Source: Arenicola marina | Taxonomy: Eukaryota; Annelida; Polychaeta; Arenicolidae | Assembly (NCBI GenBank): GCA_964019135.1 | Contig: OZ025252.1 | Location: forward strand, 6,154,823-6,218,822 | Direction of reading: 5' to 3' | Length of the DNA: 64,000 nt | Shown here: positions 1 through 64,000 of the stretch, piece by piece | Position numbering within the stretch: the first letter of the stretch is position 1 | Layout: each line of letters begins with the position of its first letter | Notes under the pieces: model-generated | The model's database searches: none | Told to the model about the DNA's origin: nothing | Seen by the model: only the letters and a program-made list of their open reading frames with translations | Translations under genes and position numbers: made by a program

Positions 1-310
1 AGGTAGGGAAGGGGCGATTATACCACAGAACGCCTCCGTGCGCTGGATTATGGCCTCCGGATGCGGGTTATGGCTCCGTATGCTGGACTAGTGCTCCAAC
101 TAGGCTCCGGGTTATGGCTCCGGGCCCCCGGTATAGCTCCGGACGCAAGTTATGGCTCCGGACCCGTGCTCCGTATGCGAGACTAGTGCTCCAGGCTCCG
201 GGCTATGGCTCCGGGCGCGGGCCATGGCTCTGGGTTATGGCTTCGGGCACGGGCTATGGCTCTCTGCGCGAGATTATGGCTGTCAGTGCTGCCGGACTAT
301 GGCTCCGCGT
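1..310. repeat. Degenerate GC-rich short repeats
   Basis: The string TATGGCTCC and close variants recur every 20-45 bases, mixed with ctggactagtgctcc-like pieces. The repeats are too diverged to give one clean period. No coding signal stands out, and short open frames here simply follow the repeats. Confidence 0.6.
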
Positions 311-625
311 GCGCTGGACAATGGTGAATGTCAAATGTCCCATGACAATTGACGAATTTCTGAGCAACACAAAAGGGCCCGTTTGAACGATAAATAGACA
401 TGACGGGTTGTATGTGTTACATTGCAGCACGTAAGTCAAACTTGTACGTCCTATCACATATATAGGACCCCAGAATCAGGGTTAAATTTCTCCTCGGTGC
501 AGCGGCGGTACCAGCTTTATCAGTGCTTTTGGCTCGAGCGCCCTCTTCCGTCGGGAGAATTTCTGTGAACTGACCTTGAACTTTGTGTCAACAAACCGCT
601 CCAAACCGGGAGAAATGGCTTGATT
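311..625 (+). other. 5' flank and probable 5' UTR of TRAPPC14 homologue
   Basis: This is the stretch between the leading repeats and the first ATG of the TRAPPC14 homologue. No TATA box stands out at a convincing distance. It probably holds the core promoter and 5' UTR, but no transcription start can be fixed from sequence alone. Confidence 0.35.
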
Positions 626-3600
626 ATGGAGAACTTCAACGCGGATTTTTCTGTTTTACTCCCTAGATCGCTGTATAAAGGATTAAACACAAGTCAAAAT
701 CACAATAACAGAAAATTTACTTATGCGGGAGAACCCATTGTCGCTGTATTAAAAGCGACGTACAAGCAATCAAACGCGGTAACTGTAACAGATTCCGCTA
801 TAGAATCAGACTGTTTACATTCTCGGGCGCTTGGCTCGGAGACCCAGCGGGGAGAGACGCTGTCCGACCACGAACATAAAGTGCACACTGGCAACCTTCT
901 CGAAGCATGGAGGTCAAAGATACAGCAATTGGAACCATGTGGTTTCCTGAATTACCCTGAAGATCCTCAGACGACTGCTTCTGTTGGCAACGCTGATGGA
1001 GAGCCGAAAGGGTTGAACAGTGCAGCGAACTGTCTTCCACTGTATCAATGTAGCACATATACAAAATTTAACAGAGTCGTTGTAAGTATGATCACAGGCT
1101 TCTGTGGTATGATTCTGTATAAAGGTCCTGGCACAGGGTAATTCACTGATCTAGTTACGATTGATGGCTTAAGGTAGGGTAATGTTAAAAAAACAGAGGT
1201 ATGTATTGATAGAGTATACCTGTTTATTGTATACATTCCATTATCTGCGCAATATGATGGATCCAAAGTGAATGTTAGAACCTTTTTCAAATTATCCAGG
1301 TGATTTTGTATTGATCGGGCCATCATGACACTGCAAATGTTGAAGCAGTGTGACCTCACTGTTGCATTGTCATAGTAGACAGATTGGTACAAAATCATCC
1401 AGATATGGGAAGATAAGCCTAGAAATAGTCACTTTGGATGAATCATGTCACCCTGAAAACAAAGTATTATTGCTATGAACAGGTACTCCATCCATTTATA
1501 CCACTGTTTTTACATTGCTCTACTATAAACCTTGCTGGTTGTATAACCAACCTAAATAGTGGTTATAAGTCACATTAGCAAAGGAGTCATACAAATAAAT
1601 AGGCTTCAACACATATTGTAACTGATTTCTATGTTTCTATGTTTGTAACAAGGCCTGGCAGTATTTGTATACATGGATTATGAAGAATAGATAATGGGGG
1701 CTTCTCCTGTAAAATAGCAATGAACATGGTCAAGTTTTGTATCAAATAAGAAAATACACAAAGTTACACATATAATCTATATTCTGTATATGACAAATAT
1801 CCTGTATAATGTAGGGAGTTACATAATCATGATAATGAAGGAACTGTTTAAAGCATTGTTTACTGTACACGTAAGTTGTCTTTACCTATAAGCTTAATTA
1901 ACTTATCATACATCAAAAGTAAAACAACCTTTAACTCAAATTTTCAGCCACTTAAACAAAATCTGCATAGGATACTGACATGAAAGGTTGGCATTCACAT
2001 TTAATATAACTGTAACATTTGCTTAAAACTTGTGAATAACAATGATGCAAAATATTACATATATATGTCAACAGCCAGTCAAATTAGGTGACGTGTCATT
2101 TGCTATTGGCCAATCAGATGCAATTTGACTGCCACACTGCTAGCTAACAATGAGATTGGATTATATGCCAGACATAAAAATTTGCATAGTTATGCTACAA
2201 GGAAAGATTAGCATTCACATTGAGCCTATATAACTGTAACATTTTCTTCACATAGAATGGTAAACATGGCAGAAAAAAGATATTTTAGTTTTTTTGCATT
2301 TGCACTAATTAGAGCATCAAATGCAACAAAGTTTTATCCTGCCATGATATGGCGGGAAGCAACTGTTAAATGACACATGATGTGCCTGCATTATGTTTTG
2401 AATAATATAATATAAACCTTATTTTATTTGTTCCAGAACTACCAATGGAAGATTGTAAATTCATGTACAATGGTGTACCCATTGATGCTGCATCCCCATT
2501 ATACCAAGAATGGGCTGGCTGACCTAAAAGATAATCAGTGCCAAATCCTGATTGCTGTCGGTGTCTTGAACGAAGACGTTGTTAGAGATAATGGCAGCCA
2601 ACTCAATGGAACTAGAGACTTGAGCAATCTACGTCCGGAGGAGAAGAGTCCAACAGCCAATTCATCGGCCGAAAATAGATCTAGTCACATGCAAGGATGT
2701 TTGCCAGATGTATCAACCAAACAGTGCTTACAGAATGGAACATTACTTGACTCTTCCGCCGATGAGGCTCAGACACACTCAACGCCTACGTATTTGGAAA
2801 AAGGTTCCTTGGAGGCTCTTCAGCGACGATTTAAGAACGACTTCAAAAGTTGTCTAATACCTGCAGAAGCGAATGCACTGAGAGACCGGACCTTTATACA
2901 TTATGGTATTAATAATCATGAGGATAATCTAAAAAGTCTGTGCTACCTCTTTCATTTAATTTAATTGTCATGCTATTTACTGATTTCTTTTTATAGATCT
3001 CTACCAGTATATAAGTTCCGTGAAATAGAGCTCAAACGATGGTGATGTTGCGTAAAATGTTAGTAGAACTTAGATGTATTTAGATGTATCATATGCCTTA
3101 TAATATTGTAACATCACATTTAATTTGTTAGTGGCCAGCGGATAGTGTGCTAAATATAATGCTACTTACTGTAAGTATTTGTCTAGATGATGTTGTCTGT
3201 TCTACATACCGGTACTATATTCTTTTAGACCAGATGACAGTTTCTTTCCTTTATCTTTTATTACTGTAGACCAGATGACTCTACCGGTGCTGCACCCTCC
3301 CACTTTAGCTGCTAGTCATATATCATCCGATGGGAAACACTATATTAACATCAAAGGTACTTGTAACAATATAGTTTCAAGATTCGTCTGTAATATGTAA
3401 TCCAAAGCCATAACTGCATGCCTTTTATGACAATAGTTACCAACTGTCTTTCCTTATTCATACGCAATGCAGTGTAGGTTAATAATGATGATGCAACTTA
3501 CCGTTTGCTAAAATGCAAAGCAATTCCCTCATAGATAACATTTAAATGAAATACTCGGTTAGTAATTCTTGTGTACATTCTTTTCAGTGAGGAATACAAG

Positions 3601-5813
3601 TTATGATGACATTGAAATAGTGAACTTACAAGTAACCGCTAAGAGTGCAAGGGAGGGACTGGATCCTCAAGATTTTGAGGATTCCCTGTGGTGTGATCCA
3701 CTTCAGCACACAAGGTAGCACGTGACCAGCCAATAGAAGCTCTACAATGCTTACCTTCTTAAAGCGAGATACGCTATATACCGATAATGCTGTATCACTT
3801 CCCAGCAAACACATATGACGCTTTTGTACCGTTTACAAAACTGTTATAACGTAATTTGAACCATTTTAAAACGTTAACAGAACGTTATGTGTTTGCTGGG
3901 TTGCCTGTATGTTAACATAATTTGTATTTTTCAGATATGTTGGATAATGTACTGTATTGGTCACCCCCTCACCGTAGCCCCTTTTGTCCTCATGTTGCTG
4001 TCAATACACGCACACATGTTTGTTGATTGATTTTGTTTCAGTAAAAATGATGCGACCCCGAATCAAGTGGTCGATATGAGACTGATGACGAAATGCCTGC
4101 CGCTGACCTTGTCCAACATGGAGGTCCAGTCCGTTATGTTTGAAATGTTACCCAACAAAGACACCATCGAGTCGTGCAGCAATGAGGTAAGTACTGATTG
4201 TCGGGCAAAAGCTCTCTGTATTATCTGTCTATCCTCGATATCTTCCGCTGTCTGTATTATCAGTCTGTCGATATATGCCACTGTCACTTCACGCTAGGTA
4301 CATTTTCACTTTCAAGTTTCATTTTTACGCTATGTTTGGTTTTGCAGGCCTATATTTTACTATTGAATGTGTCCTGGTCAACACGTGGGAGCCCAGGACC
4401 TGACCTCTCACCTATAACCACGTGCTACAGGTATGTTCCAGTCAAACCGGGGGTAGGGTAGGCCGCACAACGGAAAATAAATTGATACTAATGGACCTCT
4501 CGGTGACTGCTTGGTTTTCGAATCGGCCTTTTTTAATATATTTATTTATCCATTTTCTCACATATTAAAAGACAAGAAATACTGTATGTCAATTGTATTG
4601 CATGTAATTGTCAGTCTGACTATTACTCTGTCCCTCTGTACCATTGTAGGCTGTGTGATATACAGATCAGAAAGCCCGGATTTTCCGTCACTGCTGTTCC
4701 TGAATCCCAGATGATTCAAGCAAAAGAACGGTTAGTAGGAGTATCCCATGCCACATTTAATGTGCGATGTGACAATCGACGTTAACACGGAAGTAGGGAA
4801 GTAGATTTACATAAATTGTTATTTTACACCAGCATAACAAGGTCTGTAATCTTTCCTCTCATTTACACTACACTTGACGATGCATTGTATGATCTACTCT
4901 TTTTCTATTGCCAGGTTTCAGATTAAGTACACCATTAGTAACTCGCTTCAAGATTTCCAACAGTTACGACTTTTGTGGAGTCCAGAAAAAGTTCTACGCG
5001 AGTCGAAAGGTGGGGAACACCTTTGTTTATCAATAAATATGTTAAGGTTTTCTTTGTAATTGCGCGACTACCAATAATGTTATTAATGCCATATAGTCTT
5101 TTCATGTTGTATCGGCCTGAAGCTTGAACGTTACATTCAGTTGTTTAACAGAGTAACTTACACATTTACCCAATAATACTGTGGCTTTACGGTTGTCTCT
5201 TATGGTGAATATTGGTCAACTAGTATGGTGAATATTGGTCAACGATACGAAATGGCAAAGTCTGCATAATGCCATCATGTCTGGTATCTTTGTATGTCTC
5301 TGGACAGAGTTTGATTCCCATGTGATAACTGATGTGATGTTGGGCGTTTCAGCAAAGGAAAACCCGGATTACAGACGCAGCATACAACAAGTGATGACCT
5401 CTGTCGTCTGCCACCAGCCGATTGTTGACCTTGGGTAACAGGCCTTTTTCTTGCACACTTATCTGGTATCGGTTTCCGTAAATGTAAATTTACAGGCATA
5501 GCTCGTGGAATTATGTGGTATAATGTTATAACGTAACATAACGTTTCTTCGCTTACTAATAGTAGATATTGTACGAAGATAAGGTAAGGTAATGGTTTAT
5601 TTCGTACTACTGGCATTTGGCTCATATTACAACATATAAACAAATTATAATATTAACACAACTTAATTAGGAGGACAGATTCGTGAGAACCGATCACGAA
5701 GATTTGTTGCTTGGCGGATGAAGTTTCCCAGTTCTGCTTTTTTCGCTAAGATAAATATTTGTCATACTGTCTGCTTTTTTCGCTAAGATAAATATTTGTC
5801 ATACTGCAATATT

Positions 5814-5868
<55 letters not shown>

Positions 5869-6857
5869 GAAGAAGAATAAAAGACCGTATTGCTTTGTCC
5901 GTAGGCCGTGTCCCCTTGGCAGCAACACGGCGGTGTCTGTGGACTTCCAAGTGCTGGCCCCTGGGGTGTACGAGGTATGGACGTCATGCGAACCTTGCTC
6001 CTCCTCCTTGTTGTTACCAGGAGTTCGTCAGATAATACAAATACGTTGTACAACTCGAATTGTTCATAATGTCCTCAAGCCGTGATATAAGTCGCTTAGC
6101 TAATCGTTTGGTTAGGATTGTAACTTCTGTGTATGATAATTTTAGTCGACCATCGTTGTCAATCAGAGGTTAACAAGTCAGAAGTAGACTGCTGTCCTTC
6201 GCAAGGGGCCGGTATAGCTGGTTTCTCCAGGTGGATGCGTCTAATCACCATTGCTGTATAAACGTACTTGTTGCATCAATCACTGCCCTGTTAATGTATT
6301 GCATCATTCATCTGTCTCTTGGGCAGCTTGGACAACATATGAAACTCAACCTTCAATACGTCTCGAATGCAGTGGCTCCGATCACTTCAAACAGCGCGTC
6401 GTATGCCTTTAAGCCGGCGTACGGGCGGGAGCGACGGGGGAGCACCACGTCTGTCCGCAGCATGCCGGCCGGGCCTCTCAGTGCCAACGGCGCCGCCGCC
6501 GCGCGCTCACCCTCGCAACCACAGCAACCGCGCCTCTTCGGAACGCCGCAGTTCTCGCGCAAGAGCGCCTCGTTGTCGCCGGTGTCGCTAGGTGGCGGGA
6601 TGGAGAGCCCGTCGGCCCACGAGAGGCCGCCGCTGGAGGCTCAACATGGCGACGGGGGCAGCGGCGGGTTCTCCCTGAGCGCGCCCACCCAGAGGCCGAG
6701 CTTGGGGTCCGATGGCAGGGCAAGGAGTATCGGCTCCTGCTCAGCCTCCACCCTGGGCAGCCCCACGAGGGGGGGTGGCCACAACCCAGAGCCGATGTCG
6801 TCCGCCCAGTCCCCAGTCTACCAGGTGTACACAGGAAGCTTGCAGGGCTCAAGGTAG
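626..6857 (+). CDS. TRAPPC14: TRAPPC14 (MAP11, C7orf43) homologue, 11 exons, complete
   Basis: Exons: 626-1081, 2437-2905, 3270-3356, 3588-3714, 4042-4186, 4348-4430, 4650-4730, 4915-5009, 5353-5434, 5905-5974, 6327-6857. All introns are GT-AG, the phases agree, and the product is 741 aa. The ATG at 626 gives MENFNADFSVLLPRS, which aligns with the start of the vertebrate protein. An in-frame TTG lies just upstream at 620. Diagnostic blocks are RFQIKYTISNSLQDFQQLRL (exons 7-8), MTSVVCHQPIVDLG (exon 9), SVDFQVLAPGVYE (exon 10) and GQHMKLNLQY (start of exon 11), in the vertebrate order. The last ~160 residues are Ser/Pro/Gly-rich and probably disordered. Vertebrate TRAPPC14 is a metazoan-specific TRAPPII-associated subunit that binds microtubules and helps deliver Rabin8 for ciliogenesis; that function is inferred here by homology. 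The protein is longer than the ~580 aa human one, mainly in exon 2 and the tail. No tandem arrays lie in its introns. Confidence 0.93.
3801..3900. mobile_element. 100-bp MITE-like hairpin in TRAPPC14 intron 4
   Basis: Exactly 100 bp bounded by perfect 14-bp inverted ends, cccagcaaacacat and atgtgtttgctggg. The interior is rich in AACGTT-like motifs and partly self-complementary. It lies between exons 4 and 5. The flanks suggest only a very short target duplication (tt), so the superfamily is unclear. Confidence 0.65.
5812..5870. repeat. (TAA)n microsatellite in TRAPPC14 intron 9
   Basis: About 17 uninterrupted taa units followed by gaagaagaataa. The array ends about 35 bases before the acceptor of exon 10 at 5905. 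Just upstream, a 37-base stretch (ctgctttttt...catactg) is present twice in tandem at about 5734-5807. Confidence 0.9.
6185..6326 (+). repeat. Dispersed repeat copy 1, ending at the exon 11 acceptor
   Basis: This segment of intron 10 is clearly similar to 7755-7892. Shared blocks include gactgctgtc, ttcgcaag, caggtggatgcgtc, caatcact and cctgttaatgta. The similarity runs through the pyrimidine tract tctcttgggca of the real acceptor, where this copy ends in AG and the other reads AC. Confidence 0.75.
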
Positions 6858-6897
6858 CTTGGTGGCGGCAATGTATTATTAGGGTGCCTTGCATGTA

Positions 6898-6950
6898 AAT
6901 AAATCATCGAGGTAGTCGTTAAGAGGTGTTGATAACCTCGTTAAAATAAA
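6898..6950 (+). terminator. Candidate polyadenylation signals of TRAPPC14
   Basis: Two AATAAA hexamers lie at 6898-6903 and 6945-6950, 41 and 88 bases after the stop codon ending at 6857. This position suits a short 3' UTR. Cleavage sites were not determined. Confidence 0.6.
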
Positions 6951-7754
6951 TGAAGTTTAGACAACAAAAACATGTAAATAAGTCATGGAACGCTACTAAA
7001 AGTCATATTTGTTAAACCTAGTTCACTTTTTTTGAGAATGCTCGAGAAATTCACTTTACATGACCGCTCAATTCTGCCTGCAGAAATAACGCTTAAAACC
7101 GATCACTAGCAATTAAAGTTTACATGTCATTGGCGATCCGTCTTCACGAGATCAATCTTGACGATAATGGCTATCAATGTTGATCTTTCGTTGAAGGAAT
7201 GCCAGTATGGGATCTATCAGCAGTGTCGGCAAGACCAACCATGTGACCCCGCAGCAGGTCCTCAAGAGGAACGCTCAAGTCTTCATCACCGACTGATCTG
7301 TCTCGCCACTGTATTACAATCTGTCTCGCCACTGTACCAAGCGTCCCGTCTCACAAATACGTTTCACCGTAGAACGCTCGTCGCGTAGAACCCAGAGTTA
7401 ATGGTACGTGGGTCGTTGGTAGTACACGCTATGCAATTGGTCTTAATATCATGTGTGTTACGTGAGGTTTTGATGTGTACGTACGTAGATTAATCTCGTC
7501 TTTTTAACAATTTTGTGATAACTTGATGTAGCTCACATACAAGCAGTGTTTTGAAAGACCCACATCCATAGTGCCTTTCGCAGATGAATGACGTCACAAT
7601 GGCCGTTGTCCTTGACAAACGCTATATGTTGGCCCAGCACTGGCTTGGGAGAGCTGTGTGACGCATGGCGTGCGTCTATTGGGATCTCCGTCGCCGACTT
7701 AGTGTAGTGACTTAGTATCTGAAGTACGTCACTGAAAGCTTGGGACGCAAATAG
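6951..7754. other. Intergenic, no gene seen
   Basis: Unique-looking sequence 3' of TRAPPC14. Short open frames lack splice context or recognisable protein similarity. Confidence 0.5.
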
Positions 7755-7892
7755 ATGGACTGCTGTCGTTCGCAAGGGCACAGTGATAGCTGGCTTCACC
7801 AGGTGGATGCGTCCGCCCTCTACTGTTGTATGAACGTTCTTGTTGCAACAATCACTATCCTGTTAATGTAGTAAATCCTTTGTCTCTTGGGC
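7755..7892 (+). repeat. Dispersed repeat copy 2, similar to TRAPPC14 intron 10
   Basis: Same orientation as 6185-6326, from gactgctgtcgttcgcaag to tgtctcttgggcac. It corresponds to the 3' end of intron 10 without exon 11. Either this is a small duplication of the intron end, or both are copies of one dispersed element that supplied the acceptor. Confidence 0.7.
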
Positions 7893-8934
7893 ACATGGTA
7901 GGTGCGTATCTTATATACCATATACAGATATATCATGCAATAAGCTTTTTGGGCAATGTTTAACGTTATTTGCCGGTGAGCAGGATGTGTACACGTTGCT
8001 AAAACATTGAAATGTACACTGCATGTAGGAGTGCTGCATACACTGTGAACTGGATTCACTATATTTGTTGGTATATCAGTGATACTTTTCCTATTGTTAT
8101 TGTTGTGTTTTCAGCTTCGTGAACTGCATTCGCTTTGTTGAGTTGGTAGATTATTGAAACCGGTTCCCCCGTAAACCTGGGTAAATCCGTTATCCTGTAC
8201 CCACTGTGTGTCCGTGTGGCCTGTTGTTTATAGAGATGTAAGTGGCCAGCGATATATGGTCGGTGTTCACGCCTTGCTGGGATGTACTAATGGCGCTAAG
8301 ATATGTGCAGGTCATTTAGATTTGTTTTACTGATATATGTTTTTAATACATGTGTTATATGCGTTATTTGGAACTGTTCACTCGTGTTTTCACCATCACT
8401 GTGTGCTTTCACCCTCACTGTGTGCTTTCAAGATGTAAACAGCTGTCTAGTCTATTTGATATGATGTATTGTTGATTTCACTCCGCTTTTGGAGATCGCG
8501 CAGTATAGGTGGCGACAGTATAAGTCCGGGCTTCCATTGGTCCTGGGACGAGAGACGTAAACAGGCCAGGGCCGTAAGTTCGAAACGGCCGGGGCAAAAT
8601 ACTTCGCCCTAGAATAGGACATTAGCACAGAGCGGGGCGAAATATTGGACCCCCGCCGTTCGAACTAGACCTCTATGGAGCTAGATGTGCATTTCATATC
8701 TCTTGTCGCGGTCCTTTAAGATTAAGTGTTAAGTTTGAGTTCAGATGTAAGTAGACGAACCCTGGAGGTCGCCGTGTTGGAAATATACAAGTATATATAG
8801 ATGCAATATTTGCGCAGCTGGAAACTTTTTTTCTTTTTATTTTACATTTATTGTGAAGAGTCCTCCTTTCAGCTTGAGAGAGTAGCGAGACGACTAAACT
8901 TGAATAATTGGATTTACCTTGATCACCAGGTCTG
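7893..8934. other. Intergenic, no gene seen
   Basis: Mixed-composition DNA with no convincing exon, RNA gene or mobile-element terminus. It contains a tandem doublet of gtgtgctttcaccctcactg-like sequence near 8390-8430. Confidence 0.45.
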
Positions 8935-9050
8935 TTTCACGAACAGAGTTTCGCCGGCTACGGGGCTTAGTCGACAAAAATCGCCCTTCATTTACATGGT
9001 AACTATATAGTCGACTAAGCTCGGTAGTAGGCTAAACTGCGTTCGTGAAA
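8935..9050. repeat. 116-bp inverted repeat
   Basis: The ends TTTCACGAAC and GTTCGTGAAA are perfect complements. Internal GCTTAGTCGAC (8965) pairs with GTCGACTAAGC (9010). The arms are about 40 nt with mismatches around a short loop. This could be a small foldback element. It sits directly before the next tandem array. Confidence 0.7.
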
Positions 9051-9052
9051 TC

Positions 9053-9725
9053 CGCCACAGTTTTTATGGTTATGGTATACTGACCACCAGTTTGTATGGC
9101 TATGTCTCGCTGTGGCGTACTGATCCCCAGTTTGTATGGTTATGGTATACTGACCACCAGTTTGTATGGCTATGTCTCGCTGTGGCGTACTGATCCCCAG
9201 TTTGTATGGCTATGTCTCGCTATGGCGTACTGATCCCCAGTTTGTATGGTTCTGGTATACTGACCACCAGTTTGTGTGGCTATGTCTCGCTATGGTTTAC
9301 TGATCACTAGTTTGTATGTTATAGTTTACTGATCACCACTTTGTATGGCTGTATCGCTGTGGCATACTGATCCCCAGTTTGTATGGCTATGTAACGCTAT
9401 GGTATACTGATCCCCAGTTGGTATCGCTGTGGTATACTGATCACCAGTTTGTATGGCTATGTAACGCTATGGTATACTGATCCCCAGTTTGTATCGCTGT
9501 GGTATACTGATCACCAGTTTGTATAGCTAGGTCTCGCTACGGTATAGTGATCACTAGTTTGTATGCTAGGGTATACTGATCACCAGTTTGTATGGCTAGG
9601 TTTCGCTACGGTGTACTGATCGCTAGTTTGTATAGCTAGGTCTCGCTGCCGTGGAGTGATCACTAGTTTGTATCGATATGGTATACGGATCACCAGTTTG
9701 TATCGCTCCCGCTTTGGTATTCTGA
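9053..9725. repeat. Degenerate minisatellite, CAGTTTGTATGGCTATG core
   Basis: Units of roughly 35-70 bases built from cagtttgtatggctatg, a ctcgctatgg block and tatactgatcac. Early units are longer and more regular. Later ones are shorter and more diverged, indicating an old array. Confidence 0.8.
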
Positions 9726-10280
9726 CAGTCGCATTATAGTATGAATGATATTTGAGCAGTTTCATGACAGTCAGAGAGGTAAGAACTGGTTATCGTGTAG
9801 CTCTATTAACCGTAGTCCTTAGAAAACAGTATTAACTAACTTTACTGAAGTTCTGCACTGCTGCTATATTATTTTTTTGCACTACTGCATTTTGGTTTTA
9901 GCAATGCACCCTGTGTCTTGTTCATGCGTTTCACTTGCTGCCTATTTTATTGTTACTATACGAGTCTGTATTTAGTCACCGACTGGCCATAAATAAAGGT
10001 GATGCAATGAATAGTGCCCGGAGAACTCCACGTGGGCCTCCACGTACCGTGTTAGTTCACCAACAAATTAAGGTAAAACCGATATGTAACTGAAGCAAAA
10101 GAGGAAAACATTAATTTATTTTCGCATATTGACAATTTATATACAGAACGTAAAGATACGGAAATACGGACACAATGTACAAACAATTCCGTCATCTAAA
10201 TAATTGACTTTTTTCCTTCAATGCAAGGTCAATCTCAAATCCAAATAACCAACAAACGTCGCCCTCAAGTCACCACCACA
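9726..10280. other. Intergenic, no gene seen
   Basis: AT-rich unique DNA between two arrays. An AATAAA occurs near 9992 but no coding region leads into it. Confidence 0.45.
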
Positions 10281-11310
10281 GACCAGGCACGCCTCACGAG
10301 GCGTGGCACACGAGGCGTGGCACACGAGGCGTGGCCACCACAGACCCGGCGTGGCACACGAGACGTGGCCACCACAAACCAGGCGTGGCACACGAGGCGT
10401 GGCCACCACACACCAGGAGTGGCACACGAGGCGTGGCCACCACAGACCAGGCGTGGCACAAGAGGCGTGGCCACCTCAAACCCGGCGTGGCACACGAGGC
10501 GTGGCCACCACAGACCAGGCGTGGCACAAGAGGCGTGGCCACCTCAAACCCGGCGTGGCACACGAGGCGTGGCCACCACAGACCAGGCGTGGCACACGAG
10601 GCGTGGCCACCACAGACCAGGCGTGGCACACGAGGCGTGGCCACCACAGACCAGGCGTGGCACACGAGGCGTGGCCACCACAAACCAGGCGTGGCCACCA
10701 CAGACCAGGCGTGGCACAAGAGGCGTGGCCACCACAGAGCAGGCGTGGCACACGAGGCGTGGCCACCACAAACCAGGCGTGGCACACGAGGCGTGGCCAC
10801 CACAGACCAGGCGTGGCACACGAGGCGTGGCCACCACAAACCAGGTGTGGCACACGAGGCGTGGCCACCACAAACCAGGCGTGACACACGAGGCGTGGCC
10901 ACCACAGACCAGTCGTGGCACACGAGGCGTGGCCACCACAGACCAGGCGTGGCACACGAGGCGTGGCCACCACAAACCAGGCGTGGCCACCACAGACCAG
11001 GCGTGGCACAAGAGGCGTGGCCACCTCAAACCCGGCGTGGCACACGAGGCGTGGCCACCACAGACCAGGCGTGGCCACCACAGACCCGGCGTGGCACACG
11101 AGGCGTGGCCACCAGACCCGGTGTGGCACACGAGGCGTGGCCACCACAGACCCGGCGTGGCACACGAGGCGTGGCCACCACAGACCCGGCGTGGCACACG
11201 AGGCGTGGCCACCACAGACCCGGTGTGGCACACGAGGCGTGGCCACCACAGACCAGGCGTGGCACACGAGGCGTGGCCACCACAGACCCGGTGTGGCACG
11301 AGCCGTGGAC
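10281..11310. repeat. 34-bp minisatellite, GTGGCACACGAGGCGTGGCC core
   Basis: About 30 units of 34 bp containing GTGGCACACGAGGCGTGG plus a ccaccacagaccaggc half. Some units drop the first half, leaving gcgtggccaccacagaccag dimers. Because 34 is not a multiple of 3 and stops are rare, long frames stay open on both strands (a 412-codon one on +). These follow from composition and are not evidence of a gene. It is not attached to any exon I can see. Confidence 0.9.
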
Positions 11311-11573
11311 ACTGCGCAAGAGAAGACCTCCAACGGGCAAATGAAGTGTTTTCATTACTTAACAAATTAATATCCTGTTCCTTAGACTTAACACGACGAA
11401 TGTATCTAAACATTGGAAGCCTTGAAGTCGAGAGACAAGCCACTTACAGGATGAAATAAATAATCTTTAATGCGCCGATTATGGAAGTGTTGCGCCAACT
11501 AAAGGCCACAATATCTGTAGATGCGGTATCCACAGCTAACGACATAGAAACACTTGCCTCAGGGCCTTACAAC

Positions 11574-11772
11574 AGCTGGACTTAAAGCCTTCGTGACAAC
11601 AGGCATTCCTTAAAGCCTTCGTGGCAACAGACCTGGCAGCTCTTAAGCCTTCGTGACAACAGACCTGGCAGCTCTTAAAGCCTTCGTGACAACAGACCTG
11701 GCAGCCCTTAAAGCCTTCGCGACAACAGACCTGGCAGCCCTTGAAGCCTTCGTGACAACAGACCTGGCAATA
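11574..11772. repeat. 31-bp tandem repeat, about 5-6 copies
   Basis: Units contain AAAGCCTTCGTGACAACAG followed by acctggcagc and a few variable bases. The first two copies are partial. Confidence 0.85.
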
Positions 11773-12697
11773 CAGCGCCATATGGGAACAGCAGTGGTTT
11801 ATACAGACACAGTGGAAATTCGGAATCTAAAAGTACTTCGCTTAGGGTTTTTTAAGACTGACATCAACACCCAACTACATCAGCCCACCACATTTTCAAA
11901 TTGTTTGCCCACTGTCCGGTCTGGTCTGGCCTACTTTCCACGTGCTGGAAGACATCCGTTGTCGAGCTGTTTGATCGGCAATCCGGCCAAACTACCGGCA
12001 CACTTGTTCAAATAGTCGCGAAGGATAATGAGACAAAACCCAAGTCGGACCCGTGGCAGTGTAGACGGGGTGCCCAGTAAAGGCAAACACGCGAGCTGAA
12101 CACTTACACATTAGCAAGATCAGCGGTACTCGAAGCTACTATATAGATGTACAGCATAGTATAACGGGTATCATTAATATAACGAACGGCTTATTCCATA
12201 AACGGACACAGTAGGATCATCCCTCGCCGATTACTCGGGACTTTAAACCTTCCTTGCGTGAGTACTGTTAACACAGTCGGGAATTTTTGTACCCCGAAGA
12301 CAGTATCACCATCCCTAGTGAGATAATATTAAGAAAAGCCTACGTCAAGAAAGATTGTAATAAGGGGATATTTACGGGATGAAGGGATATTCACGGATAA
12401 ATAGTTAACATGACTATAATGTATCACTTTCTGCACCGGTTGGACTTGCCGACCACTGGTTTCAGCCCCGGCACGCCTGTGCTGTAACCAGGCAATGTCA
12501 ACCTTTGAATGGTTGGTTGCCGTACGTCGTCAGGGATTCACATGGTGACAGCCCATGTCATTTTCAAGCAGCGTTGATGCTGTGCTGGATAAGCTTGGAA
12601 GCCCTGCAGAGCCAGGGCCGGAGGGGGGGGGGGGGGGTGAGGGTGAGGGTGAGGTCGGGCACGAGGCGTGGACGAGTACTGCGGTCACGTGGTCAGT
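11773..12697 (-). other. 3' flank of eIF5, probably including its 3' UTR
   Basis: DNA immediately 3' of the eIF5 stop codon on the minus strand. A run of guanines lies at about 12624-12637. No canonical AATAAA on the minus strand is close to the stop, so the transcript end is unknown. Confidence 0.35.
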
Positions 12698-15600
12698 TTA
12701 AATGGCGTCGATATCGAAGTCGTCCTCCTCGTCGTCTTCCGGCTCCGAGGACGGCTTGGCGACGGTCTGGGCGCCGGCCTTCTCCGTGTGGGAGTACACC
12801 ACCTGGAACACGGGACACAGGGGGTCAGGGCAGTGAAACACGAGACACGGGGGGTCAGGGCAGTGAAACACGGGACACGGGGTGTCAGGGGAGTGAAACA
12901 CGGGACACGGGGGGTCAGGGCAGTGAAACACGGGACACGGGGGGTCAGGACAGTGAAACACGGGACACGGGGGGTCAGGGCAGTGAAACACGGGACACAG
13001 GAGGTCAGGGCAGTGAAACACGGGACACGGGGGGTCAGGGCAGTGAAACACGGGACACGGTGGGTCAGGGCAGTGAAACACGGGACACAGGGGGTCAGGG
13101 CAGTGAAACACGGGACACGGAGGGTCAGGGCAGTGAAACACGGGACACGGGGGGTCAGGGCAGTGAAACACGGGACACGGGGTTCAGGGCAGTGAAACAC
13201 GAGACACGGGGGGGATCAGGGCAGTGAAACACGGGACACGGGGGGTCAGGGCAGTGAAACACGGGACATGGGGGGTCAGGGCAGTGAAACACGGGACACG
13301 GGGGGTCAGGGCAGTGAAACACGGGACACAGGGGGTCAGGGCAGTGAAACACGGAACACGGGGGTCAGGGCAGTGAAACACGGGACACGGGGGGTCAGGG
13401 CAGTGAAACACGGGACACAAGGGGTCACGGCAGTGAAACACGGGACACAGGGGGTCAGGGGAGTGAAACACGGGACACGGGGGGTCAGGGCAGTGAAACA
13501 CGGGACACGAGGGCTCAGGGCAGTGAAACACGGGACACAAGAGGTCAGGGCAGTGAAACACGGGACACAGGGGGTCAGGGGAGTGAAACACGGGACACGG
13601 GGGGTCAGGGCAGTGAAACACGGAACACGGGAGGGGTCAGGGCAGTAAAACACGGGACACGGGGTTCAGGGCAGTGAAACACGGGACACGGGGGGTCAGG
13701 GCAGTGAAACACGGGACACAGGGGATCAGGGCAGTGAAACACGGGACACGGGGGGTCAGGGCAGTGAAACACGGGACACGGGGGGTCAGGGCATTGAAAC
13801 ACGAGACACGGGGGGTCAGGGCAGTGAAACACGGAACACAGGGGGTCAGGGCAGTGAAACACGGGACACAGGGGGTCAGGGCAGTGAAACACGGGACACG
13901 GGGGGATCAGGGCAGTGAAACACGGGACACAGGGGGTCAGGGCAGTGAAACACGGGACACGGGGGGTCAGGGCAGTGAAACACGGGACACGGGGGGTCAG
14001 GGCAGTGAAACACGGGACACGGGGGGTCAGGGCAGTGAAACACGGGACACGGGGGGTCAGGGCAGTGAAACACGGGACACAGTGGGTCAGGGCAGTGAAA
14101 CACAGGACACGGGGGGGGGGGGGTCAGGGCAGTGAAACATGGGACACGGGGGGTCAGGGCAGTGAAACACGGGACACGGGGGGTCAGGGCAGTGAAACAC
14201 AGGACACAGGGGGGGGGGGGGGTCAGGGCAGTGAAACACGGGACACGGGGGGTCAGGGCAGTGAAACACGGGACACGGGGGGTCAGGGCGGTGAAACACG
14301 GGACATGGGGGGTCAGGGCAGTGAAACACGGGACACAGGGGGTCAGGGCAGTGAAACACGGGACACGGGGGGTCAGGGCAGTGAAACACGGGACACAGGG
14401 GGTCAGGGCAGTGAAACACGGAACACGGGGGTCAGGGCAGTGAAACACGGGACACGGGGGGTCCGGGCAGTGAAACACGGGACACAAGGGGTCACGGCAG
14501 TGAAACACGGGACACAGGGGGTCAGGGGAGTGAAACACGGGACACGGGGGGTCAGGGCAGTGAAACACGGGACACGAGGGCTCAGGGCAGTGAAACACGG
14601 GACACAAGAGGTCAGGGCAGTGAAACACGGGACACAGGGGGTCAGGGGAGTGAAACACGGGACACGGGGGGTCAGGGCAGTGAAACACGGAACACGGGAG
14701 GGGTCAGGGCAGTAAAACACGGGACACGGTGTTCAGGGCAGTGAAACACGGGACACGGGGGGTCAGGGCAGTGAAACACGGGACACAGGGGGTCAGGGCA
14801 GTGAAACACGGGACACGGAGGGTCAGGGCAGTGAAACACGGGACACGGGGGGTCAGGGCATTGAAACACGAGACACGGGGGGTCAGGGCAGTGAAACACG
14901 GAACACAGGGGGTCAGGGCAGTGAAACACGGGACACAGGGGGTCAGGGCAGTGAAACACGGGACACGGGGGGAATCAGGGCAGTGAAACACGGGACACAG
15001 GGGGTCAGGGCAGTGAAACACGGGACACGGGGGGTCAGGGCAGTGAAACACGGGACACGGGGGGTCAGGGCAGTGAAACACGGGACACGGGGGGTCAGGG
15101 CAGTGAAACACGGGACACAGTGGGTCAGGGCAGTGAAACACAGGACACGGGGGGGGGGGGGGGGTCAGGGCAGTGAAACATGGGACACGGGGGGTCAGGG
15201 CAGTGAAACACGGGACACGGGGGGTCAGGGCAGTGAAACACGGGACACGGGGGGTCAGGGCAGTGAAACACGGGACACGGGGGGTCAGGCCAGTGAAACA
15301 CGGGACACGGGGGGTCAGGGCGGTGAAACACGGGACACGGGGGGTCAGGGCAGTGAAACACGGGACATGGGGGGAGGGGTCAGGGCAGTGTATACTGGCC
15401 TGGAGGGGGGTCAGGGCAGTGTAACACGGGACACGGGGGGTCAGGGCAGTGAAACACGGGACATGGGGGGGGAGGGGTCAGGGCAGTGTATACTGGCCTG
15501 GAGGGGGGTCAGGGCAGTGTATACTGGCCTGGAGGGAGGTCAGGGCAGTGTATGCTAGCCTGGACGTGAAACACCGGGGTCAGGATTACGGTGTATGGTG

Positions 15601-18600
15601 ATTACTGACCTCGACCTCCTCCTCGTCGTCCTCGCTGGTCTCCTCCTCCGCCTCCTCCAGCCACTTGATGAAGGGCGTCGCTTTGTTGTGGATCTCCTTA
15701 GACATCTCCTTCGACACGTACTTCTTGGACGCCTGGGGGGAGAACACAACACGAGGTCAGCGGTGGCCGCTTGGTACAACGCCAGGAACAGGGCAACGGT
15801 AAGACTGGGACAAAAGTGAGGGCAGCGCTTCTGATAGGTACGAGATCTGCGTCACTTGTGCGGATGTCCCATAAGTTTAAGGACCTCTGGGACACTGGGA
15901 CCCACCCACTGGTCGACCACTGTGAGAGTACCCACTGTATCTGTACATGTATATGTGCATACAGGGTTTCAATAACATTGATCTCATGAGCGTCTGATAT
16001 GCGGCGTACCAGTCATGGAACCAGTCATATGGGGAAGGGAACGCAGCACACTGGGGGACAGGGGACCAGTCATATCGGGAAGGGAACGCAGCACACTGGG
16101 GGACAGGAAACCAGTCATATCAGGAAGGGGACGCAGCACACTGGGGGACAGGGGACCAGTCATATCAGGAAGGGGACGCAGCACACTGGGGGACAGGGAA
16201 CCAGTCATATCGGGAAGGGGACGCAGCACACTGGGGGACAGGGGACCAGTCATATCGGGAAGGGAACGCAGCCCCCTGGGGGACAGGGAACCAGTCATAT
16301 CGGGAAGGGGACGCAGCACACTGGGGGACAGGGGACCAGTCATATCGGGAAGGGGACGCAGCTCGCGGGGGGGGGGGGGGACGCAGCCCACGGGGGTGGT
16401 GGGGACGCAGCCCGCTGCGATTGGGGGGGGGGTGGCGGGACGCAGCCCGCTGGGGGAGAGGGGGTCGAGGGGCCTTCACCAACCTTCTTGTCCCAGTCGA
16501 TGATCACCTCCTCCTCCATGATGTCCATCTCGTAGAACTGCTGCAGAATCTTGGGCACCTTGGCCAGCAGGGCGTCCGGGTGGACATTGCCCACGAGCTG
16601 CTCGAACCCGCCCAACAGGTACTTCTGCGCCTTGGTGTTGCCGTGGGTGAACTGGAACATGGAAGCTTGGCATTATTGTCGGTCCACTGTTGTGGGCGTG
16701 AAGGATAGTGACCAAGACAACTCCCGGGACAATGAAATACACGACTTCGCAATTATACGCCATCTTGGAAAAAGCGTGAGTGGCGCAAAGAATTCTGGGA
16801 AATATTTGGGTGTCATCTAGATTTTATTATGGAGATCCAAGACCATATTTACAGGTTATTGGCAAGGCATTATAACATTAATGAGCACGTCTATAACTTA
16901 CATCCAGGCGTAACTTTTCCGTTACATAGATGACAATATTGCGTTTTTAAGTGTCTACAAAATACGTTGTCATGCGATGACGCCATCTTGACATCTCGCC
17001 AAGACCAAAATAATACCCAGAATGCATTGCATATGCAATGGCGCCTCACAGTGGAATGATCTTAACTATGATTTGCGAAGTCGTGGGCAGAGGGGGCCAG
17101 ACTTCAGTAACCAAGACAGGAGACATCTAATTACTTCATGGTGATAGGTAACCATGCAGGGCAGACACACGGCGACTTACCCAAGGAAGAGGGAGCGGTA
17201 CTGCTGGTATAACAGTGACTTACCCTGAGGAAGAGGGAGCGGTACTGCTGGTATAACAGCGACTTACCTTAAGGAAGAGGGAGCGGTACTGCTGGTATAA
17301 CAGCGACTTACCCTAAAGAAGAGGGAGCGGTACTGCTGGCATAACAGTGACTTACCATGAGGAAGAGGGAGCGGTACTGCTGGTATAACAGCAACTTACC
17401 CTAAGGAAGAGGGAGCGGTACTGCTGGTATAACAGTGACTTACCCTGAAGAAGAGTGAGCGGTACTGCTGGTATAACAGTGACTTACCCTAAGGAAGAGG
17501 GAGCGGTACTGCTGGTATAACAGTGACTTACCCTAAGGAAGAGGGAGCGGTACTGCTGGTATAACAGTGACTTACCCTAAGGAAGAGGGAGCGGTACTGC
17601 TGGTATAACAGTGACTTACCCTAAAGAAGAGGGAGCGGTACTGCTGGTATAACAGTGACTTACCCTATGAAGAGGGAGCGGTACTGCTGGTATAACAGTG
17701 ACTTACCCTGAGGAAGAGGGAGCGGTACTGCTGGTATAACAGTGACTTACCCTGAGGAAGAGGGAGCGGTACTGCTGGTATAACAGTGACTTACCCTAAG
17801 GAAGAGGGAGCGGTACTGCTGGTATAACAGTGACTTACCCTAAGGAAGAGGGAGCGGTACTGCTGGTATAACAGTGACTTACCCTGAGGAAGAGGAAGCG
17901 CTACTGCTGGTATAACAGTGACTTACTCTGAGGAAGAGGGAGCGGTACTGCTGGTATAACAGTGACTTACCCTAAGGAAGAGGGAGCAGTACTGCTGGTA
18001 TAACAGCGACTTACCCTAAGGAAGAGGGAGCGGTACTGCTGGTATAACAGCGACTTACCCTAAAGAAGAGGGAGCGGTACTGCTGGTATAACAGTGACTT
18101 ACCCTAAGGAAGAGGGAGCGGTACTGCTGGTATAACAGCGACTTACCCTAAGGAAGAGGGAGCGGTACTGCTGGTATAACAGTGACTTACCCTGAGGAAG
18201 AGGAAGCGCTACTGCTGGTATAACAGTGACTCACCCTAAGGAAGAGGGAGCGGTACTGCTGGTATAACAGTGACTTACCCTAAGGAAGAGGGAGCGGTAC
18301 TGCTGGTATAACAGTGACTTACCCTGAGGAAGAGGAAGCGGTACTGCTGGTATAACAGTGACTTACCCTAAGGAAGAGGGAGCGGTACTGCTGGTATAAC
18401 AGTGACTTACCCTAAGGAAGAGGGAGCGGTACTGCTGGTATAACAGTGACTTACCCTGAGGAAGAGGGAGCGGTACTGCTGGTATAACAGCGACTTACCT
18501 TAAGGAAGAGGGAGCGGTACTGCTGGTATAACAGCGACTTACCCTAAAGAAGAGGGAGCGGTACTGCTGGCATAACAGTGACTTACCCTGAGGAAGAGGG

Positions 18601-21600
18601 AGCGGTACTGCTGGTATAACAGCAACTTACCCTAAGGAAGAGGGAGCGGTACTGCTGGTATAACAGTGACTTACCCTGAAGAAGAGGGAGCGGTACTGCT
18701 GGTATAACAGTGACTTACCCTAAGGAAGAGGGAGCGGTACTGCTGGTATAACAGTGACTTACCCTAAGGAAGAGGGAGCGGTACTGCTGGTATAACAGTG
18801 ACTTACCCTAAGGAAGAGGGAGCGGTACTGCTGGTATAACAGTGACTTACCCTAAAGAAGAGGGAGCGGTACTGCTGGTATAACAGTGACTTACCCTAAG
18901 GAAGAGGGAGCGGTACTGCTGGTATAACAGTGACTTACCCTGAGGAAGAGGGAGCGGTACTGCTGGTATAACAGTGACTTACCCTGAGGAAGAGGGAGCG
19001 GTACTGCTGGTATAACAGTGACTTACCCTAAGGAAGAGGGAGCGGTACTGCTGGTATAACAGTGACTTACCCTAAGGAAGAGGGAGCGGTACTGCTGGTA
19101 TAACAGTGACTTACCCTGGGGAAGAGGAAGCGCTACTGCTGGTATAACAGTGACTTACTCTGAGGAAGAGGGAGCGGTACTGCTGGTATAACAGTGACTT
19201 ACCCTAAGGAAGAGGGAACGGTACTGCTGGTATAACAGCGACTTACCCTAAGGAAGAGGGAGCGGTACTGCTGGTATAACAGCGACTTACCCTAAAGAAG
19301 AGGAAGCGGTACTGCTGGTATAACAGTGACTTACCCTAAGGAAGAGGGAGCGGTACTGCTGGTATAACAGCGACTTACCCTAAGGAAGAGGGAGCGGTAC
19401 TGCTGGTATAACAGCGACTTACCCTAAAAAAGAGGGAGCGGTACTGCTGGTATAACAGTGACTTACCCTAAGGAAGAGGGAGCGGTACTGCTGGTATAAC
19501 AGCGACTTACCCTAAGGAAGAAGGAGCGGTACTGCTGGTATAACAGCGACTTACCCTAAGGAAGAGGGAGCGGTACTGCTTGATCTGGGCGATGATGTTG
19601 GCGTCGTACAACAGCTCGGCCAGGACCAGGGGCGCCTTGTCCTTGATGTCCAGACGGTCAGCCTCGGCCAGAATCTCCTTCTCCTTCTCCACCCCAATCA
19701 CCTGGCTGGTTGCCTTCCTCTCCTGTGTCACCATGGCAAGTGTTGTCAACATCACACAGCACGGTTTACAGAATAAATTAGATTTAGTCACGACATATCC
19801 GGACCGGTGTGGTACGGCCGGGTTTGAAATGAAATGATTGGTATTTTAGGCCAGTTTTGTGCACACAAAGGCTAAATTAGGCCAAGGACCCTCGGGGCAT
19901 AACGAATGATGCGGATGAAAAACCCGAGGACTTCGCAATGAAAAGGTAATACTGAGCTGTGTCTTCATGTCCCCCCTATCAAACAGGCCTATGGTTATAT
20001 GAAACTTGGGTTCATCTCACTTATATTTGTCATGGCACACGATAACAGAGGGTAAAAGCGCCGGTAATCCCCCTCTTAAGTAATATGATTTAGCCCCATT
20101 CTTTAGCAGTATAAGACGATTTTTCATTTCACCGCCGACTTCCGTACAGAGTACAGTGCTGCCCTCTTCCGGCCGAGCCTTTCTGCGGCATTCGGCAGTG
20201 CAACGAAAATACGGATCATCCTCCCTATTGGTCAACGGTGTAGACGTGTACGGTGTAGACGTGTACGGTGTAGACGTGTACGGTGTAGACGTGTACAGTG
20301 TAGACGTGTACAGTGTAGACGTGTACAGTGTAGACGTGTACGGTGTAGACGTGTGCAGTGTAGACGTGTACAGTGTAGTCGTGTAGTGTAGACGTGTAGT
20401 GTAGACGTGTACAGTGTAGACGTGTACAGTGTAGACGTGTACAGTGTAGACGTGTACAGTGTAGACATATACAGTATACAGTGTAGACGTGTACAGTGTA
20501 GACGTGTACAGTGTAGACGTGTACAGTGTAGACGTGTACAGTGTAGTCGTGTACAGTGTAGTCGTGTAGTGTAGACGTGTACAGTGTAGACGTGTACAGT
20601 GTAGACGTGTACAGTGTAGACGTGTACAGTGTAGACGTGTACAGTGTAGACGTAAACAGTGTAATGTGTACAGTGTAGACGTGTACAGTGTAGACGTGTA
20701 CAGTATAGACTCGTACACGTGTATAGTGTAGACGTGTATAGTGTAGACGTGTACAGTGTAAACGTGTACAGTGTAGACGTGTACAGTGTAGACGTGTACA
20801 GTATAGACGTGTACAGAATAGACAGTCACACCACACGAACTGGCGCACGTGGCCTTACCTCGACAAACTTGTAGAAGAGGTCGACCCTCTCCTGCGGGGT
20901 TTTCTCCACATCCTCAGAGAGCGTCATGTTCTTGGCTGCGGACGACAGCTCCCCCATGCGGGCGGCCACGGCGGCCTCCGAGGTGTCCTCACCCCAGTCG
21001 TCATCCTCCTCGCGACGGGACTTCTTCTTGGACACCGGCTTGGCGTCCATCTAGGGTGGGGGGGGGGAGAGGTCACACTGTTAGATGTAGCGCCAAACGC
21101 ACATGGCTCGCGATGATGAATTAAGACATTAACTAAGGCACAAATGGTACATGGTTAGCTGTGCGTAGTGTCCAACATTGTGGCCTGAGGCTTACTATAG
21201 GGGAAGGAGCCAACCAATGTGGCCTGAGGCTTACTATAGGGGAAGGAGTCAGCCAATGCGGCCTGAGGCTTACTTTAGGGGAAGGAGTCAACCAATGCGG
21301 CCTGAGGCTTACTATAGGGGAAGGAGCCAACCAATGTGGCCTGAGGCTTACTATAGGGGAAGGAGCTAACCAATCTGGCCTGAGGCTTACTATAGGGGAA
21401 GGAGCCAACCAGTGTGGCCTGAGGCTTACTACAGGGGAAGGAGCCAACCAATGTGGCCTGAGGCTTACTACAGGGGAAGGAGCCAACCAGTGTGGCCTGA
21501 GGCTTACTATAGGGGAAGGAGCCAACCAATGTGGCCTGAGGCTTACTATAGGAGAAGGAGTCAACCAATGTGGCCTGAGGCTTACTATAGGGGAAGGAGC

Positions 21601-23920
21601 CAACCAATGTGGCCTGAGGCTTACTATAGGGGAAGGAGCCAACCAGTGTGGCCTGAGGCTTACTATAGGGGAAGGAGCCAACCAATGTGGCCTGAGGCTT
21701 ACTATAGGGGAAGGAGCCAACCAGTGTGGCCTGAGGCTTACTATAGGGGAAGGAGCCAACCAGTGTGGCCTGAGGCTTACTATAGGGGAAGGAGCCAACC
21801 AGTGTGGCCTGAGGCTTACTATAGGGGAAGGCGCCTTCTCCTCGTCCTCGCCGTCCTCGCCTGCGTCGCTCTTGCTGCCCTTCTTCTTGGCCTTCTTGTC
21901 CTTCTTGTTGGGAGTGGTTCCAATGGCTGTGGGGTCCTGGGGCGACAACGACACAGTCACATACAGGTACAACATACAGCACGATGTCCAACGCGCCTTC
22001 ACGAACATGTAGGACAGAGCAGGAATGAAAATATAAAAAAAGTAGGACAAAAGTACCAAAAATAGAAGCAAGTACGACAAAAGTAAAAAAAAAAAAATAG
22101 GTAAAAAGTATGTCTCAAAAAGCATATGCAGATTTCTTTTTCCAGATAAACAAATGAGCTCTATTACCGGTATTGACAAAATACTGTTTTAGAACATTTC
22201 TCAAATACTGAGCAGCTGTACCTGAAGTTTCGTTACTTGAGAGAGGCCAGTGTCATTTTACAGATATATCATGACCCAAAAGAAGAATGCCTATATTGAC
22301 TATTGTAATAATACCAGTGATATGACACTTCTATAGCAATTAACGACATTTTTGAAATTGCGCCTGGTAAAGCAAACGCCCAAAAGTAGGTATTGTGAAG
22401 AAAAGTACAAAGAATAGGATGGAGGCCAAAATGTCGTGAAAAGTTAGAAAAGTAGGACCACCGGACAGCCTGCATACAGACAATAGCAATGCTAGGGTAT
22501 CTGCTTTAAGAGCCACTCAGATGGGTGTAACACAAGTGAGCAGTTTTATTTCTATAGGTTTTAAGATTTAAGATTATATGGCACATACCGTAAATTAACT
22601 ACAGTTTTGGCTCATGTAGGCGCTTACCTGATCAGGAGGATTCTTCAGAATGTAGGTGGTTAGCTTGTGGCGCATATCGATTTGTCCTTGGTAGCCACAG
22701 GCAATACAACGTTGACTAATACCTCCTTTCTTGATATTCTACAGAGATAACAAATTAATAGTTATTATACCAGGTGCATACAACTGTACAAAAGTACGCT
22801 CTCACAGCCCCAAATAGCAAAATCTGGTACCGGTACTATTTCTTGCAGATACTCACTTCCTAAACAAAAGGTGAAACAAAATTCATTAGCCATGAAAATA
22901 ATAAATCTAAAAATCCCACAACAGCGAACTGGCCAGACTGGAAAGCTATTATTCATAGCCTACCGGTACATAGAGCAAAAAATGTGACCCTTCACAATGA
23001 TTATTTTTCTGAGAATTAAACACTGACTACCATTATAACTGTTAACATGGTTAACACAATTATGGATTATGAGAGTAAACAGCATGTGCATGCAGTAAAA
23101 CGGAACATACTTACCAAATTTGTTTCTGGGTTATCACACTCCGGGCAGAGGACAAAGCGTTTGATAAAGCCATCCAGAAGGTCCTGCAGCTTGCTGGCAT
23201 CATGGGACCCATTGACTATAAAGCGCTCATTCTTGACATCAAACTGAGTCTGTGCACCCAGCTCACAGCCAAAGAACTTTGTGGGGTCTAGTAGAAAACA
23301 GAGCATAAACATAAACAATGGGTACAATTTGTATATAAATTATTTCTTCAGAATTGAGTAGAGCAATCAAACAATACAATTTGATTTCATCATTGCTGTT
23401 TATTATTTTTAAGTACAATATAGACACAAAAAATAAGAAAATCATGTGGAGCATAGCCATTAAAATGTGGAAACTTGCGTCAAACTTGATAGCAAAGTGT
23501 GCAATATAAACTTACAGGTAGGGGGCCTGCAAAGCGCTTTAGCAATCTCTGTCATGTTGACGATCACAGTTTTTATCCCATTACCTTTGCCTTCCACCTG
23601 AAAAGAAGAGAAAGCTTACAGACACATATAACATTGAACATGTTAAACAAATGAAGGTTAAGTTCAGCTATGTCCTATTGGAACCTTTAAACATAATTCT
23701 CTCCATGCTACGTTCTGTTAACCACAAGTATAGTACACATACTGTCACAAGTTGGAAGAAATGTGCAATGGTTCAAAAGTGTCAAATGACAAGCAACATT
23801 AGATGCGTTCTACTGCAATTTCCTATAGGTAAACTGCAAACTTACCTTAGCTATGAGTTTAGGCATCTTGTAACGGTAAAATGCATCGTCAACATTTCTG
23901 TTGATGTTGACATTGGCCAT
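12698..23920 (-). CDS. EIF5: Eukaryotic translation initiation factor 5, 10 coding exons, complete
   Basis: Exons in transcript order: 23920-23846, 23597-23516, 23287-23115, 22738-22628, 21936-21820, 21050-20859, 19722-19555, 16651-16484, 15732-15610, 12802-12698. Every junction is GT-AG with matching phase, and the product is 437 aa (human 431). eIF5 is the GTPase-activating protein for eIF2-GTP in the 43S/48S complex and has a C-terminal W2 HEAT domain that binds eIF2-beta, eIF1 and eIF3. Visible here: [20 protein letters not shown] with Arg16 in the position of the catalytic arginine finger; [16 protein letters not shown]; a zinc ribbon with Cys100, 103, 121 and 124 (CPEC, CIAC); a Lys-rich linker; an acidic EEDDDWGED stretch; the W2 domain (about 240-400) with [11 protein letters not shown] and [12 protein letters not shown] aromatic/acidic boxes; and the conserved end DFDIDAI. 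Introns 5, 6, 7, 8 and 9 hold tandem arrays. Those in 5, 7 and 9 touch splice sites. Confidence 0.97.
12803..15560 (-). repeat. 30-bp minisatellite reaching the acceptor of eIF5 exon 10
   Basis: About 90 units; + strand core CAGTGAAACACGGGACACGG then ggggtcaggg. The last unit runs into the real 3' splice site, where the transcript strand reads ccgtgttCCAG before the exon. Array units read ccgtgtttCACTG instead, so the acceptor AG is not copied. The consensus unit has no AG on the transcript strand. Long guanine runs interrupt it at 14111, 14211 and 15150. A block of about 1.07 kb is duplicated inside (for example 13421 and 14488). The far end (15360-15560) breaks into mixed units with tatactggcctgg. 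Confidence 0.93.
16008..16375 (-). repeat. 45-bp minisatellite in eIF5 intron 8
   Basis: About 8 units containing CCAGTCATATCGGGAAGGGG followed by acgcagcacactggggga. It grades into degenerate G-rich DNA at 16370-16475. It does not touch either splice site of intron 8. Confidence 0.9.
17172..19590 (-). repeat. 44-bp minisatellite repeating the eIF5 exon 7 end and its 5' splice site
   Basis: About 54 units. On the transcript strand each unit contains CAGTACCGCTCCCTCTTCC, then ttagg|GTAAGTCACTG. The exon 7 terminus has the same ~26 bases (coding QYRSLFLR), then its real donor at 19554. The array therefore starts inside the exon and repeats exon end plus donor down intron 7. A higher-order period of 1231 bp (28 units) is visible from the rare 'gacttacctt' variant at 17261 and 18492. 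About 520 bases of unique DNA separate the array from the exon 8 acceptor. Confidence 0.96.
20222..20825 (-). repeat. 15-bp minisatellite in eIF5 intron 6
   Basis: About 38 units of GTGTACAGTGTAGAC with shortened variants. It starts about 35 bases after the exon 6 donor (20858) and does not include it. The transcript strand reads as runs of tctacactgtacacg. Confidence 0.92.
21172..21840 (-). repeat. 39-bp minisatellite repeating the eIF5 exon 5 end and donor
   Basis: About 17 units. The transcript strand unit has GGCTCCTTCCCCTATA|GTAAGCC; exon 5 ends GGCGCCTTCCCCTATA with the real donor at 21819. The match is 15 of 16 exonic bases plus the donor. The unit length is divisible by 3, and the array is open in the eIF5 frame, encoding a 13-residue repeat ([13 protein letters not shown]). 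Every unit I read keeps GTAAGC. Confidence 0.96.
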
Positions 23921-24098
23921 CTTGACAGATTAAACAAATTGTCATGCAGTTTGTGTCTCGTCCGACTTATACTGCGTTCCCTTCGACAATGATGGTTATT
24001 TAGCAAACGTTTAGGGTAATTCATAAACTTGTCTTGAGGTGAAATGTTCTCTATTAAAACTTGTCTGGCCAGCAGTGGTGCTTGGCACGGCAAAAGAT
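23921..24098 (-). other. Probable 5' UTR part of eIF5 exon with start codon
   Basis: Upstream of the ATG the transcript strand has a strong acceptor, ttatttttttgcag, whose AG is at 24100-24099. The coding exon would thus begin at 24098 with 178 nt of leader. Inferred from splice-site quality only. Confidence 0.45.
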
Positions 24099-25105
24099 CT
24101 GCAAAAAAATAAGTAATACAAGTAAAGGATCTAAAACTATTGGATGCATAACTTTTAATGGTGTATAAATAGTCTGCCATATTAGTCATATGTGAGGAAT
24201 TATTCACCCTGGTCTATACAGGATTAAAGTGAGTGCTGTAAGAATATTCTGCTGTGTTATTAGTAGGAGAAGAATGATTACCTCATCTATATAGAGCCAG
24301 GGTATTAGCCAGAGACCTGCCTGCCCACCGGATGGGTAGGTAGTTTCAATTTTGGCAGGTACATTTTGAGTTTGGCTGGCTGTTTACCCACCCAAGAAAG
24401 GGCCTTTTAGTCGGGAGGTTCAGAAAAAAATCATAGCTCTCATAATTTTATGAGAACACTTAACAGTAGCAATTACATAGTCTGTAGGACTAGTAAATCA
24501 GCTTAAAGGTATGGGCCTATACAATTAACCACAGCCTATGTATTACGCAATGACTAAGGTAGTTTTCAATTTCTTTCAATATCTATCACTGCACATCTTC
24601 TCTTAAAATTACAATTTCAATATTTGAAAAGTATCTATGGCGACCACAGCCACAATAAATCAGTGGAGGGGGGGGGGGGGGAGGGGTAGGAGGCCCTACA
24701 ACATATACTAAATATACAAGGTATCCAACTCCTGCTGGAACTGAGCAACAGGCACCCGCTTCAACCCCTAATATCACACATTGAGCAAGCATGGCTGACA
24801 TCGCGAGAATTTGCCTGTGAGATCTCAGGCACAATGCGCGAGATGAAAATTTCACATGACGCTTATGTGGAGAGGTAAGCTTACTCCTAAAATCTGTTAT
24901 TTTGATTTATCACATCATAGGGAGACGCTATGTAAATGTTCGTCCTGATTAAATATATATTGAAGTTGCGTCCCCCATGTCACGTGACATATTTTTCGAC
25001 TGCTGACCAATCAGATTCCTCTTGCTCACTGTGCCTGAGATCTCACAGGCTAATTCTCGTGATGTCAGCCATACTTGCTCAATCTGTTCCCGAGTTAGTT
25101 GTTAT

Positions 25106-27148
25106 CACAGGCGATCAGATCTGCTGACAGAACCCCCGAAGTAAATAAACAACGCCCCCCTCTCAGGCACCGCCTATAATAGAAAGAAAGGTACCGCTCT
25201 TGGTTTGCAGCGCCACAGACAGGCCCTCGCTTCAACCGGCCCTAGCGACCCACACACAACATTCACAACGCATCTATCACCTCAAATCAACTCCATAGAA
25301 GTTTAACTCTTACCACATCTACTTTCTGATGCCTGACATGTCCACAACTTAGCACAAATCGGACATTTTCCCAACAACTTGCAAAACAACAACACACTCG
25401 GACAGATCCCTCCACCACTTTCGCCAGAAACGTGCCAGTGCGCAACTCAGAGTGAGCATTCCGGTGACGTCACTGAAATCGTGCCACACATTGGGTTAGG
25501 GGGGCTACACCCCCATCTTCGCAAACAGGAATGTGGTTCATACAATTTTAATATTTGTAGTGATCTCGAATTGGATTTTTGGTACAAACAGTTTAAGTGT
25601 TTTCGCCCAATTTTTTTCAGTTGCCTGATGTCAAAGGTTGTTTTTGCTGCTTGGTATAGGGCCGTTGTGGACACGTGCACACTATACAAACTTACACGAA
25701 GAAGCCATAATGTAAATAAATAATCAGTGGACTTTCCCTCTCGAACATGATAATACTAGTAACCCCCTCATTCAGTGTCTTCCCGTGACCCACAACCTAT
25801 ATATTTTATTGGAACTCCTCTGATCACGTGTCTGGGTATTTAATAAAAGATGTAAACATCAACAAGTCATGCATGGCAAATCGAATAATGGAACAAATGG
25901 AAACCGCGCTGGACCTAATTTTAGGCAGCCATAATGTATGTATTACCTGCCAAGCCGGGATAGGCAAGACATTCTATTTGCGGCAAGCTGTACGTTGTCT
26001 TCAAGAACAAAGAGGAAAGACAGTGGCTGTGATGGCATCGAGTGGCATTATTTTGGAGCGGCTAAACAGCACCTAAGTGCCCGCCGTCAGAAGCTTGAAA
26101 CTGCCCGCCAAAAGTGCCCGGCGTATGTGGCTAATACCCTCCTAATTATCGCAGATATGGTGATGCCGGGATATGGGACTTGGTGTAAGACGATAAAGAG
26201 TTCAGGGCTGCCAGGCACAGAATACTTGATACAGATGTAATCTTCGTTTAGGAAATTTCAATGATATAAATATATTTGGGATATTCTGGGAAACTGCTAA
26301 TCATGCGATTTCACCATACATGTGGAAGTATGATTGAAATATTTATATTGCTTTAATTGCTTCACTTTAGTATATACATTTATATGCAATAGTGTGGTCA
26401 TATTAAATAAGCATTGGTATCATGCATACCAACTGCATGTGTAGTATGAAGTGTACCTAATTATTTGAGTGCCACGACGCACGGCGTAACGTGTAAGAGA
26501 ATACCGAGACTTGATCAAAGAAGTGGCCCCCCTTATACTCTTTACGGTGAAAGCTGTCAGATGAACTGAAATAATATCGATTATCTTATTTTAAGAACAG
26601 AAATAAGGAGGAAACTTGCAAAGACGCATACCGATACGTAATTTTTTCGAATGAAGACATTGTACAACAGCGCTAGAAGGCAGATTTATGTGGATTTGCC
26701 TGCGTAAAATTTAAACTGTTCAAATGCCCCCGCCAGAAATAAGTCACAGTCAATCACACGCCTTCTGCACAGGCCGGAAGTAAAGACATCACCGGAATGC
26801 TCGCTCTGAGTTACGCACTGGTACGTTTCTGGCGAAAGTGGTCGAGGTAACTGTCCGAGTGTGTTGTTGTTTTACAAGTTGTTGGGAAAATGTCCGATTT
26901 GTGCTAAGTTTTGGACATGTCAGGCATCAGAAAGTAGATGTGGTGAGAGGTAAACTTCTATGGAGTTGATTTGAGGTGATATATACGTAGTGAATGTCGT
27001 GTGTGGGTCGCTAGGGCCGGTTGAAGCGAGGGCCTGTCTGTGACGCTGCAAACCAAGAGCGGTACCTTTCTTTCTATTATAGGCGGTGCCTGAGGGGGGG
27101 CGTTGTTTATTTACTTCAGGGTTCTGTCAGCAGATCTGAGCGCCTGTG
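25106..27148. mobile_element. Foldback transposon B nested in A, long inverted repeats
   Basis: 2043 bp flanked by exact 8-bp duplications GTTGTTAT (25098-25105 and 27149-27156). The terminal inverted repeats are about 370 bp and highly similar, starting CACAGGCG(A/C)TCAGATC. Inside (25480-26790) is unique sequence including a PIF1-helicase-like fragment. The ends resemble those of A, so both were probably moved by the same transposase. It is younger than A because it interrupts it. Confidence 0.9.
25882..26060 (+). pseudogene. PIF1-like helicase fragment carried in transposon B
   Basis: Translates as NRIMEQMETALDLILGSHNV followed by a Walker A-like QAGIGKT and then VAVMASSGI. This is the order seen at the start of PIF1-family helicase domains (EQ...A, GxAGxGKS/T, VAVTASTGIA). 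Only about 60 codons remain; the frame ends at 26076 and no later helicase motifs are recognisable. It may be a captured host or Helitron piece. I cannot tell which. Confidence 0.55.
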
Positions 27149-27685
27149 GTTGTTATCATTGAATCATTCTTTATTTGTGGCAACTACACTGCAGTACAGG
27201 TCTTGTTTACTTATTTATGAAATAAATTAATTACTTAGAAATCGGACTTGCCATAAATATGCAATATTAGGGGTTGGAGCTGGTGCCTATCGCTCAGTTC
27301 CAGAGGGAGTTGGATACCTTGTATGTCTAGCATATGATGTAGTGCTCTCTACTGCCCGCTCTACTGATTTACTGTGCCTGTGATGGCGACCATAATTTTT
27401 AAGCTAACAGATCATGAGCTTTGATATCAAAATCTAGTTCATCCCGTCCATACTGTAGACTCTAGTATACAAAAGATTGGCTACTCTCACTGGAAACCTT
27501 TCACTTTCTGCAACATAAAACTAACAGTTAAATAACAGCTACATTAAGCTTTAATGAGCAAAATATTTACCAAATACAGATAAAAGTGAGTAACATAAGA
27601 GGCCGACATTGAGAGACATAAAATGGCGTACATTATAAACAGATGGAAAGACCAATTATAATCCAGACACTCCATTCCAACTTAC

Positions 27686-27917
27686 CGATTTGACGCGATA
27701 ACGTCATAAACAATGTTGATGAAGTGATGAACCAGAGTAAGGATTCTGATAAGGTGTTGAAGTTGCAAGACAACGGAAGCTAAGTCGCTTGTGGGTCGTC
27801 TTTTCTGGTCACAATATGTCGAGGGTCACGATATAAGGTTGTTCGGTAGGTTAACACGCGGTCGGCGCTAAACCTGTGACCAGACTTCTCAGCTTTCACA
27901 CAGTCAGCATACACAGC
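27686..27917 (-). other. Candidate noncoding 5' UTR exon of eIF5
   Basis: On the minus strand the segment is bounded by ttttattgcag| and |gtaagttgg, both good splice signals, and has no long frame. With the candidate first exon upstream it would join to the acceptor at 24099. Transposons A and B would then sit in a 5' UTR intron. Inference only. Confidence 0.35.
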
Positions 27918-28047
27918 CTGCAATAAAACAGCATATAGTTCACTGCTTTGATTACATCATACGTAAAAGAATGAATTAAGTAACTCATCACAAATACAGG
28001 AAATGTGCTAGAGTTACGACAAAAATCACCACAAGCTGGACACGTAC

Positions 28048-28210
28048 TTTGACAGCTCCGACTTGCGCAAAAGTTAATGCCTGCAATGCCCGGATGATGA
28101 GCTTTGCATCACTTTCGAGCACTTTCCGCCTTGACAACTAAACACCGATAAGCTCAATCTGCTAACGAACTCTTTGAGTGAGCCGTGTTGGCACGCAGTA
28201 TCTCAAACTG
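28048..28210 (-). other. Candidate first exon and promoter region of eIF5
   Basis: The minus strand shows a donor aaa|gtacgtg at 28047 after about 160 nt of mixed sequence, consistent with a noncoding first exon. No TATA box is evident. Alternatively this is simply intergenic. Confidence 0.25.
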
Positions 28211-28550
28211 CTTAGGTCGGGCTTGGTCGAAGTTTTAAAATACATTTTACTTCCGGAAAAGAAGGTTGAGGTTAAAATGACATCACTAACTCAAAGAAGA
28301 ATTTGTTGATGAGCTCTGTTAATTCATACCGAATTTTTTGTCCTAAAAAGTATACTGGACTTTATATATACTGGTCTGAACCTCGGAACATGTGATAAGA
28401 AATACTTGGATGTTGATCATGAGAGCAAATATGCTTAACTTTCTTGTGTTTTAATTTAGTCATCAAAGTTCAAGACTGACCTTACAGCTCTTAATCTTAA
28501 GGATTTATGATGCAATGTTGGTGGGGTTTTCCTCATATTTTTTACGTTTT

Positions 28551-28905
28551 TTGTTTAAAGCTGCCGCGCGTAGCCCAAAAATCTGTTCTAATTATAGTTT
28601 AACCATACATATTTAATTCTTAAACACATGATACAAATATGTCGAAAACTGATGATGGGGCCTCTCATTGAAATGTGCATAGCCCTTTAACAAGCATGAT
28701 GACATTTTTTTTTTGCTTTTTTCAGTATATAATTATCTTCAAATGGCATGAACATTATAAAACATATCAGAAAAAACTCTCATACATCAGCCTAATTATA
28801 TTTAGAACCATGTTGTAAGAATTTAGACAAATTGAACATATAATAGAGTTAAGCTATAATTTAGACTGTTTTTTGCGATGCGCGGCTTTAAACAAAAAAA
28901 AAACA
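28551..28905. mobile_element. MITE-like element with ~50-bp imperfect inverted repeats
   Basis: The left end gttttttgtttaaagctgcc is mirrored by the right end gcggctttaaacaaaaaa. Further inward ctaattatag pairs with ctataattta. The interior is AT-rich and noncoding. No clear target duplication. Confidence 0.6.
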
Positions 28906-30879
28906 GGAAAGATACCCGTCACGTTTTCCAATGCGTTCTCAACGAGTTTTGTGACATTTTATTTAATATCATATCTGGCGTCTAATTATAGTTTGGTTGT
29001 GTTTTTTTAGTTTTCCCGAAATTGGAAAAGAATTTTCGGAAAGCATAATTCTTTGCGGTTCCGCAGGTCAGTTTACTGATCCACACAGCGACACGTGACA
29101 GTGGTCAGGCTTTACATGGCTGGTTTTGTACAAAATTAAATTTGATATGTGAAAAGCATCCCGTCCAAAATATCCTCCGTTTTCAAGTGGCCACCAAAGT
29201 GTGAGTGGCACGCAGTTGTGGAGATAAATCTCTGTTGTGACACTAAATGAGTCCTTGTTCAATAGTGCGACACACATATATATATATATATAGACACGCT
29301 TAAGTACAACCAGGACAGAGGCTTGCACGTTGGGTCGTTCGACATTGTAGGTGATTTGATTACATGGCAACGCTGACGAAACAACGTTTCAAGCTAGCGC
29401 TAAAAGTTAGACCTGTGACCAGGGCCGACAAGTCCAAGCGGATCTAGTTACACAAATCGGCTTTATTCGGCGGATTGTCATTTTGGAGCCATGGGTGGAC
29501 GCGTTAATTCCCTCTGTGGCACTTGTGCTCTCCCTCTTAGAGCCACATCTAGAATTCGCTTTTAGTTTACTTCAGTTAATTTGAATATTCAGCACAGGAA
29601 ACAATATTGATGGTAATTGTTTATTACAAACTGCATTGAGGTTTCATTCAGGTGACTAATCACACGACCAGGAGCTGAAGAAACAAACTGACAAAGTAAA
29701 GGAAACCCCGAGACATAATATTGCACATTAACATTGCTATTCCTACAAGATTTGAATTAAAAACCAATAGACCGGGTAAGATAAAAGTAGATAAAAATTT
29801 AGTGATATCCGACAAATTAAAGAATACGAGTTACCCAACTGTTATACGTGTACCGTGAACAGTTTGATCAATATCGACGTTGTGCAATAGATAGCAAGTA
29901 AAGCTGTCAACCTTTTACACGTGGATTACGGCTTCATTGACTTGGGGTCATAAACAGGACCCAAAACCGGCCAAGATGGGTCCGAATGAAGGCCGGGGGG
30001 GGGGGGGGGGTGGGGAGTGGCATATTAAAATAGCCTCCCAACTTATCAATTTTACAGTTCCAAATAATTATACTTACAAACTTCATTGGAAGCAACGCAA
30101 ATAACAAGGATAAAATAAGACTTTAAAATCAGCAAGATAGAAGCGCGGAGCTCGCTACCAGTGCAAGTTTCAATAACTGAAATTACCTATAGTGCATTTT
30201 CTCTCTGAATGCAAAAGCATTTTAGATTGGTTCGCATAAATTGTATAATTACCTGGACGCATTGTTCAATCTGTTTTAGTATTAAATATCTAAAAAATGT
30301 ATATGTTCGCTTAGCGATCTATCTTGAGTTCACTGGCAAAGTGTATATCTGACTTGTTACTTCTAACTTGAACCTCAAAAAATAATTTCCAGCTAAAAAT
30401 GTAAACTTGTCCTCATGGGTCAAACTGCTGTATAAGCAGCTTGATATGCTATATTTTCCTTTGTGCGAAATAGACCATATATGGAACACGCAACTTGAGC
30501 GACGGAAAGCGTCCACATCCCATAACAACCACCATGTCGTGCCTTCCCAAAGTCGGACATGGTCGGTACAACTTCAATCAAGGTCGTTACCACCACGATG
30601 AAGCAAGCTGGATTTACAGTACATGTATATAACAGCAGCGTTATAAAGACTTACAATCTCTTTGTGTCGTAATCGACGGTCATATCCACAAAACACATTT
30701 ACAAGCAAAGAAAAAAATATATCCCCGGTTTAACAAAAATCGCGAAATTTATATTTCTGAAATCGCGGCTATCCATGTCCAGTGAGCTTCTTTACTTTAC
30801 TTTACTTTACGAGACATTCAAAGATATCTTACTGCAACGGATACACCAACCAGTAACAACAATATAATTAATGCGAACC
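28906..30879. other. Unique intergenic DNA, no gene seen
   Basis: AT-rich sequence with a (TA)n run near 29275-29291 and a poly-G run at about 29995-30010. Short open frames lack splice context or similarity. Confidence 0.45.
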
Positions 30880-31020
30880 TGAGGGTTACACAGAACTGGG
30901 ATTTACACATCTGGAAGTTACACAGACCTGGATGTTACGGGCACCTCCACAGAGTAGGGTTTTATACAGACATAGGTGTTACATATTTCTGGGCGTTACA
31001 CATGCAGACCTAGAAGTTAT
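30880..31020. repeat. Degenerate repeat, ~20-30 bp period
   Basis: Loosely repeated gggttacacagaactggga, aagttacacagacctgga and gatgttac motifs. A (CTTTA)n run lies just before, at 30791-30810. Confidence 0.5.
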
Positions 31021-32200
31021 TGATACGGCACACCATAAATTCGATCTCAACCCCATTCATGGCTGAATTCTCATTAGGATCGACCACGATCCCACATTCA
31101 CACGTGAACAATATACACATTACAGTTAGAAGAAGAGATCAGCACCCCCCCCCCCCCCCCCACCCAAATATGAAATTCGTGAACTTTTATTATCCCCGTA
31201 GACGCGAGTCATGTACAGAGGTTAGGATATACTACATCTTGCATCTTACTGCTCGTTATGGCATGACGGTGCCTATACCCACAATAGTGCGGCCAGATTG
31301 CTCAGGGGAATGTTCAACGCCATAATATTATAAATACAAAGCTTTAACCGCTAAAATAATACAGAAATACACATAATCAAAAACAAAACTAAAACATTCT
31401 AACAATAATTGTCTCAAGAGCAAGCTTATTTTGAAAAATGGCTGCCAAAGTCGCCATGGGCAAAATCTGACTTGACACTACAGCTAAATTTTACAAGGGT
31501 ACAAGGGACAACTTTCATGCTTTTACCACCAAATGCCTTATTTTGTCGTTTATCCGCTGGATTAGTCGATATGGCGCGATATAGCCTTACATGCTTACCC
31601 ATCAAATGTAGAATGCGACCCATCACACACGAGTGTTACTTCTTCAAGGATTACCCGAAGAATTGGTAATCTCTATACATGTATATCTATATCACATAAA
31701 AATGACTACATATTCTGTTCAAGATATCGTAACTGTATTCTCGCGTCCTTGATTACCGAAGCAACATTTGCCTTCCCGTAGCGGTCAAAGGCAAGGTCTA
31801 TGTTCAGCGTCGATTTTTCAAAATTCTCAGTGTCGAATGTTGATTTTTCACGACGTTCCGTGTCGCTTTTTGGCGTTCAGTTTTGTTTTGGTTTGTTCTA
31901 AAATGCCCCTCGATGTCGCTTTTTCAGATGCTCAGTGTCGGAATTTGGGGGTCAATGTCGAATGTCGATTTTTCAAATAAGCCTGTGTCGCGCTTCGACA
32001 TAAACCAGTTACCAGACCCATCTTAATGTAATAATGAAGTTATGTGCAAAAAATAGTTACATTTGAATTGTCTTTGTCGTGGGTTAAAGACTAATGCTCA
32101 TCAATCCCCGATAGAAATACATGCACACTTCCAGAAAACAAACCGAAGGCAGCAGTGAAGGTTACGGGGCCTGCATAGTTATATAATGATACGAAATTAC
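31021..32200. other. Intergenic DNA with poly-C run and TGTCGATTTTTC-type degenerate repeats
   Basis: A run of cytosines lies at 31146-31160. Between 31790 and 31990 the phrase tgtcgatttttca recurs with changes (gtcgctttttcag, gtcgaatgt), suggesting an old tandem array. No gene seen. Confidence 0.45.
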
Positions 32201-32206
32201 TTTAAT
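32201..32206 (-). terminator. Candidate poly(A) signal (ATTAAA) of the RDH gene
   Basis: The minus strand reads ATTAAA immediately after the stop-codon-anchored array, about 275 nt past the stop. This is the commonest variant hexamer. The placement is reasonable but not proven. Confidence 0.35.
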
Positions 32207-32500
32207 GGGTCTGTTTGATAGGATCCACTAACGGACCAGGGGTGGTCCATTTGATGGGATCCACTAACGGACCAGGGGTGGTCCATTTGATGGGATCCAC
32301 TAACGGATCAGGGGTGGTCCATTTGATGGGATCCACTAACGGATCAGGGGTGGTCCATTTGATGGGATCCACTAACGGACCAGGGGTGGTCCATTTGATG
32401 GGATCCACTAACGGATCAGGGGTGGTCCATTTGATGGGATCCACTAACGGATCAGGGGTGGTCCATCTGATGGGATCCACTAACGGACCAGTGGGTGGGT
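32207..32500 (-). repeat. 36-bp minisatellite starting at the RDH stop codon
   Basis: About 8 units on the transcript strand, containing CTGATCCGTTAGTGGATCCC followed by atcaaatggaccaccc. The gene's own end reads cca ctg gtc cgt TAG tgg atc ccatc, so the first unit is the end of the coding region. With a period of 12 codons every unit presents CGT TAG in the gene's frame. The array forms most of the 3' UTR up to the candidate poly(A) signal. Confidence 0.94.
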
Positions 32501-35500
32501 CTCCCCTTGCTGTAGGTTGACCAGTTCAGCGCTGACTTGCCACAGTCGCTTGGCGACGTCCAGGTCCTTGGCCTCCGCTATCGGCTCGGTTGCCACGCAA
32601 TCGCTGCAGCAGATGACATGGGACAATAAGAGACGCCGTCAGATTAACACAGCGGTCACGGGACAATATAAGACGCCGTCAGATTGACACAGCGGTCACG
32701 GGACAATAAGAGACGCCGTCAGATTAACACAGCGGCCACGGGACAATAAGATACGCCGTCAGATTAACACAGCGGTCACGGGGCAATGAGAGACGCCGTC
32801 AGATTAACACAGCGGTCACGGGGCAATGAGAGACGCCGTCAGATTTACACAGCGGTCACGGGACAATAAGAGACGCCGTCAGATTAACACAGCGGTCACG
32901 GGACAATGAGAGACGCCGTCAGATTACCACAGCGGTCACGGGACAATGAGAGACGCCGTCAGATTAACACAGCGGTCACGGGACAATAAGAGACGCCGTC
33001 AGATTAACACAGCGGTCACGGGACAATAAGAGACGCCGTCAGATTAACACAGCGGTCATGGGACAATAAGAGACGCCGTCAGATTAACACAGCGGTCACA
33101 GGGCAATGAGAGACGCCGTCAGATTAACACAGCGGCCACGGGACAATAAGAGACGCCGTCAGATTAACACAGCGGTCACGGGACAATGAGAGACGCCGTC
33201 AGATTACCACAGCGGTGACGGGACAATAAGAGACGCCGTCAGATTACCACAGCGGTGACGGGACAATGAGAGACGCCGTCAGATTACCACAGCGGTCACG
33301 GGACAATGAGAGACGCCGTCAGATTAACACAGCGGTCACGGGACAATAAGAGACGCCGTCAGATTAACACAGCGGTCACGGGACAATAAGAGACGCCGTC
33401 AGATTAACACAGCGGTCACGGGACAATGAGAGACGCCGTCCGATTAACACAGCGGTCACGGGACAATTAGAGACGCCGTCAGATTAACACAGCGGTCACG
33501 GGACAATAAGAGACGCCGTCAGATTAACACAGCGGTCACGGGACAATGAGAGACGCCGTCAGATTACCACAGCGGTCACGGAACAATGAGAGACGCCGTC
33601 AGATTAACAGCGGTCACGGGACAATGAGAGACGCCGTCAGATTACCACAGCGGTCACGGGACAATGAGAGACGCCGTCAGATTACCACAGCGGTCACGGG
33701 ACAATGAGAGACGCCGTCAGATTAACAGCGGTCACGGGACAATGAGAGACGCCGTCAGATTACCACAGCGGTCACGGGGCAATAAGAGACGCCGTCAGAT
33801 CAACACAGCGGCCACGGGACAATAAGAGACGCCGTCAGATTACTACAGCGGTCACGGGACAATAAGAGACGCCGTCAGATTAACACAGCGGTCACGGGAC
33901 AATAAGAGACGCCGTCAGATTAACACAGCGGTCACGGGACAATAAGAGACGCCGTCAGAATAACACAGCGGTCACAGGAGAATGAGAGACGCCGTCAGAT
34001 TAACACAGCGGTCACGGAACAATAAGAGACGCTGTCAGATTAACACAGCGGTCACGGGACAATGAGAGACGCCGTCAGATTAACTCAGCCGTCACGGGAC
34101 AATAAGAGACGCCGTCAGATTAATACAGCGGTCACGGGACAATGAGAGACGCCGTCAGATTAACACAGCGGTCACGGGACAATGAGAGACGCCGTCAGAT
34201 TACCACAGCGGTCAGGGGACAATAAGAGACGCCGTCAGATTAACACAGCGGTCACGGGACAATGAGAGACGCCGTCAGATTACCACAGCGGTCACGGGAC
34301 AATGAGAGACGCCGTCAGATTAACACAGCGGTCACGGGACAATGAGAGACGCAGTCAGATTACCACAGCGGTCACGGAACAATGAGAGACGCCGTCAGAT
34401 TACCACAGCGGTCTGGGGACAATAAGAGACGCCGTCAGATTAACACAGCGGTCACGGGACAATGAGAGGCGCCGTCAGATTAACGCAGCGGTCACGGGAC
34501 AATAAGAGACGCCGTCAGATTAACACAGCGGTCACGGGACAATAAGAGACGCCGTCAGATTACCACAGCGGTCACGGGACAATAAGAGACGCCGTCAGAT
34601 TAACACAGCGGTCACGTTACAATGAGAGATGCCGTCAGATTACCACAGCGGTCACGGGACAATGAGAGACGCCGTCAGATTACCACAGCGGTCACGGAAC
34701 AATGAGAGACGCCGCCAGATTACCACAGGGGTCACGTGACAATAAGAGACGCTGTCAGATTAACACAGCGGTCATGGGACAATGAGAGATGCCGTCAGAT
34801 TAACAGCGGTCACGGGACAATGAGAGACGCCGTCAGATTACCACAGCGGTCACGAGACAATAAGAGACGCCGTCAAATTACCACAGCGGTCACGGGACAA
34901 TAAGATACGCCGTCAGATTAACACAGCGGTCACGGGACAATGAGAGACGCCGTCAGATTAACAGCGGTCACGGGACAATGAGAGACGCCGTCAGATTAAC
35001 ACAGCGGTCACGGGGCAATGAGAGACGCCGTCAGATTAACACAGCGGTCACGGGGCAATGAGAGACGCCGTCAGATTAACACAGCGGTCACGTTACAATG
35101 AGAGATGCCGTCAGATTACCACAGCGGTCACGGAACAATAAGAGACGCCGTCAGATTACCACAGCGTTCACGGGACAATGAGAGACGCCATCAGATTACC
35201 ACAGCGGTCACGGAACAATGAGAGACGCCGTCAGATGACCACAGGGGTCACGTGACAATAAGAGACGCTGTCAGATTAACACAGCGGTCACGGGACAATG
35301 AGAGATGCCGTCAGATTAACAGCGGTCACGGGACAATGAGAGACGCCGTCAGATTACCACAGCGGTCACGAGACAATAAGAGACGCCGTCAAATTACCAC
35401 AGCGGTCACGGGACAATAAGAGACGCCGTCAGATTAACACAGCGGTCACGGGACAATAAGAGACGCCGTCAGATTAACACAGCGGTCACGGGACAATGAG

Positions 35501-38500
35501 AGACGCCGTCAGATTAACACAGCGGTCACGGAACAATGAGAGACGCCGTCGGATTACCACAGCGGTCACGGGACAATAAGAGACGCCGTCAGATTAACAC
35601 AGCGGTCATGGGACAATAAGAGACGCCGTCAGATTAACACAGCGGTAACGGGACAATGAGAGACGCCGTCAGATTAACACAGCGGTCACGGGACAATGAG
35701 AGACGCCGTCAGATTAACACAGCGGTCAGGGGACAATGAGAGACGCCGTCAGATTAACACTGCGGTTACGGGTCAATGAGAGACGCCGTCAGATTAACAC
35801 AGCGGTCACGGGACAATGAGAGACGCCGTCAGATTAACACAGCGGTCACGGGGCAATGAGAGACGCCGTCAGATTAACACAGCGGTCACGGGACAATAAG
35901 AGACGCCGTCAGATTAACACAGCGGTCACGGGACAATGAGAGACGCCGTCAGATTAACACAGCGGTCACGGGACAATAAGAGACGCCGTCAGATTTACAC
36001 AGCGGTCACGGGACAATGAGAGACGCCGTCAGATTAACACAGCGGTCACGGGACAATGAGAGACGCCGTCAGATTAACACAGCGGTCACGGGACAATGAG
36101 AGACGCCGTCGGATTACCACAGCGGTCTGGGGACAATAAGAGACGCCGTCAGATTAACACAGCGGTCACGGGACAATAAGAGACGCCGTCAGATTACCAC
36201 AGCGGTCACGGGACAATGAGAGACGCCGTCAGATTACCACAGCGGTCACGGGACAATGAGAGACGCCGTCAGATTACCACAGCGGTCTGGGGACAATAAG
36301 AGACGCCGTCAGATTAACACAGCGGTCACGGGACAATGAGAGGCGCCGTCAGATTAACACAGCGGTCACGGGACAATAAGAGACGCCGTCAGATTAATAC
36401 AGCGGTCACGGGACAATAAGAGACGCCGTCAGATTAACACAGCGGTCACGGGACAATAAGAGACGCCGTCAGATTAACACAGCGGTCACGGGACAATGAG
36501 AGACGCCGTCAGATTAACACAGCGGTCACGGAACAATGAGAGACGCCGTCGGATTACCACAGCGGTCACGGGACAATAAGAGACGCCGTCAGATTAACAC
36601 AGCGGTCATGGGACAATAAGAGACGCCGTCAGATTAACACAGCGGTAACGGGACAATGAGAGACGCCGTCAGATTACCACAGCGGTCACGGGACAATAAG
36701 AGACGCCGTCAGATTAACACAGCGGTCAGGGGACAATGAGAGACGCCGTCAGATTAACACAGCGGTTACGGGTCAATGAGAGACGCCGTCAGATTAACAC
36801 AGCGGTCACGGGACAATGAGAGACGCCGTCAGATTAACACAGCGGTCACGGGACAATGAGAGACGCCGTCAGATTAACACAGCGGTCACGGGACAATAAG
36901 AGACGCCGTCAGATTTACACAGCGGTCACGGGACAATGAGAGACGCCGTCAGATTAACACAGCGGTCACGGGACAATGAGAGACGCCGTCAGATTAACAC
37001 AGCGGTCACGGGACAATGAGAGACGCCGTCGGATTACCACAGCGGTCTGGGGACAATAAGAGACGCCGTCAGATTAACACAGCGGTCACGGGACAATGAG
37101 AGACGCCGTCAGATTACCACAGCGGTCACGGGACAATGAGAGACGCCGTCAGATTACCACAGCGGTCACGGGACAATGAGAGACGCCGTCAGATTACCAC
37201 AGCGGTCTGGGGACAATAAGAGACGCCGTCAGATTAACACAGCGGTCACGGGACAATGAGAGGCGCCGTCAGATTAACACAGCGGCCCCGGGACAATAAG
37301 AGACGCCGTCAGATTAATACAGCGGTCACGGGACAATAGGAGACGCCGTCAGATTACCACAGCGGTCACGGGACAATAAGAGACGCCGTCAGATTAACAC
37401 AGCGGTCACGTTACAATGAGAGATGCCGTCAGATTACCACAGCGGTCACGGGACAATGAGAGACGCCGTCAGATTAACAGCGGTCACGGGACAATGAGAG
37501 ACGCCGTCAGATTAGCACAGCGGTCACGGGGCAATAAGAGACGCCGTCAGATTAACACAGCGGTCACGGGACAATAAGAGACGCCGTCAGATTAACACAG
37601 CGGTCATGGGACAATAAGAGACGCCGTCAGATTAACACAGCGGTCACGGGACAATAAGAGACGCTGTCAGATTAACACAGCGGTCACGGGACAATAAGAG
37701 ACGCCGTCCGATTAACACAGCGGTCACTGGACAACGAGAGACGCCGTCAGATTAACACAGCCGTCACGGGACAATAAGAGACGCCGTCAGATTAACACAG
37801 TGGCCACGGGACAATAAGAGACGCCGTCAGATTAACACAGCGGTCACGGGACAATAAGAGACGCCGTCAGATTAACACAACGGTCACGGGACAATAAGAG
37901 ACGCTGTCAGATTAACACAGCGGCCACGGGACAATAAGAGACGCCGTCAGATTAATACAGCGGTCACGGGACAATAAGAGACGCCGTCAGATTAACACAG
38001 CGGTCACGGGACAATGAGAGACGCCGTCAGATTACCACAGCGGTCACGGGACAGTAAGAGACGCCGTCAGATTAACAGCGGTCACGGGACAATAAGAGAC
38101 GCCGTCAGATTAACACAGTGGTCACGGGACAATGAGAGACGCCGTCAGATTACCACAGCGGTCACCTCCAGAAACAGTGGCGCCTACTTTGACATACATT
38201 ACATATGTTTAACGGCCTTATTGCATAAGATGAATAACTGCATGAAACTGTAATAATTATTGCATAGGAACAATGATTGCACAATAGTATAAGTTCTAGT
38301 ATTACACAAGACTCCAGTTCTTGTTTAACACTATACCTCCACGCGTTTTTGATTACTATTATAGTAGTTATTGCACAACACCATACAAGTTCCCTTATGG
38401 CACTATAAGATAATAATTATGTGACCATTTATATACCACAAAATGTTATCTATTCAGAAGGCTACAGCGTCAGTGTTATCCACACTGACCCCTCATAACC

Positions 38501-41500
38501 CAACGAGATGCTGAACCACGGAGGATAGTGCTAGACCATCACCTGAATAACTTCACACACATATGGAGCAGGACACAGGGCTGAACTGTAGCAGACTTAA
38601 CAAGGACCATGGGTGTCATCTGTAGCAGACTTAACAAGGACCATGGGTGTCATCTGTAGCAGACTTCACAAGGACCATGGGTGTCACCTGTAGCAGACTT
38701 AACAAGGACCATGGGTGTCACCTGTAGCAGACTTAACAAGGACCATGGGTGTCACCTGTAGCAGACCTAACAAGGACCATGGGTGTCATCTGTAGCAGAC
38801 TTAGCAAGGACCATGGGTGTCATCTGTAGCAGACTTAACAAGGACCATGGGTGTTACCTGTAGCAGACTTAACAAGGACCATGGGTGTCACCAGTAGCAG
38901 ACTTAACAAGGACCATGGGTGTCACAGACTTAACAAGGACCATGGGTGTCACAGACTTAACAAGGACCATGAGTGTCATAGACTTAACAAGGACCATGGG
39001 TGTCACCTGTAGCAGACTTAACAAGGACCATGGGTGTCACCTGTAGCAGACTTAACAAGGACCATGGGTGTCACCAGTAGCAGACTTAACAAGGACCATG
39101 GGTGTTACCTGTAGCAGACTTAACAAGGACCATGGGTGTCACCAGTAGCAGACTTAACAAGGACCATGGGTGTCACCAGTAGCAGACTTAACAAGGACCA
39201 TGGGTGTTACCAGTAGCAGACTTAACAAGGACCATGGGTGTCACCAGTAGCAGACTTAACAAGGACCATGGGTGTTACCTGTAGCAGACTTAACAAGGAC
39301 CATGGGTGTCACCAGTAGCAGACTTAACAAGGACCATGGGTGTCACCAGTAGCAGACTTAACAAGGACCATGGGTGTCACCAGTAGCAGACTTAACAAGG
39401 ACCATGGGTGTCACCAGTAGCAGACTTAACAAGGACCATGGGTGTCACCAGTAGCAGACTTAACAAGGACCATGGGTGTCACCAGTAGCAGACTTAACAA
39501 GGACCATGGGTGTTACCAGTAGCAGACTTAACAAGGACCATGGGTGTCACCAGTAGCAGACTTAACAAGGACCATGGGTGTTACCTGTAGCAGACTTAAC
39601 AAGGACCATGGGTGTCACCAGTAGCAGACTTAACAAGGACCATGGGTGTCACCAGTAGCAGACTTAACAAGGACCATGGGTGTCACCAGTAGCAGACTTA
39701 ACAAGGACCATGGGTGTCACCAGTAGCAGACTTAACAAGGACCATGGGTGTCACCAGTAGCAGACTTAACAAGGACCATGGGTGTTACCTGTAGCAGACT
39801 TAACAAGGACCATGGGTGTCACCAGTAGCAGACTTAACAAGGACCATGGGTGTTACCTGTAGCAGACTTAACAAGGACCATGGGTGTCACCAGTAGCAGA
39901 CTTAACAAGGACCATGGGTGTCACCTGTAGTAGACGCTGGTGGCCACCGATTCGTCCAGGGCGCAGAACAAGGTGGTCTGCGCCCCGTGCCAGGCGTCCT
40001 TGAACAGCGGGCTCAAGACGAGCAGTAAACTGTCTCGTATGATGGGGTAGTCATAGAACCACATGTGCCGTCCCAGCTCCGTCACGATGGACCCCGGATG
40101 TAGCGAGACTGACGTCACACCGGCGCCTGGAAATTAAATAATAAGGAATTGTTGACTTCATTTCATAAATTATAATTCAACTATTGTTAGGCACTGCAAA
40201 GCTCTAATGGATAACCCGACTGACCTCTGACCACCTACTGACCTTGTAAGCGGCCCTCCTACTGTCCTTGTAAGCGGCCCTCCTACTGACCTTGTAAGCG
40301 GCCCTCCTACTGACCTTGTAAGCGGCCCTCCTACGGACCTTGTAAGCGGCCCTCCTACTGACCTTGTAAGCGGCCCTCCTACTGACCTTGTAAGAGGCCC
40401 TCTTCCTGACCTTGTAAGCGGCCCTCCTACTGACCTTGTAAGGGGTTCTACTACTGACCTTGCAAGAGGCCCTCCTACTGACCTTGTAAGCGGCCCTCCT
40501 ACTGACCTTGTAAGAGGCCCTCTTCCTGACCTTGTAAGAGGCCCGCCTACGGACCTTGTAAGAGGCCCTCTTCCTGACCTTGTAAGAGGCCCGCCTACTG
40601 ACCTTGTAAGGGGTTCTACTACTGACCTTGCAAGAGGCCCTCCTACTGACCTTGTAAGCGGCCCTCCTACTGACCTTGTAAGCGGCCCTAATACGGACCT
40701 TGTAAGCGGCTCTCCTACTGACCTTGTAAGCGGCCCTCCTACTGACCTCGTAAGCGACCCTCCCACTGACCTTGTAAGCGACCCTCCGACTAAACTTGTA
40801 AGCGACCCTCTTACTGACCTTGTAAGCGGCCCTTCTATTGACCTTGTAAGCGGCCCTCCTACTGACCTTGCAAGCGGCGTCCCAGCTCGTTGGCGAATAG
40901 GATGTTGGCCAGCTTGCTCTGGCTGTAGCTGAACATTCGGCCGTAGTTCTTTTCAGGCATCAGGTCGTCGAACACGATGGAGCCGGCCACGTGGCCATAG
41001 GACGACACGGTGACGACGCGGCTGGGGGCGGAGGACACCAGCATGTCCACGAGCAGGTTGGTCAGCAGGAAGTGACCTGATCAACAACAAGCACAGCCCG
41101 TGATCCATCAACATCCAGGTATAATCATAGGGTCTCAAACTAGCGAGAGAACTGTGCACAAACTACCGGTCATTAGGCAGCATATTAGCCACTGTCTACA
41201 TACTGGTGTGCAACATTAGCTACATATATTACAATTTGTAACATAAATAAGGGGGCGTCTAAGAGACTTATTAACGTGATTTCCTTACCCAAATGGTTGA
41301 CTCCAAATGTCATTTCAAAGCCATCCTTTGTCTTACTGTAAGGGGGCCACATGACGCCAGCGTTGTTTACCAGAATATCCAGTCGCTTCTCTCCTGTTAC
41401 AGACACAACATCTAATGTTAACAAAAACAGTAGCCATATTATACAAAGAAGAGGTATCTTTGCCATGAAAAGGATATAACAAGTAGTTTGCCCCGTTGCT

Positions 41501-44500
41501 GTTTTGCTCTGTAAATTAAAATAGACGTAAAAACATGCATTCATTCTGGCATAAGATACTTCGGGTAAGCATCATATGTTTAGCACTACGTACTTATCAT
41601 GCATGTGGGAGAATGCCGTAGGAGCAGCGTTCAGTGCTGGTAGGATCAGCAGGCGAAAAAAACCCATGGTGCACCAGGACCCCAGCTCTGTCCTTGTAAG
41701 CAGGACGCGTGTCCATGTAATGTCATATCGTGACCACGTGGACGGTCCGAGCTCCCACCTATGAGGTCAGGAGAGAGGACCTGAGGGATACACGACTACC
41801 AAACGCGAAACACACAATATTATAATACTTACTTTTCTTGAATTCGGCCACAAATTGTCTGATGGATACCAAGGATGAGAGATCGAGGGGCAGAAGGATG
41901 AGGTTCTCGTCCTTCGCTCCCGTGACATTCTTGATGTCCTCCAAGGCAGCATGGCCCCTCTCCAGGGATCTGCATGCCATGTACACGGTGGCGCCTGGAG
42001 AGCAAACACAAAACACATCATCGCCGGGCAGACCAAGAGACGATAACACGGGTAATTATTTCGTGTATTGGTGCTACCACTAACGCCCAAACTCACTGCC
42101 AGCTCTGATGTCTAATATTAGTGCCACCACCAACGACAGACGCCATCACTAGTATTAACGCTGATATCACCAATGCACTCACTAGTATTAATGGTGCTAT
42201 CACCAATGCCTTCACTAGTATTAACGCTGCTATCACCAATGCCCTCACTGGTATTAACGCTGCTATCACCAACGCCCTCACTGGTATTAATGCTGCTATC
42301 ACCAACGCCCTCACTAGTATTAACGCTAATATCACTAACGCCCTCACTAGTATTAACGCTGATATCGCTAACTCCCTCACTTGTATTAACGCTGCTATCA
42401 CCAACGCTCTCACTGGTATTAATTCTGCTATCGCCGAGACCCTCATCTGGATTACTGCTACCACGAATGCCCTCACTAGTCCTGGCACTACCACCAATGC
42501 CCTCACTAGTCTTAGAACTACCACCAATGCCCTCACTAGTCTTGGCACTACCACCAATGCCCTCACTAGTCTTAGCACTACCACCAATGCCCTCACTATT
42601 CATAGCACTACCACCAATGCCCTCACTAGTCTTAGCATTACCACCAATGCCCTCACTAGTCTTAGCACTACCACCAATGCCCTCACAAGTCTTAGCACTA
42701 CCACCAATGCCCTCACTAGTCTTAGCACTACCACCAACATCCTCACAAGTAATAGTGCTATCATCAGCACCACTATGGCTGGTATTAATGCTGCCACTCC
42801 ATCTGGTTTATACATAAAGCAATAACTAACATATGATAAAAACCCTCAACGATTTCTGTTTGCCAGGGTAATGAACATTTTTCATTAATTGAAGTGAATG
42901 TATTTATTACTGTTATTATATGAAGGCATACATACCGCGTGTAACCAAGTCCTGGGCAGTCACTTTACCGATACCTGTATTGGCACCGGTAACTATGACT
43001 ATCTTCCCATCTATTCTTGTATCCTTGTTATATTCACAGCCATTCATATATTTTCTGAAAGAGAAACTTAAAGCAATAGAACAGCATTTCGGGGAGTAAT
43101 TTAATTATCTAGAATATCCATTATATGTCATTGGATGGAGGTGTATTAGATATTTAGATATGTATTGGTATGGCTAGTTTGATTGTTACATTTCTATTAC
43201 AATGAAATGCCTACACTGTTCATGTCTGGTGCAGGTAGGGGAACCAATCTACTTTATCACCTTTAATCAGCTGCTGTCTGCTCTCAAATGTCCTGTATAG
43301 TTTGGGCTGGGGTACAATCTGCATCTGATTGAATGCAGGTGAACCCAACCCATGCAAAAGAAGTGTCAAGGGGTACATGCGTAAGGTCCATATTTTAGGT
43401 TACCTCAGGATATTCCAGGCTACCAAAGAAATACACGCACTGGTTTCAGGGCTTTCTGGTGAAAATTATGTAAGCTCAACTTTGGGATCTTCATGGCGCA
43501 CTGCCCAGATATATCAATCAGCAGATTATTATAATCTGATAGTAGTGCCATACATTTTTCGTTACATGCTGAAATCGGCATTACTTTTATGAAAGTTAGA
43601 AAGATAGTAAACAATAAGTTTATAGATTTCATGCGCATATGGCAGGTATAATTAAGAAGCATGTATACACTTGTAATTCAAGTTATGAAACATAACCTAA
43701 CCCCCCTCCCAAAATACCAGCAATACTAGGCCTATCGCCCACAGACACGATAGATGACAAGTAAAAAAGGAGGGATGGCTATAGCAAAACTTGTCTGCTT
43801 CATTTGCGGAAAAATAATAATTTTGAGGTCATGTAAATTCTCTTGGCAAAATTGTAAGTACATCAATTTCTGTTGGGTCTTTCGTTGAAGCTGACAAATA
43901 TAAATTGATTTTAGGCTTGTCAATGAAATATTTCATGTCAAATTAGAAAACGAGGTGGCAAATATTTTCTATGCAAATTATAGGCATAAACTTTAAAACG
44001 GTACCAGATACTGCCAAGACAAAGACTAATTGTTATGGTCTGCCACCACACCCCAAACTCTGATGACCCCGCCCCATCCTACCAACCTAGTCCTGCAAGC
44101 AAGCCGCTGTGGCTACGCCAACAGTAGTTCCGCGACTGGACCTATATCGGAGCAGACTACGTTACATCTATGGAACTAATATCGGAGTAGACTACATTAC
44201 ATCTAAGTTTGGCGCAAGTGCCCCCAGGCAAGCCTGCTTCTTCAGGGGCACAACGGTAACAATGTTAAAATCCTTCGACGTTAGTAGGGAATCGACTGTA
44301 GCTTTTATTATAATGCGGGCGCGTACAATAATAGTGCTTACATATTCTATATACCTTGTTCTATCTTCTGACATCAAGAAAGTGTATCAACACTAGATTG
44401 TTCCAGTCATATTTTCGCGAACAAATGTTGGAGCATGCAACTTTTCCCTACCAACCGCCATGTGTATGCAGCGCCACCTGGCGAATCCCGCCACCATTTG

Positions 44501-46131
44501 AACCATATGTAGCCTGGGTCCCAAACTTTGTAACAGTCAATGACCTGTGAAAGAGGGCGCTGCTGTTGTCGTTAAGTTCAAAGTGAGCGACTGACAAGGC
44601 CCTCTAGCTGAGAGTCATATGCTAACGGAGCAGAGGAACCAACTCGCATTCACAGGTACCGGCATCCGCCAAAAACAAATATGGCGGATGGCTGCTCGGG
44701 AACAGTTGTGTGCTCCAACATTTCTTCGCGAAAATATAATCGAAACAACCTAGTGTCGACACACTTTTTTGATATCAGATGATAGAACAAGGTATACAGA
44801 ATACGTAAACACTATGATTGTTCGAGGACACATTATAATAAAAGCTACAGTCGATTCCCTACTAACGTCGAAGGATTTTAACATTGTTACCGTTGTGCCC
44901 CTAGAGAAGCGGGCTTGCCTGGGGGCACTTGCGCCAACATCTAAGTATACATCCCACCATCTGTTTTCAGATGGTGGCCAGCATGTGGTCTGCAGCCGGT
45001 ATACCCACAGGCACAGTAAATCAGTGGAGGGGGGAGGCCGGGGGGGGGGGGGGGTAGGGGGCCCCACAACGCATACTAAACACACAAGGTGTCCAACTCC
45101 CGCTGGAACTGAGCGACAGGCACCCGCTTCAAATCCCAATATCGCACCTTTACCGCGATTGACGGGCCCCATAGATGCCTAAGTCCGATATCTAAGTAAA
45201 TTATTTATTTCATCAGTAAGTAAACGAGACCTGTACTGCCGTGTAGTCGCGACAAATAAAGAATTATGCAACGACAACAACCAACTCCGGAACAGATTGA
45301 GCAAAAATGGCTGACATCAGTCAGCGAGATGAATCTGATTGGTTGGCAGTCGAAAAATGTGTCACGTGACACAGGGGATGCAACTTCAAAATTTTTTGAA
45401 TCGGGACGAACATTACCATAGCATCTCCCTATGATGTTATTAATCAAAATGACAGATTTTAGGAGTACCTCCCCACATGAGCGTCATGTGAAAGCTGACC
45501 AATCGTCATATCGTGCACTGTGCCTGAGATCTCGCAGGCGAATTCTCGCGATGTCAGCCATTTTTGCTCAATCTGTTCCGGAGTTGGTTGTTGTCGTTGC
45601 CTAATTCTTTATTTGTCGCGGCTAGACGGCAGTACAGATCTCATTTACTTTTTGATGAAATAAATAAATTACTTAGAAATCGGACTTAGGCATTTACGGG
45701 GCCGTCAAGCGCGATAAAGGTGCGATATTGGGGGTTGAAGCGGGTGCCTGTCGCTCAGTTCCAGCGGGAGTTGGACACCTTGTGTGTTTAGTATGCGTTG
45801 TGGGGCCCCCTACCCCCCCCCTCCGGCCTCCCCCCTCCACTGATTTACTGTGCCTGTGGGTATACCTGGTATTCCTCCTGTGTGGTGTTTTTTGTGAAAA
45901 CCTATTCCTATTAGGGGTGACTCAGCACTTTTGTTTACCTGTTTACAATGTTTGCAATGATTTGTGAATTTAGTGATGCTGGCCCGCGCGTTTATAATGC
46001 CATTGAATTGATTACATCGCTGGCGTTCAGCTCAGTGTCACCTTCCTCTCAACCAAAATAAAACTTCGTACTCACTTCAACATATAAATCAAGACGGCAA
46101 TGGTTAAAATATAAAACGCCTTCCTCAACAT
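32480..46131 (-). CDS. RDH11/12/13-like retinol dehydrogenase (SDR), 7 exons, complete
   Basis: Exons in transcript order: 46131-46076, 43054-42936, 41994-41833, 41393-41289, 41076-40867, 40126-39925, 32603-32480. All junctions are GT-AG and in phase, giving 325 aa (RDH11 318, RDH13 331). An N-terminal hydrophobic anchor (residues ~5-18) is followed by the cofactor motif TGANTGIG (41-48), NNAG (122-125), the catalytic serine in VTVSS (about 172-173) and YSQSK (Tyr198, Lys202). [14 protein letters not shown] and the tail YYSDC...[11 protein letters not shown] match the RDH11-14 group. These enzymes are membrane-anchored NADP(H)-dependent all-trans-retinal or lipid-aldehyde reductases. Exact substrate and which vertebrate paralogue is closest cannot be told from sequence. 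Intron 6 is 7.3 kb, nearly all tandem repeat. Intron 1 holds two foldback transposons. Confidence 0.94.
32610..38165 (-). repeat. 40-bp minisatellite next to the acceptor of RDH exon 7, ~138 copies
   Basis: The + strand unit contains CGGGACAATGAGAGACGCCG and tcagattaacacagcggtca. On the transcript strand the last unit runs ctcttattgtcccatgtc and is followed within 15 nt by the real acceptor ctgctgcag (AG at 32605-32604). The consensus unit has no AG on the transcript strand. Two-base-deleted units (attaacagcgg) and marked variants such as ggtctgggg recur at 920-1000 bp spacing (36111/37031 and 35721/36721), showing higher-order duplication. Confidence 0.95.
38166..38584 (-). other. Unique spacer between the two arrays of RDH intron 6
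   Basis: About 420 bp of non-repetitive, AT-leaning sequence, the only substantial unique DNA in this 7.3-kb intron. It may hold the original intron body. No exon seen. Confidence 0.5.
38585..39935 (-). repeat. 34-bp minisatellite repeating the RDH exon 6 end and donor
   Basis: About 40 units. Transcript strand unit: AAGTCTGCTACAG|GTGACAC then ccatggtccttgtt; exon 6 ends GCGTCTACTACAG with the real donor at 39924. Two unit types occur. In CTACAG|GTGACA the donor context is intact. In CTACTG|GTGACA the last exonic A is changed. The second type dominates near the real donor; the first is common at 38600-38880 and 39000-39050. Three short units lack the ctgctac part (38930-38990). Confidence 0.95.
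40232..40880 (-). repeat. 24-bp minisatellite repeating the RDH exon 5 end and donor
   Basis: About 27 units. Transcript strand unit: GGCCGCTTACAAG|GTCAGTA then ggag; exon 5 ends CGCCGCTTGCAAG with the real donor at 40866. The unit is 8 codons long and in the gene's frame each contains TAG (ggt cag TAG), so use of a copied donor would insert a stop. Variants such as cctcttcctgac mark sub-blocks duplicated within the array. Confidence 0.95.
42115..42815 (-). repeat. 33-bp then 30-bp minisatellite in RDH intron 2
   Basis: The first ~10 units are 33 bp (attaacgctgctatcaccaa + cgccctcactagt) and the next ~10 are 30 bp (cttagcactaccaccaatgc + cctcactagt). The shared half accaatgccctcactagt shows one origin with a change of unit length part-way. 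It lies about 120 bases from both flanking exons, not at a splice site. Confidence 0.92.
43055..44208 (-). other. RDH intron 1, unique part
   Basis: AT-rich intron sequence with no exon seen. At 44145-44205 a 27-base phrase beginning atatcggag(c/t)agactac is present twice in tandem, ending at the target duplication of the next element. Confidence 0.5.
44209..44937. mobile_element. Foldback element D, 9-bp target duplication, in RDH intron 1
   Basis: 729 bp with inverted arms of about 250 bp starting TTGGCGCAAGTGCCCC, flanked by CATCTAAGT on both sides (44200-44208 and 44938-44946). The central ~230 bp are unique. A 9-bp duplication with long inverted arms suggests a MULE-type foldback. No transposase inside. 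Confidence 0.85.
45006..45858. mobile_element. hAT-like foldback element C, same family as A
   Basis: 853 bp with ends CACAGGCACAGTAAATCAGT in inverted orientation and arms of roughly 350 bp. Flanked by exact 8-bp duplications GGTATACC (44998-45005 and 45859-45866). It is the uninterrupted relative of element A at 24.6-27.4 kb. It sits only 68 bp from element D. Confidence 0.88.
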
Positions 46132-46264
46132 TTTGCCGCTGATAAAAAGAGCTCAGCTGTTCCGAAGGTCGGCTCCGGCTTGGCTTCAACAAGGCCAGGC
46201 ACGAGTACAGCCTGGTTCCTGGGCTAATACACTCTCTGCCTGTGACTCAATCCGCTAGGGCCCC

Positions 46265-46274
46265 ATTATATAAA
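46265..46274 (-). promoter_or_regulatory. TATA-like box upstream of the RDH gene
   Basis: The minus strand reads TTTATATAAT about 135 nt before the ATG at 46131. That leaves room for a start site near 46235 and a ~100-nt leader. Candidate only. Confidence 0.4.
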
Positions 46275-46403
46275 GCTGTGTAAAAGCGGAGCCTGCGCAG
46301 CGCCCCCGTGCGGGGAGCTTGGGGCTAATAATGGATCACTCTCTATGTTCGTCATACCCCGCTAGGGGGGCATGCGTAGGGTAGTGCGCCCGGACCGGTA
46401 GGC

Positions 46404-47823
46404 GCGAAAAGACACGTCTTTTCGCGAAAAGACAGTCGTTCGCGAAAAGACATTTTTGCGAAAGCCACAGACGCTGGTTCAGCTTTATTTTTTGCTGTAC
46501 TATACTTTATAATACTTAATGATAATTAGGAAGAACAAACATCCAATTTAGTCAATCGTATATCAACTTAACTGTGTGCATGAGCCAACGGCTTCTGTTA
46601 GCGTCTTTTCACAAGTGTATCATAGCGCAACCGTGACTGAGCCAATTTAGAATACCAATCCCCAGCCTTCTGTTAACACCTTGCCCATGGCTCACTGCTT
46701 CTGTAATCTGTATGAAAGAAGCTCTTATTTGGAATGGCCAGGTATATTCTGGTTGGGCATGGCATGGCTTCTCACAATTGATGTTAACTGAAGCCAGTTC
46801 TTATTGATGATATCACTTTGGTATCTGGCCTTTTATTGGTTAAACATGTCATTTCGCGCAGAGATAGTCATCCGCGAAAAGACATTTTTGATGAAAGCTA
46901 AAGACGCGGGTCCAGCTTCAATATTTACTTAAGAGTATAGGGCAGAGTAATAAATGATAATTAGGAAGAAAAAACATCCAATTCAACCAATCGTTTATCA
47001 ACCTAGCTGTGTGCATGGGCCAATGGCCAAGCCACTTCTGCAGGCGTCTCAGGCGTCTTTTCACAACTGTATCATAGCGCAACCATGACTTTTCGCGAAA
47101 AGTGTTTTTGCAAAAGCGGGAAACATGGGTCCAGTTCGGCAACCCCCCGGCTTTCTCTTTGCATCTTGCCCCTGTGATAGTGAACAGTTGATCTCAGACA
47201 ACATACCACAAGCGAGCGCTTACTTCATGGATCGACTTCTTCCCCTGCTGAAGGAAAATCTTGTGACCAGTTTGCATTGCGGGACCGCCACATGGCACGC
47301 TTTATGACAGCGTTGAAACTCCCAGACCCCAAGAGCGTTTGCTCCACTGATGGCAAATTATTGGTCACTGCACCAAACGGAGGCAGAAAACCAAACCAGC
47401 GCAAAAGGAAACGAGCTGCAAGGACAACTTCGGTCGTGTGATAGCTGTGTTTGCGCGAAAACAACAGACAGGCCACAGCTGCATTCAGCTTTAATTGCTC
47501 AAGGTTTTATATGTTTGGATATGTATATAGGCCTTATTTCTTTAAGCAATAAATGAATGCTGCTGAATCAATCAAATCTTAGGTCTTTTCTTTGCACAAC
47601 GTACTAAGTTATTCAGGTGCAACCATATCATAGTGCAACCATGCAACCTACACCTCACTAACAAGCAAGCACCCAATCTATGAAAATCTAGCTTATCTGA
47701 GCACTTTGTAACGAAAAGAAAATCTTGTGGTACAAGGCACAAAGTATTTGTAGCTGTTTATTGTTTATCTAAGCAATAACCTCTCATTCTCCTGTCTTTT
47801 CGCGAAAAGAAGTGTCTTTTCGC
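46404..47823. mobile_element. Inverted-repeat element with CGAAAAGAC ends and an internal direct repeat
   Basis: The left end GCGAAAAGACACGTCTTTTC, then gcgaaaagacag, is mirrored by the right end with one or two changes (inverted repeat about 34 bp). CGAAAAGAC also recurs at internal junctions (46433, 46875, 47090). Two ~240-bp segments, 46431-46660 and 46870-47100, are direct repeats sharing tgataattaggaagaa and gtatcatagcgcaacc. No transposase seen; no certain target duplication. Confidence 0.65.
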
Positions 47824-48345
47824 TATAACGGCCAACCCCCCGCCCGGACTAGCTTCCATGTATGTCTTTTTAGTCTTTGGCCAAACCTAGGATACCTCCT
47901 TAGCGCCAGTTCGCTGGTTTGAGCGACAGAGACGGCACGGGCGGATCTAGTCGGGGGGGGGGGGGGTTGCGGGGGCTACGGGGGTTGGACCCCCTGAACC
48001 TGAACCTGATCATACGCTGTTAAAGTCGGCTTCTCCAAGCACCCCCTCCCCCCCCCCGCCGGTCGCAAGTTTTAAGAGAGCACCCCCCGCCCAGGTCGCA
48101 AGTTTTCAGAGAGCAACCCCCCCCCCACCCCTACAAATACAGATGAAATATACAGAGACAATATATACAGTAGGAAAATATAATGAGTGCTCTAGAATCT
48201 CGGCGTGTTATTCCTACAGGCCGGCGTTACTGTTGGTCGATCAACGCGACCTATGTCGGGAGAACGACTGCGCATTAGACCTAAATTATACGACGCGTTT
48301 ATAAGAAAATACTTCCGATGTCCAAAAAATGACTGACGACTCTGC
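47824..48345. other. G/C-run-rich intergenic DNA
   Basis: Contains a G run at 47954-47966 and C runs near 48045 and 48118. Between 48060 and 48125 the phrase ggtcgcaagttttcagagag occurs in tandem, a motif that recurs at 50885-51020. No gene seen. Confidence 0.5.
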
Positions 48346-48349
48346 CCCC

Positions 48350-49118
48350 TGAGTAACGGCGAGGGGGCGGCTGGATAACGGCGAGGGGGCGGCTGGATAA
48401 CGGCGAGGGGGCGGCTGAGTAACGGCGAGGGGGCGGCTGGATAACGGCGAGGGGGCGGCTGGATAACGTCGAGGAAGCGGCTGGATAACGGCGAGGGGCG
48501 GCTGGATAACGGCGAGGGGGCGGCTGAGTAACGGCGAGGGGGCGGCTGGATAACGGCGAGGGGGCCGCTGGATGACGACGAGGGAGCGGCTGGATAACGG
48601 CGAGGGGGCGGCTGGATGACGACGAGGGAGCGGCTGTATAACGGCGAGGGGGCGGCTGGATAACGGCGAGGGGGGGGTTGGATAACGGCGAGGGGGCGGC
48701 TGGATGACGGCGATGGGGCGGCTGGATAACGGCGAGGGAGCGGCTGGATAACGGCGAGGGGGCGGCTGGATAACGGCGAGGGGGCGGCTGGATAACGGCG
48801 AGGGGGCGGCTGGATAACGGCGAGGGGGCGGCTGGATAACGGCGAGGGGGCGGCTGGATAACGGCGAGGGAGCGGCTGGATAACGGAGAGGGAGCGGCTG
48901 GATAACGGCGAGGGGGCGGCTGGATAACGGAGAGGGAGCGGCTGGATAACGGCGAGGGGGCGGCTGGATAACGGCGAGGGGGAGGCTGGATAACGGCAAG
49001 GGGGCGGCTGGATAACGGCGAGGGGGAGGCTGGATAACGGCGAGGGGGCGGCTGGATAACGGCGAGGGGGCGGCTGGATAACGGCGAGGGAGCGGCTGGA
49101 TAACGGAGAGGGAGCGGA
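48350..49118. repeat. 22-bp GC-rich minisatellite
   Basis: About 35 units of GCTGGATAACGGCGAGGGGG plus cg, with gag for gcg and atgacgacg variants. One strand is strongly G-rich, with four or more G-tracts within any 100 bp. It is open on the minus strand in several frames (a 359-codon frame), which is a composition effect. Not attached to a recognised exon. Confidence 0.92.
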
Positions 49119-49340
49119 ATATATAATGTGTGGTTCAGTGTGGGGGGGTGGGGGGGAGGGGTTGGACAAAAGGTAAAGGGGTTCCAATATTACTACAACT
49201 CCTTTTACTACAACCTTTTTATCAATAAATGTTACATAGCCGTATGGAAAACTAGGTTTGTCTTTAATCAATATACATAATATAACTTTATAATATGACC
49301 GACTTCACATGAATTACATAACTATTGTACATAATTACAG

Positions 49341-49600
49341 TCATGAAAGGCGACAGACAACATCATAAATCAGTCGCACAGGCGACTGAACCTGGCGACC
49401 AGAACGACTGGTACGTGGTTCTGTCAGGATAGCACGTGATGTTGTATGCTTTTTGGCGGCCTCAGGTGTTCGTTTTGTAGGGTTTGACCTCTTGTTGGTT
49501 AACCTCTTGTTGGTTGACCTCTTGTTGATTGACCTTCCACTGGTTGACCTGCGGGCTGCTCTCTCCTGGGCGATACGTTCCCCCGTGGTCCGCTCAGCAA
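49341..49600 (-). CDS. Possible terminal exon, basic protein tail resembling a retroelement Pol end
   Basis: The minus strand has a good acceptor (gtctctttcag, AG at 49602-49601) followed by about 86 open codons ending at 49341. The product is basic and Ser/Thr/Lys-rich with short INKRSTNKR-type repeats, and finishes with RTSRSGRQVQSPVRLIYD. Endings of the R-x-SRSGR-x-xxPP/SPxRL type are common at the C terminus of LTR-retrotransposon Pol proteins. No upstream integrase or RT is visible, so this may be a relic, a host exon or chance. Confidence 0.25.
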
Positions 49601-50870
49601 CTGAAAGAGACTGATAAACTGACTGATGTGGTGTTATTAGGGGTAGCCCTGTAACATGGCCCACCGGCCGCATTACAGGGCATTACCGCGTAGCGCTTGG
49701 GGCCTTCAATCTCTGTGCTTAGCTATTTATAAATGTATCCTGGACATGAATATATGACAGATATGTGGCATCTTCATGACATCTTTGTGGAATCCAGAAA
49801 TCGTTGTCGCCACCCCCTGCATGCTCTCAAACGGCAGGCCGTGCTTGGGAATCCATGGCCCTCCGGTCCGCCCTGCGGCTGATGGGCCATGTAACAGGGA
49901 AATTATTATTGGGGGGTGATGGAATATTTTCAACTGGTGAGATTATCTCCCGAACTTGTACCGGGTTTCGACAGATTGGTCGTCCGGCTTCTGTGTTCAG
50001 TACATATAGGACCTAACTGTCACTTCGTTGTGGGAGAGTTTCTTGGCTCATGCGATCTTAGCTTATCTCAGGCATAATGACTTTAAGTCGACTGGGAAGT
50101 TGTGGCAATTGGCTTGCTAACCATAATTTTGTCCACTTTACACATCTGGATTTCTCTGACCTGCTCATCGAGCTCAATTTCAACTAGTGTTTCTTTTTTT
50201 AGGAAATATTGACAGTGTATCCGGTATCCGCTAGCCGCAGCTGTACAAAAGAGTGTAACATAGCAAGAAGGCGCACTCCGGCGAAAACCCGTGCTCGCTG
50301 CGATCAGCGCCCCGGTGCGGCTGCGAAGTACAGGCTTGGCGTTCACGTACTAACGGTCATAATTGTGCTGGCATTAACTGCGTCAACAACCGAAAATCGA
50401 ATACGAACTTTAGTTTCTTCAGGTATCCAAAAGATTAGGCGATGAAAAAGAAGTCATAGTTTAAAACTTGCGACCGCGGGGATCGTGGGCGACTGAAAAT
50501 GTGCGTCCATAGAGCGGGTTTGCCGGGAAAAAAGAACAAACCGAGCGGGTGACATCAATGGAACAAAGCGGATCTTGGCGGTGAAAAGGGGGGTGGGTGC
50601 TTTACCACGAAGCCCTCCCAAACCCCGCATTGCATTACTAACCCCCCCCCCCCACTCCACACACACATACACATCCGGACACTGTCAGCTCTGAGCGCGA
50701 CGTTACACTAATACCTATTAACATGTTGATTTATCACTGCAGAATTAAAGGTGTACATATCCCTGACCTGTTTTTGTCGTTCAATCGGCATCGCGTCTCT
50801 ATTTCTTATGATGCTCCCGAATAAAATTAACCGGTATTATATTTTGACGGGGTAATATATTGGCATTATT
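49601..50870. other. Intergenic, no supported gene
   Basis: Short frames on both strands but none with coherent splice context. A C run lies at 50642-50652. Confidence 0.4.
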
Positions 50871-50877
50871 ATCTTGA

Positions 50878-51025
50878 CAGTCTCCCCCCCGGTCGCAAGT
50901 TTATCAGAGAGTAACCCCCCTCCTTGGCAAAAAGAGAGCACCCCCCCGCCCCCCGGTCGCAAGTTTTTCATAGAGCAACCCCCCCCCCCTTGGCAAAAAG
51001 AGAGCACCCCCCCGCCGGTCGCCGG
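50878..51025. repeat. Short tandem C-rich repeat, ~60-bp unit, 2-3 copies
   Basis: Phrases GGTCGCAAGTTTxTCAxAGAG, then cccccc and ttggcaaaaagagagcaccc, repeat. The same phrase set occurs 2.9 kb away at about 48060-48125, so this is a dispersed sequence. Confidence 0.7.
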
Positions 51026-51133
51026 CCGCCCCCCGATTCAGTCCCAGGAGCCAGGAGCTGGAGGTGATATAAATTTATTTGTATATAAGGCCTACAGGCC
51101 TAAAGCACAAAAAGAAAGCATACATACAATCAA

Positions 51134-52140
51134 TCACTTAGTGCTGGCAACGCTGCTTATGTACAAGTAATGTAACTCTTCTGCTTTTAGAATATATACA
51201 GCTAAATTTCGTAGTTCATGTTTTACTGTGATTTGCATTAGCTCCAGAAAGGTTTCAAAATTGATATGCTCCAAGTATTTCGCATCTGTATATTTGTTTC
51301 TTAACTCGTTATACAGTGGGCATCTCAATAAAAAATGGTATGCGTCCTCTAACACTACATGCCCCTTATCATTACAGAAGACACAGGTTCGATTTTCTAG
51401 AGTCGTTCCACTATATCCACCTGTTTCTATTGCAAGCTGGGGAACACCACATCTATACCTAGCGAGTGCCGATCTGTACTTATAAATATTTACATAGTTG
51501 CAGCAGAGTTCCATAACTATTAACGATTTATACATACAATACGTTGATAGTTTGCTTTGGTTACGCACATGTTCATACCATTGTCTATATGCATTTTCTT
51601 GAGGCGTTTGCTTAAAATGAGTGAAGAACAACGTTTTGTCTCCAACCCCCAACCGATATTTCCAGAATTGCGTCTGTACCATTTCTATTTGTTCTCTTGG
51701 TTCTCCCCATATCTCACAACCATACATAAGTATTGGTAAAACTTTTTTATCAAAGAGAAAAAAAGTTGATTCAAACGGTGATTTTGAACACAGGGCTAAA
51801 TATTTATTTAGCATGAATAACGCTTTGTTGGCTTGGAGACTTAAGACAGCAAGACATTTTGACCAGCATAAAGTACTTGAAAATACAATTCCTAGATACT
51901 TATAGTCAGACACTACCTCGATCGGTTTATCGCGATAAAACCAGTTCTCATTTTGGCGAATGACACCTCTTCTGCGAAATACCATAATCTTAGTCTTTTG
52001 CGTATTAACTTCGAGCCCCCATTATTCTGACAAACCTTTCCAAAAAATCTATAATTTTTTGCAGTCTGCCCACACCATCGGCACAGTTTGCTAAATCGTC
52101 AGCATACATTAGAATCATCAAATTCGTTGTCTTCATCTGT
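51134..52140 (-). pseudogene. 5'-truncated non-LTR retrotransposon, RT C-terminal part
   Basis: Minus strand reads LMILMYADDLANCADGVGRL, carrying the YADD catalytic box, then after a frameshift near 52015 VNTQKTKIMVFRRRG and IEVVSDYKYLGIVFSS. This is the palm/thumb order of LINE reverse transcriptases. A 284-codon frame (51985-51134) continues through MYGCEIWG and a Cys/His segment CVFCNDKGH...HFLLRCP to a stop. Everything 5' of YADD (endonuclease and first RT motifs) is missing, as in typical truncated insertions. Clade not assigned. Confidence 0.85.
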
Positions 52141-52540
52141 ATTGGCCCTGGACGACGCCGTGGAGTTTCTCTACCGAGTCCGGCAATTTGTTGGTCTTCC
52201 AGTCCACTGTTTGTTTTAGAACATGGTTTACGCTCTCGTTGTTGTTGTTTGTGCATCTGAGGTTGGTGTTCAGAAGGCCTGGGATCCTGGTGGTCCTAAA
52301 GTTATCTTTCAGCACAGGAGCGATTCTGCTGTCGAAGTACCTGTCGACATTTGAGCTTCTTCGAGCCTGTGATCAAAGGTGAGTGTATCGTCAGCATCTA
52401 TCACAGCATTTTCTTCGAAAAGGGGCTTAATTAATGATTTCGTTTCTCTGCATAGTGTTGAGTCCAATCTTGTCTTTGGCGAAGTCTGATATGTTTCCTT
52501 GTAGATGTCGGCTGCATGTGATGCGAGACGCGCCTGATGT
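52135..52540 (-). pseudogene. MULE/SWIM-type transposase relic interrupted by the LINE
   Basis: Two minus-strand frames together read ADDTLTFDHRLEEAQ, then after a frameshift near 52350 VDRYFDSRIAPVLKDNFR and TNNNNESVNHVLKQTVDWK. The NNxES-NH-L-K pattern after a FDxxL segment resembles the C-terminal part of MULE-like transposase proteins common in invertebrates. Similarity stops at VVQGQYR (about 52137), where the LINE starts, so the LINE probably landed in this older element. The family call is from memory of motifs. Confidence 0.45.
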
Positions 52541-52659
52541 CCGCCATTTGCTCTGACGTGTACAAATTGCACACGGAACTTTGCCTGTACATCGGAGCAG
52601 GAGTTGGACGAATGGCGAAGTCTGCTGCAGCTCTTCCAGACTTGCCATCTGATCCGCAA

Positions 52660-53312
52660 ATGTACCGCCCGTTCGTTTAGTCGGTTAATTGTTCTAGCAG
52701 TATTTAGAATCTCGCACCTGCTGTATATTTCTGGGGTCGTCGATCATATTTGCATCATTATATACTTGTTGGGGCTTCTTCGATTTCACTTCCATTTTGA
52801 CTCTTTCTAACTCGGTAGGCTTGAGGCGGAAGTAGTTGGTGGTTCCGGTTGTGTTAAGGATGAAATCCATTTTATGTTAAATTTTGAAACAGTCTCTATA
52901 GTCACAGAAAAATGCTGAAGATAAAATTACGGGGTTGGGGTTATCCTTTAGTCAGGAGGACAACAACGCTTAACTGACCTGCCATCAAGCTGACACCCGG
53001 CGCTTTGTAGATTTAACGTCGTATCCATGAAATTACGTGTGTGAATGCTTTTTGCAAAATTTATCATTTTCATTATGTATTATTCGTTAAATGGGCAACA
53101 TGCACGTATATATACATGTCTTTGACCAAATATAGAATTGAATTGAATTTAATTAATTGTAGATAACGTCATAATCAAAGGCTATGAAACCTTGCAATAC
53201 ATTGTATGGGAGTATTATATAACATTCAAGAAATCGGAGATTATGTCTGATCAAGGCAATCTAGCTACCCTTGATTATCCGACGGTCGAATAATAACGTC
53301 ATAGGGTACCTA
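52660..53312. other. Intergenic, no gene seen
   Basis: AT-rich DNA with no supported coding or RNA feature. Confidence 0.45.
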
Positions 53313-53371
53313 ACGTCATAATGTATCCCTATTTACCCGACGGTCGGGTTAATAGGGATACATTATGACGT
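53313..53371. repeat. 59-bp near-perfect palindrome
   Basis: 21-nt arms ACGTCATAATGTATCCCTATT are exact inverse complements, with a 17-nt centre that is itself nearly self-complementary (tacccga/tcgggtt). Partial copies of the same words (ccgacggtcg, taacgtcata) lie just upstream at 53280-53310. The whole can fold into one long hairpin. Confidence 0.9.
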
Positions 53372-53707
53372 CGTGCATTATGAAGTCTCGTACAAAATCT
53401 CGCGTTCTCACGCGAAATCACTTGCAATGGCAGCCGTATCTTCGTGAATTTCTCGTTTTATGTCGACGCTCGAGAAAGTTTCCGAATAATTGTAGATAAA
53501 GGGAACGCAGACACCTGTTACTTGTTGGACATATTTATGAACGGTTCAGGAAGACAAACTGATCGTTAAGAACGTTGGCAAGGTCGGTAATTTCCGATTG
53601 AAGTTGAAGTGCGGCTCGTTGGTGGAGTTGTTTATTTTAGCCTAAGCTAAGCCTAAGGCTAAGCCTCGGCTTCGGGAGACCAATGTTGAACCAAGCGGAG
53701 TAGGAAC

Positions 53708-53828
53708 TCCCGTGGCTAGCCTAAATGTTCAGACGTTACAGTTTGACAGTCTGATGCTGACTGTAACAGTCACAAGAATAAGTGTCAAGACTGTAACGTC
53801 TGAACGTTCAGGCTATCCCGTGGCTAGA
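53708..53828. mobile_element. Small inverted-repeat element with direct flanking repeats
   Basis: Arms 53719-53742 and 53790-53813 match at 22 of 24 positions (gttcagacgttacagt core). They are bracketed by the 12-bp direct repeat TCCCGTGGCTAG on both sides. This resembles a tiny MITE with a target duplication, though 12 bp is long for most families. Confidence 0.55.
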
Positions 53829-56547
53829 CACTGCTAGAACGGTGTATGCACACTTTGACCGCCAGGGGGGGGGGGTGGGGGGAGGGCGGTGGAGATCAGG
53901 GATTAACCTGAGGCTGAAGTGGTCAAAGTGTCCTGCGGTCAAACATCCCGCAGTCAAAGTGGGGGTACCAAAGTGAGCGTAAACTGTTGGAACTTTTGTC
54001 TTGATATGGTTTGTTGTTTATTAACTTAGTATAATATAGCCTATTATTACATTATATAGGTAGCCTCTCCGGAAGAGAATTTTATATAAGTACAATACTC
54101 CTTTTCTTGGGTTACTTGCAAACTAGAGTGCATCAGAATATCTATGGAATTAAAATCATTAAAAAATATTAATAAATAAAAAAGTTATGCCATTTTCTAG
54201 ATTTTAGACCGTGATCTCATTTCTGGCATAAGTTGGGTTAAATTTAATCCAAAATGTAAGTCTTAGGCCTACTTGTTTTAGCTGTATCTCAATTATCGCT
54301 AGCGATAAATGTATAAAATTTTCTACATGCATACAGTGATATATATCACACTAAATTACCCATGTGTTATAATTAAAAATAATTATGAGAATTCAATTTA
54401 AATTTTAATATATATATACCGGTATTAATTAATATGATGTCCTTTTTTTATAATAAAAATTTATAACAAAAGATCCTAATAATGCTATTCAATATTAAAT
54501 ATACATTATATGTAATATGATATGATAGTATAAACCTTTTCAATTTAACTGGTAAAAGGTTACAAAGTTAAAAATTTAGCTAATAAAATATTAAATAAAA
54601 AATAAAATAATACTAATAAGTTTAATATTATTAATAATATATATATTTTTTAAAGGTATTCTCAAAAAAGGTAGGGAGGGGGGTTGTAGTAGTTATCAAG
54701 GCTCCAGCATGTAGTTTCTAGGATTCCTATCTCTGATCTCGGTTGAAGGGTTGGTGCAGGGGGAGGGGTAGGGGGAGGGGCCGGGGTGAGGGAGGGGCTG
54801 CCACCAACTCCCGCTGCAATCCCTGTCAGATATGAAATAATTTTTTACTCACTATTCATTAATTGACTAATTAACTAAGATTTATGAAGCTGCTATGTGG
54901 TCAAGAGTGTGCCAAAGCCTGCCAGGAAGGCTATAAGGCAATGAAAAAATTTACAACCAAAGACAATTTACACAAAAATGGTCATTTTTAAAATAGAAAC
55001 TTTCACACTAAATTGATAAATTGAACGAATATAAACTGTCTCAAAGTAGCAAATAAGCCTTTGTTTATACGTTTTAGTATTTAATAGGACAGAAGGAGAG
55101 GAATAAACAGAGGATGATAATGGATAATGGCAACAAGCCCAACAAATTTAAATGGCACAGGTCTGAAAATCACCCATTATCGCTTTCGCTTTCGCGCTTC
55201 AACTTTCAAGCCATCGGCGCAAGTTTACAATGTGATGGATGATGAAGAAAACATGTTATTCCACGACAATAGGCATCAAAGATTCTCATGAGTCGCGCAA
55301 AATTTGCTATAACAGATTTTCTTTAAATTTAGCCACTTTTAAAACTTCAAATTGTCATAAAAACTAATTAAAAGCATATTTCAACTTTTGGCATTCGCTA
55401 TCATGTACCTCAAAGCATCAGGCAACAGACCGGTTAGTTCTAAAAGACGAATTTACCTAGCGGAAAATGCGAAAACTAAGGGCACCCACTAAAAACCAGA
55501 AATGCGACCACCCCAAGCGGGTCGATCGCAGCGCACCTAGCATGTATTTCAGAGGCTATTATAGGCCATAGCAATACAGGGGACTGAGTTCGAACACAGG
55601 TGCAGTAGAGGAGCGGTAGGGGCCCCTTGTCCTGCGAGCAAGCTGCTGTGGCTACAGCTACCCACTTCAGGAACCCATTCCTCTGTTAGTCTCCCAAGGC
55701 TATACCGCCAACACTGTATATATGCAGCCATGGGCAGAGGGGGGCATGTAATGGAATAGGCACTAACGTCTAGCCTTGGCTACCAATCTATTTGGCCACG
55801 TGTGGGGAGGGGTTGGGTATAGAGGTTCAGGCTATAGACAGGATGGCGTTATAGTCTTCCTACCCCCTTAGTACTGGTATGGTGGGGTAGGGGGTGATAG
55901 GAGGCTGGGGACACTTGGCAGTGGGGTTGTTTTCTGCTTAGGCAAGGCAAAGAAAGAGCCGGGTTAATTGAATGTTTTATTTCTTCTGTTTGCTCTTCTG
56001 GCCGTTTTTTTATATTGACCATATTTTTTTATGCAGACCATTGGTTCAGTATGTTATTTCAGTGCGCTCAAGTATATCTCACTCAATGGAATATAACATA
56101 GCCAATAGATCAGTAAGCCGCAAAGCAACTCATTTATTTACCACACATCGCATTCTCTTTTCGATGGGCTCCCCTTCTATTCTCGATGGCCTCCCCCTTC
56201 TCCATCACTTTTAGAGGTCATCTACCACTTCCACTGTATTCCAGATCTTGAAAGCATCCTCCTCCGCAATCAACTTCATTGTGGAAAAAATAACTTGGTG
56301 CAGCGCAACAAGTCATCCCCAGTGGCAGTCCCGTCAGTTCCATCCTTGCTCCGTATATCCAGCCTCATTAAATAAAAGATCTGCCCTAGATAGGCCTTCT
56401 GTATTCTCCACATTCATGCTCTACATGATATGTGCTCTAGGATGCGCTGTGGTTAATACCTTAACATTGCAACAAATAAATGTTATATATAACAGGATGT
56501 ATCTTACTTGAGGCTGTTTTAACTGTTCTTAAATGATTTAGCTATTA
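53829..56547. other. AT-rich intergenic DNA, no gene seen
   Basis: 53990-54660 is extremely AT-rich. Poly-G-rich runs lie at 53864-53885 and 54755-54790. A ~60-base phrase around 55637 (gcgagcaagctgctgtggct) resembles 44092-44150. No coding region recognised. Confidence 0.5.
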
Positions 56548-57386
56548 CAGTGGTCCCTGCATTATACGGCCCCTCTCTTATACAACTCCCTCCATTATCT
56601 GGTCTTTTCACTGCCCTTTATTATGCGACTCCCTCGCTTATGCGACTTACGACCAAAATTTCAGCTTATGTGACCGGCACACAATATAATCCCTTTGTTA
56701 ACTCTGTTAACTCATCACATGGCGGTGTGGTGTGGCATTGCAGTCGACCAAATTGGCTTTGAACAAACAACACATTGCCCTAATCTTACTGGTTGTTAAG
56801 AAGCAGATGTTTAAGAGCGCATCATTGTTATTCACACCCTTTGGGTACACGTACACAACGGCTGAAAAATGAGCAGCGTGTCGATGTAATTTAACAACAC
56901 AGATCCGAAAAAAAACATAATCAGCATATAGCATCATTTGTTAGACTGAATGCTGATGCTATCATGGATAAGTGGGAAAGAGGAGCCAAAGCAGCATCAA
57001 CGACTCTGAAGCTTAGGAAAATAGTGTACGATGAGCTTTACAGACTGATGTTGGTTCAGCACAGTACAGTCCAAGAACATTCCTCTGACGGGAAAGCTCA
57101 TATATATATATATCTTTATGCGTACTTGAAGTACCTATTGATGTTCTCACTGGACCTAGACCTAAATGACTTTTCTACTTTCAAGGGGTGGCTGAATACT
57201 TCACAGCGACGCCACAATATAAAAGTCTCAGTGCTGCGTGGAAAGTCAGCCAAAGTCTTTAAGACGTGTTTGCGATACTTGAGCGAAACTGCCCATCTTG
57301 GGGCATCCCTCTATTATATAACTCCCTCCATTATGCAGTCTTTTTCGGGCTGGCAGAACAGAAGTCGTATAACGCAGGGACCACTG
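56548..57386 (+). mobile_element. Tigger/pogo-like DNA transposon relic
   Basis: Inverted ends CAGTGGTCCCTGCATTATAC and its complement at the right, flanked by TA on both sides (56546-56547, 57387-57388), as in Tc1/mariner-pogo elements. Internal sequence on + encodes KWERGAKAASTTLKLRK and FSTFKGWLNTSQRRHNIKVS, which looks like the CENP-B-type helix-turn-helix of Tigger transposases. The catalytic DDE part is absent. 839 bp, non-autonomous. Confidence 0.88.
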
Positions 57387-57785
57387 TAATTGGTCTTATA
57401 CTACATCTTTGAGTGGCATATAAGAAAGATGCCTACACATGTTATATACACATATATGCTTATATTTGTGCTTTCTTTGTAGAGTAAATGTTAAAATGAG
57501 CTGCCAAACTGTGTGATGTATGACAACTACAAACAATTGCGGGTAAGTTTGTTTTAGTTACTTTTGAATAATAGCTTCCATATAAAAATGTTATCCAAAC
57601 TGTCATATGCCCAAAAATGAAAGAACATTTGTCACAAGATTTTATCATTATTGTATTGTTGATATAAGATGATTCTGAATTCTGGTATAAGTTCATCAGT
57701 GCAGCTGCACAGTATGTGGCCACCCAGCAAGCCTTGCATACTAGGTTGAAACCAGAAGATGTAGTCCAAAGGGGAGTTATCAATA
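57387..57785. other. Intergenic, no gene seen
   Basis: AT-rich unique DNA between the Tigger relic and the next array. Confidence 0.45.
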
Positions 57786-59090
57786 GTTGAGTGCCCGCCC
57801 GATGTGAGAGTGCTGCCCGATGTGACACTGTCACTGAGTGCCGCCCGATGTGACACTGTCATTGAGTGCCGCCCGATGTGACACTGTCATTGAGTGCCGC
57901 CCGATGTGACACTGTCATTGAGTGCCGCCCGATGTGACACTGTCATTGAGTGCCGCCCAATGTGACACTGTCATTGAGTGCCGCCCAATGTGACACTGTC
58001 ATTGAGTGCCGCCCGATGTGACACTGTCATTGAGTGCCGCCCGATGTGACACTGTCATTGAGTGCCGCCCGATGTGACACTGTCATTGAGTGCCGCCCAG
58101 TGTGACACTGTCATTGAGTGCCGCCCGATGTGACACTGTCAATGGATGCCGCTCGATGTGACACTGTCATTAAGTGCCGCCCGATGTGACACTGTCATTG
58201 AGTGCCGCCCGATGTGACACTGTCATTGAGTGCCGCCCGATGTGACAGTCATTGAGTGCCGCCCGATGTGACACTGTCATTGAGTGCCGCCCGATGTGAC
58301 ACTGTCATTAAGTGCCGCCCAGTGTGACACTGTCATTGAGTGCCGCCCAATGTGACACTGTCATTGAGTGCCGCCCAATGTGACACTGTCATTGAGTGCC
58401 GCCCGATGTGACACTGTCATTGAGTGCCGCCCGATGTGACACTGTCATTGAGTGCCGCCCGATGTGACACTGTCATTGAGTGCCGCCCAGTGTGACACTG
58501 TCATTGAGTGCCGCCCGATGTGACACTGTCAATGGATGCCGCTCGATGTGACACTGTCATTAAGTGCCGCCCGATGTGACACTGTCATTGAGTGCCGCTT
58601 GATGTGACACTGTCATTGAGTGCCGCCCGATGTGACAGTCATTGAGTGCCGCCCGATGTGACACTGTCATTAAGTGCCGCCCGATGTGACAGTCATTGAG
58701 TGCCGCCCGATGTGACACTGTCATTGAGTGCCGCCCGGTGTGACACTGTCATTAAGTGCCGCCCGATGTGACAGTCATTGAGTGCCGCCCGATGTGACAC
58801 TTACTGAGTGCCGCCCGATGTGACACTGTCATTGAGTGCCGCCCGATGTGACACTGTCATTGAGTGCCGCCCGATGTGACACTGTCATTGAGTGCCGCCC
58901 GATGTGACACTGTCATTGAGTGCCGCCCGATGTGACACTGTTATTAAGTGCCGCCCGATGTGACACTGTCACTGAGTGCCGCCCGATGTGACACTGTTAT
59001 TGAGTGCCGCCCAATGTGACACTGTCATTAAGTGCCGCCCGATGTGACACTGTCATTGAGTGCCGCCCGATGTGACACTGTCATAAAGTG
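57786..59090. repeat. 28-bp minisatellite, ~46 copies
   Basis: Units of GAGTGCCGCCCGATGTGACA plus ctgtcatt. Variants with gacagtcatt (4 bases shorter) and aatggatgccgctcgatg recur at about 410 bp spacing (58141/58531), so blocks were duplicated. No attached exon identified. Confidence 0.93.
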
Positions 59091-60530
59091 TCGTGTTGCG
59101 CTAAACATATTATGTTCAGTTACCGTTGTCTTTTCTCGAAGAGAGATGTATGACTTTCACTTGAACAGTCCAACGCAGTTTGCGTGGTGGGGGGGGCGGG
59201 GATGGCGGGGACGAAGTGATCCACCCCTTCACGTGTACTGTGATAAAGATGAAGCCTCGCGCCTCCAAGCCCCCCCCCCCCCCCGCCACCCCTCAAGCAC
59301 CTCCCCCTCCTAGCCCCAAGCCCACCCCCTTCCGACCAAACAAACCAAACTCCTGCTTTGAACTACACGCTTCACCGCGGGGGTAAATCATGAACGCTTG
59401 AACGGCGGTCTTCGCCTTGCCACTGGGGATGGTAGGGGGCGTGGAATGGAGGGTGGGGGGGGGCGGCTGTCACTGAAGACGTCCGTGCCCGGGGTGCCGC
59501 TGACGGACTACTAAGTGGCCCAGGTGCGCCGTGCCGCGCGAGGCTGTGACTGTCACTTGGTGCTGTCCACCTCAGCTACAGCTGACGTTCACTGTCCACC
59601 ACTGTCGCCAGTGGTCGCCACCGTATGGACGGACATCGCATGCATGTGGATCGGGTCGATGTCATAGTGTTTGCTGCTGAGGACTTAAATCCCGGTGTGC
59701 GAGGTGCAAGCCGCTTCAGCAGCCAACCCTTGTGGCGCTCACAGACAGAGCAGGAGAGACTACCGGTGTCTATAGACCCCGCATTGACCACTGGCGCTGT
59801 GGACCGCTGTCATCATCTTGTGTGTTTGATTGATCCGGGAAGATGGTCCTGAGGAGTATTATCCAACACGCCCACGACCCACCCCATCGCCATGGCGACG
59901 ACACATGGGGGGACAAGGTACGGGAGGCAGCAGCCAACATGGTATATGTCGTAGTCACCGTGACACCGCAGGCTGATTGCTGCCGGTTGCCTGCCTGGTC
60001 CCGTGGACCGTGTACCCGCCGCGACCCCCATGGCAGTGCCGAGACGCGGTGACCAGGCACTTGTTGTTTACGGTGATACAGACTATAACCATCTGGTGAT
60101 ACATGCATGTATGTATATCGCTGCGGGAATGAATTGCAGTTTTGGGTCACTGGGGGTGGGGGTGGCGGGTGGGGCGGGGAGGGGGGGGGGCGTCAAACCA
60201 GCAGCCCTCGTTCCAACACTGACATAGCCGGATTCGTGTGCACGCCCCCTTATACAGTCCCCGATAGTAGGGAAGCGTTCAGCGGTCTGCCTCTATTAAG
60301 ATCTGCCAGTACATCTTCCGGCCCGCACGCCAGGCTTTGGGCGTACGTTACAACGTGGTAGACGGGGAGTGGAGGAATATTGAGTGCCTCACATGCAATA
60401 TGCGGAAGTATACCTATTACAATAGGCCTACGTCTAAACTAAGAGATCAAATTCCCATTCATATTTCATCGAAAGTCAAAATAATCTTCTTGTAATGTCT
60501 TTTTCTTTACATTCACGGGCCAACCAGATG
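59091..60530. other. Upstream region of the TTLL15-like gene, no exon assigned
   Basis: GC-rich, with poly-C and poly-G runs at 59270-59283, 59455-59463 and 60180-60190. It presumably contains the promoter and first exon(s) with the start codon of the gene at 60953, but I could not identify a matching donor with confidence. Confidence 0.35.
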
Positions 60531-60765
60531 TTTTACTGTCCAGCCGGCAGAGGTCAGGCGGATCAGCTAGGCCAGATGTTTTACTGTCGATAAGCAGAGG
60601 TCATTTAGGCCAGATGTACTGTCGGTAGGCGGATCAGTCAGAGCAGATACCGTCGATAGGCGGACCATTTAGGCCAGATGTACTGTCGATAGGCGGACCA
60701 TTCAGACCAGATGTACTGTCGATAGGCGAATCAGTCAGAGCAGATGTACTATCAGTAGACGGCTT
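60531..60765. repeat. Degenerate ~40-bp repeat upstream of the TTLL15-like exon
   Basis: About five units of GGCCAGATGTACTGTCGATA plus ggcggatcagtca/agagc, increasingly diverged. It ends about 190 bp before the first recognised exon. Confidence 0.8.
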
Positions 60766-60952
60766 TGCTGCAGTGAGGCTGTCGGAAGTTCCACTCCCCC
60801 CCCCCCCTCTTCCACCCCACCCTCTTCTCTTCCACCCTCCCCCCCCCCCCCACACACAATGGAGACTGTATCTCGGACCCATGGTGTACGTTACAACTTG
60901 TTTATGTAACCTCAGCAGTGTTAATTATTTGCCCCCCGTTTGGCCCTCACAG

Positions 60953-63645
60953 CCGCAGGGGGCGGTCCGCGGCGGCCGGCGGGGGCCTGCCCCCCCGTGT
61001 GGGGGCGCCCTCCGCAGCCGGCACCAGCTCCTGGTCCTCGTGCTGCTCGTCCTGGCCTTCGGGATCATCGTCACCATCGTCAACATCTACCAGCTGAGGC
61101 TGATCCAGGGGGACCCCTACGGCAGGTCGCCGCCAGAGGGCAGGACCGACTACTACAGCCGGCGCCCCCTGGTGTGGATCAGTGGCAAACGGGTGAGTGG
61201 GCCAGTATGGAAAGATATTAGGTCATAATTCCAGATAAAAAAAAGTGATAATAATAATAATAATTATCTAATATTAATAATTATATCATAATAATAATAA
61301 TTATCTAATAATAATAATTATATCATAATAATAATAATTATATAATAATAAGAAGAAGAATTATATAAAAATAATAATAAGAATAATAATGTTTATTGTC
61401 CAAAGGTATTCACCTCAAGTATAAACATATATAACAAAGACAATGGCAGAGGCCGAAGCTTGTTATGTAAATAACGCTATTTTTATGTATTTTCAAATTG
61501 CCAGAACCTACTCTGTATTTACACTGTGACACTGTGTGGCTCTCGCTAGGTGACGTCAGGATACTTGCGGCACGTGTTCAACGTCTTCGAGCGGATTGGC
61601 TACGGCATTGAGACTGGGGATGACGTCACGGGTTTTGACGTCATGTGGGCCCACGACTACCCCTTCGGCACCCACAAGGCTACTATGAGCAAGTTACGGC
61701 CGCACCAGAGGGTACGTAACTCACCAGGTATCATTACATAACGGGGGAAAGTATTAACTTAAACTCTCACGGTAAGGTCTTACTCTAAGGTCTTACTGTA
61801 AAGTCTTACTGTAAAGTCTTGCTGTAAAGTCTGTAAAGTCTTACTGTAAATTCTTTAAAGTCTTACTGTAAAGTCTTATTGTAAAGTCTTACTGTAAAGT
61901 CTTATTGTAAAGTCTTACTGTAAAGTCTTATTGTAAAGTATTTACTGTTAGGCCTTACTGTGAGGTCTTACTGTAAAGTCTTAGTTTAAAGTCTCATTAT
62001 CAAGTCTTATTGTAAGATCTTACTGTAAATTTTCACTGTAAAGTATGTCTGTAAGTCTTGTAATGTCAACACTCATCGTTTATCCCCTCTCCACCCAGGT
62101 GAACCATTTCCCCGGATCCGGCTACTTGACGAACAAGTTAAACCTTGTGAGCTCCCACCAACAGCTGGACGAAGTGCCGCGCGCCTACCGCATCCCACAG
62201 GATAAGGAGGACCTCCTGTCCCACGTGAGTCCGTCACCCCATAGCGTAGGCTATGGGTGCTCTGTTATATGGGGGTCAGTCACCGCATCGCGTAGGCTAT
62301 GGGGGCTCTGTTATATGTGGGTCAGTCACCGCATCGCGTAGGCTATGGGTGCTCTGTTATATGTGGGTCTGTCACCGCATCGCGTAGGCTATGGGTGCTC
62401 TGTTATATGTGGGTCAGTCACCGCATCGCGTAGGCTATGGGTGCTCTGTTATATGTGGGTCAGTAACCGCATCGCGTAGGCTATGGATGCTCTGTTATAT
62501 GTGGGTCAGTCACCGCGTCGCGTAGGCTATGGGTGCTCTGTTATATGTGGGTCAGTCACCGCATCGCGTAGGCTATGGATGCTCTGTTATATGTGGGTCA
62601 GTCACCGCATAGCGTAGGCTATGGGTGCTCTGTTATATGTGGGTCAGTCACCGCATCGCGTAGGCTATGGGTGCTCTGTTATATGTGGGTCAGTCACCGC
62701 ATCGCGTAGGCTATGGGTGCTCTGTTATATGTGGGTCAGTCACCGCATAGCGTAGGCTATGGGTGCTCTGTTATATGTGGGTCAGTCACCGCATCGCGTA
62801 GGCTATGGGTGCTCTGTTATATGTGGGTCAGTCACCGCATCGCGTAGGCTATGGGTGCTCTGTTATATGTGGGTCAGTCACCGCATCGCGTAGGCTATGG
62901 GTGCTCTGTTATATGTGGGTCAGTCACCGCATCGCGTAGGCTATGGGGGCTCTGTTATATGTGGGTCAGTCACCGCATAGCGTAGGCTATGGGTGCTCTG
63001 TTATATGTGGGTCAGTCACGGCATCGCGTAGGCTATGGGTGCTCTGTTATATGTGGGTCAGTCACCGCATCGCGTAGGCTATGGGTGCTCTGTTATATGT
63101 GGGTCAGTCACCGCATAGCATAGACTATGGTAAAGTCGGGAGACCCACTCCGTTCCTCCGTTGAGTCGCGGTTCCAGCCTGTCTTTCCCGCAAGGATTTT
63201 CAAAAGGAATAGGCGCATTGGTAAATTCTGAATCATCTGGAGGCACATTGGAGCTAAATATCACATTTTTGTATAGATTAATATTTTAGCTATCAACTTC
63301 TTCCAAACAATCAGAAAGATGTTTCATTTGTATCTGTGTTTGCAAGACGTTTTACGGAGTACCAATTTCCGATCCGATTGGCCAATTCAAAATACAATTC
63401 GCCAATAGCAACATGTGGAGCAGACAGCTTCACTACAGGTTTCCCTGTTATACGATTGAACAAAGTTGCCTCACTATCTTTGATCAAGTATTTAAATAAA
63501 GACACATGTAGGTACTTTTAAAATTTGGCGGAAAAAGCATACGAAAATAGTGTTGTGTTTTGTCATTAGATGGAGCTAAACCCAGATAAGATGTGGGTTC
63601 AGAAGAGTAGCAACCATCGAGGTGTAAAGATAAAGAAACAATCGG
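60953..63645 (+). CDS. TTLL15-like membrane-anchored tubulin-tyrosine-ligase family protein, partial
   Basis: Four exons: 60953-61192, 61550-61711, 62099-62224, 63570-63645, all GT-AG and in phase, giving 201 residues. Both ends are missing: the start exon is not recognised and the gene runs past the right edge. An Arg/Pro/Gly-rich start is followed by a transmembrane anchor (about 20 residues ending IIVTIVNIY), then VWISGKRVTSGYLRHVFNVF, MWAHDYPFG, KLRPHQRVNHFPGSGYLTNK and KMWVQKSSNHRGVKIKK. The NHFPGS-x-x-TNK and QKSxNHRGxKIK blocks match the TTL-domain start of the invertebrate ttll-15 type. The ATP-grasp core would lie downstream. Tubulin polyglutamylase activity is the database-style label for this family; activity here is unknown. 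Arrays start at the donors of exons 3 and 4. Confidence 0.75.
61225..61395. repeat. AT microsatellite (ATA/ATT) in TTLL15-like intron 1
   Basis: Runs of ataataataatt with tatc interruptions form a ~45-bp higher-order pattern. Confidence 0.85.
61775..62050 (+). repeat. 13-bp minisatellite in TTLL15-like intron 2
   Basis: About 18-20 units of AGTCTTACTGTAA with drift toward the 3' end. It ends about 50 bp before the exon 3 acceptor and is not attached to the donor, although its first units read gtaaggtcttac. Confidence 0.85.
62225..63128 (+). repeat. 46-bp minisatellite starting at the TTLL15-like exon 3 donor
   Basis: About 19-20 units. The intron begins GTGAGTCCGTCACCCCATAG, and following units read GGGTCAGTCACCGCATCGCG then taggctatgggtgctctgttatat. 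The first unit is therefore the real donor and later units carry a GTCAGT version. Little exonic sequence is included. About 440 bp of unique intron separate the array from exon 4. Confidence 0.93.
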
Positions 63646-64000
63646 GTAAGTCCGCCTCACCAACTGAGACGTCAAAACAAACACTCAAGTACATCTGCCA
63701 CATCACTAAGACGTCAAAACTAACACTGGGGTAAGTCCGCTTCATCTAGTATGACGTCAAACAAACACTGAGGTTAGTTCGCCATATCCACTAAGACGTC
63801 AAAACAAACACTGAGGTAAGTTCGCCATATCCACTAAGACGTCAAAACAAACACTAAGGTAAGTTTGCCATATCTACTGAGACGTCAAAACAAACACTGA
63901 GGTAAGTTAGCTTCAACCACTGAGACGTCAAAACAAACACTGAGGTAAGTCCGCTTCGTCCACTAAGACGTCAAACCAAACACTAAGGTAAGTCCGCTTC
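63646..64000 (+). repeat. 43-bp minisatellite starting at the TTLL15-like exon 4 donor
   Basis: About 8 units before the window ends. The real donor reads TCGG|GTAAGTCCGCCTCACC; units read CTGAG|GTAAGTTCGCC then atatccactaagacgtcaaa. Nearly every unit keeps GTAAGT preceded by AG or GG. It continues off the edge, so its full length is unknown. Confidence 0.92.

Follow-up and report, generated by a model that had tools for sequence, protein, structure and literature searches.

Mirage minisatellites have been described in amphioxus, in the Adh3 gene, in the globin genes BflGb6 and BflGb9 and at other loci (PMC3087553). They are tandem repeats whose unit spans a 5' or 3' exon-intron boundary and of which many copies retain the splice signal. 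In BflGb6, the repeats comprise the 3' end of the intron together with the start of the exon, and duplication is regarded as possible at both boundaries (PMC3087553). Repeats also lie over the 5' and 3' splice sites of lancelet PGBD5, those of 60 and 108 bp in PGBD5/TnC coinciding with or overlapping the two kinds of site (PMC3902484).

Here we describe arrays of this known kind in a distant branch of the animals. They lie in a window of 64,000 nt, the whole stretch of DNA that was analysed, which holds a gene for eIF5, an RDH11/13-like dehydrogenase gene and part of a tubulin-tyrosine-ligase-family (TTL) gene (Table 1). Their structure agrees with that of the amphioxus repeats, as the original prediction had proposed: tandem repeats lie over exon-intron boundaries and many copies bear the signal. 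What distinguishes them from the available account of the amphioxus repeats is the spiralian host, an array at a stop codon, arrays without AG that abut an acceptor, and the copy number, which reaches 139 here versus 3 and 6 units in BflGb6 (PMC3087553). Unlike the arrays described here, the PGBD5 repeats have few and imperfect copies, and their host is a lancelet (PMC3902484). The 3' splice-site and stop-codon versions had been thought undescribed; this fails for the former, of which PMC3087553 and PMC3902484 hold examples, and stands, as far as the literature was searched, for the latter, which is new together with the lineage and the array sizes. A tree of eIF5 (without amphioxus) places the host in Spiralia, a grouping with hemichordates and sea star obtaining p 0.003 in the AU test, and the host is probably an annelid. 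A cephalochordate host, common to the mirage reports consulted though no part of the structure, is absent here.

Other systems share some of these traits. Minisatellites of human segmental duplications likewise have units of about 30 bp and change exon or intron length and gene structure; they differ in averaging about four copies, half lie in coding sequence, and donor-anchored arrays do not appear in the available part of the report (PMC2812944). Metallothionein genes of earthworms are also annelid genes with intronic minisatellites, a junction-spanning unit being absent from the available part of PMC12783039. Intron gain by tandem duplication (PMC4974935) shares the duplication involving splice signals, but it makes an intron, whereas here existing introns seem expanded.

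Arrays at gene-processing signals

With a TRF score of at least 150 and overlapping rows merged by hand, 21 arrays were recognized. TRF, the flanking sequences, the exon models and the measured distances bear out the nine that had been predicted to sit at processing signals, namely six at 5' splice sites, two at 3' splice sites and one at a stop codon. That they do so "within a few bases" was too strongly worded, their edges ranging between 26 bp inside the signal and 16 bp outside it. An edge comes to within 5 bp of a signal in 3 of the 21 arrays, to within 10 bp in 4 and to within 20 bp in 9, the last count including A2 and excluding A3, whose edge lies 25 bp within the exon.

Table 1. Gene models and tandem arrays (positions in the window)
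Feature	Positions	Strand	Description
eIF5 gene	12698..23930	-	spliced frame closes
eIF5 coding exons	12802-12698, 15732-15610, 16651-16484, 19722-19555, 21050-20859, 21936-21820, 22738-22628, 23287-23115, 23597-23516	-	
eIF5 first exon	ends at 23846	-	
A1	12807..15564	-	30-bp unit, ~88 copies; nearly whole last eIF5 intron
A2	16020..16464	-	45-bp unit without junction; begins 19 nt past eIF5 exon 8 donor
A3	17174..19580	-	44-bp unit (26 nt exon + 18 nt intron), 55 copies; donor mirage, eIF5 exon 7
A4	20238..20816	-	15-bp unit without junction; begins 42 nt past eIF5 exon 6 donor
A5	21172..21835	-	39-bp unit including 16 nt exon, 17 copies; donor mirage, eIF5 exon 5
RDH11/13-like gene	32480..43054	-	model without 5' end; spliced frame closes
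RDH11/13-like exons	43054-42936, 41994-41833, 41393-41289, 41076-40867, 40126-39925, 32603-32480	-	
A6	32214..32498	-	36-bp unit, ~8 copies; spans RDH coding end and TAG (32482-32480)
A7	32620..38165	-	40-bp unit, 139 copies; last RDH intron
A8	38588..39935	-	34-bp unit including 11 nt exon, ~40 copies; donor mirage, RDH exon r5
A9	40234..40878	-	24-bp unit including 12 nt exon, ~27 copies; donor mirage, RDH exon r4
A10	42140..42737	-	30-33-bp units within RDH intron; donor 198 nt, acceptor 145 nt away (counter-example)
TTL gene, part	61550..63645	+	exons 61550-61711, 62099-62224, 63570-63645; extends past window
A14	61748..62059	+	13-bp unit without junction; 36 nt past TTL donor, 39 nt short of acceptor
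A15	62225..63130	+	46-bp unit, 20 copies; starts exactly at the GT of TTL exon t2
A16	63645..63997	+	43-bp unit; starts at TTL exon t3 junction, runs past window end

Unit size is 24-66 bp, with about 8-139 copies per array (the units of A4 and A14 are shorter), and copies and unit differ at about 2-12% of positions. The unit spans the exon-intron boundary, which defines a mirage, in A3, A5, A8, A9 and A16, the last with at least 1 nt of exon; A15 begins at the GT. Across these six donor arrays many copies retain the splice signal, GT being kept in 160 of 167 copies, working copies included (55/55 in A3, 35/39 in A8, 25/27 in A9, 19/20 in A15 and 9/9 in A16), and the reading frame stays open across the whole of A5.

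The junction is absent from the units of A1, A2, A4, A7, A10 and A14. A1 stops 4 nt and A7 16 nt short of the acceptor exon; in both, the unit contains CTGAC and lacks AG, and the last copy provides a branch-point-like CTGAC with a pyrimidine-rich stretch, the array ending before the AG. In two cases, the acceptor is preceded by stretches free of AG, 0.7 and 1.2 kb long. A1 and A7, whose units have neither junction nor AG, fall outside the mirage definition, although their mode of action may be similar.

Neither Rfam nor tRNA searches of the window gave a match, and Pfam gave none for eight long open reading frames from it. A 306-residue protein of a close relative (P0032), encoded on a contig of 1031 nt, crosses the five array-bearing eIF5 junctions without insert; the species it comes from may itself be without arrays.

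Anchoring against random placement

The prediction that anchoring exceeds chance holds for 5' splice sites and not for the 3' splice-site and stop-codon cases, once the strictest null is applied (introns of the eIF5, RDH and TTL genes, GC-matched, exon overlap allowed). Under this null, a donor lies inside 5 of 13 units against 1.23 expected (24/5000), and no more than 50 bp away from 10 of the 13 against 3.35 expected (0/5000). The donor excess is present under every null tried and falls from about 40-fold to about fourfold as the null is tightened; free placement in the same introns would yield about one in four of the donor-containing units observed, in a positive sample that is a single 0.12-Mb neighbourhood. 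For acceptors, whole-window nulls give 2 against 0.19-0.57 expected (p 0.016 to 0.11), and at 20 bp in gene space the count is at chance level (2 against 0.9-1.9; 1151 to 3013 of 5000). The single stop-codon array, against 0.02-0.08 expected under whole-window nulls (209 to 788 of 10000), is rare in gene space if placements may not overlap exons (0/5000 at 0 bp and 105-107/5000 at 5 bp) and ordinary if they may (478-781/5000 at 0 bp). By simple proximity, only 8 of 11 window arrays are nearer a donor than an acceptor (p 0.23).

The neighbouring genes repeat the donor excess weakly (p 0.02-0.04). In FNTB and the rest of TTL, a donor is contained in 4 of 15 units, against 1.12 expected (111/5000) or 1.41 with GC matching (202/5000); this replication is local, part of the sequence having been chosen by place and part after two FNTB arrays had been seen. 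The mirage definition applies there to FNTB fd and TTL x5-x8, and the neighbourhood has one acceptor-containing unit (TTL x8) versus four donor-containing ones. At a distance of up to 50 bp, donors and acceptors have the same count (6/15 each).

A purely random origin of the arrays, combined with their exclusion from coding exons, is an unlikely but serious explanation: in a genome about one quarter minisatellite they could arise anywhere, and, as introns are short once arrays are removed, many would necessarily lie near a junction. Arrays make up 53 of 200 kb sampled in 20 stretches at round-number positions, and elsewhere in the genome none of the six exon matches to eIF2beta, nor of the seven to a chaperonin gene (one of about nine chaperonin loci listed), has an array at it. 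The chance level of the acceptor and stop cases and the shrinking of the donor excess under the strictest null favour the same explanation. Against it, donor-containing units stay above that null both in the window and in the neighbouring genes. A donor-motif test on 48 arrays without gene models, which was without power, gave 2 against 0.44 expected for GGTRAGT, 0 against 0.31 for AGGTRAG and 3 against 1.99 for GTRAGT.

Origin of the arrays and the signals within them

We consider it fairly likely that the arrays are minisatellites of the mirage type, in a spiralian and probably annelid genome rich in minisatellites, and that local tandem duplications over junctions were amplified and are removed by splicing. 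Junction geometry, unit content, the donor excess, the retained GTs and P0032 favour this reading; the even donor and acceptor counts in the neighbouring genes, the 8 of 11 arrays nearer a donor, the eIF2beta and chaperonin exons without arrays and the six arrays whose units lack the junction speak against it. A short tandem duplication over or next to a junction would have been amplified through slippage and unequal exchange; the exon-side copy would act as the working signal, and the remaining copies would leave with the intron. Duplication across a donor would keep exon and donor intact and be well tolerated, whereas duplication across an acceptor would add upstream AGs that the spliceosome would meet first. 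This asymmetry of tolerance, perhaps with extra seeding at exon ends, could explain why donors predominate; it is not absolute, since amphioxus has 3' mirages that include the AG and one is present here as well.

It is possible, though doubtful, that in this lineage 5' splice junctions have become preferred birthplaces of minisatellites independently of amphioxus, junction DNA being tandemly duplicated more often than other non-coding DNA; that introns thereby begin with dozens of donors, often equal in strength, for the spliceosome to rank; and that 3' arrays persist mainly as AG-free units supplying branch point and pyrimidine tract. If the origins in lancelets and spiralians were separate, a general link between junctions and tandem duplication could be tested by whole-genome counts. 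The arrays can be seen as natural experiments on how the spliceosome, faced with as many as 55 nearly equal donors, chooses the one on the exon side; they also bear on the AG-free length tolerable before an acceptor and on the sources of new exon ends and introns.

That the arrays serve splicing or expression, for example by offering banks of U1 sites or branch points, appears very unlikely. The widespread retention of GT would fit it, as would CTGAC in 3 of 6 acceptor-side arrays versus 1 of 21 others (p 0.025, for a motif picked after A1 and A7 had been seen, and with TTL x8 among the others). Yet donor columns are no better conserved than other unit columns, as is expected of copies without a job, and selection on decoy donors was rejected on this ground; in A8 and A15 the decoys score lower than the working donor. 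Selection against AG in the acceptor arrays was likewise rejected: AG-creating variant types are not depleted (3 versus 2.8 expected in A1, 5 versus 6.7 in A7), and shuffled units are AG-free with a probability of 0.63 (A1) and 0.20 (A7). Among candidate origins, R-loops with a consistent strand skew were also discarded, the sense-strand units being, by eye, G-rich in some arrays and C-rich in others.

That the introns themselves were created by exonic tandem duplications, of which the arrays would be the remains, is scarcely credible: intron gain from mirage repeats has been proposed for the amphioxus globins (PMC3087553), but most arrays contain much intron sequence, and P0032 shares the eIF5 residues up to the junctions, so that the arrays did not remodel the exon ends. 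Least probable is a misassembly that made the copy numbers or junctions, for, although arrays as long as 5.5 kb are difficult to assemble and copy numbers may be off, the copies differ from their unit as noted above and the spliced frames of eIF5, RDH and FNTB all close.

Arrays at the splice signals of three genes

The array listing of the window was obtained with Tandem Repeats Finder, and exon models are based on homology. Exon edges are visible in the sequence around the arrays, and the reading frames of both the eIF5 and the RDH11/13-like (RDH) models close after splicing. Furthermore, a 306-residue eIF5 protein of a close relative (P0032, from a 1031-nt contig; 93% identity over 66% of the query), compared by eye, shows no insert where it crosses the junctions of the five eIF5 introns that bear arrays, which supports exon-side splicing as the probable outcome in that relative, a species that may lack the arrays.

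Genes, arrays and reading frames in the window and its flanks
Feature	Location	Strand	Evidence or character
eIF5	window	minus	tblastn with human eIF5 sequence; PDB match
RDH11/13-like dehydrogenase	window	minus	human query sequences; Pfam adh_short
TTL (tubulin-tyrosine-ligase family)	window	plus	Pfam E 9.4e-07
ORFs with repeated translation, inside array A1	13184-13636 and 13876-14703	minus	
Array A5	21172-21835		
Large array pair outside modelled genes	48354-49117 and 57808-59084		22-bp and 28-bp units
295-codon ORF	51134-52021	minus	
FNTB	flanking DNA		Pfam Prenyltrans 3.2e-21; 11 exons; frame closes after splicing
TTL, eight further exons	flanking DNA		
Donor mirage of the exon preceding TTL exon x8	16198-19241, joined L025+L026		
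3' mirage of TTL exon x8	19241-19745, joined L025+L026		

A1 shows a sign of higher-order duplication, two blocks with the same translations lying about 1067 bp apart. No splice-site motif was noticed by eye in the units of the large pair. The 295-codon ORF has no Pfam match; by eye, it resembles the terminal part of a retrotransposon polymerase.

Of the arrays in gene space, 11 lie in complete introns, of which 16 were modelled in the window; A16, whose intron is truncated at the window edge, and A6, which covers the RDH stop codon, bring the total to 13. The donor (5' splice site) junction falls inside the unit in five arrays, A15 starts at the GT of the donor, and A2, A14, A4 and A1 start 19, 36, 42 and 45 nt 3' of a donor, the far cases being A10 (198 nt) and A7 (1759 nt). 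On the other side, A1 stops 4 nt short of an acceptor (3' splice site) and A7 16 nt short of one.

The original prediction held that arrays start or end at splice sites or a stop codon more often than random origin in introns would give. When arrays were reduced to points and placed at random over the non-coding window (null i), 7/21 were observed within 20 bp for donors against 0.18 expected (0/10000), 2 against 0.19 for acceptors (155/10000) and 1 against 0.02 for the stop (209/10000). Under uniform placement inside each intron, with overlaps counted as zero distance (null ii), Fisher p was 1.3e-7 for the donor side and 1.9e-7 when either side was counted, the A8 term being generous in that it still includes the space occupied by A7; the donor was the nearer signal for 8 of the 11 intron arrays (p 0.23). 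With GC matching over the whole window and exon overlap permitted (null iii), the counts of 7, 2 and 1 compare with 0.55 (0/10000), 0.57 (1085/10000) and 0.08 (788/10000). The strictest null (iv) applies the same rules to gene space alone: the donor lies in the unit in 5/13 arrays against 1.23 expected (24/5000), within 20 bp in 7 against 2.27 (14/5000) and within 50 bp in 10 against 3.35 (0/5000), whereas the corresponding acceptor counts are 0, 2 and 3 against 1.14, 1.93 and 3.08, and the single stop case faces 0.17-0.68 expected. The donor part of the prediction therefore stands in this window, as a genuine, about fourfold excess on the strictest null, and the acceptor and stop cases, at chance there, require no special explanation.

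Neighbouring DNA and distant loci

We read 20 kb after the window and 40 kb before it. Position determined which 30 kb were taken first; the remaining 30 kb followed once two FNTB arrays were known, so that FNTB is a non-blind sample. In the flanking genes (FNTB and the rest of TTL), 10/17 introns bear arrays, 15 in total. The donor lies in the unit in 4 against 1.12 expected (111/5000; GC-matched 1.41, 202/5000) and within 20 bp in 5 against 1.86 (142/5000; GC-matched 2.25, 301/5000); acceptors give 1 against 1.1-1.3 and 2 against 1.9-2.1, and within 50 bp both signals count 6, against 3.1-3.5 each. The FNTB array fd repeats 49 nt of exon plus the donor in about 82 copies (5.1 kb), and the same peptide is thus matched repeatedly by tblastn. 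At TTL exon x8 stands a complete 3' mirage (a mirage being a minisatellite whose unit spans an exon-intron boundary, known from amphioxus), each 63-bp unit comprising the acceptor AG together with some 42 nt of exon. The donor mirage of the preceding exon adjoins it in head-to-tail order.

Elsewhere in the genome, no array was found within 100 nt of six eIF2beta exon matches, nor, at TRF score 100, in a 9.7-kb stretch that has seven exon matches to a chaperonin-family gene, one of about nine such loci listed. The effect is thus strong across the 0.12-Mb neighbourhood formed by the window and its flanks, and may be confined to part of the genome. In twenty 10-kb stretches (L003-L022) at round-number positions of the 867-Mb assembly that contains the window, 48 arrays cover 53 of 200 kb; about a quarter of this sample is minisatellite, L011 and L018 each being one array end to end.

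Content of the repeat copies

Across the six donor arrays of the window, the junction GT is kept in 160/167 copies, working copies included. Scored by a donor matrix, decoys (junction copies other than the working one) are level with the donor in use in A3, A5 and A9, lower in A8 and A15, and higher at the median in A16. Variability at donor columns is no less than in chance windows of the unit. In 129/146 cases from five arrays, decoy use is predicted to produce a stop codon, either inside the exon or no more than 60 nt into the one that follows. None of the 16 decoys in A5 breaks the frame, and decoy use there would lengthen rather than truncate the protein, since the eIF5 frame is open across each of the 17 copies (unit of 39 bp, 13 residues).

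At acceptors, the preceding AG-free stretch measures 10-147 nt in 16 of the 18 in the window, and 709 and 1237 nt in the two that bear arrays. Among 27 pooled arrays, AG-free units occur in 5/6 ending 0-50 nt before an acceptor against 3/21 others (p 0.0037), and CTRAC in 3/6 against 1/21 (p 0.025), both tests having been devised after A1 and A7 were known. Contrary to an AG rule, an AG lies 26 nt upstream of the FNTB fc acceptor, which follows an AG-free unit, and 16 AGs occur in the 2781 nt of the FNTB fh array. Moreover, there is no depletion of AG-creating variants in A1 or A7, whose AG-free units are expected from composition alone with P 0.63 and 0.20. On the simplest reading, units are copies of the sequence that happened to stand at the junction, the stretch from branch point to AG being AG-poor beforehand.

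Relation to lancelet mirages

In a careful 37-row eIF5 tree, the window sequence shares a fork with three annelids, Ridgeia, Capitella and Helobdella (91/93, branch not starred), with Owenia outside it, and its grouping with hemichordates and sea star is rejected (p-AU 0.003). A quick tree of 122 rows also places it among spiralians; amphioxus is absent from both trees. No amphioxus-named match appears among the 120 listed of 5699 for eIF5, or the 120 listed of 7981 for RDH, most of those listed being without a name.

PMC3087553 describes amphioxus Adh3 mirages with units of 10-72 bp and somatic instability, globin mirages that span the 3' boundary in BflGb6 and the 5' one in BflGb9, haplotypes that differ in length (6 and 3 units), an intron-gain model, and further cited loci, including an RDH gene and presenilin; lancelet PGBD5 and TnC are added by PMC3902484. 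Both boundary types were therefore already in print, and the supposed novelty of the 3' splice-site version falls away. A stop-codon version, also held in the original prediction to be absent from the amphioxus description, was not found in searches covering open-licence PMC papers, nor were mirages outside lancelets. This is a known kind of array in an animal lineage new for it, and its local excess at 5' splice sites is solid; donors may be mutational hotspots or simply sites that tolerate arrays. The window arrays are much larger than the amphioxus globin mirages of those papers. Two acceptors here have AG-free arrays lying next to them, and one array covers a stop codon.
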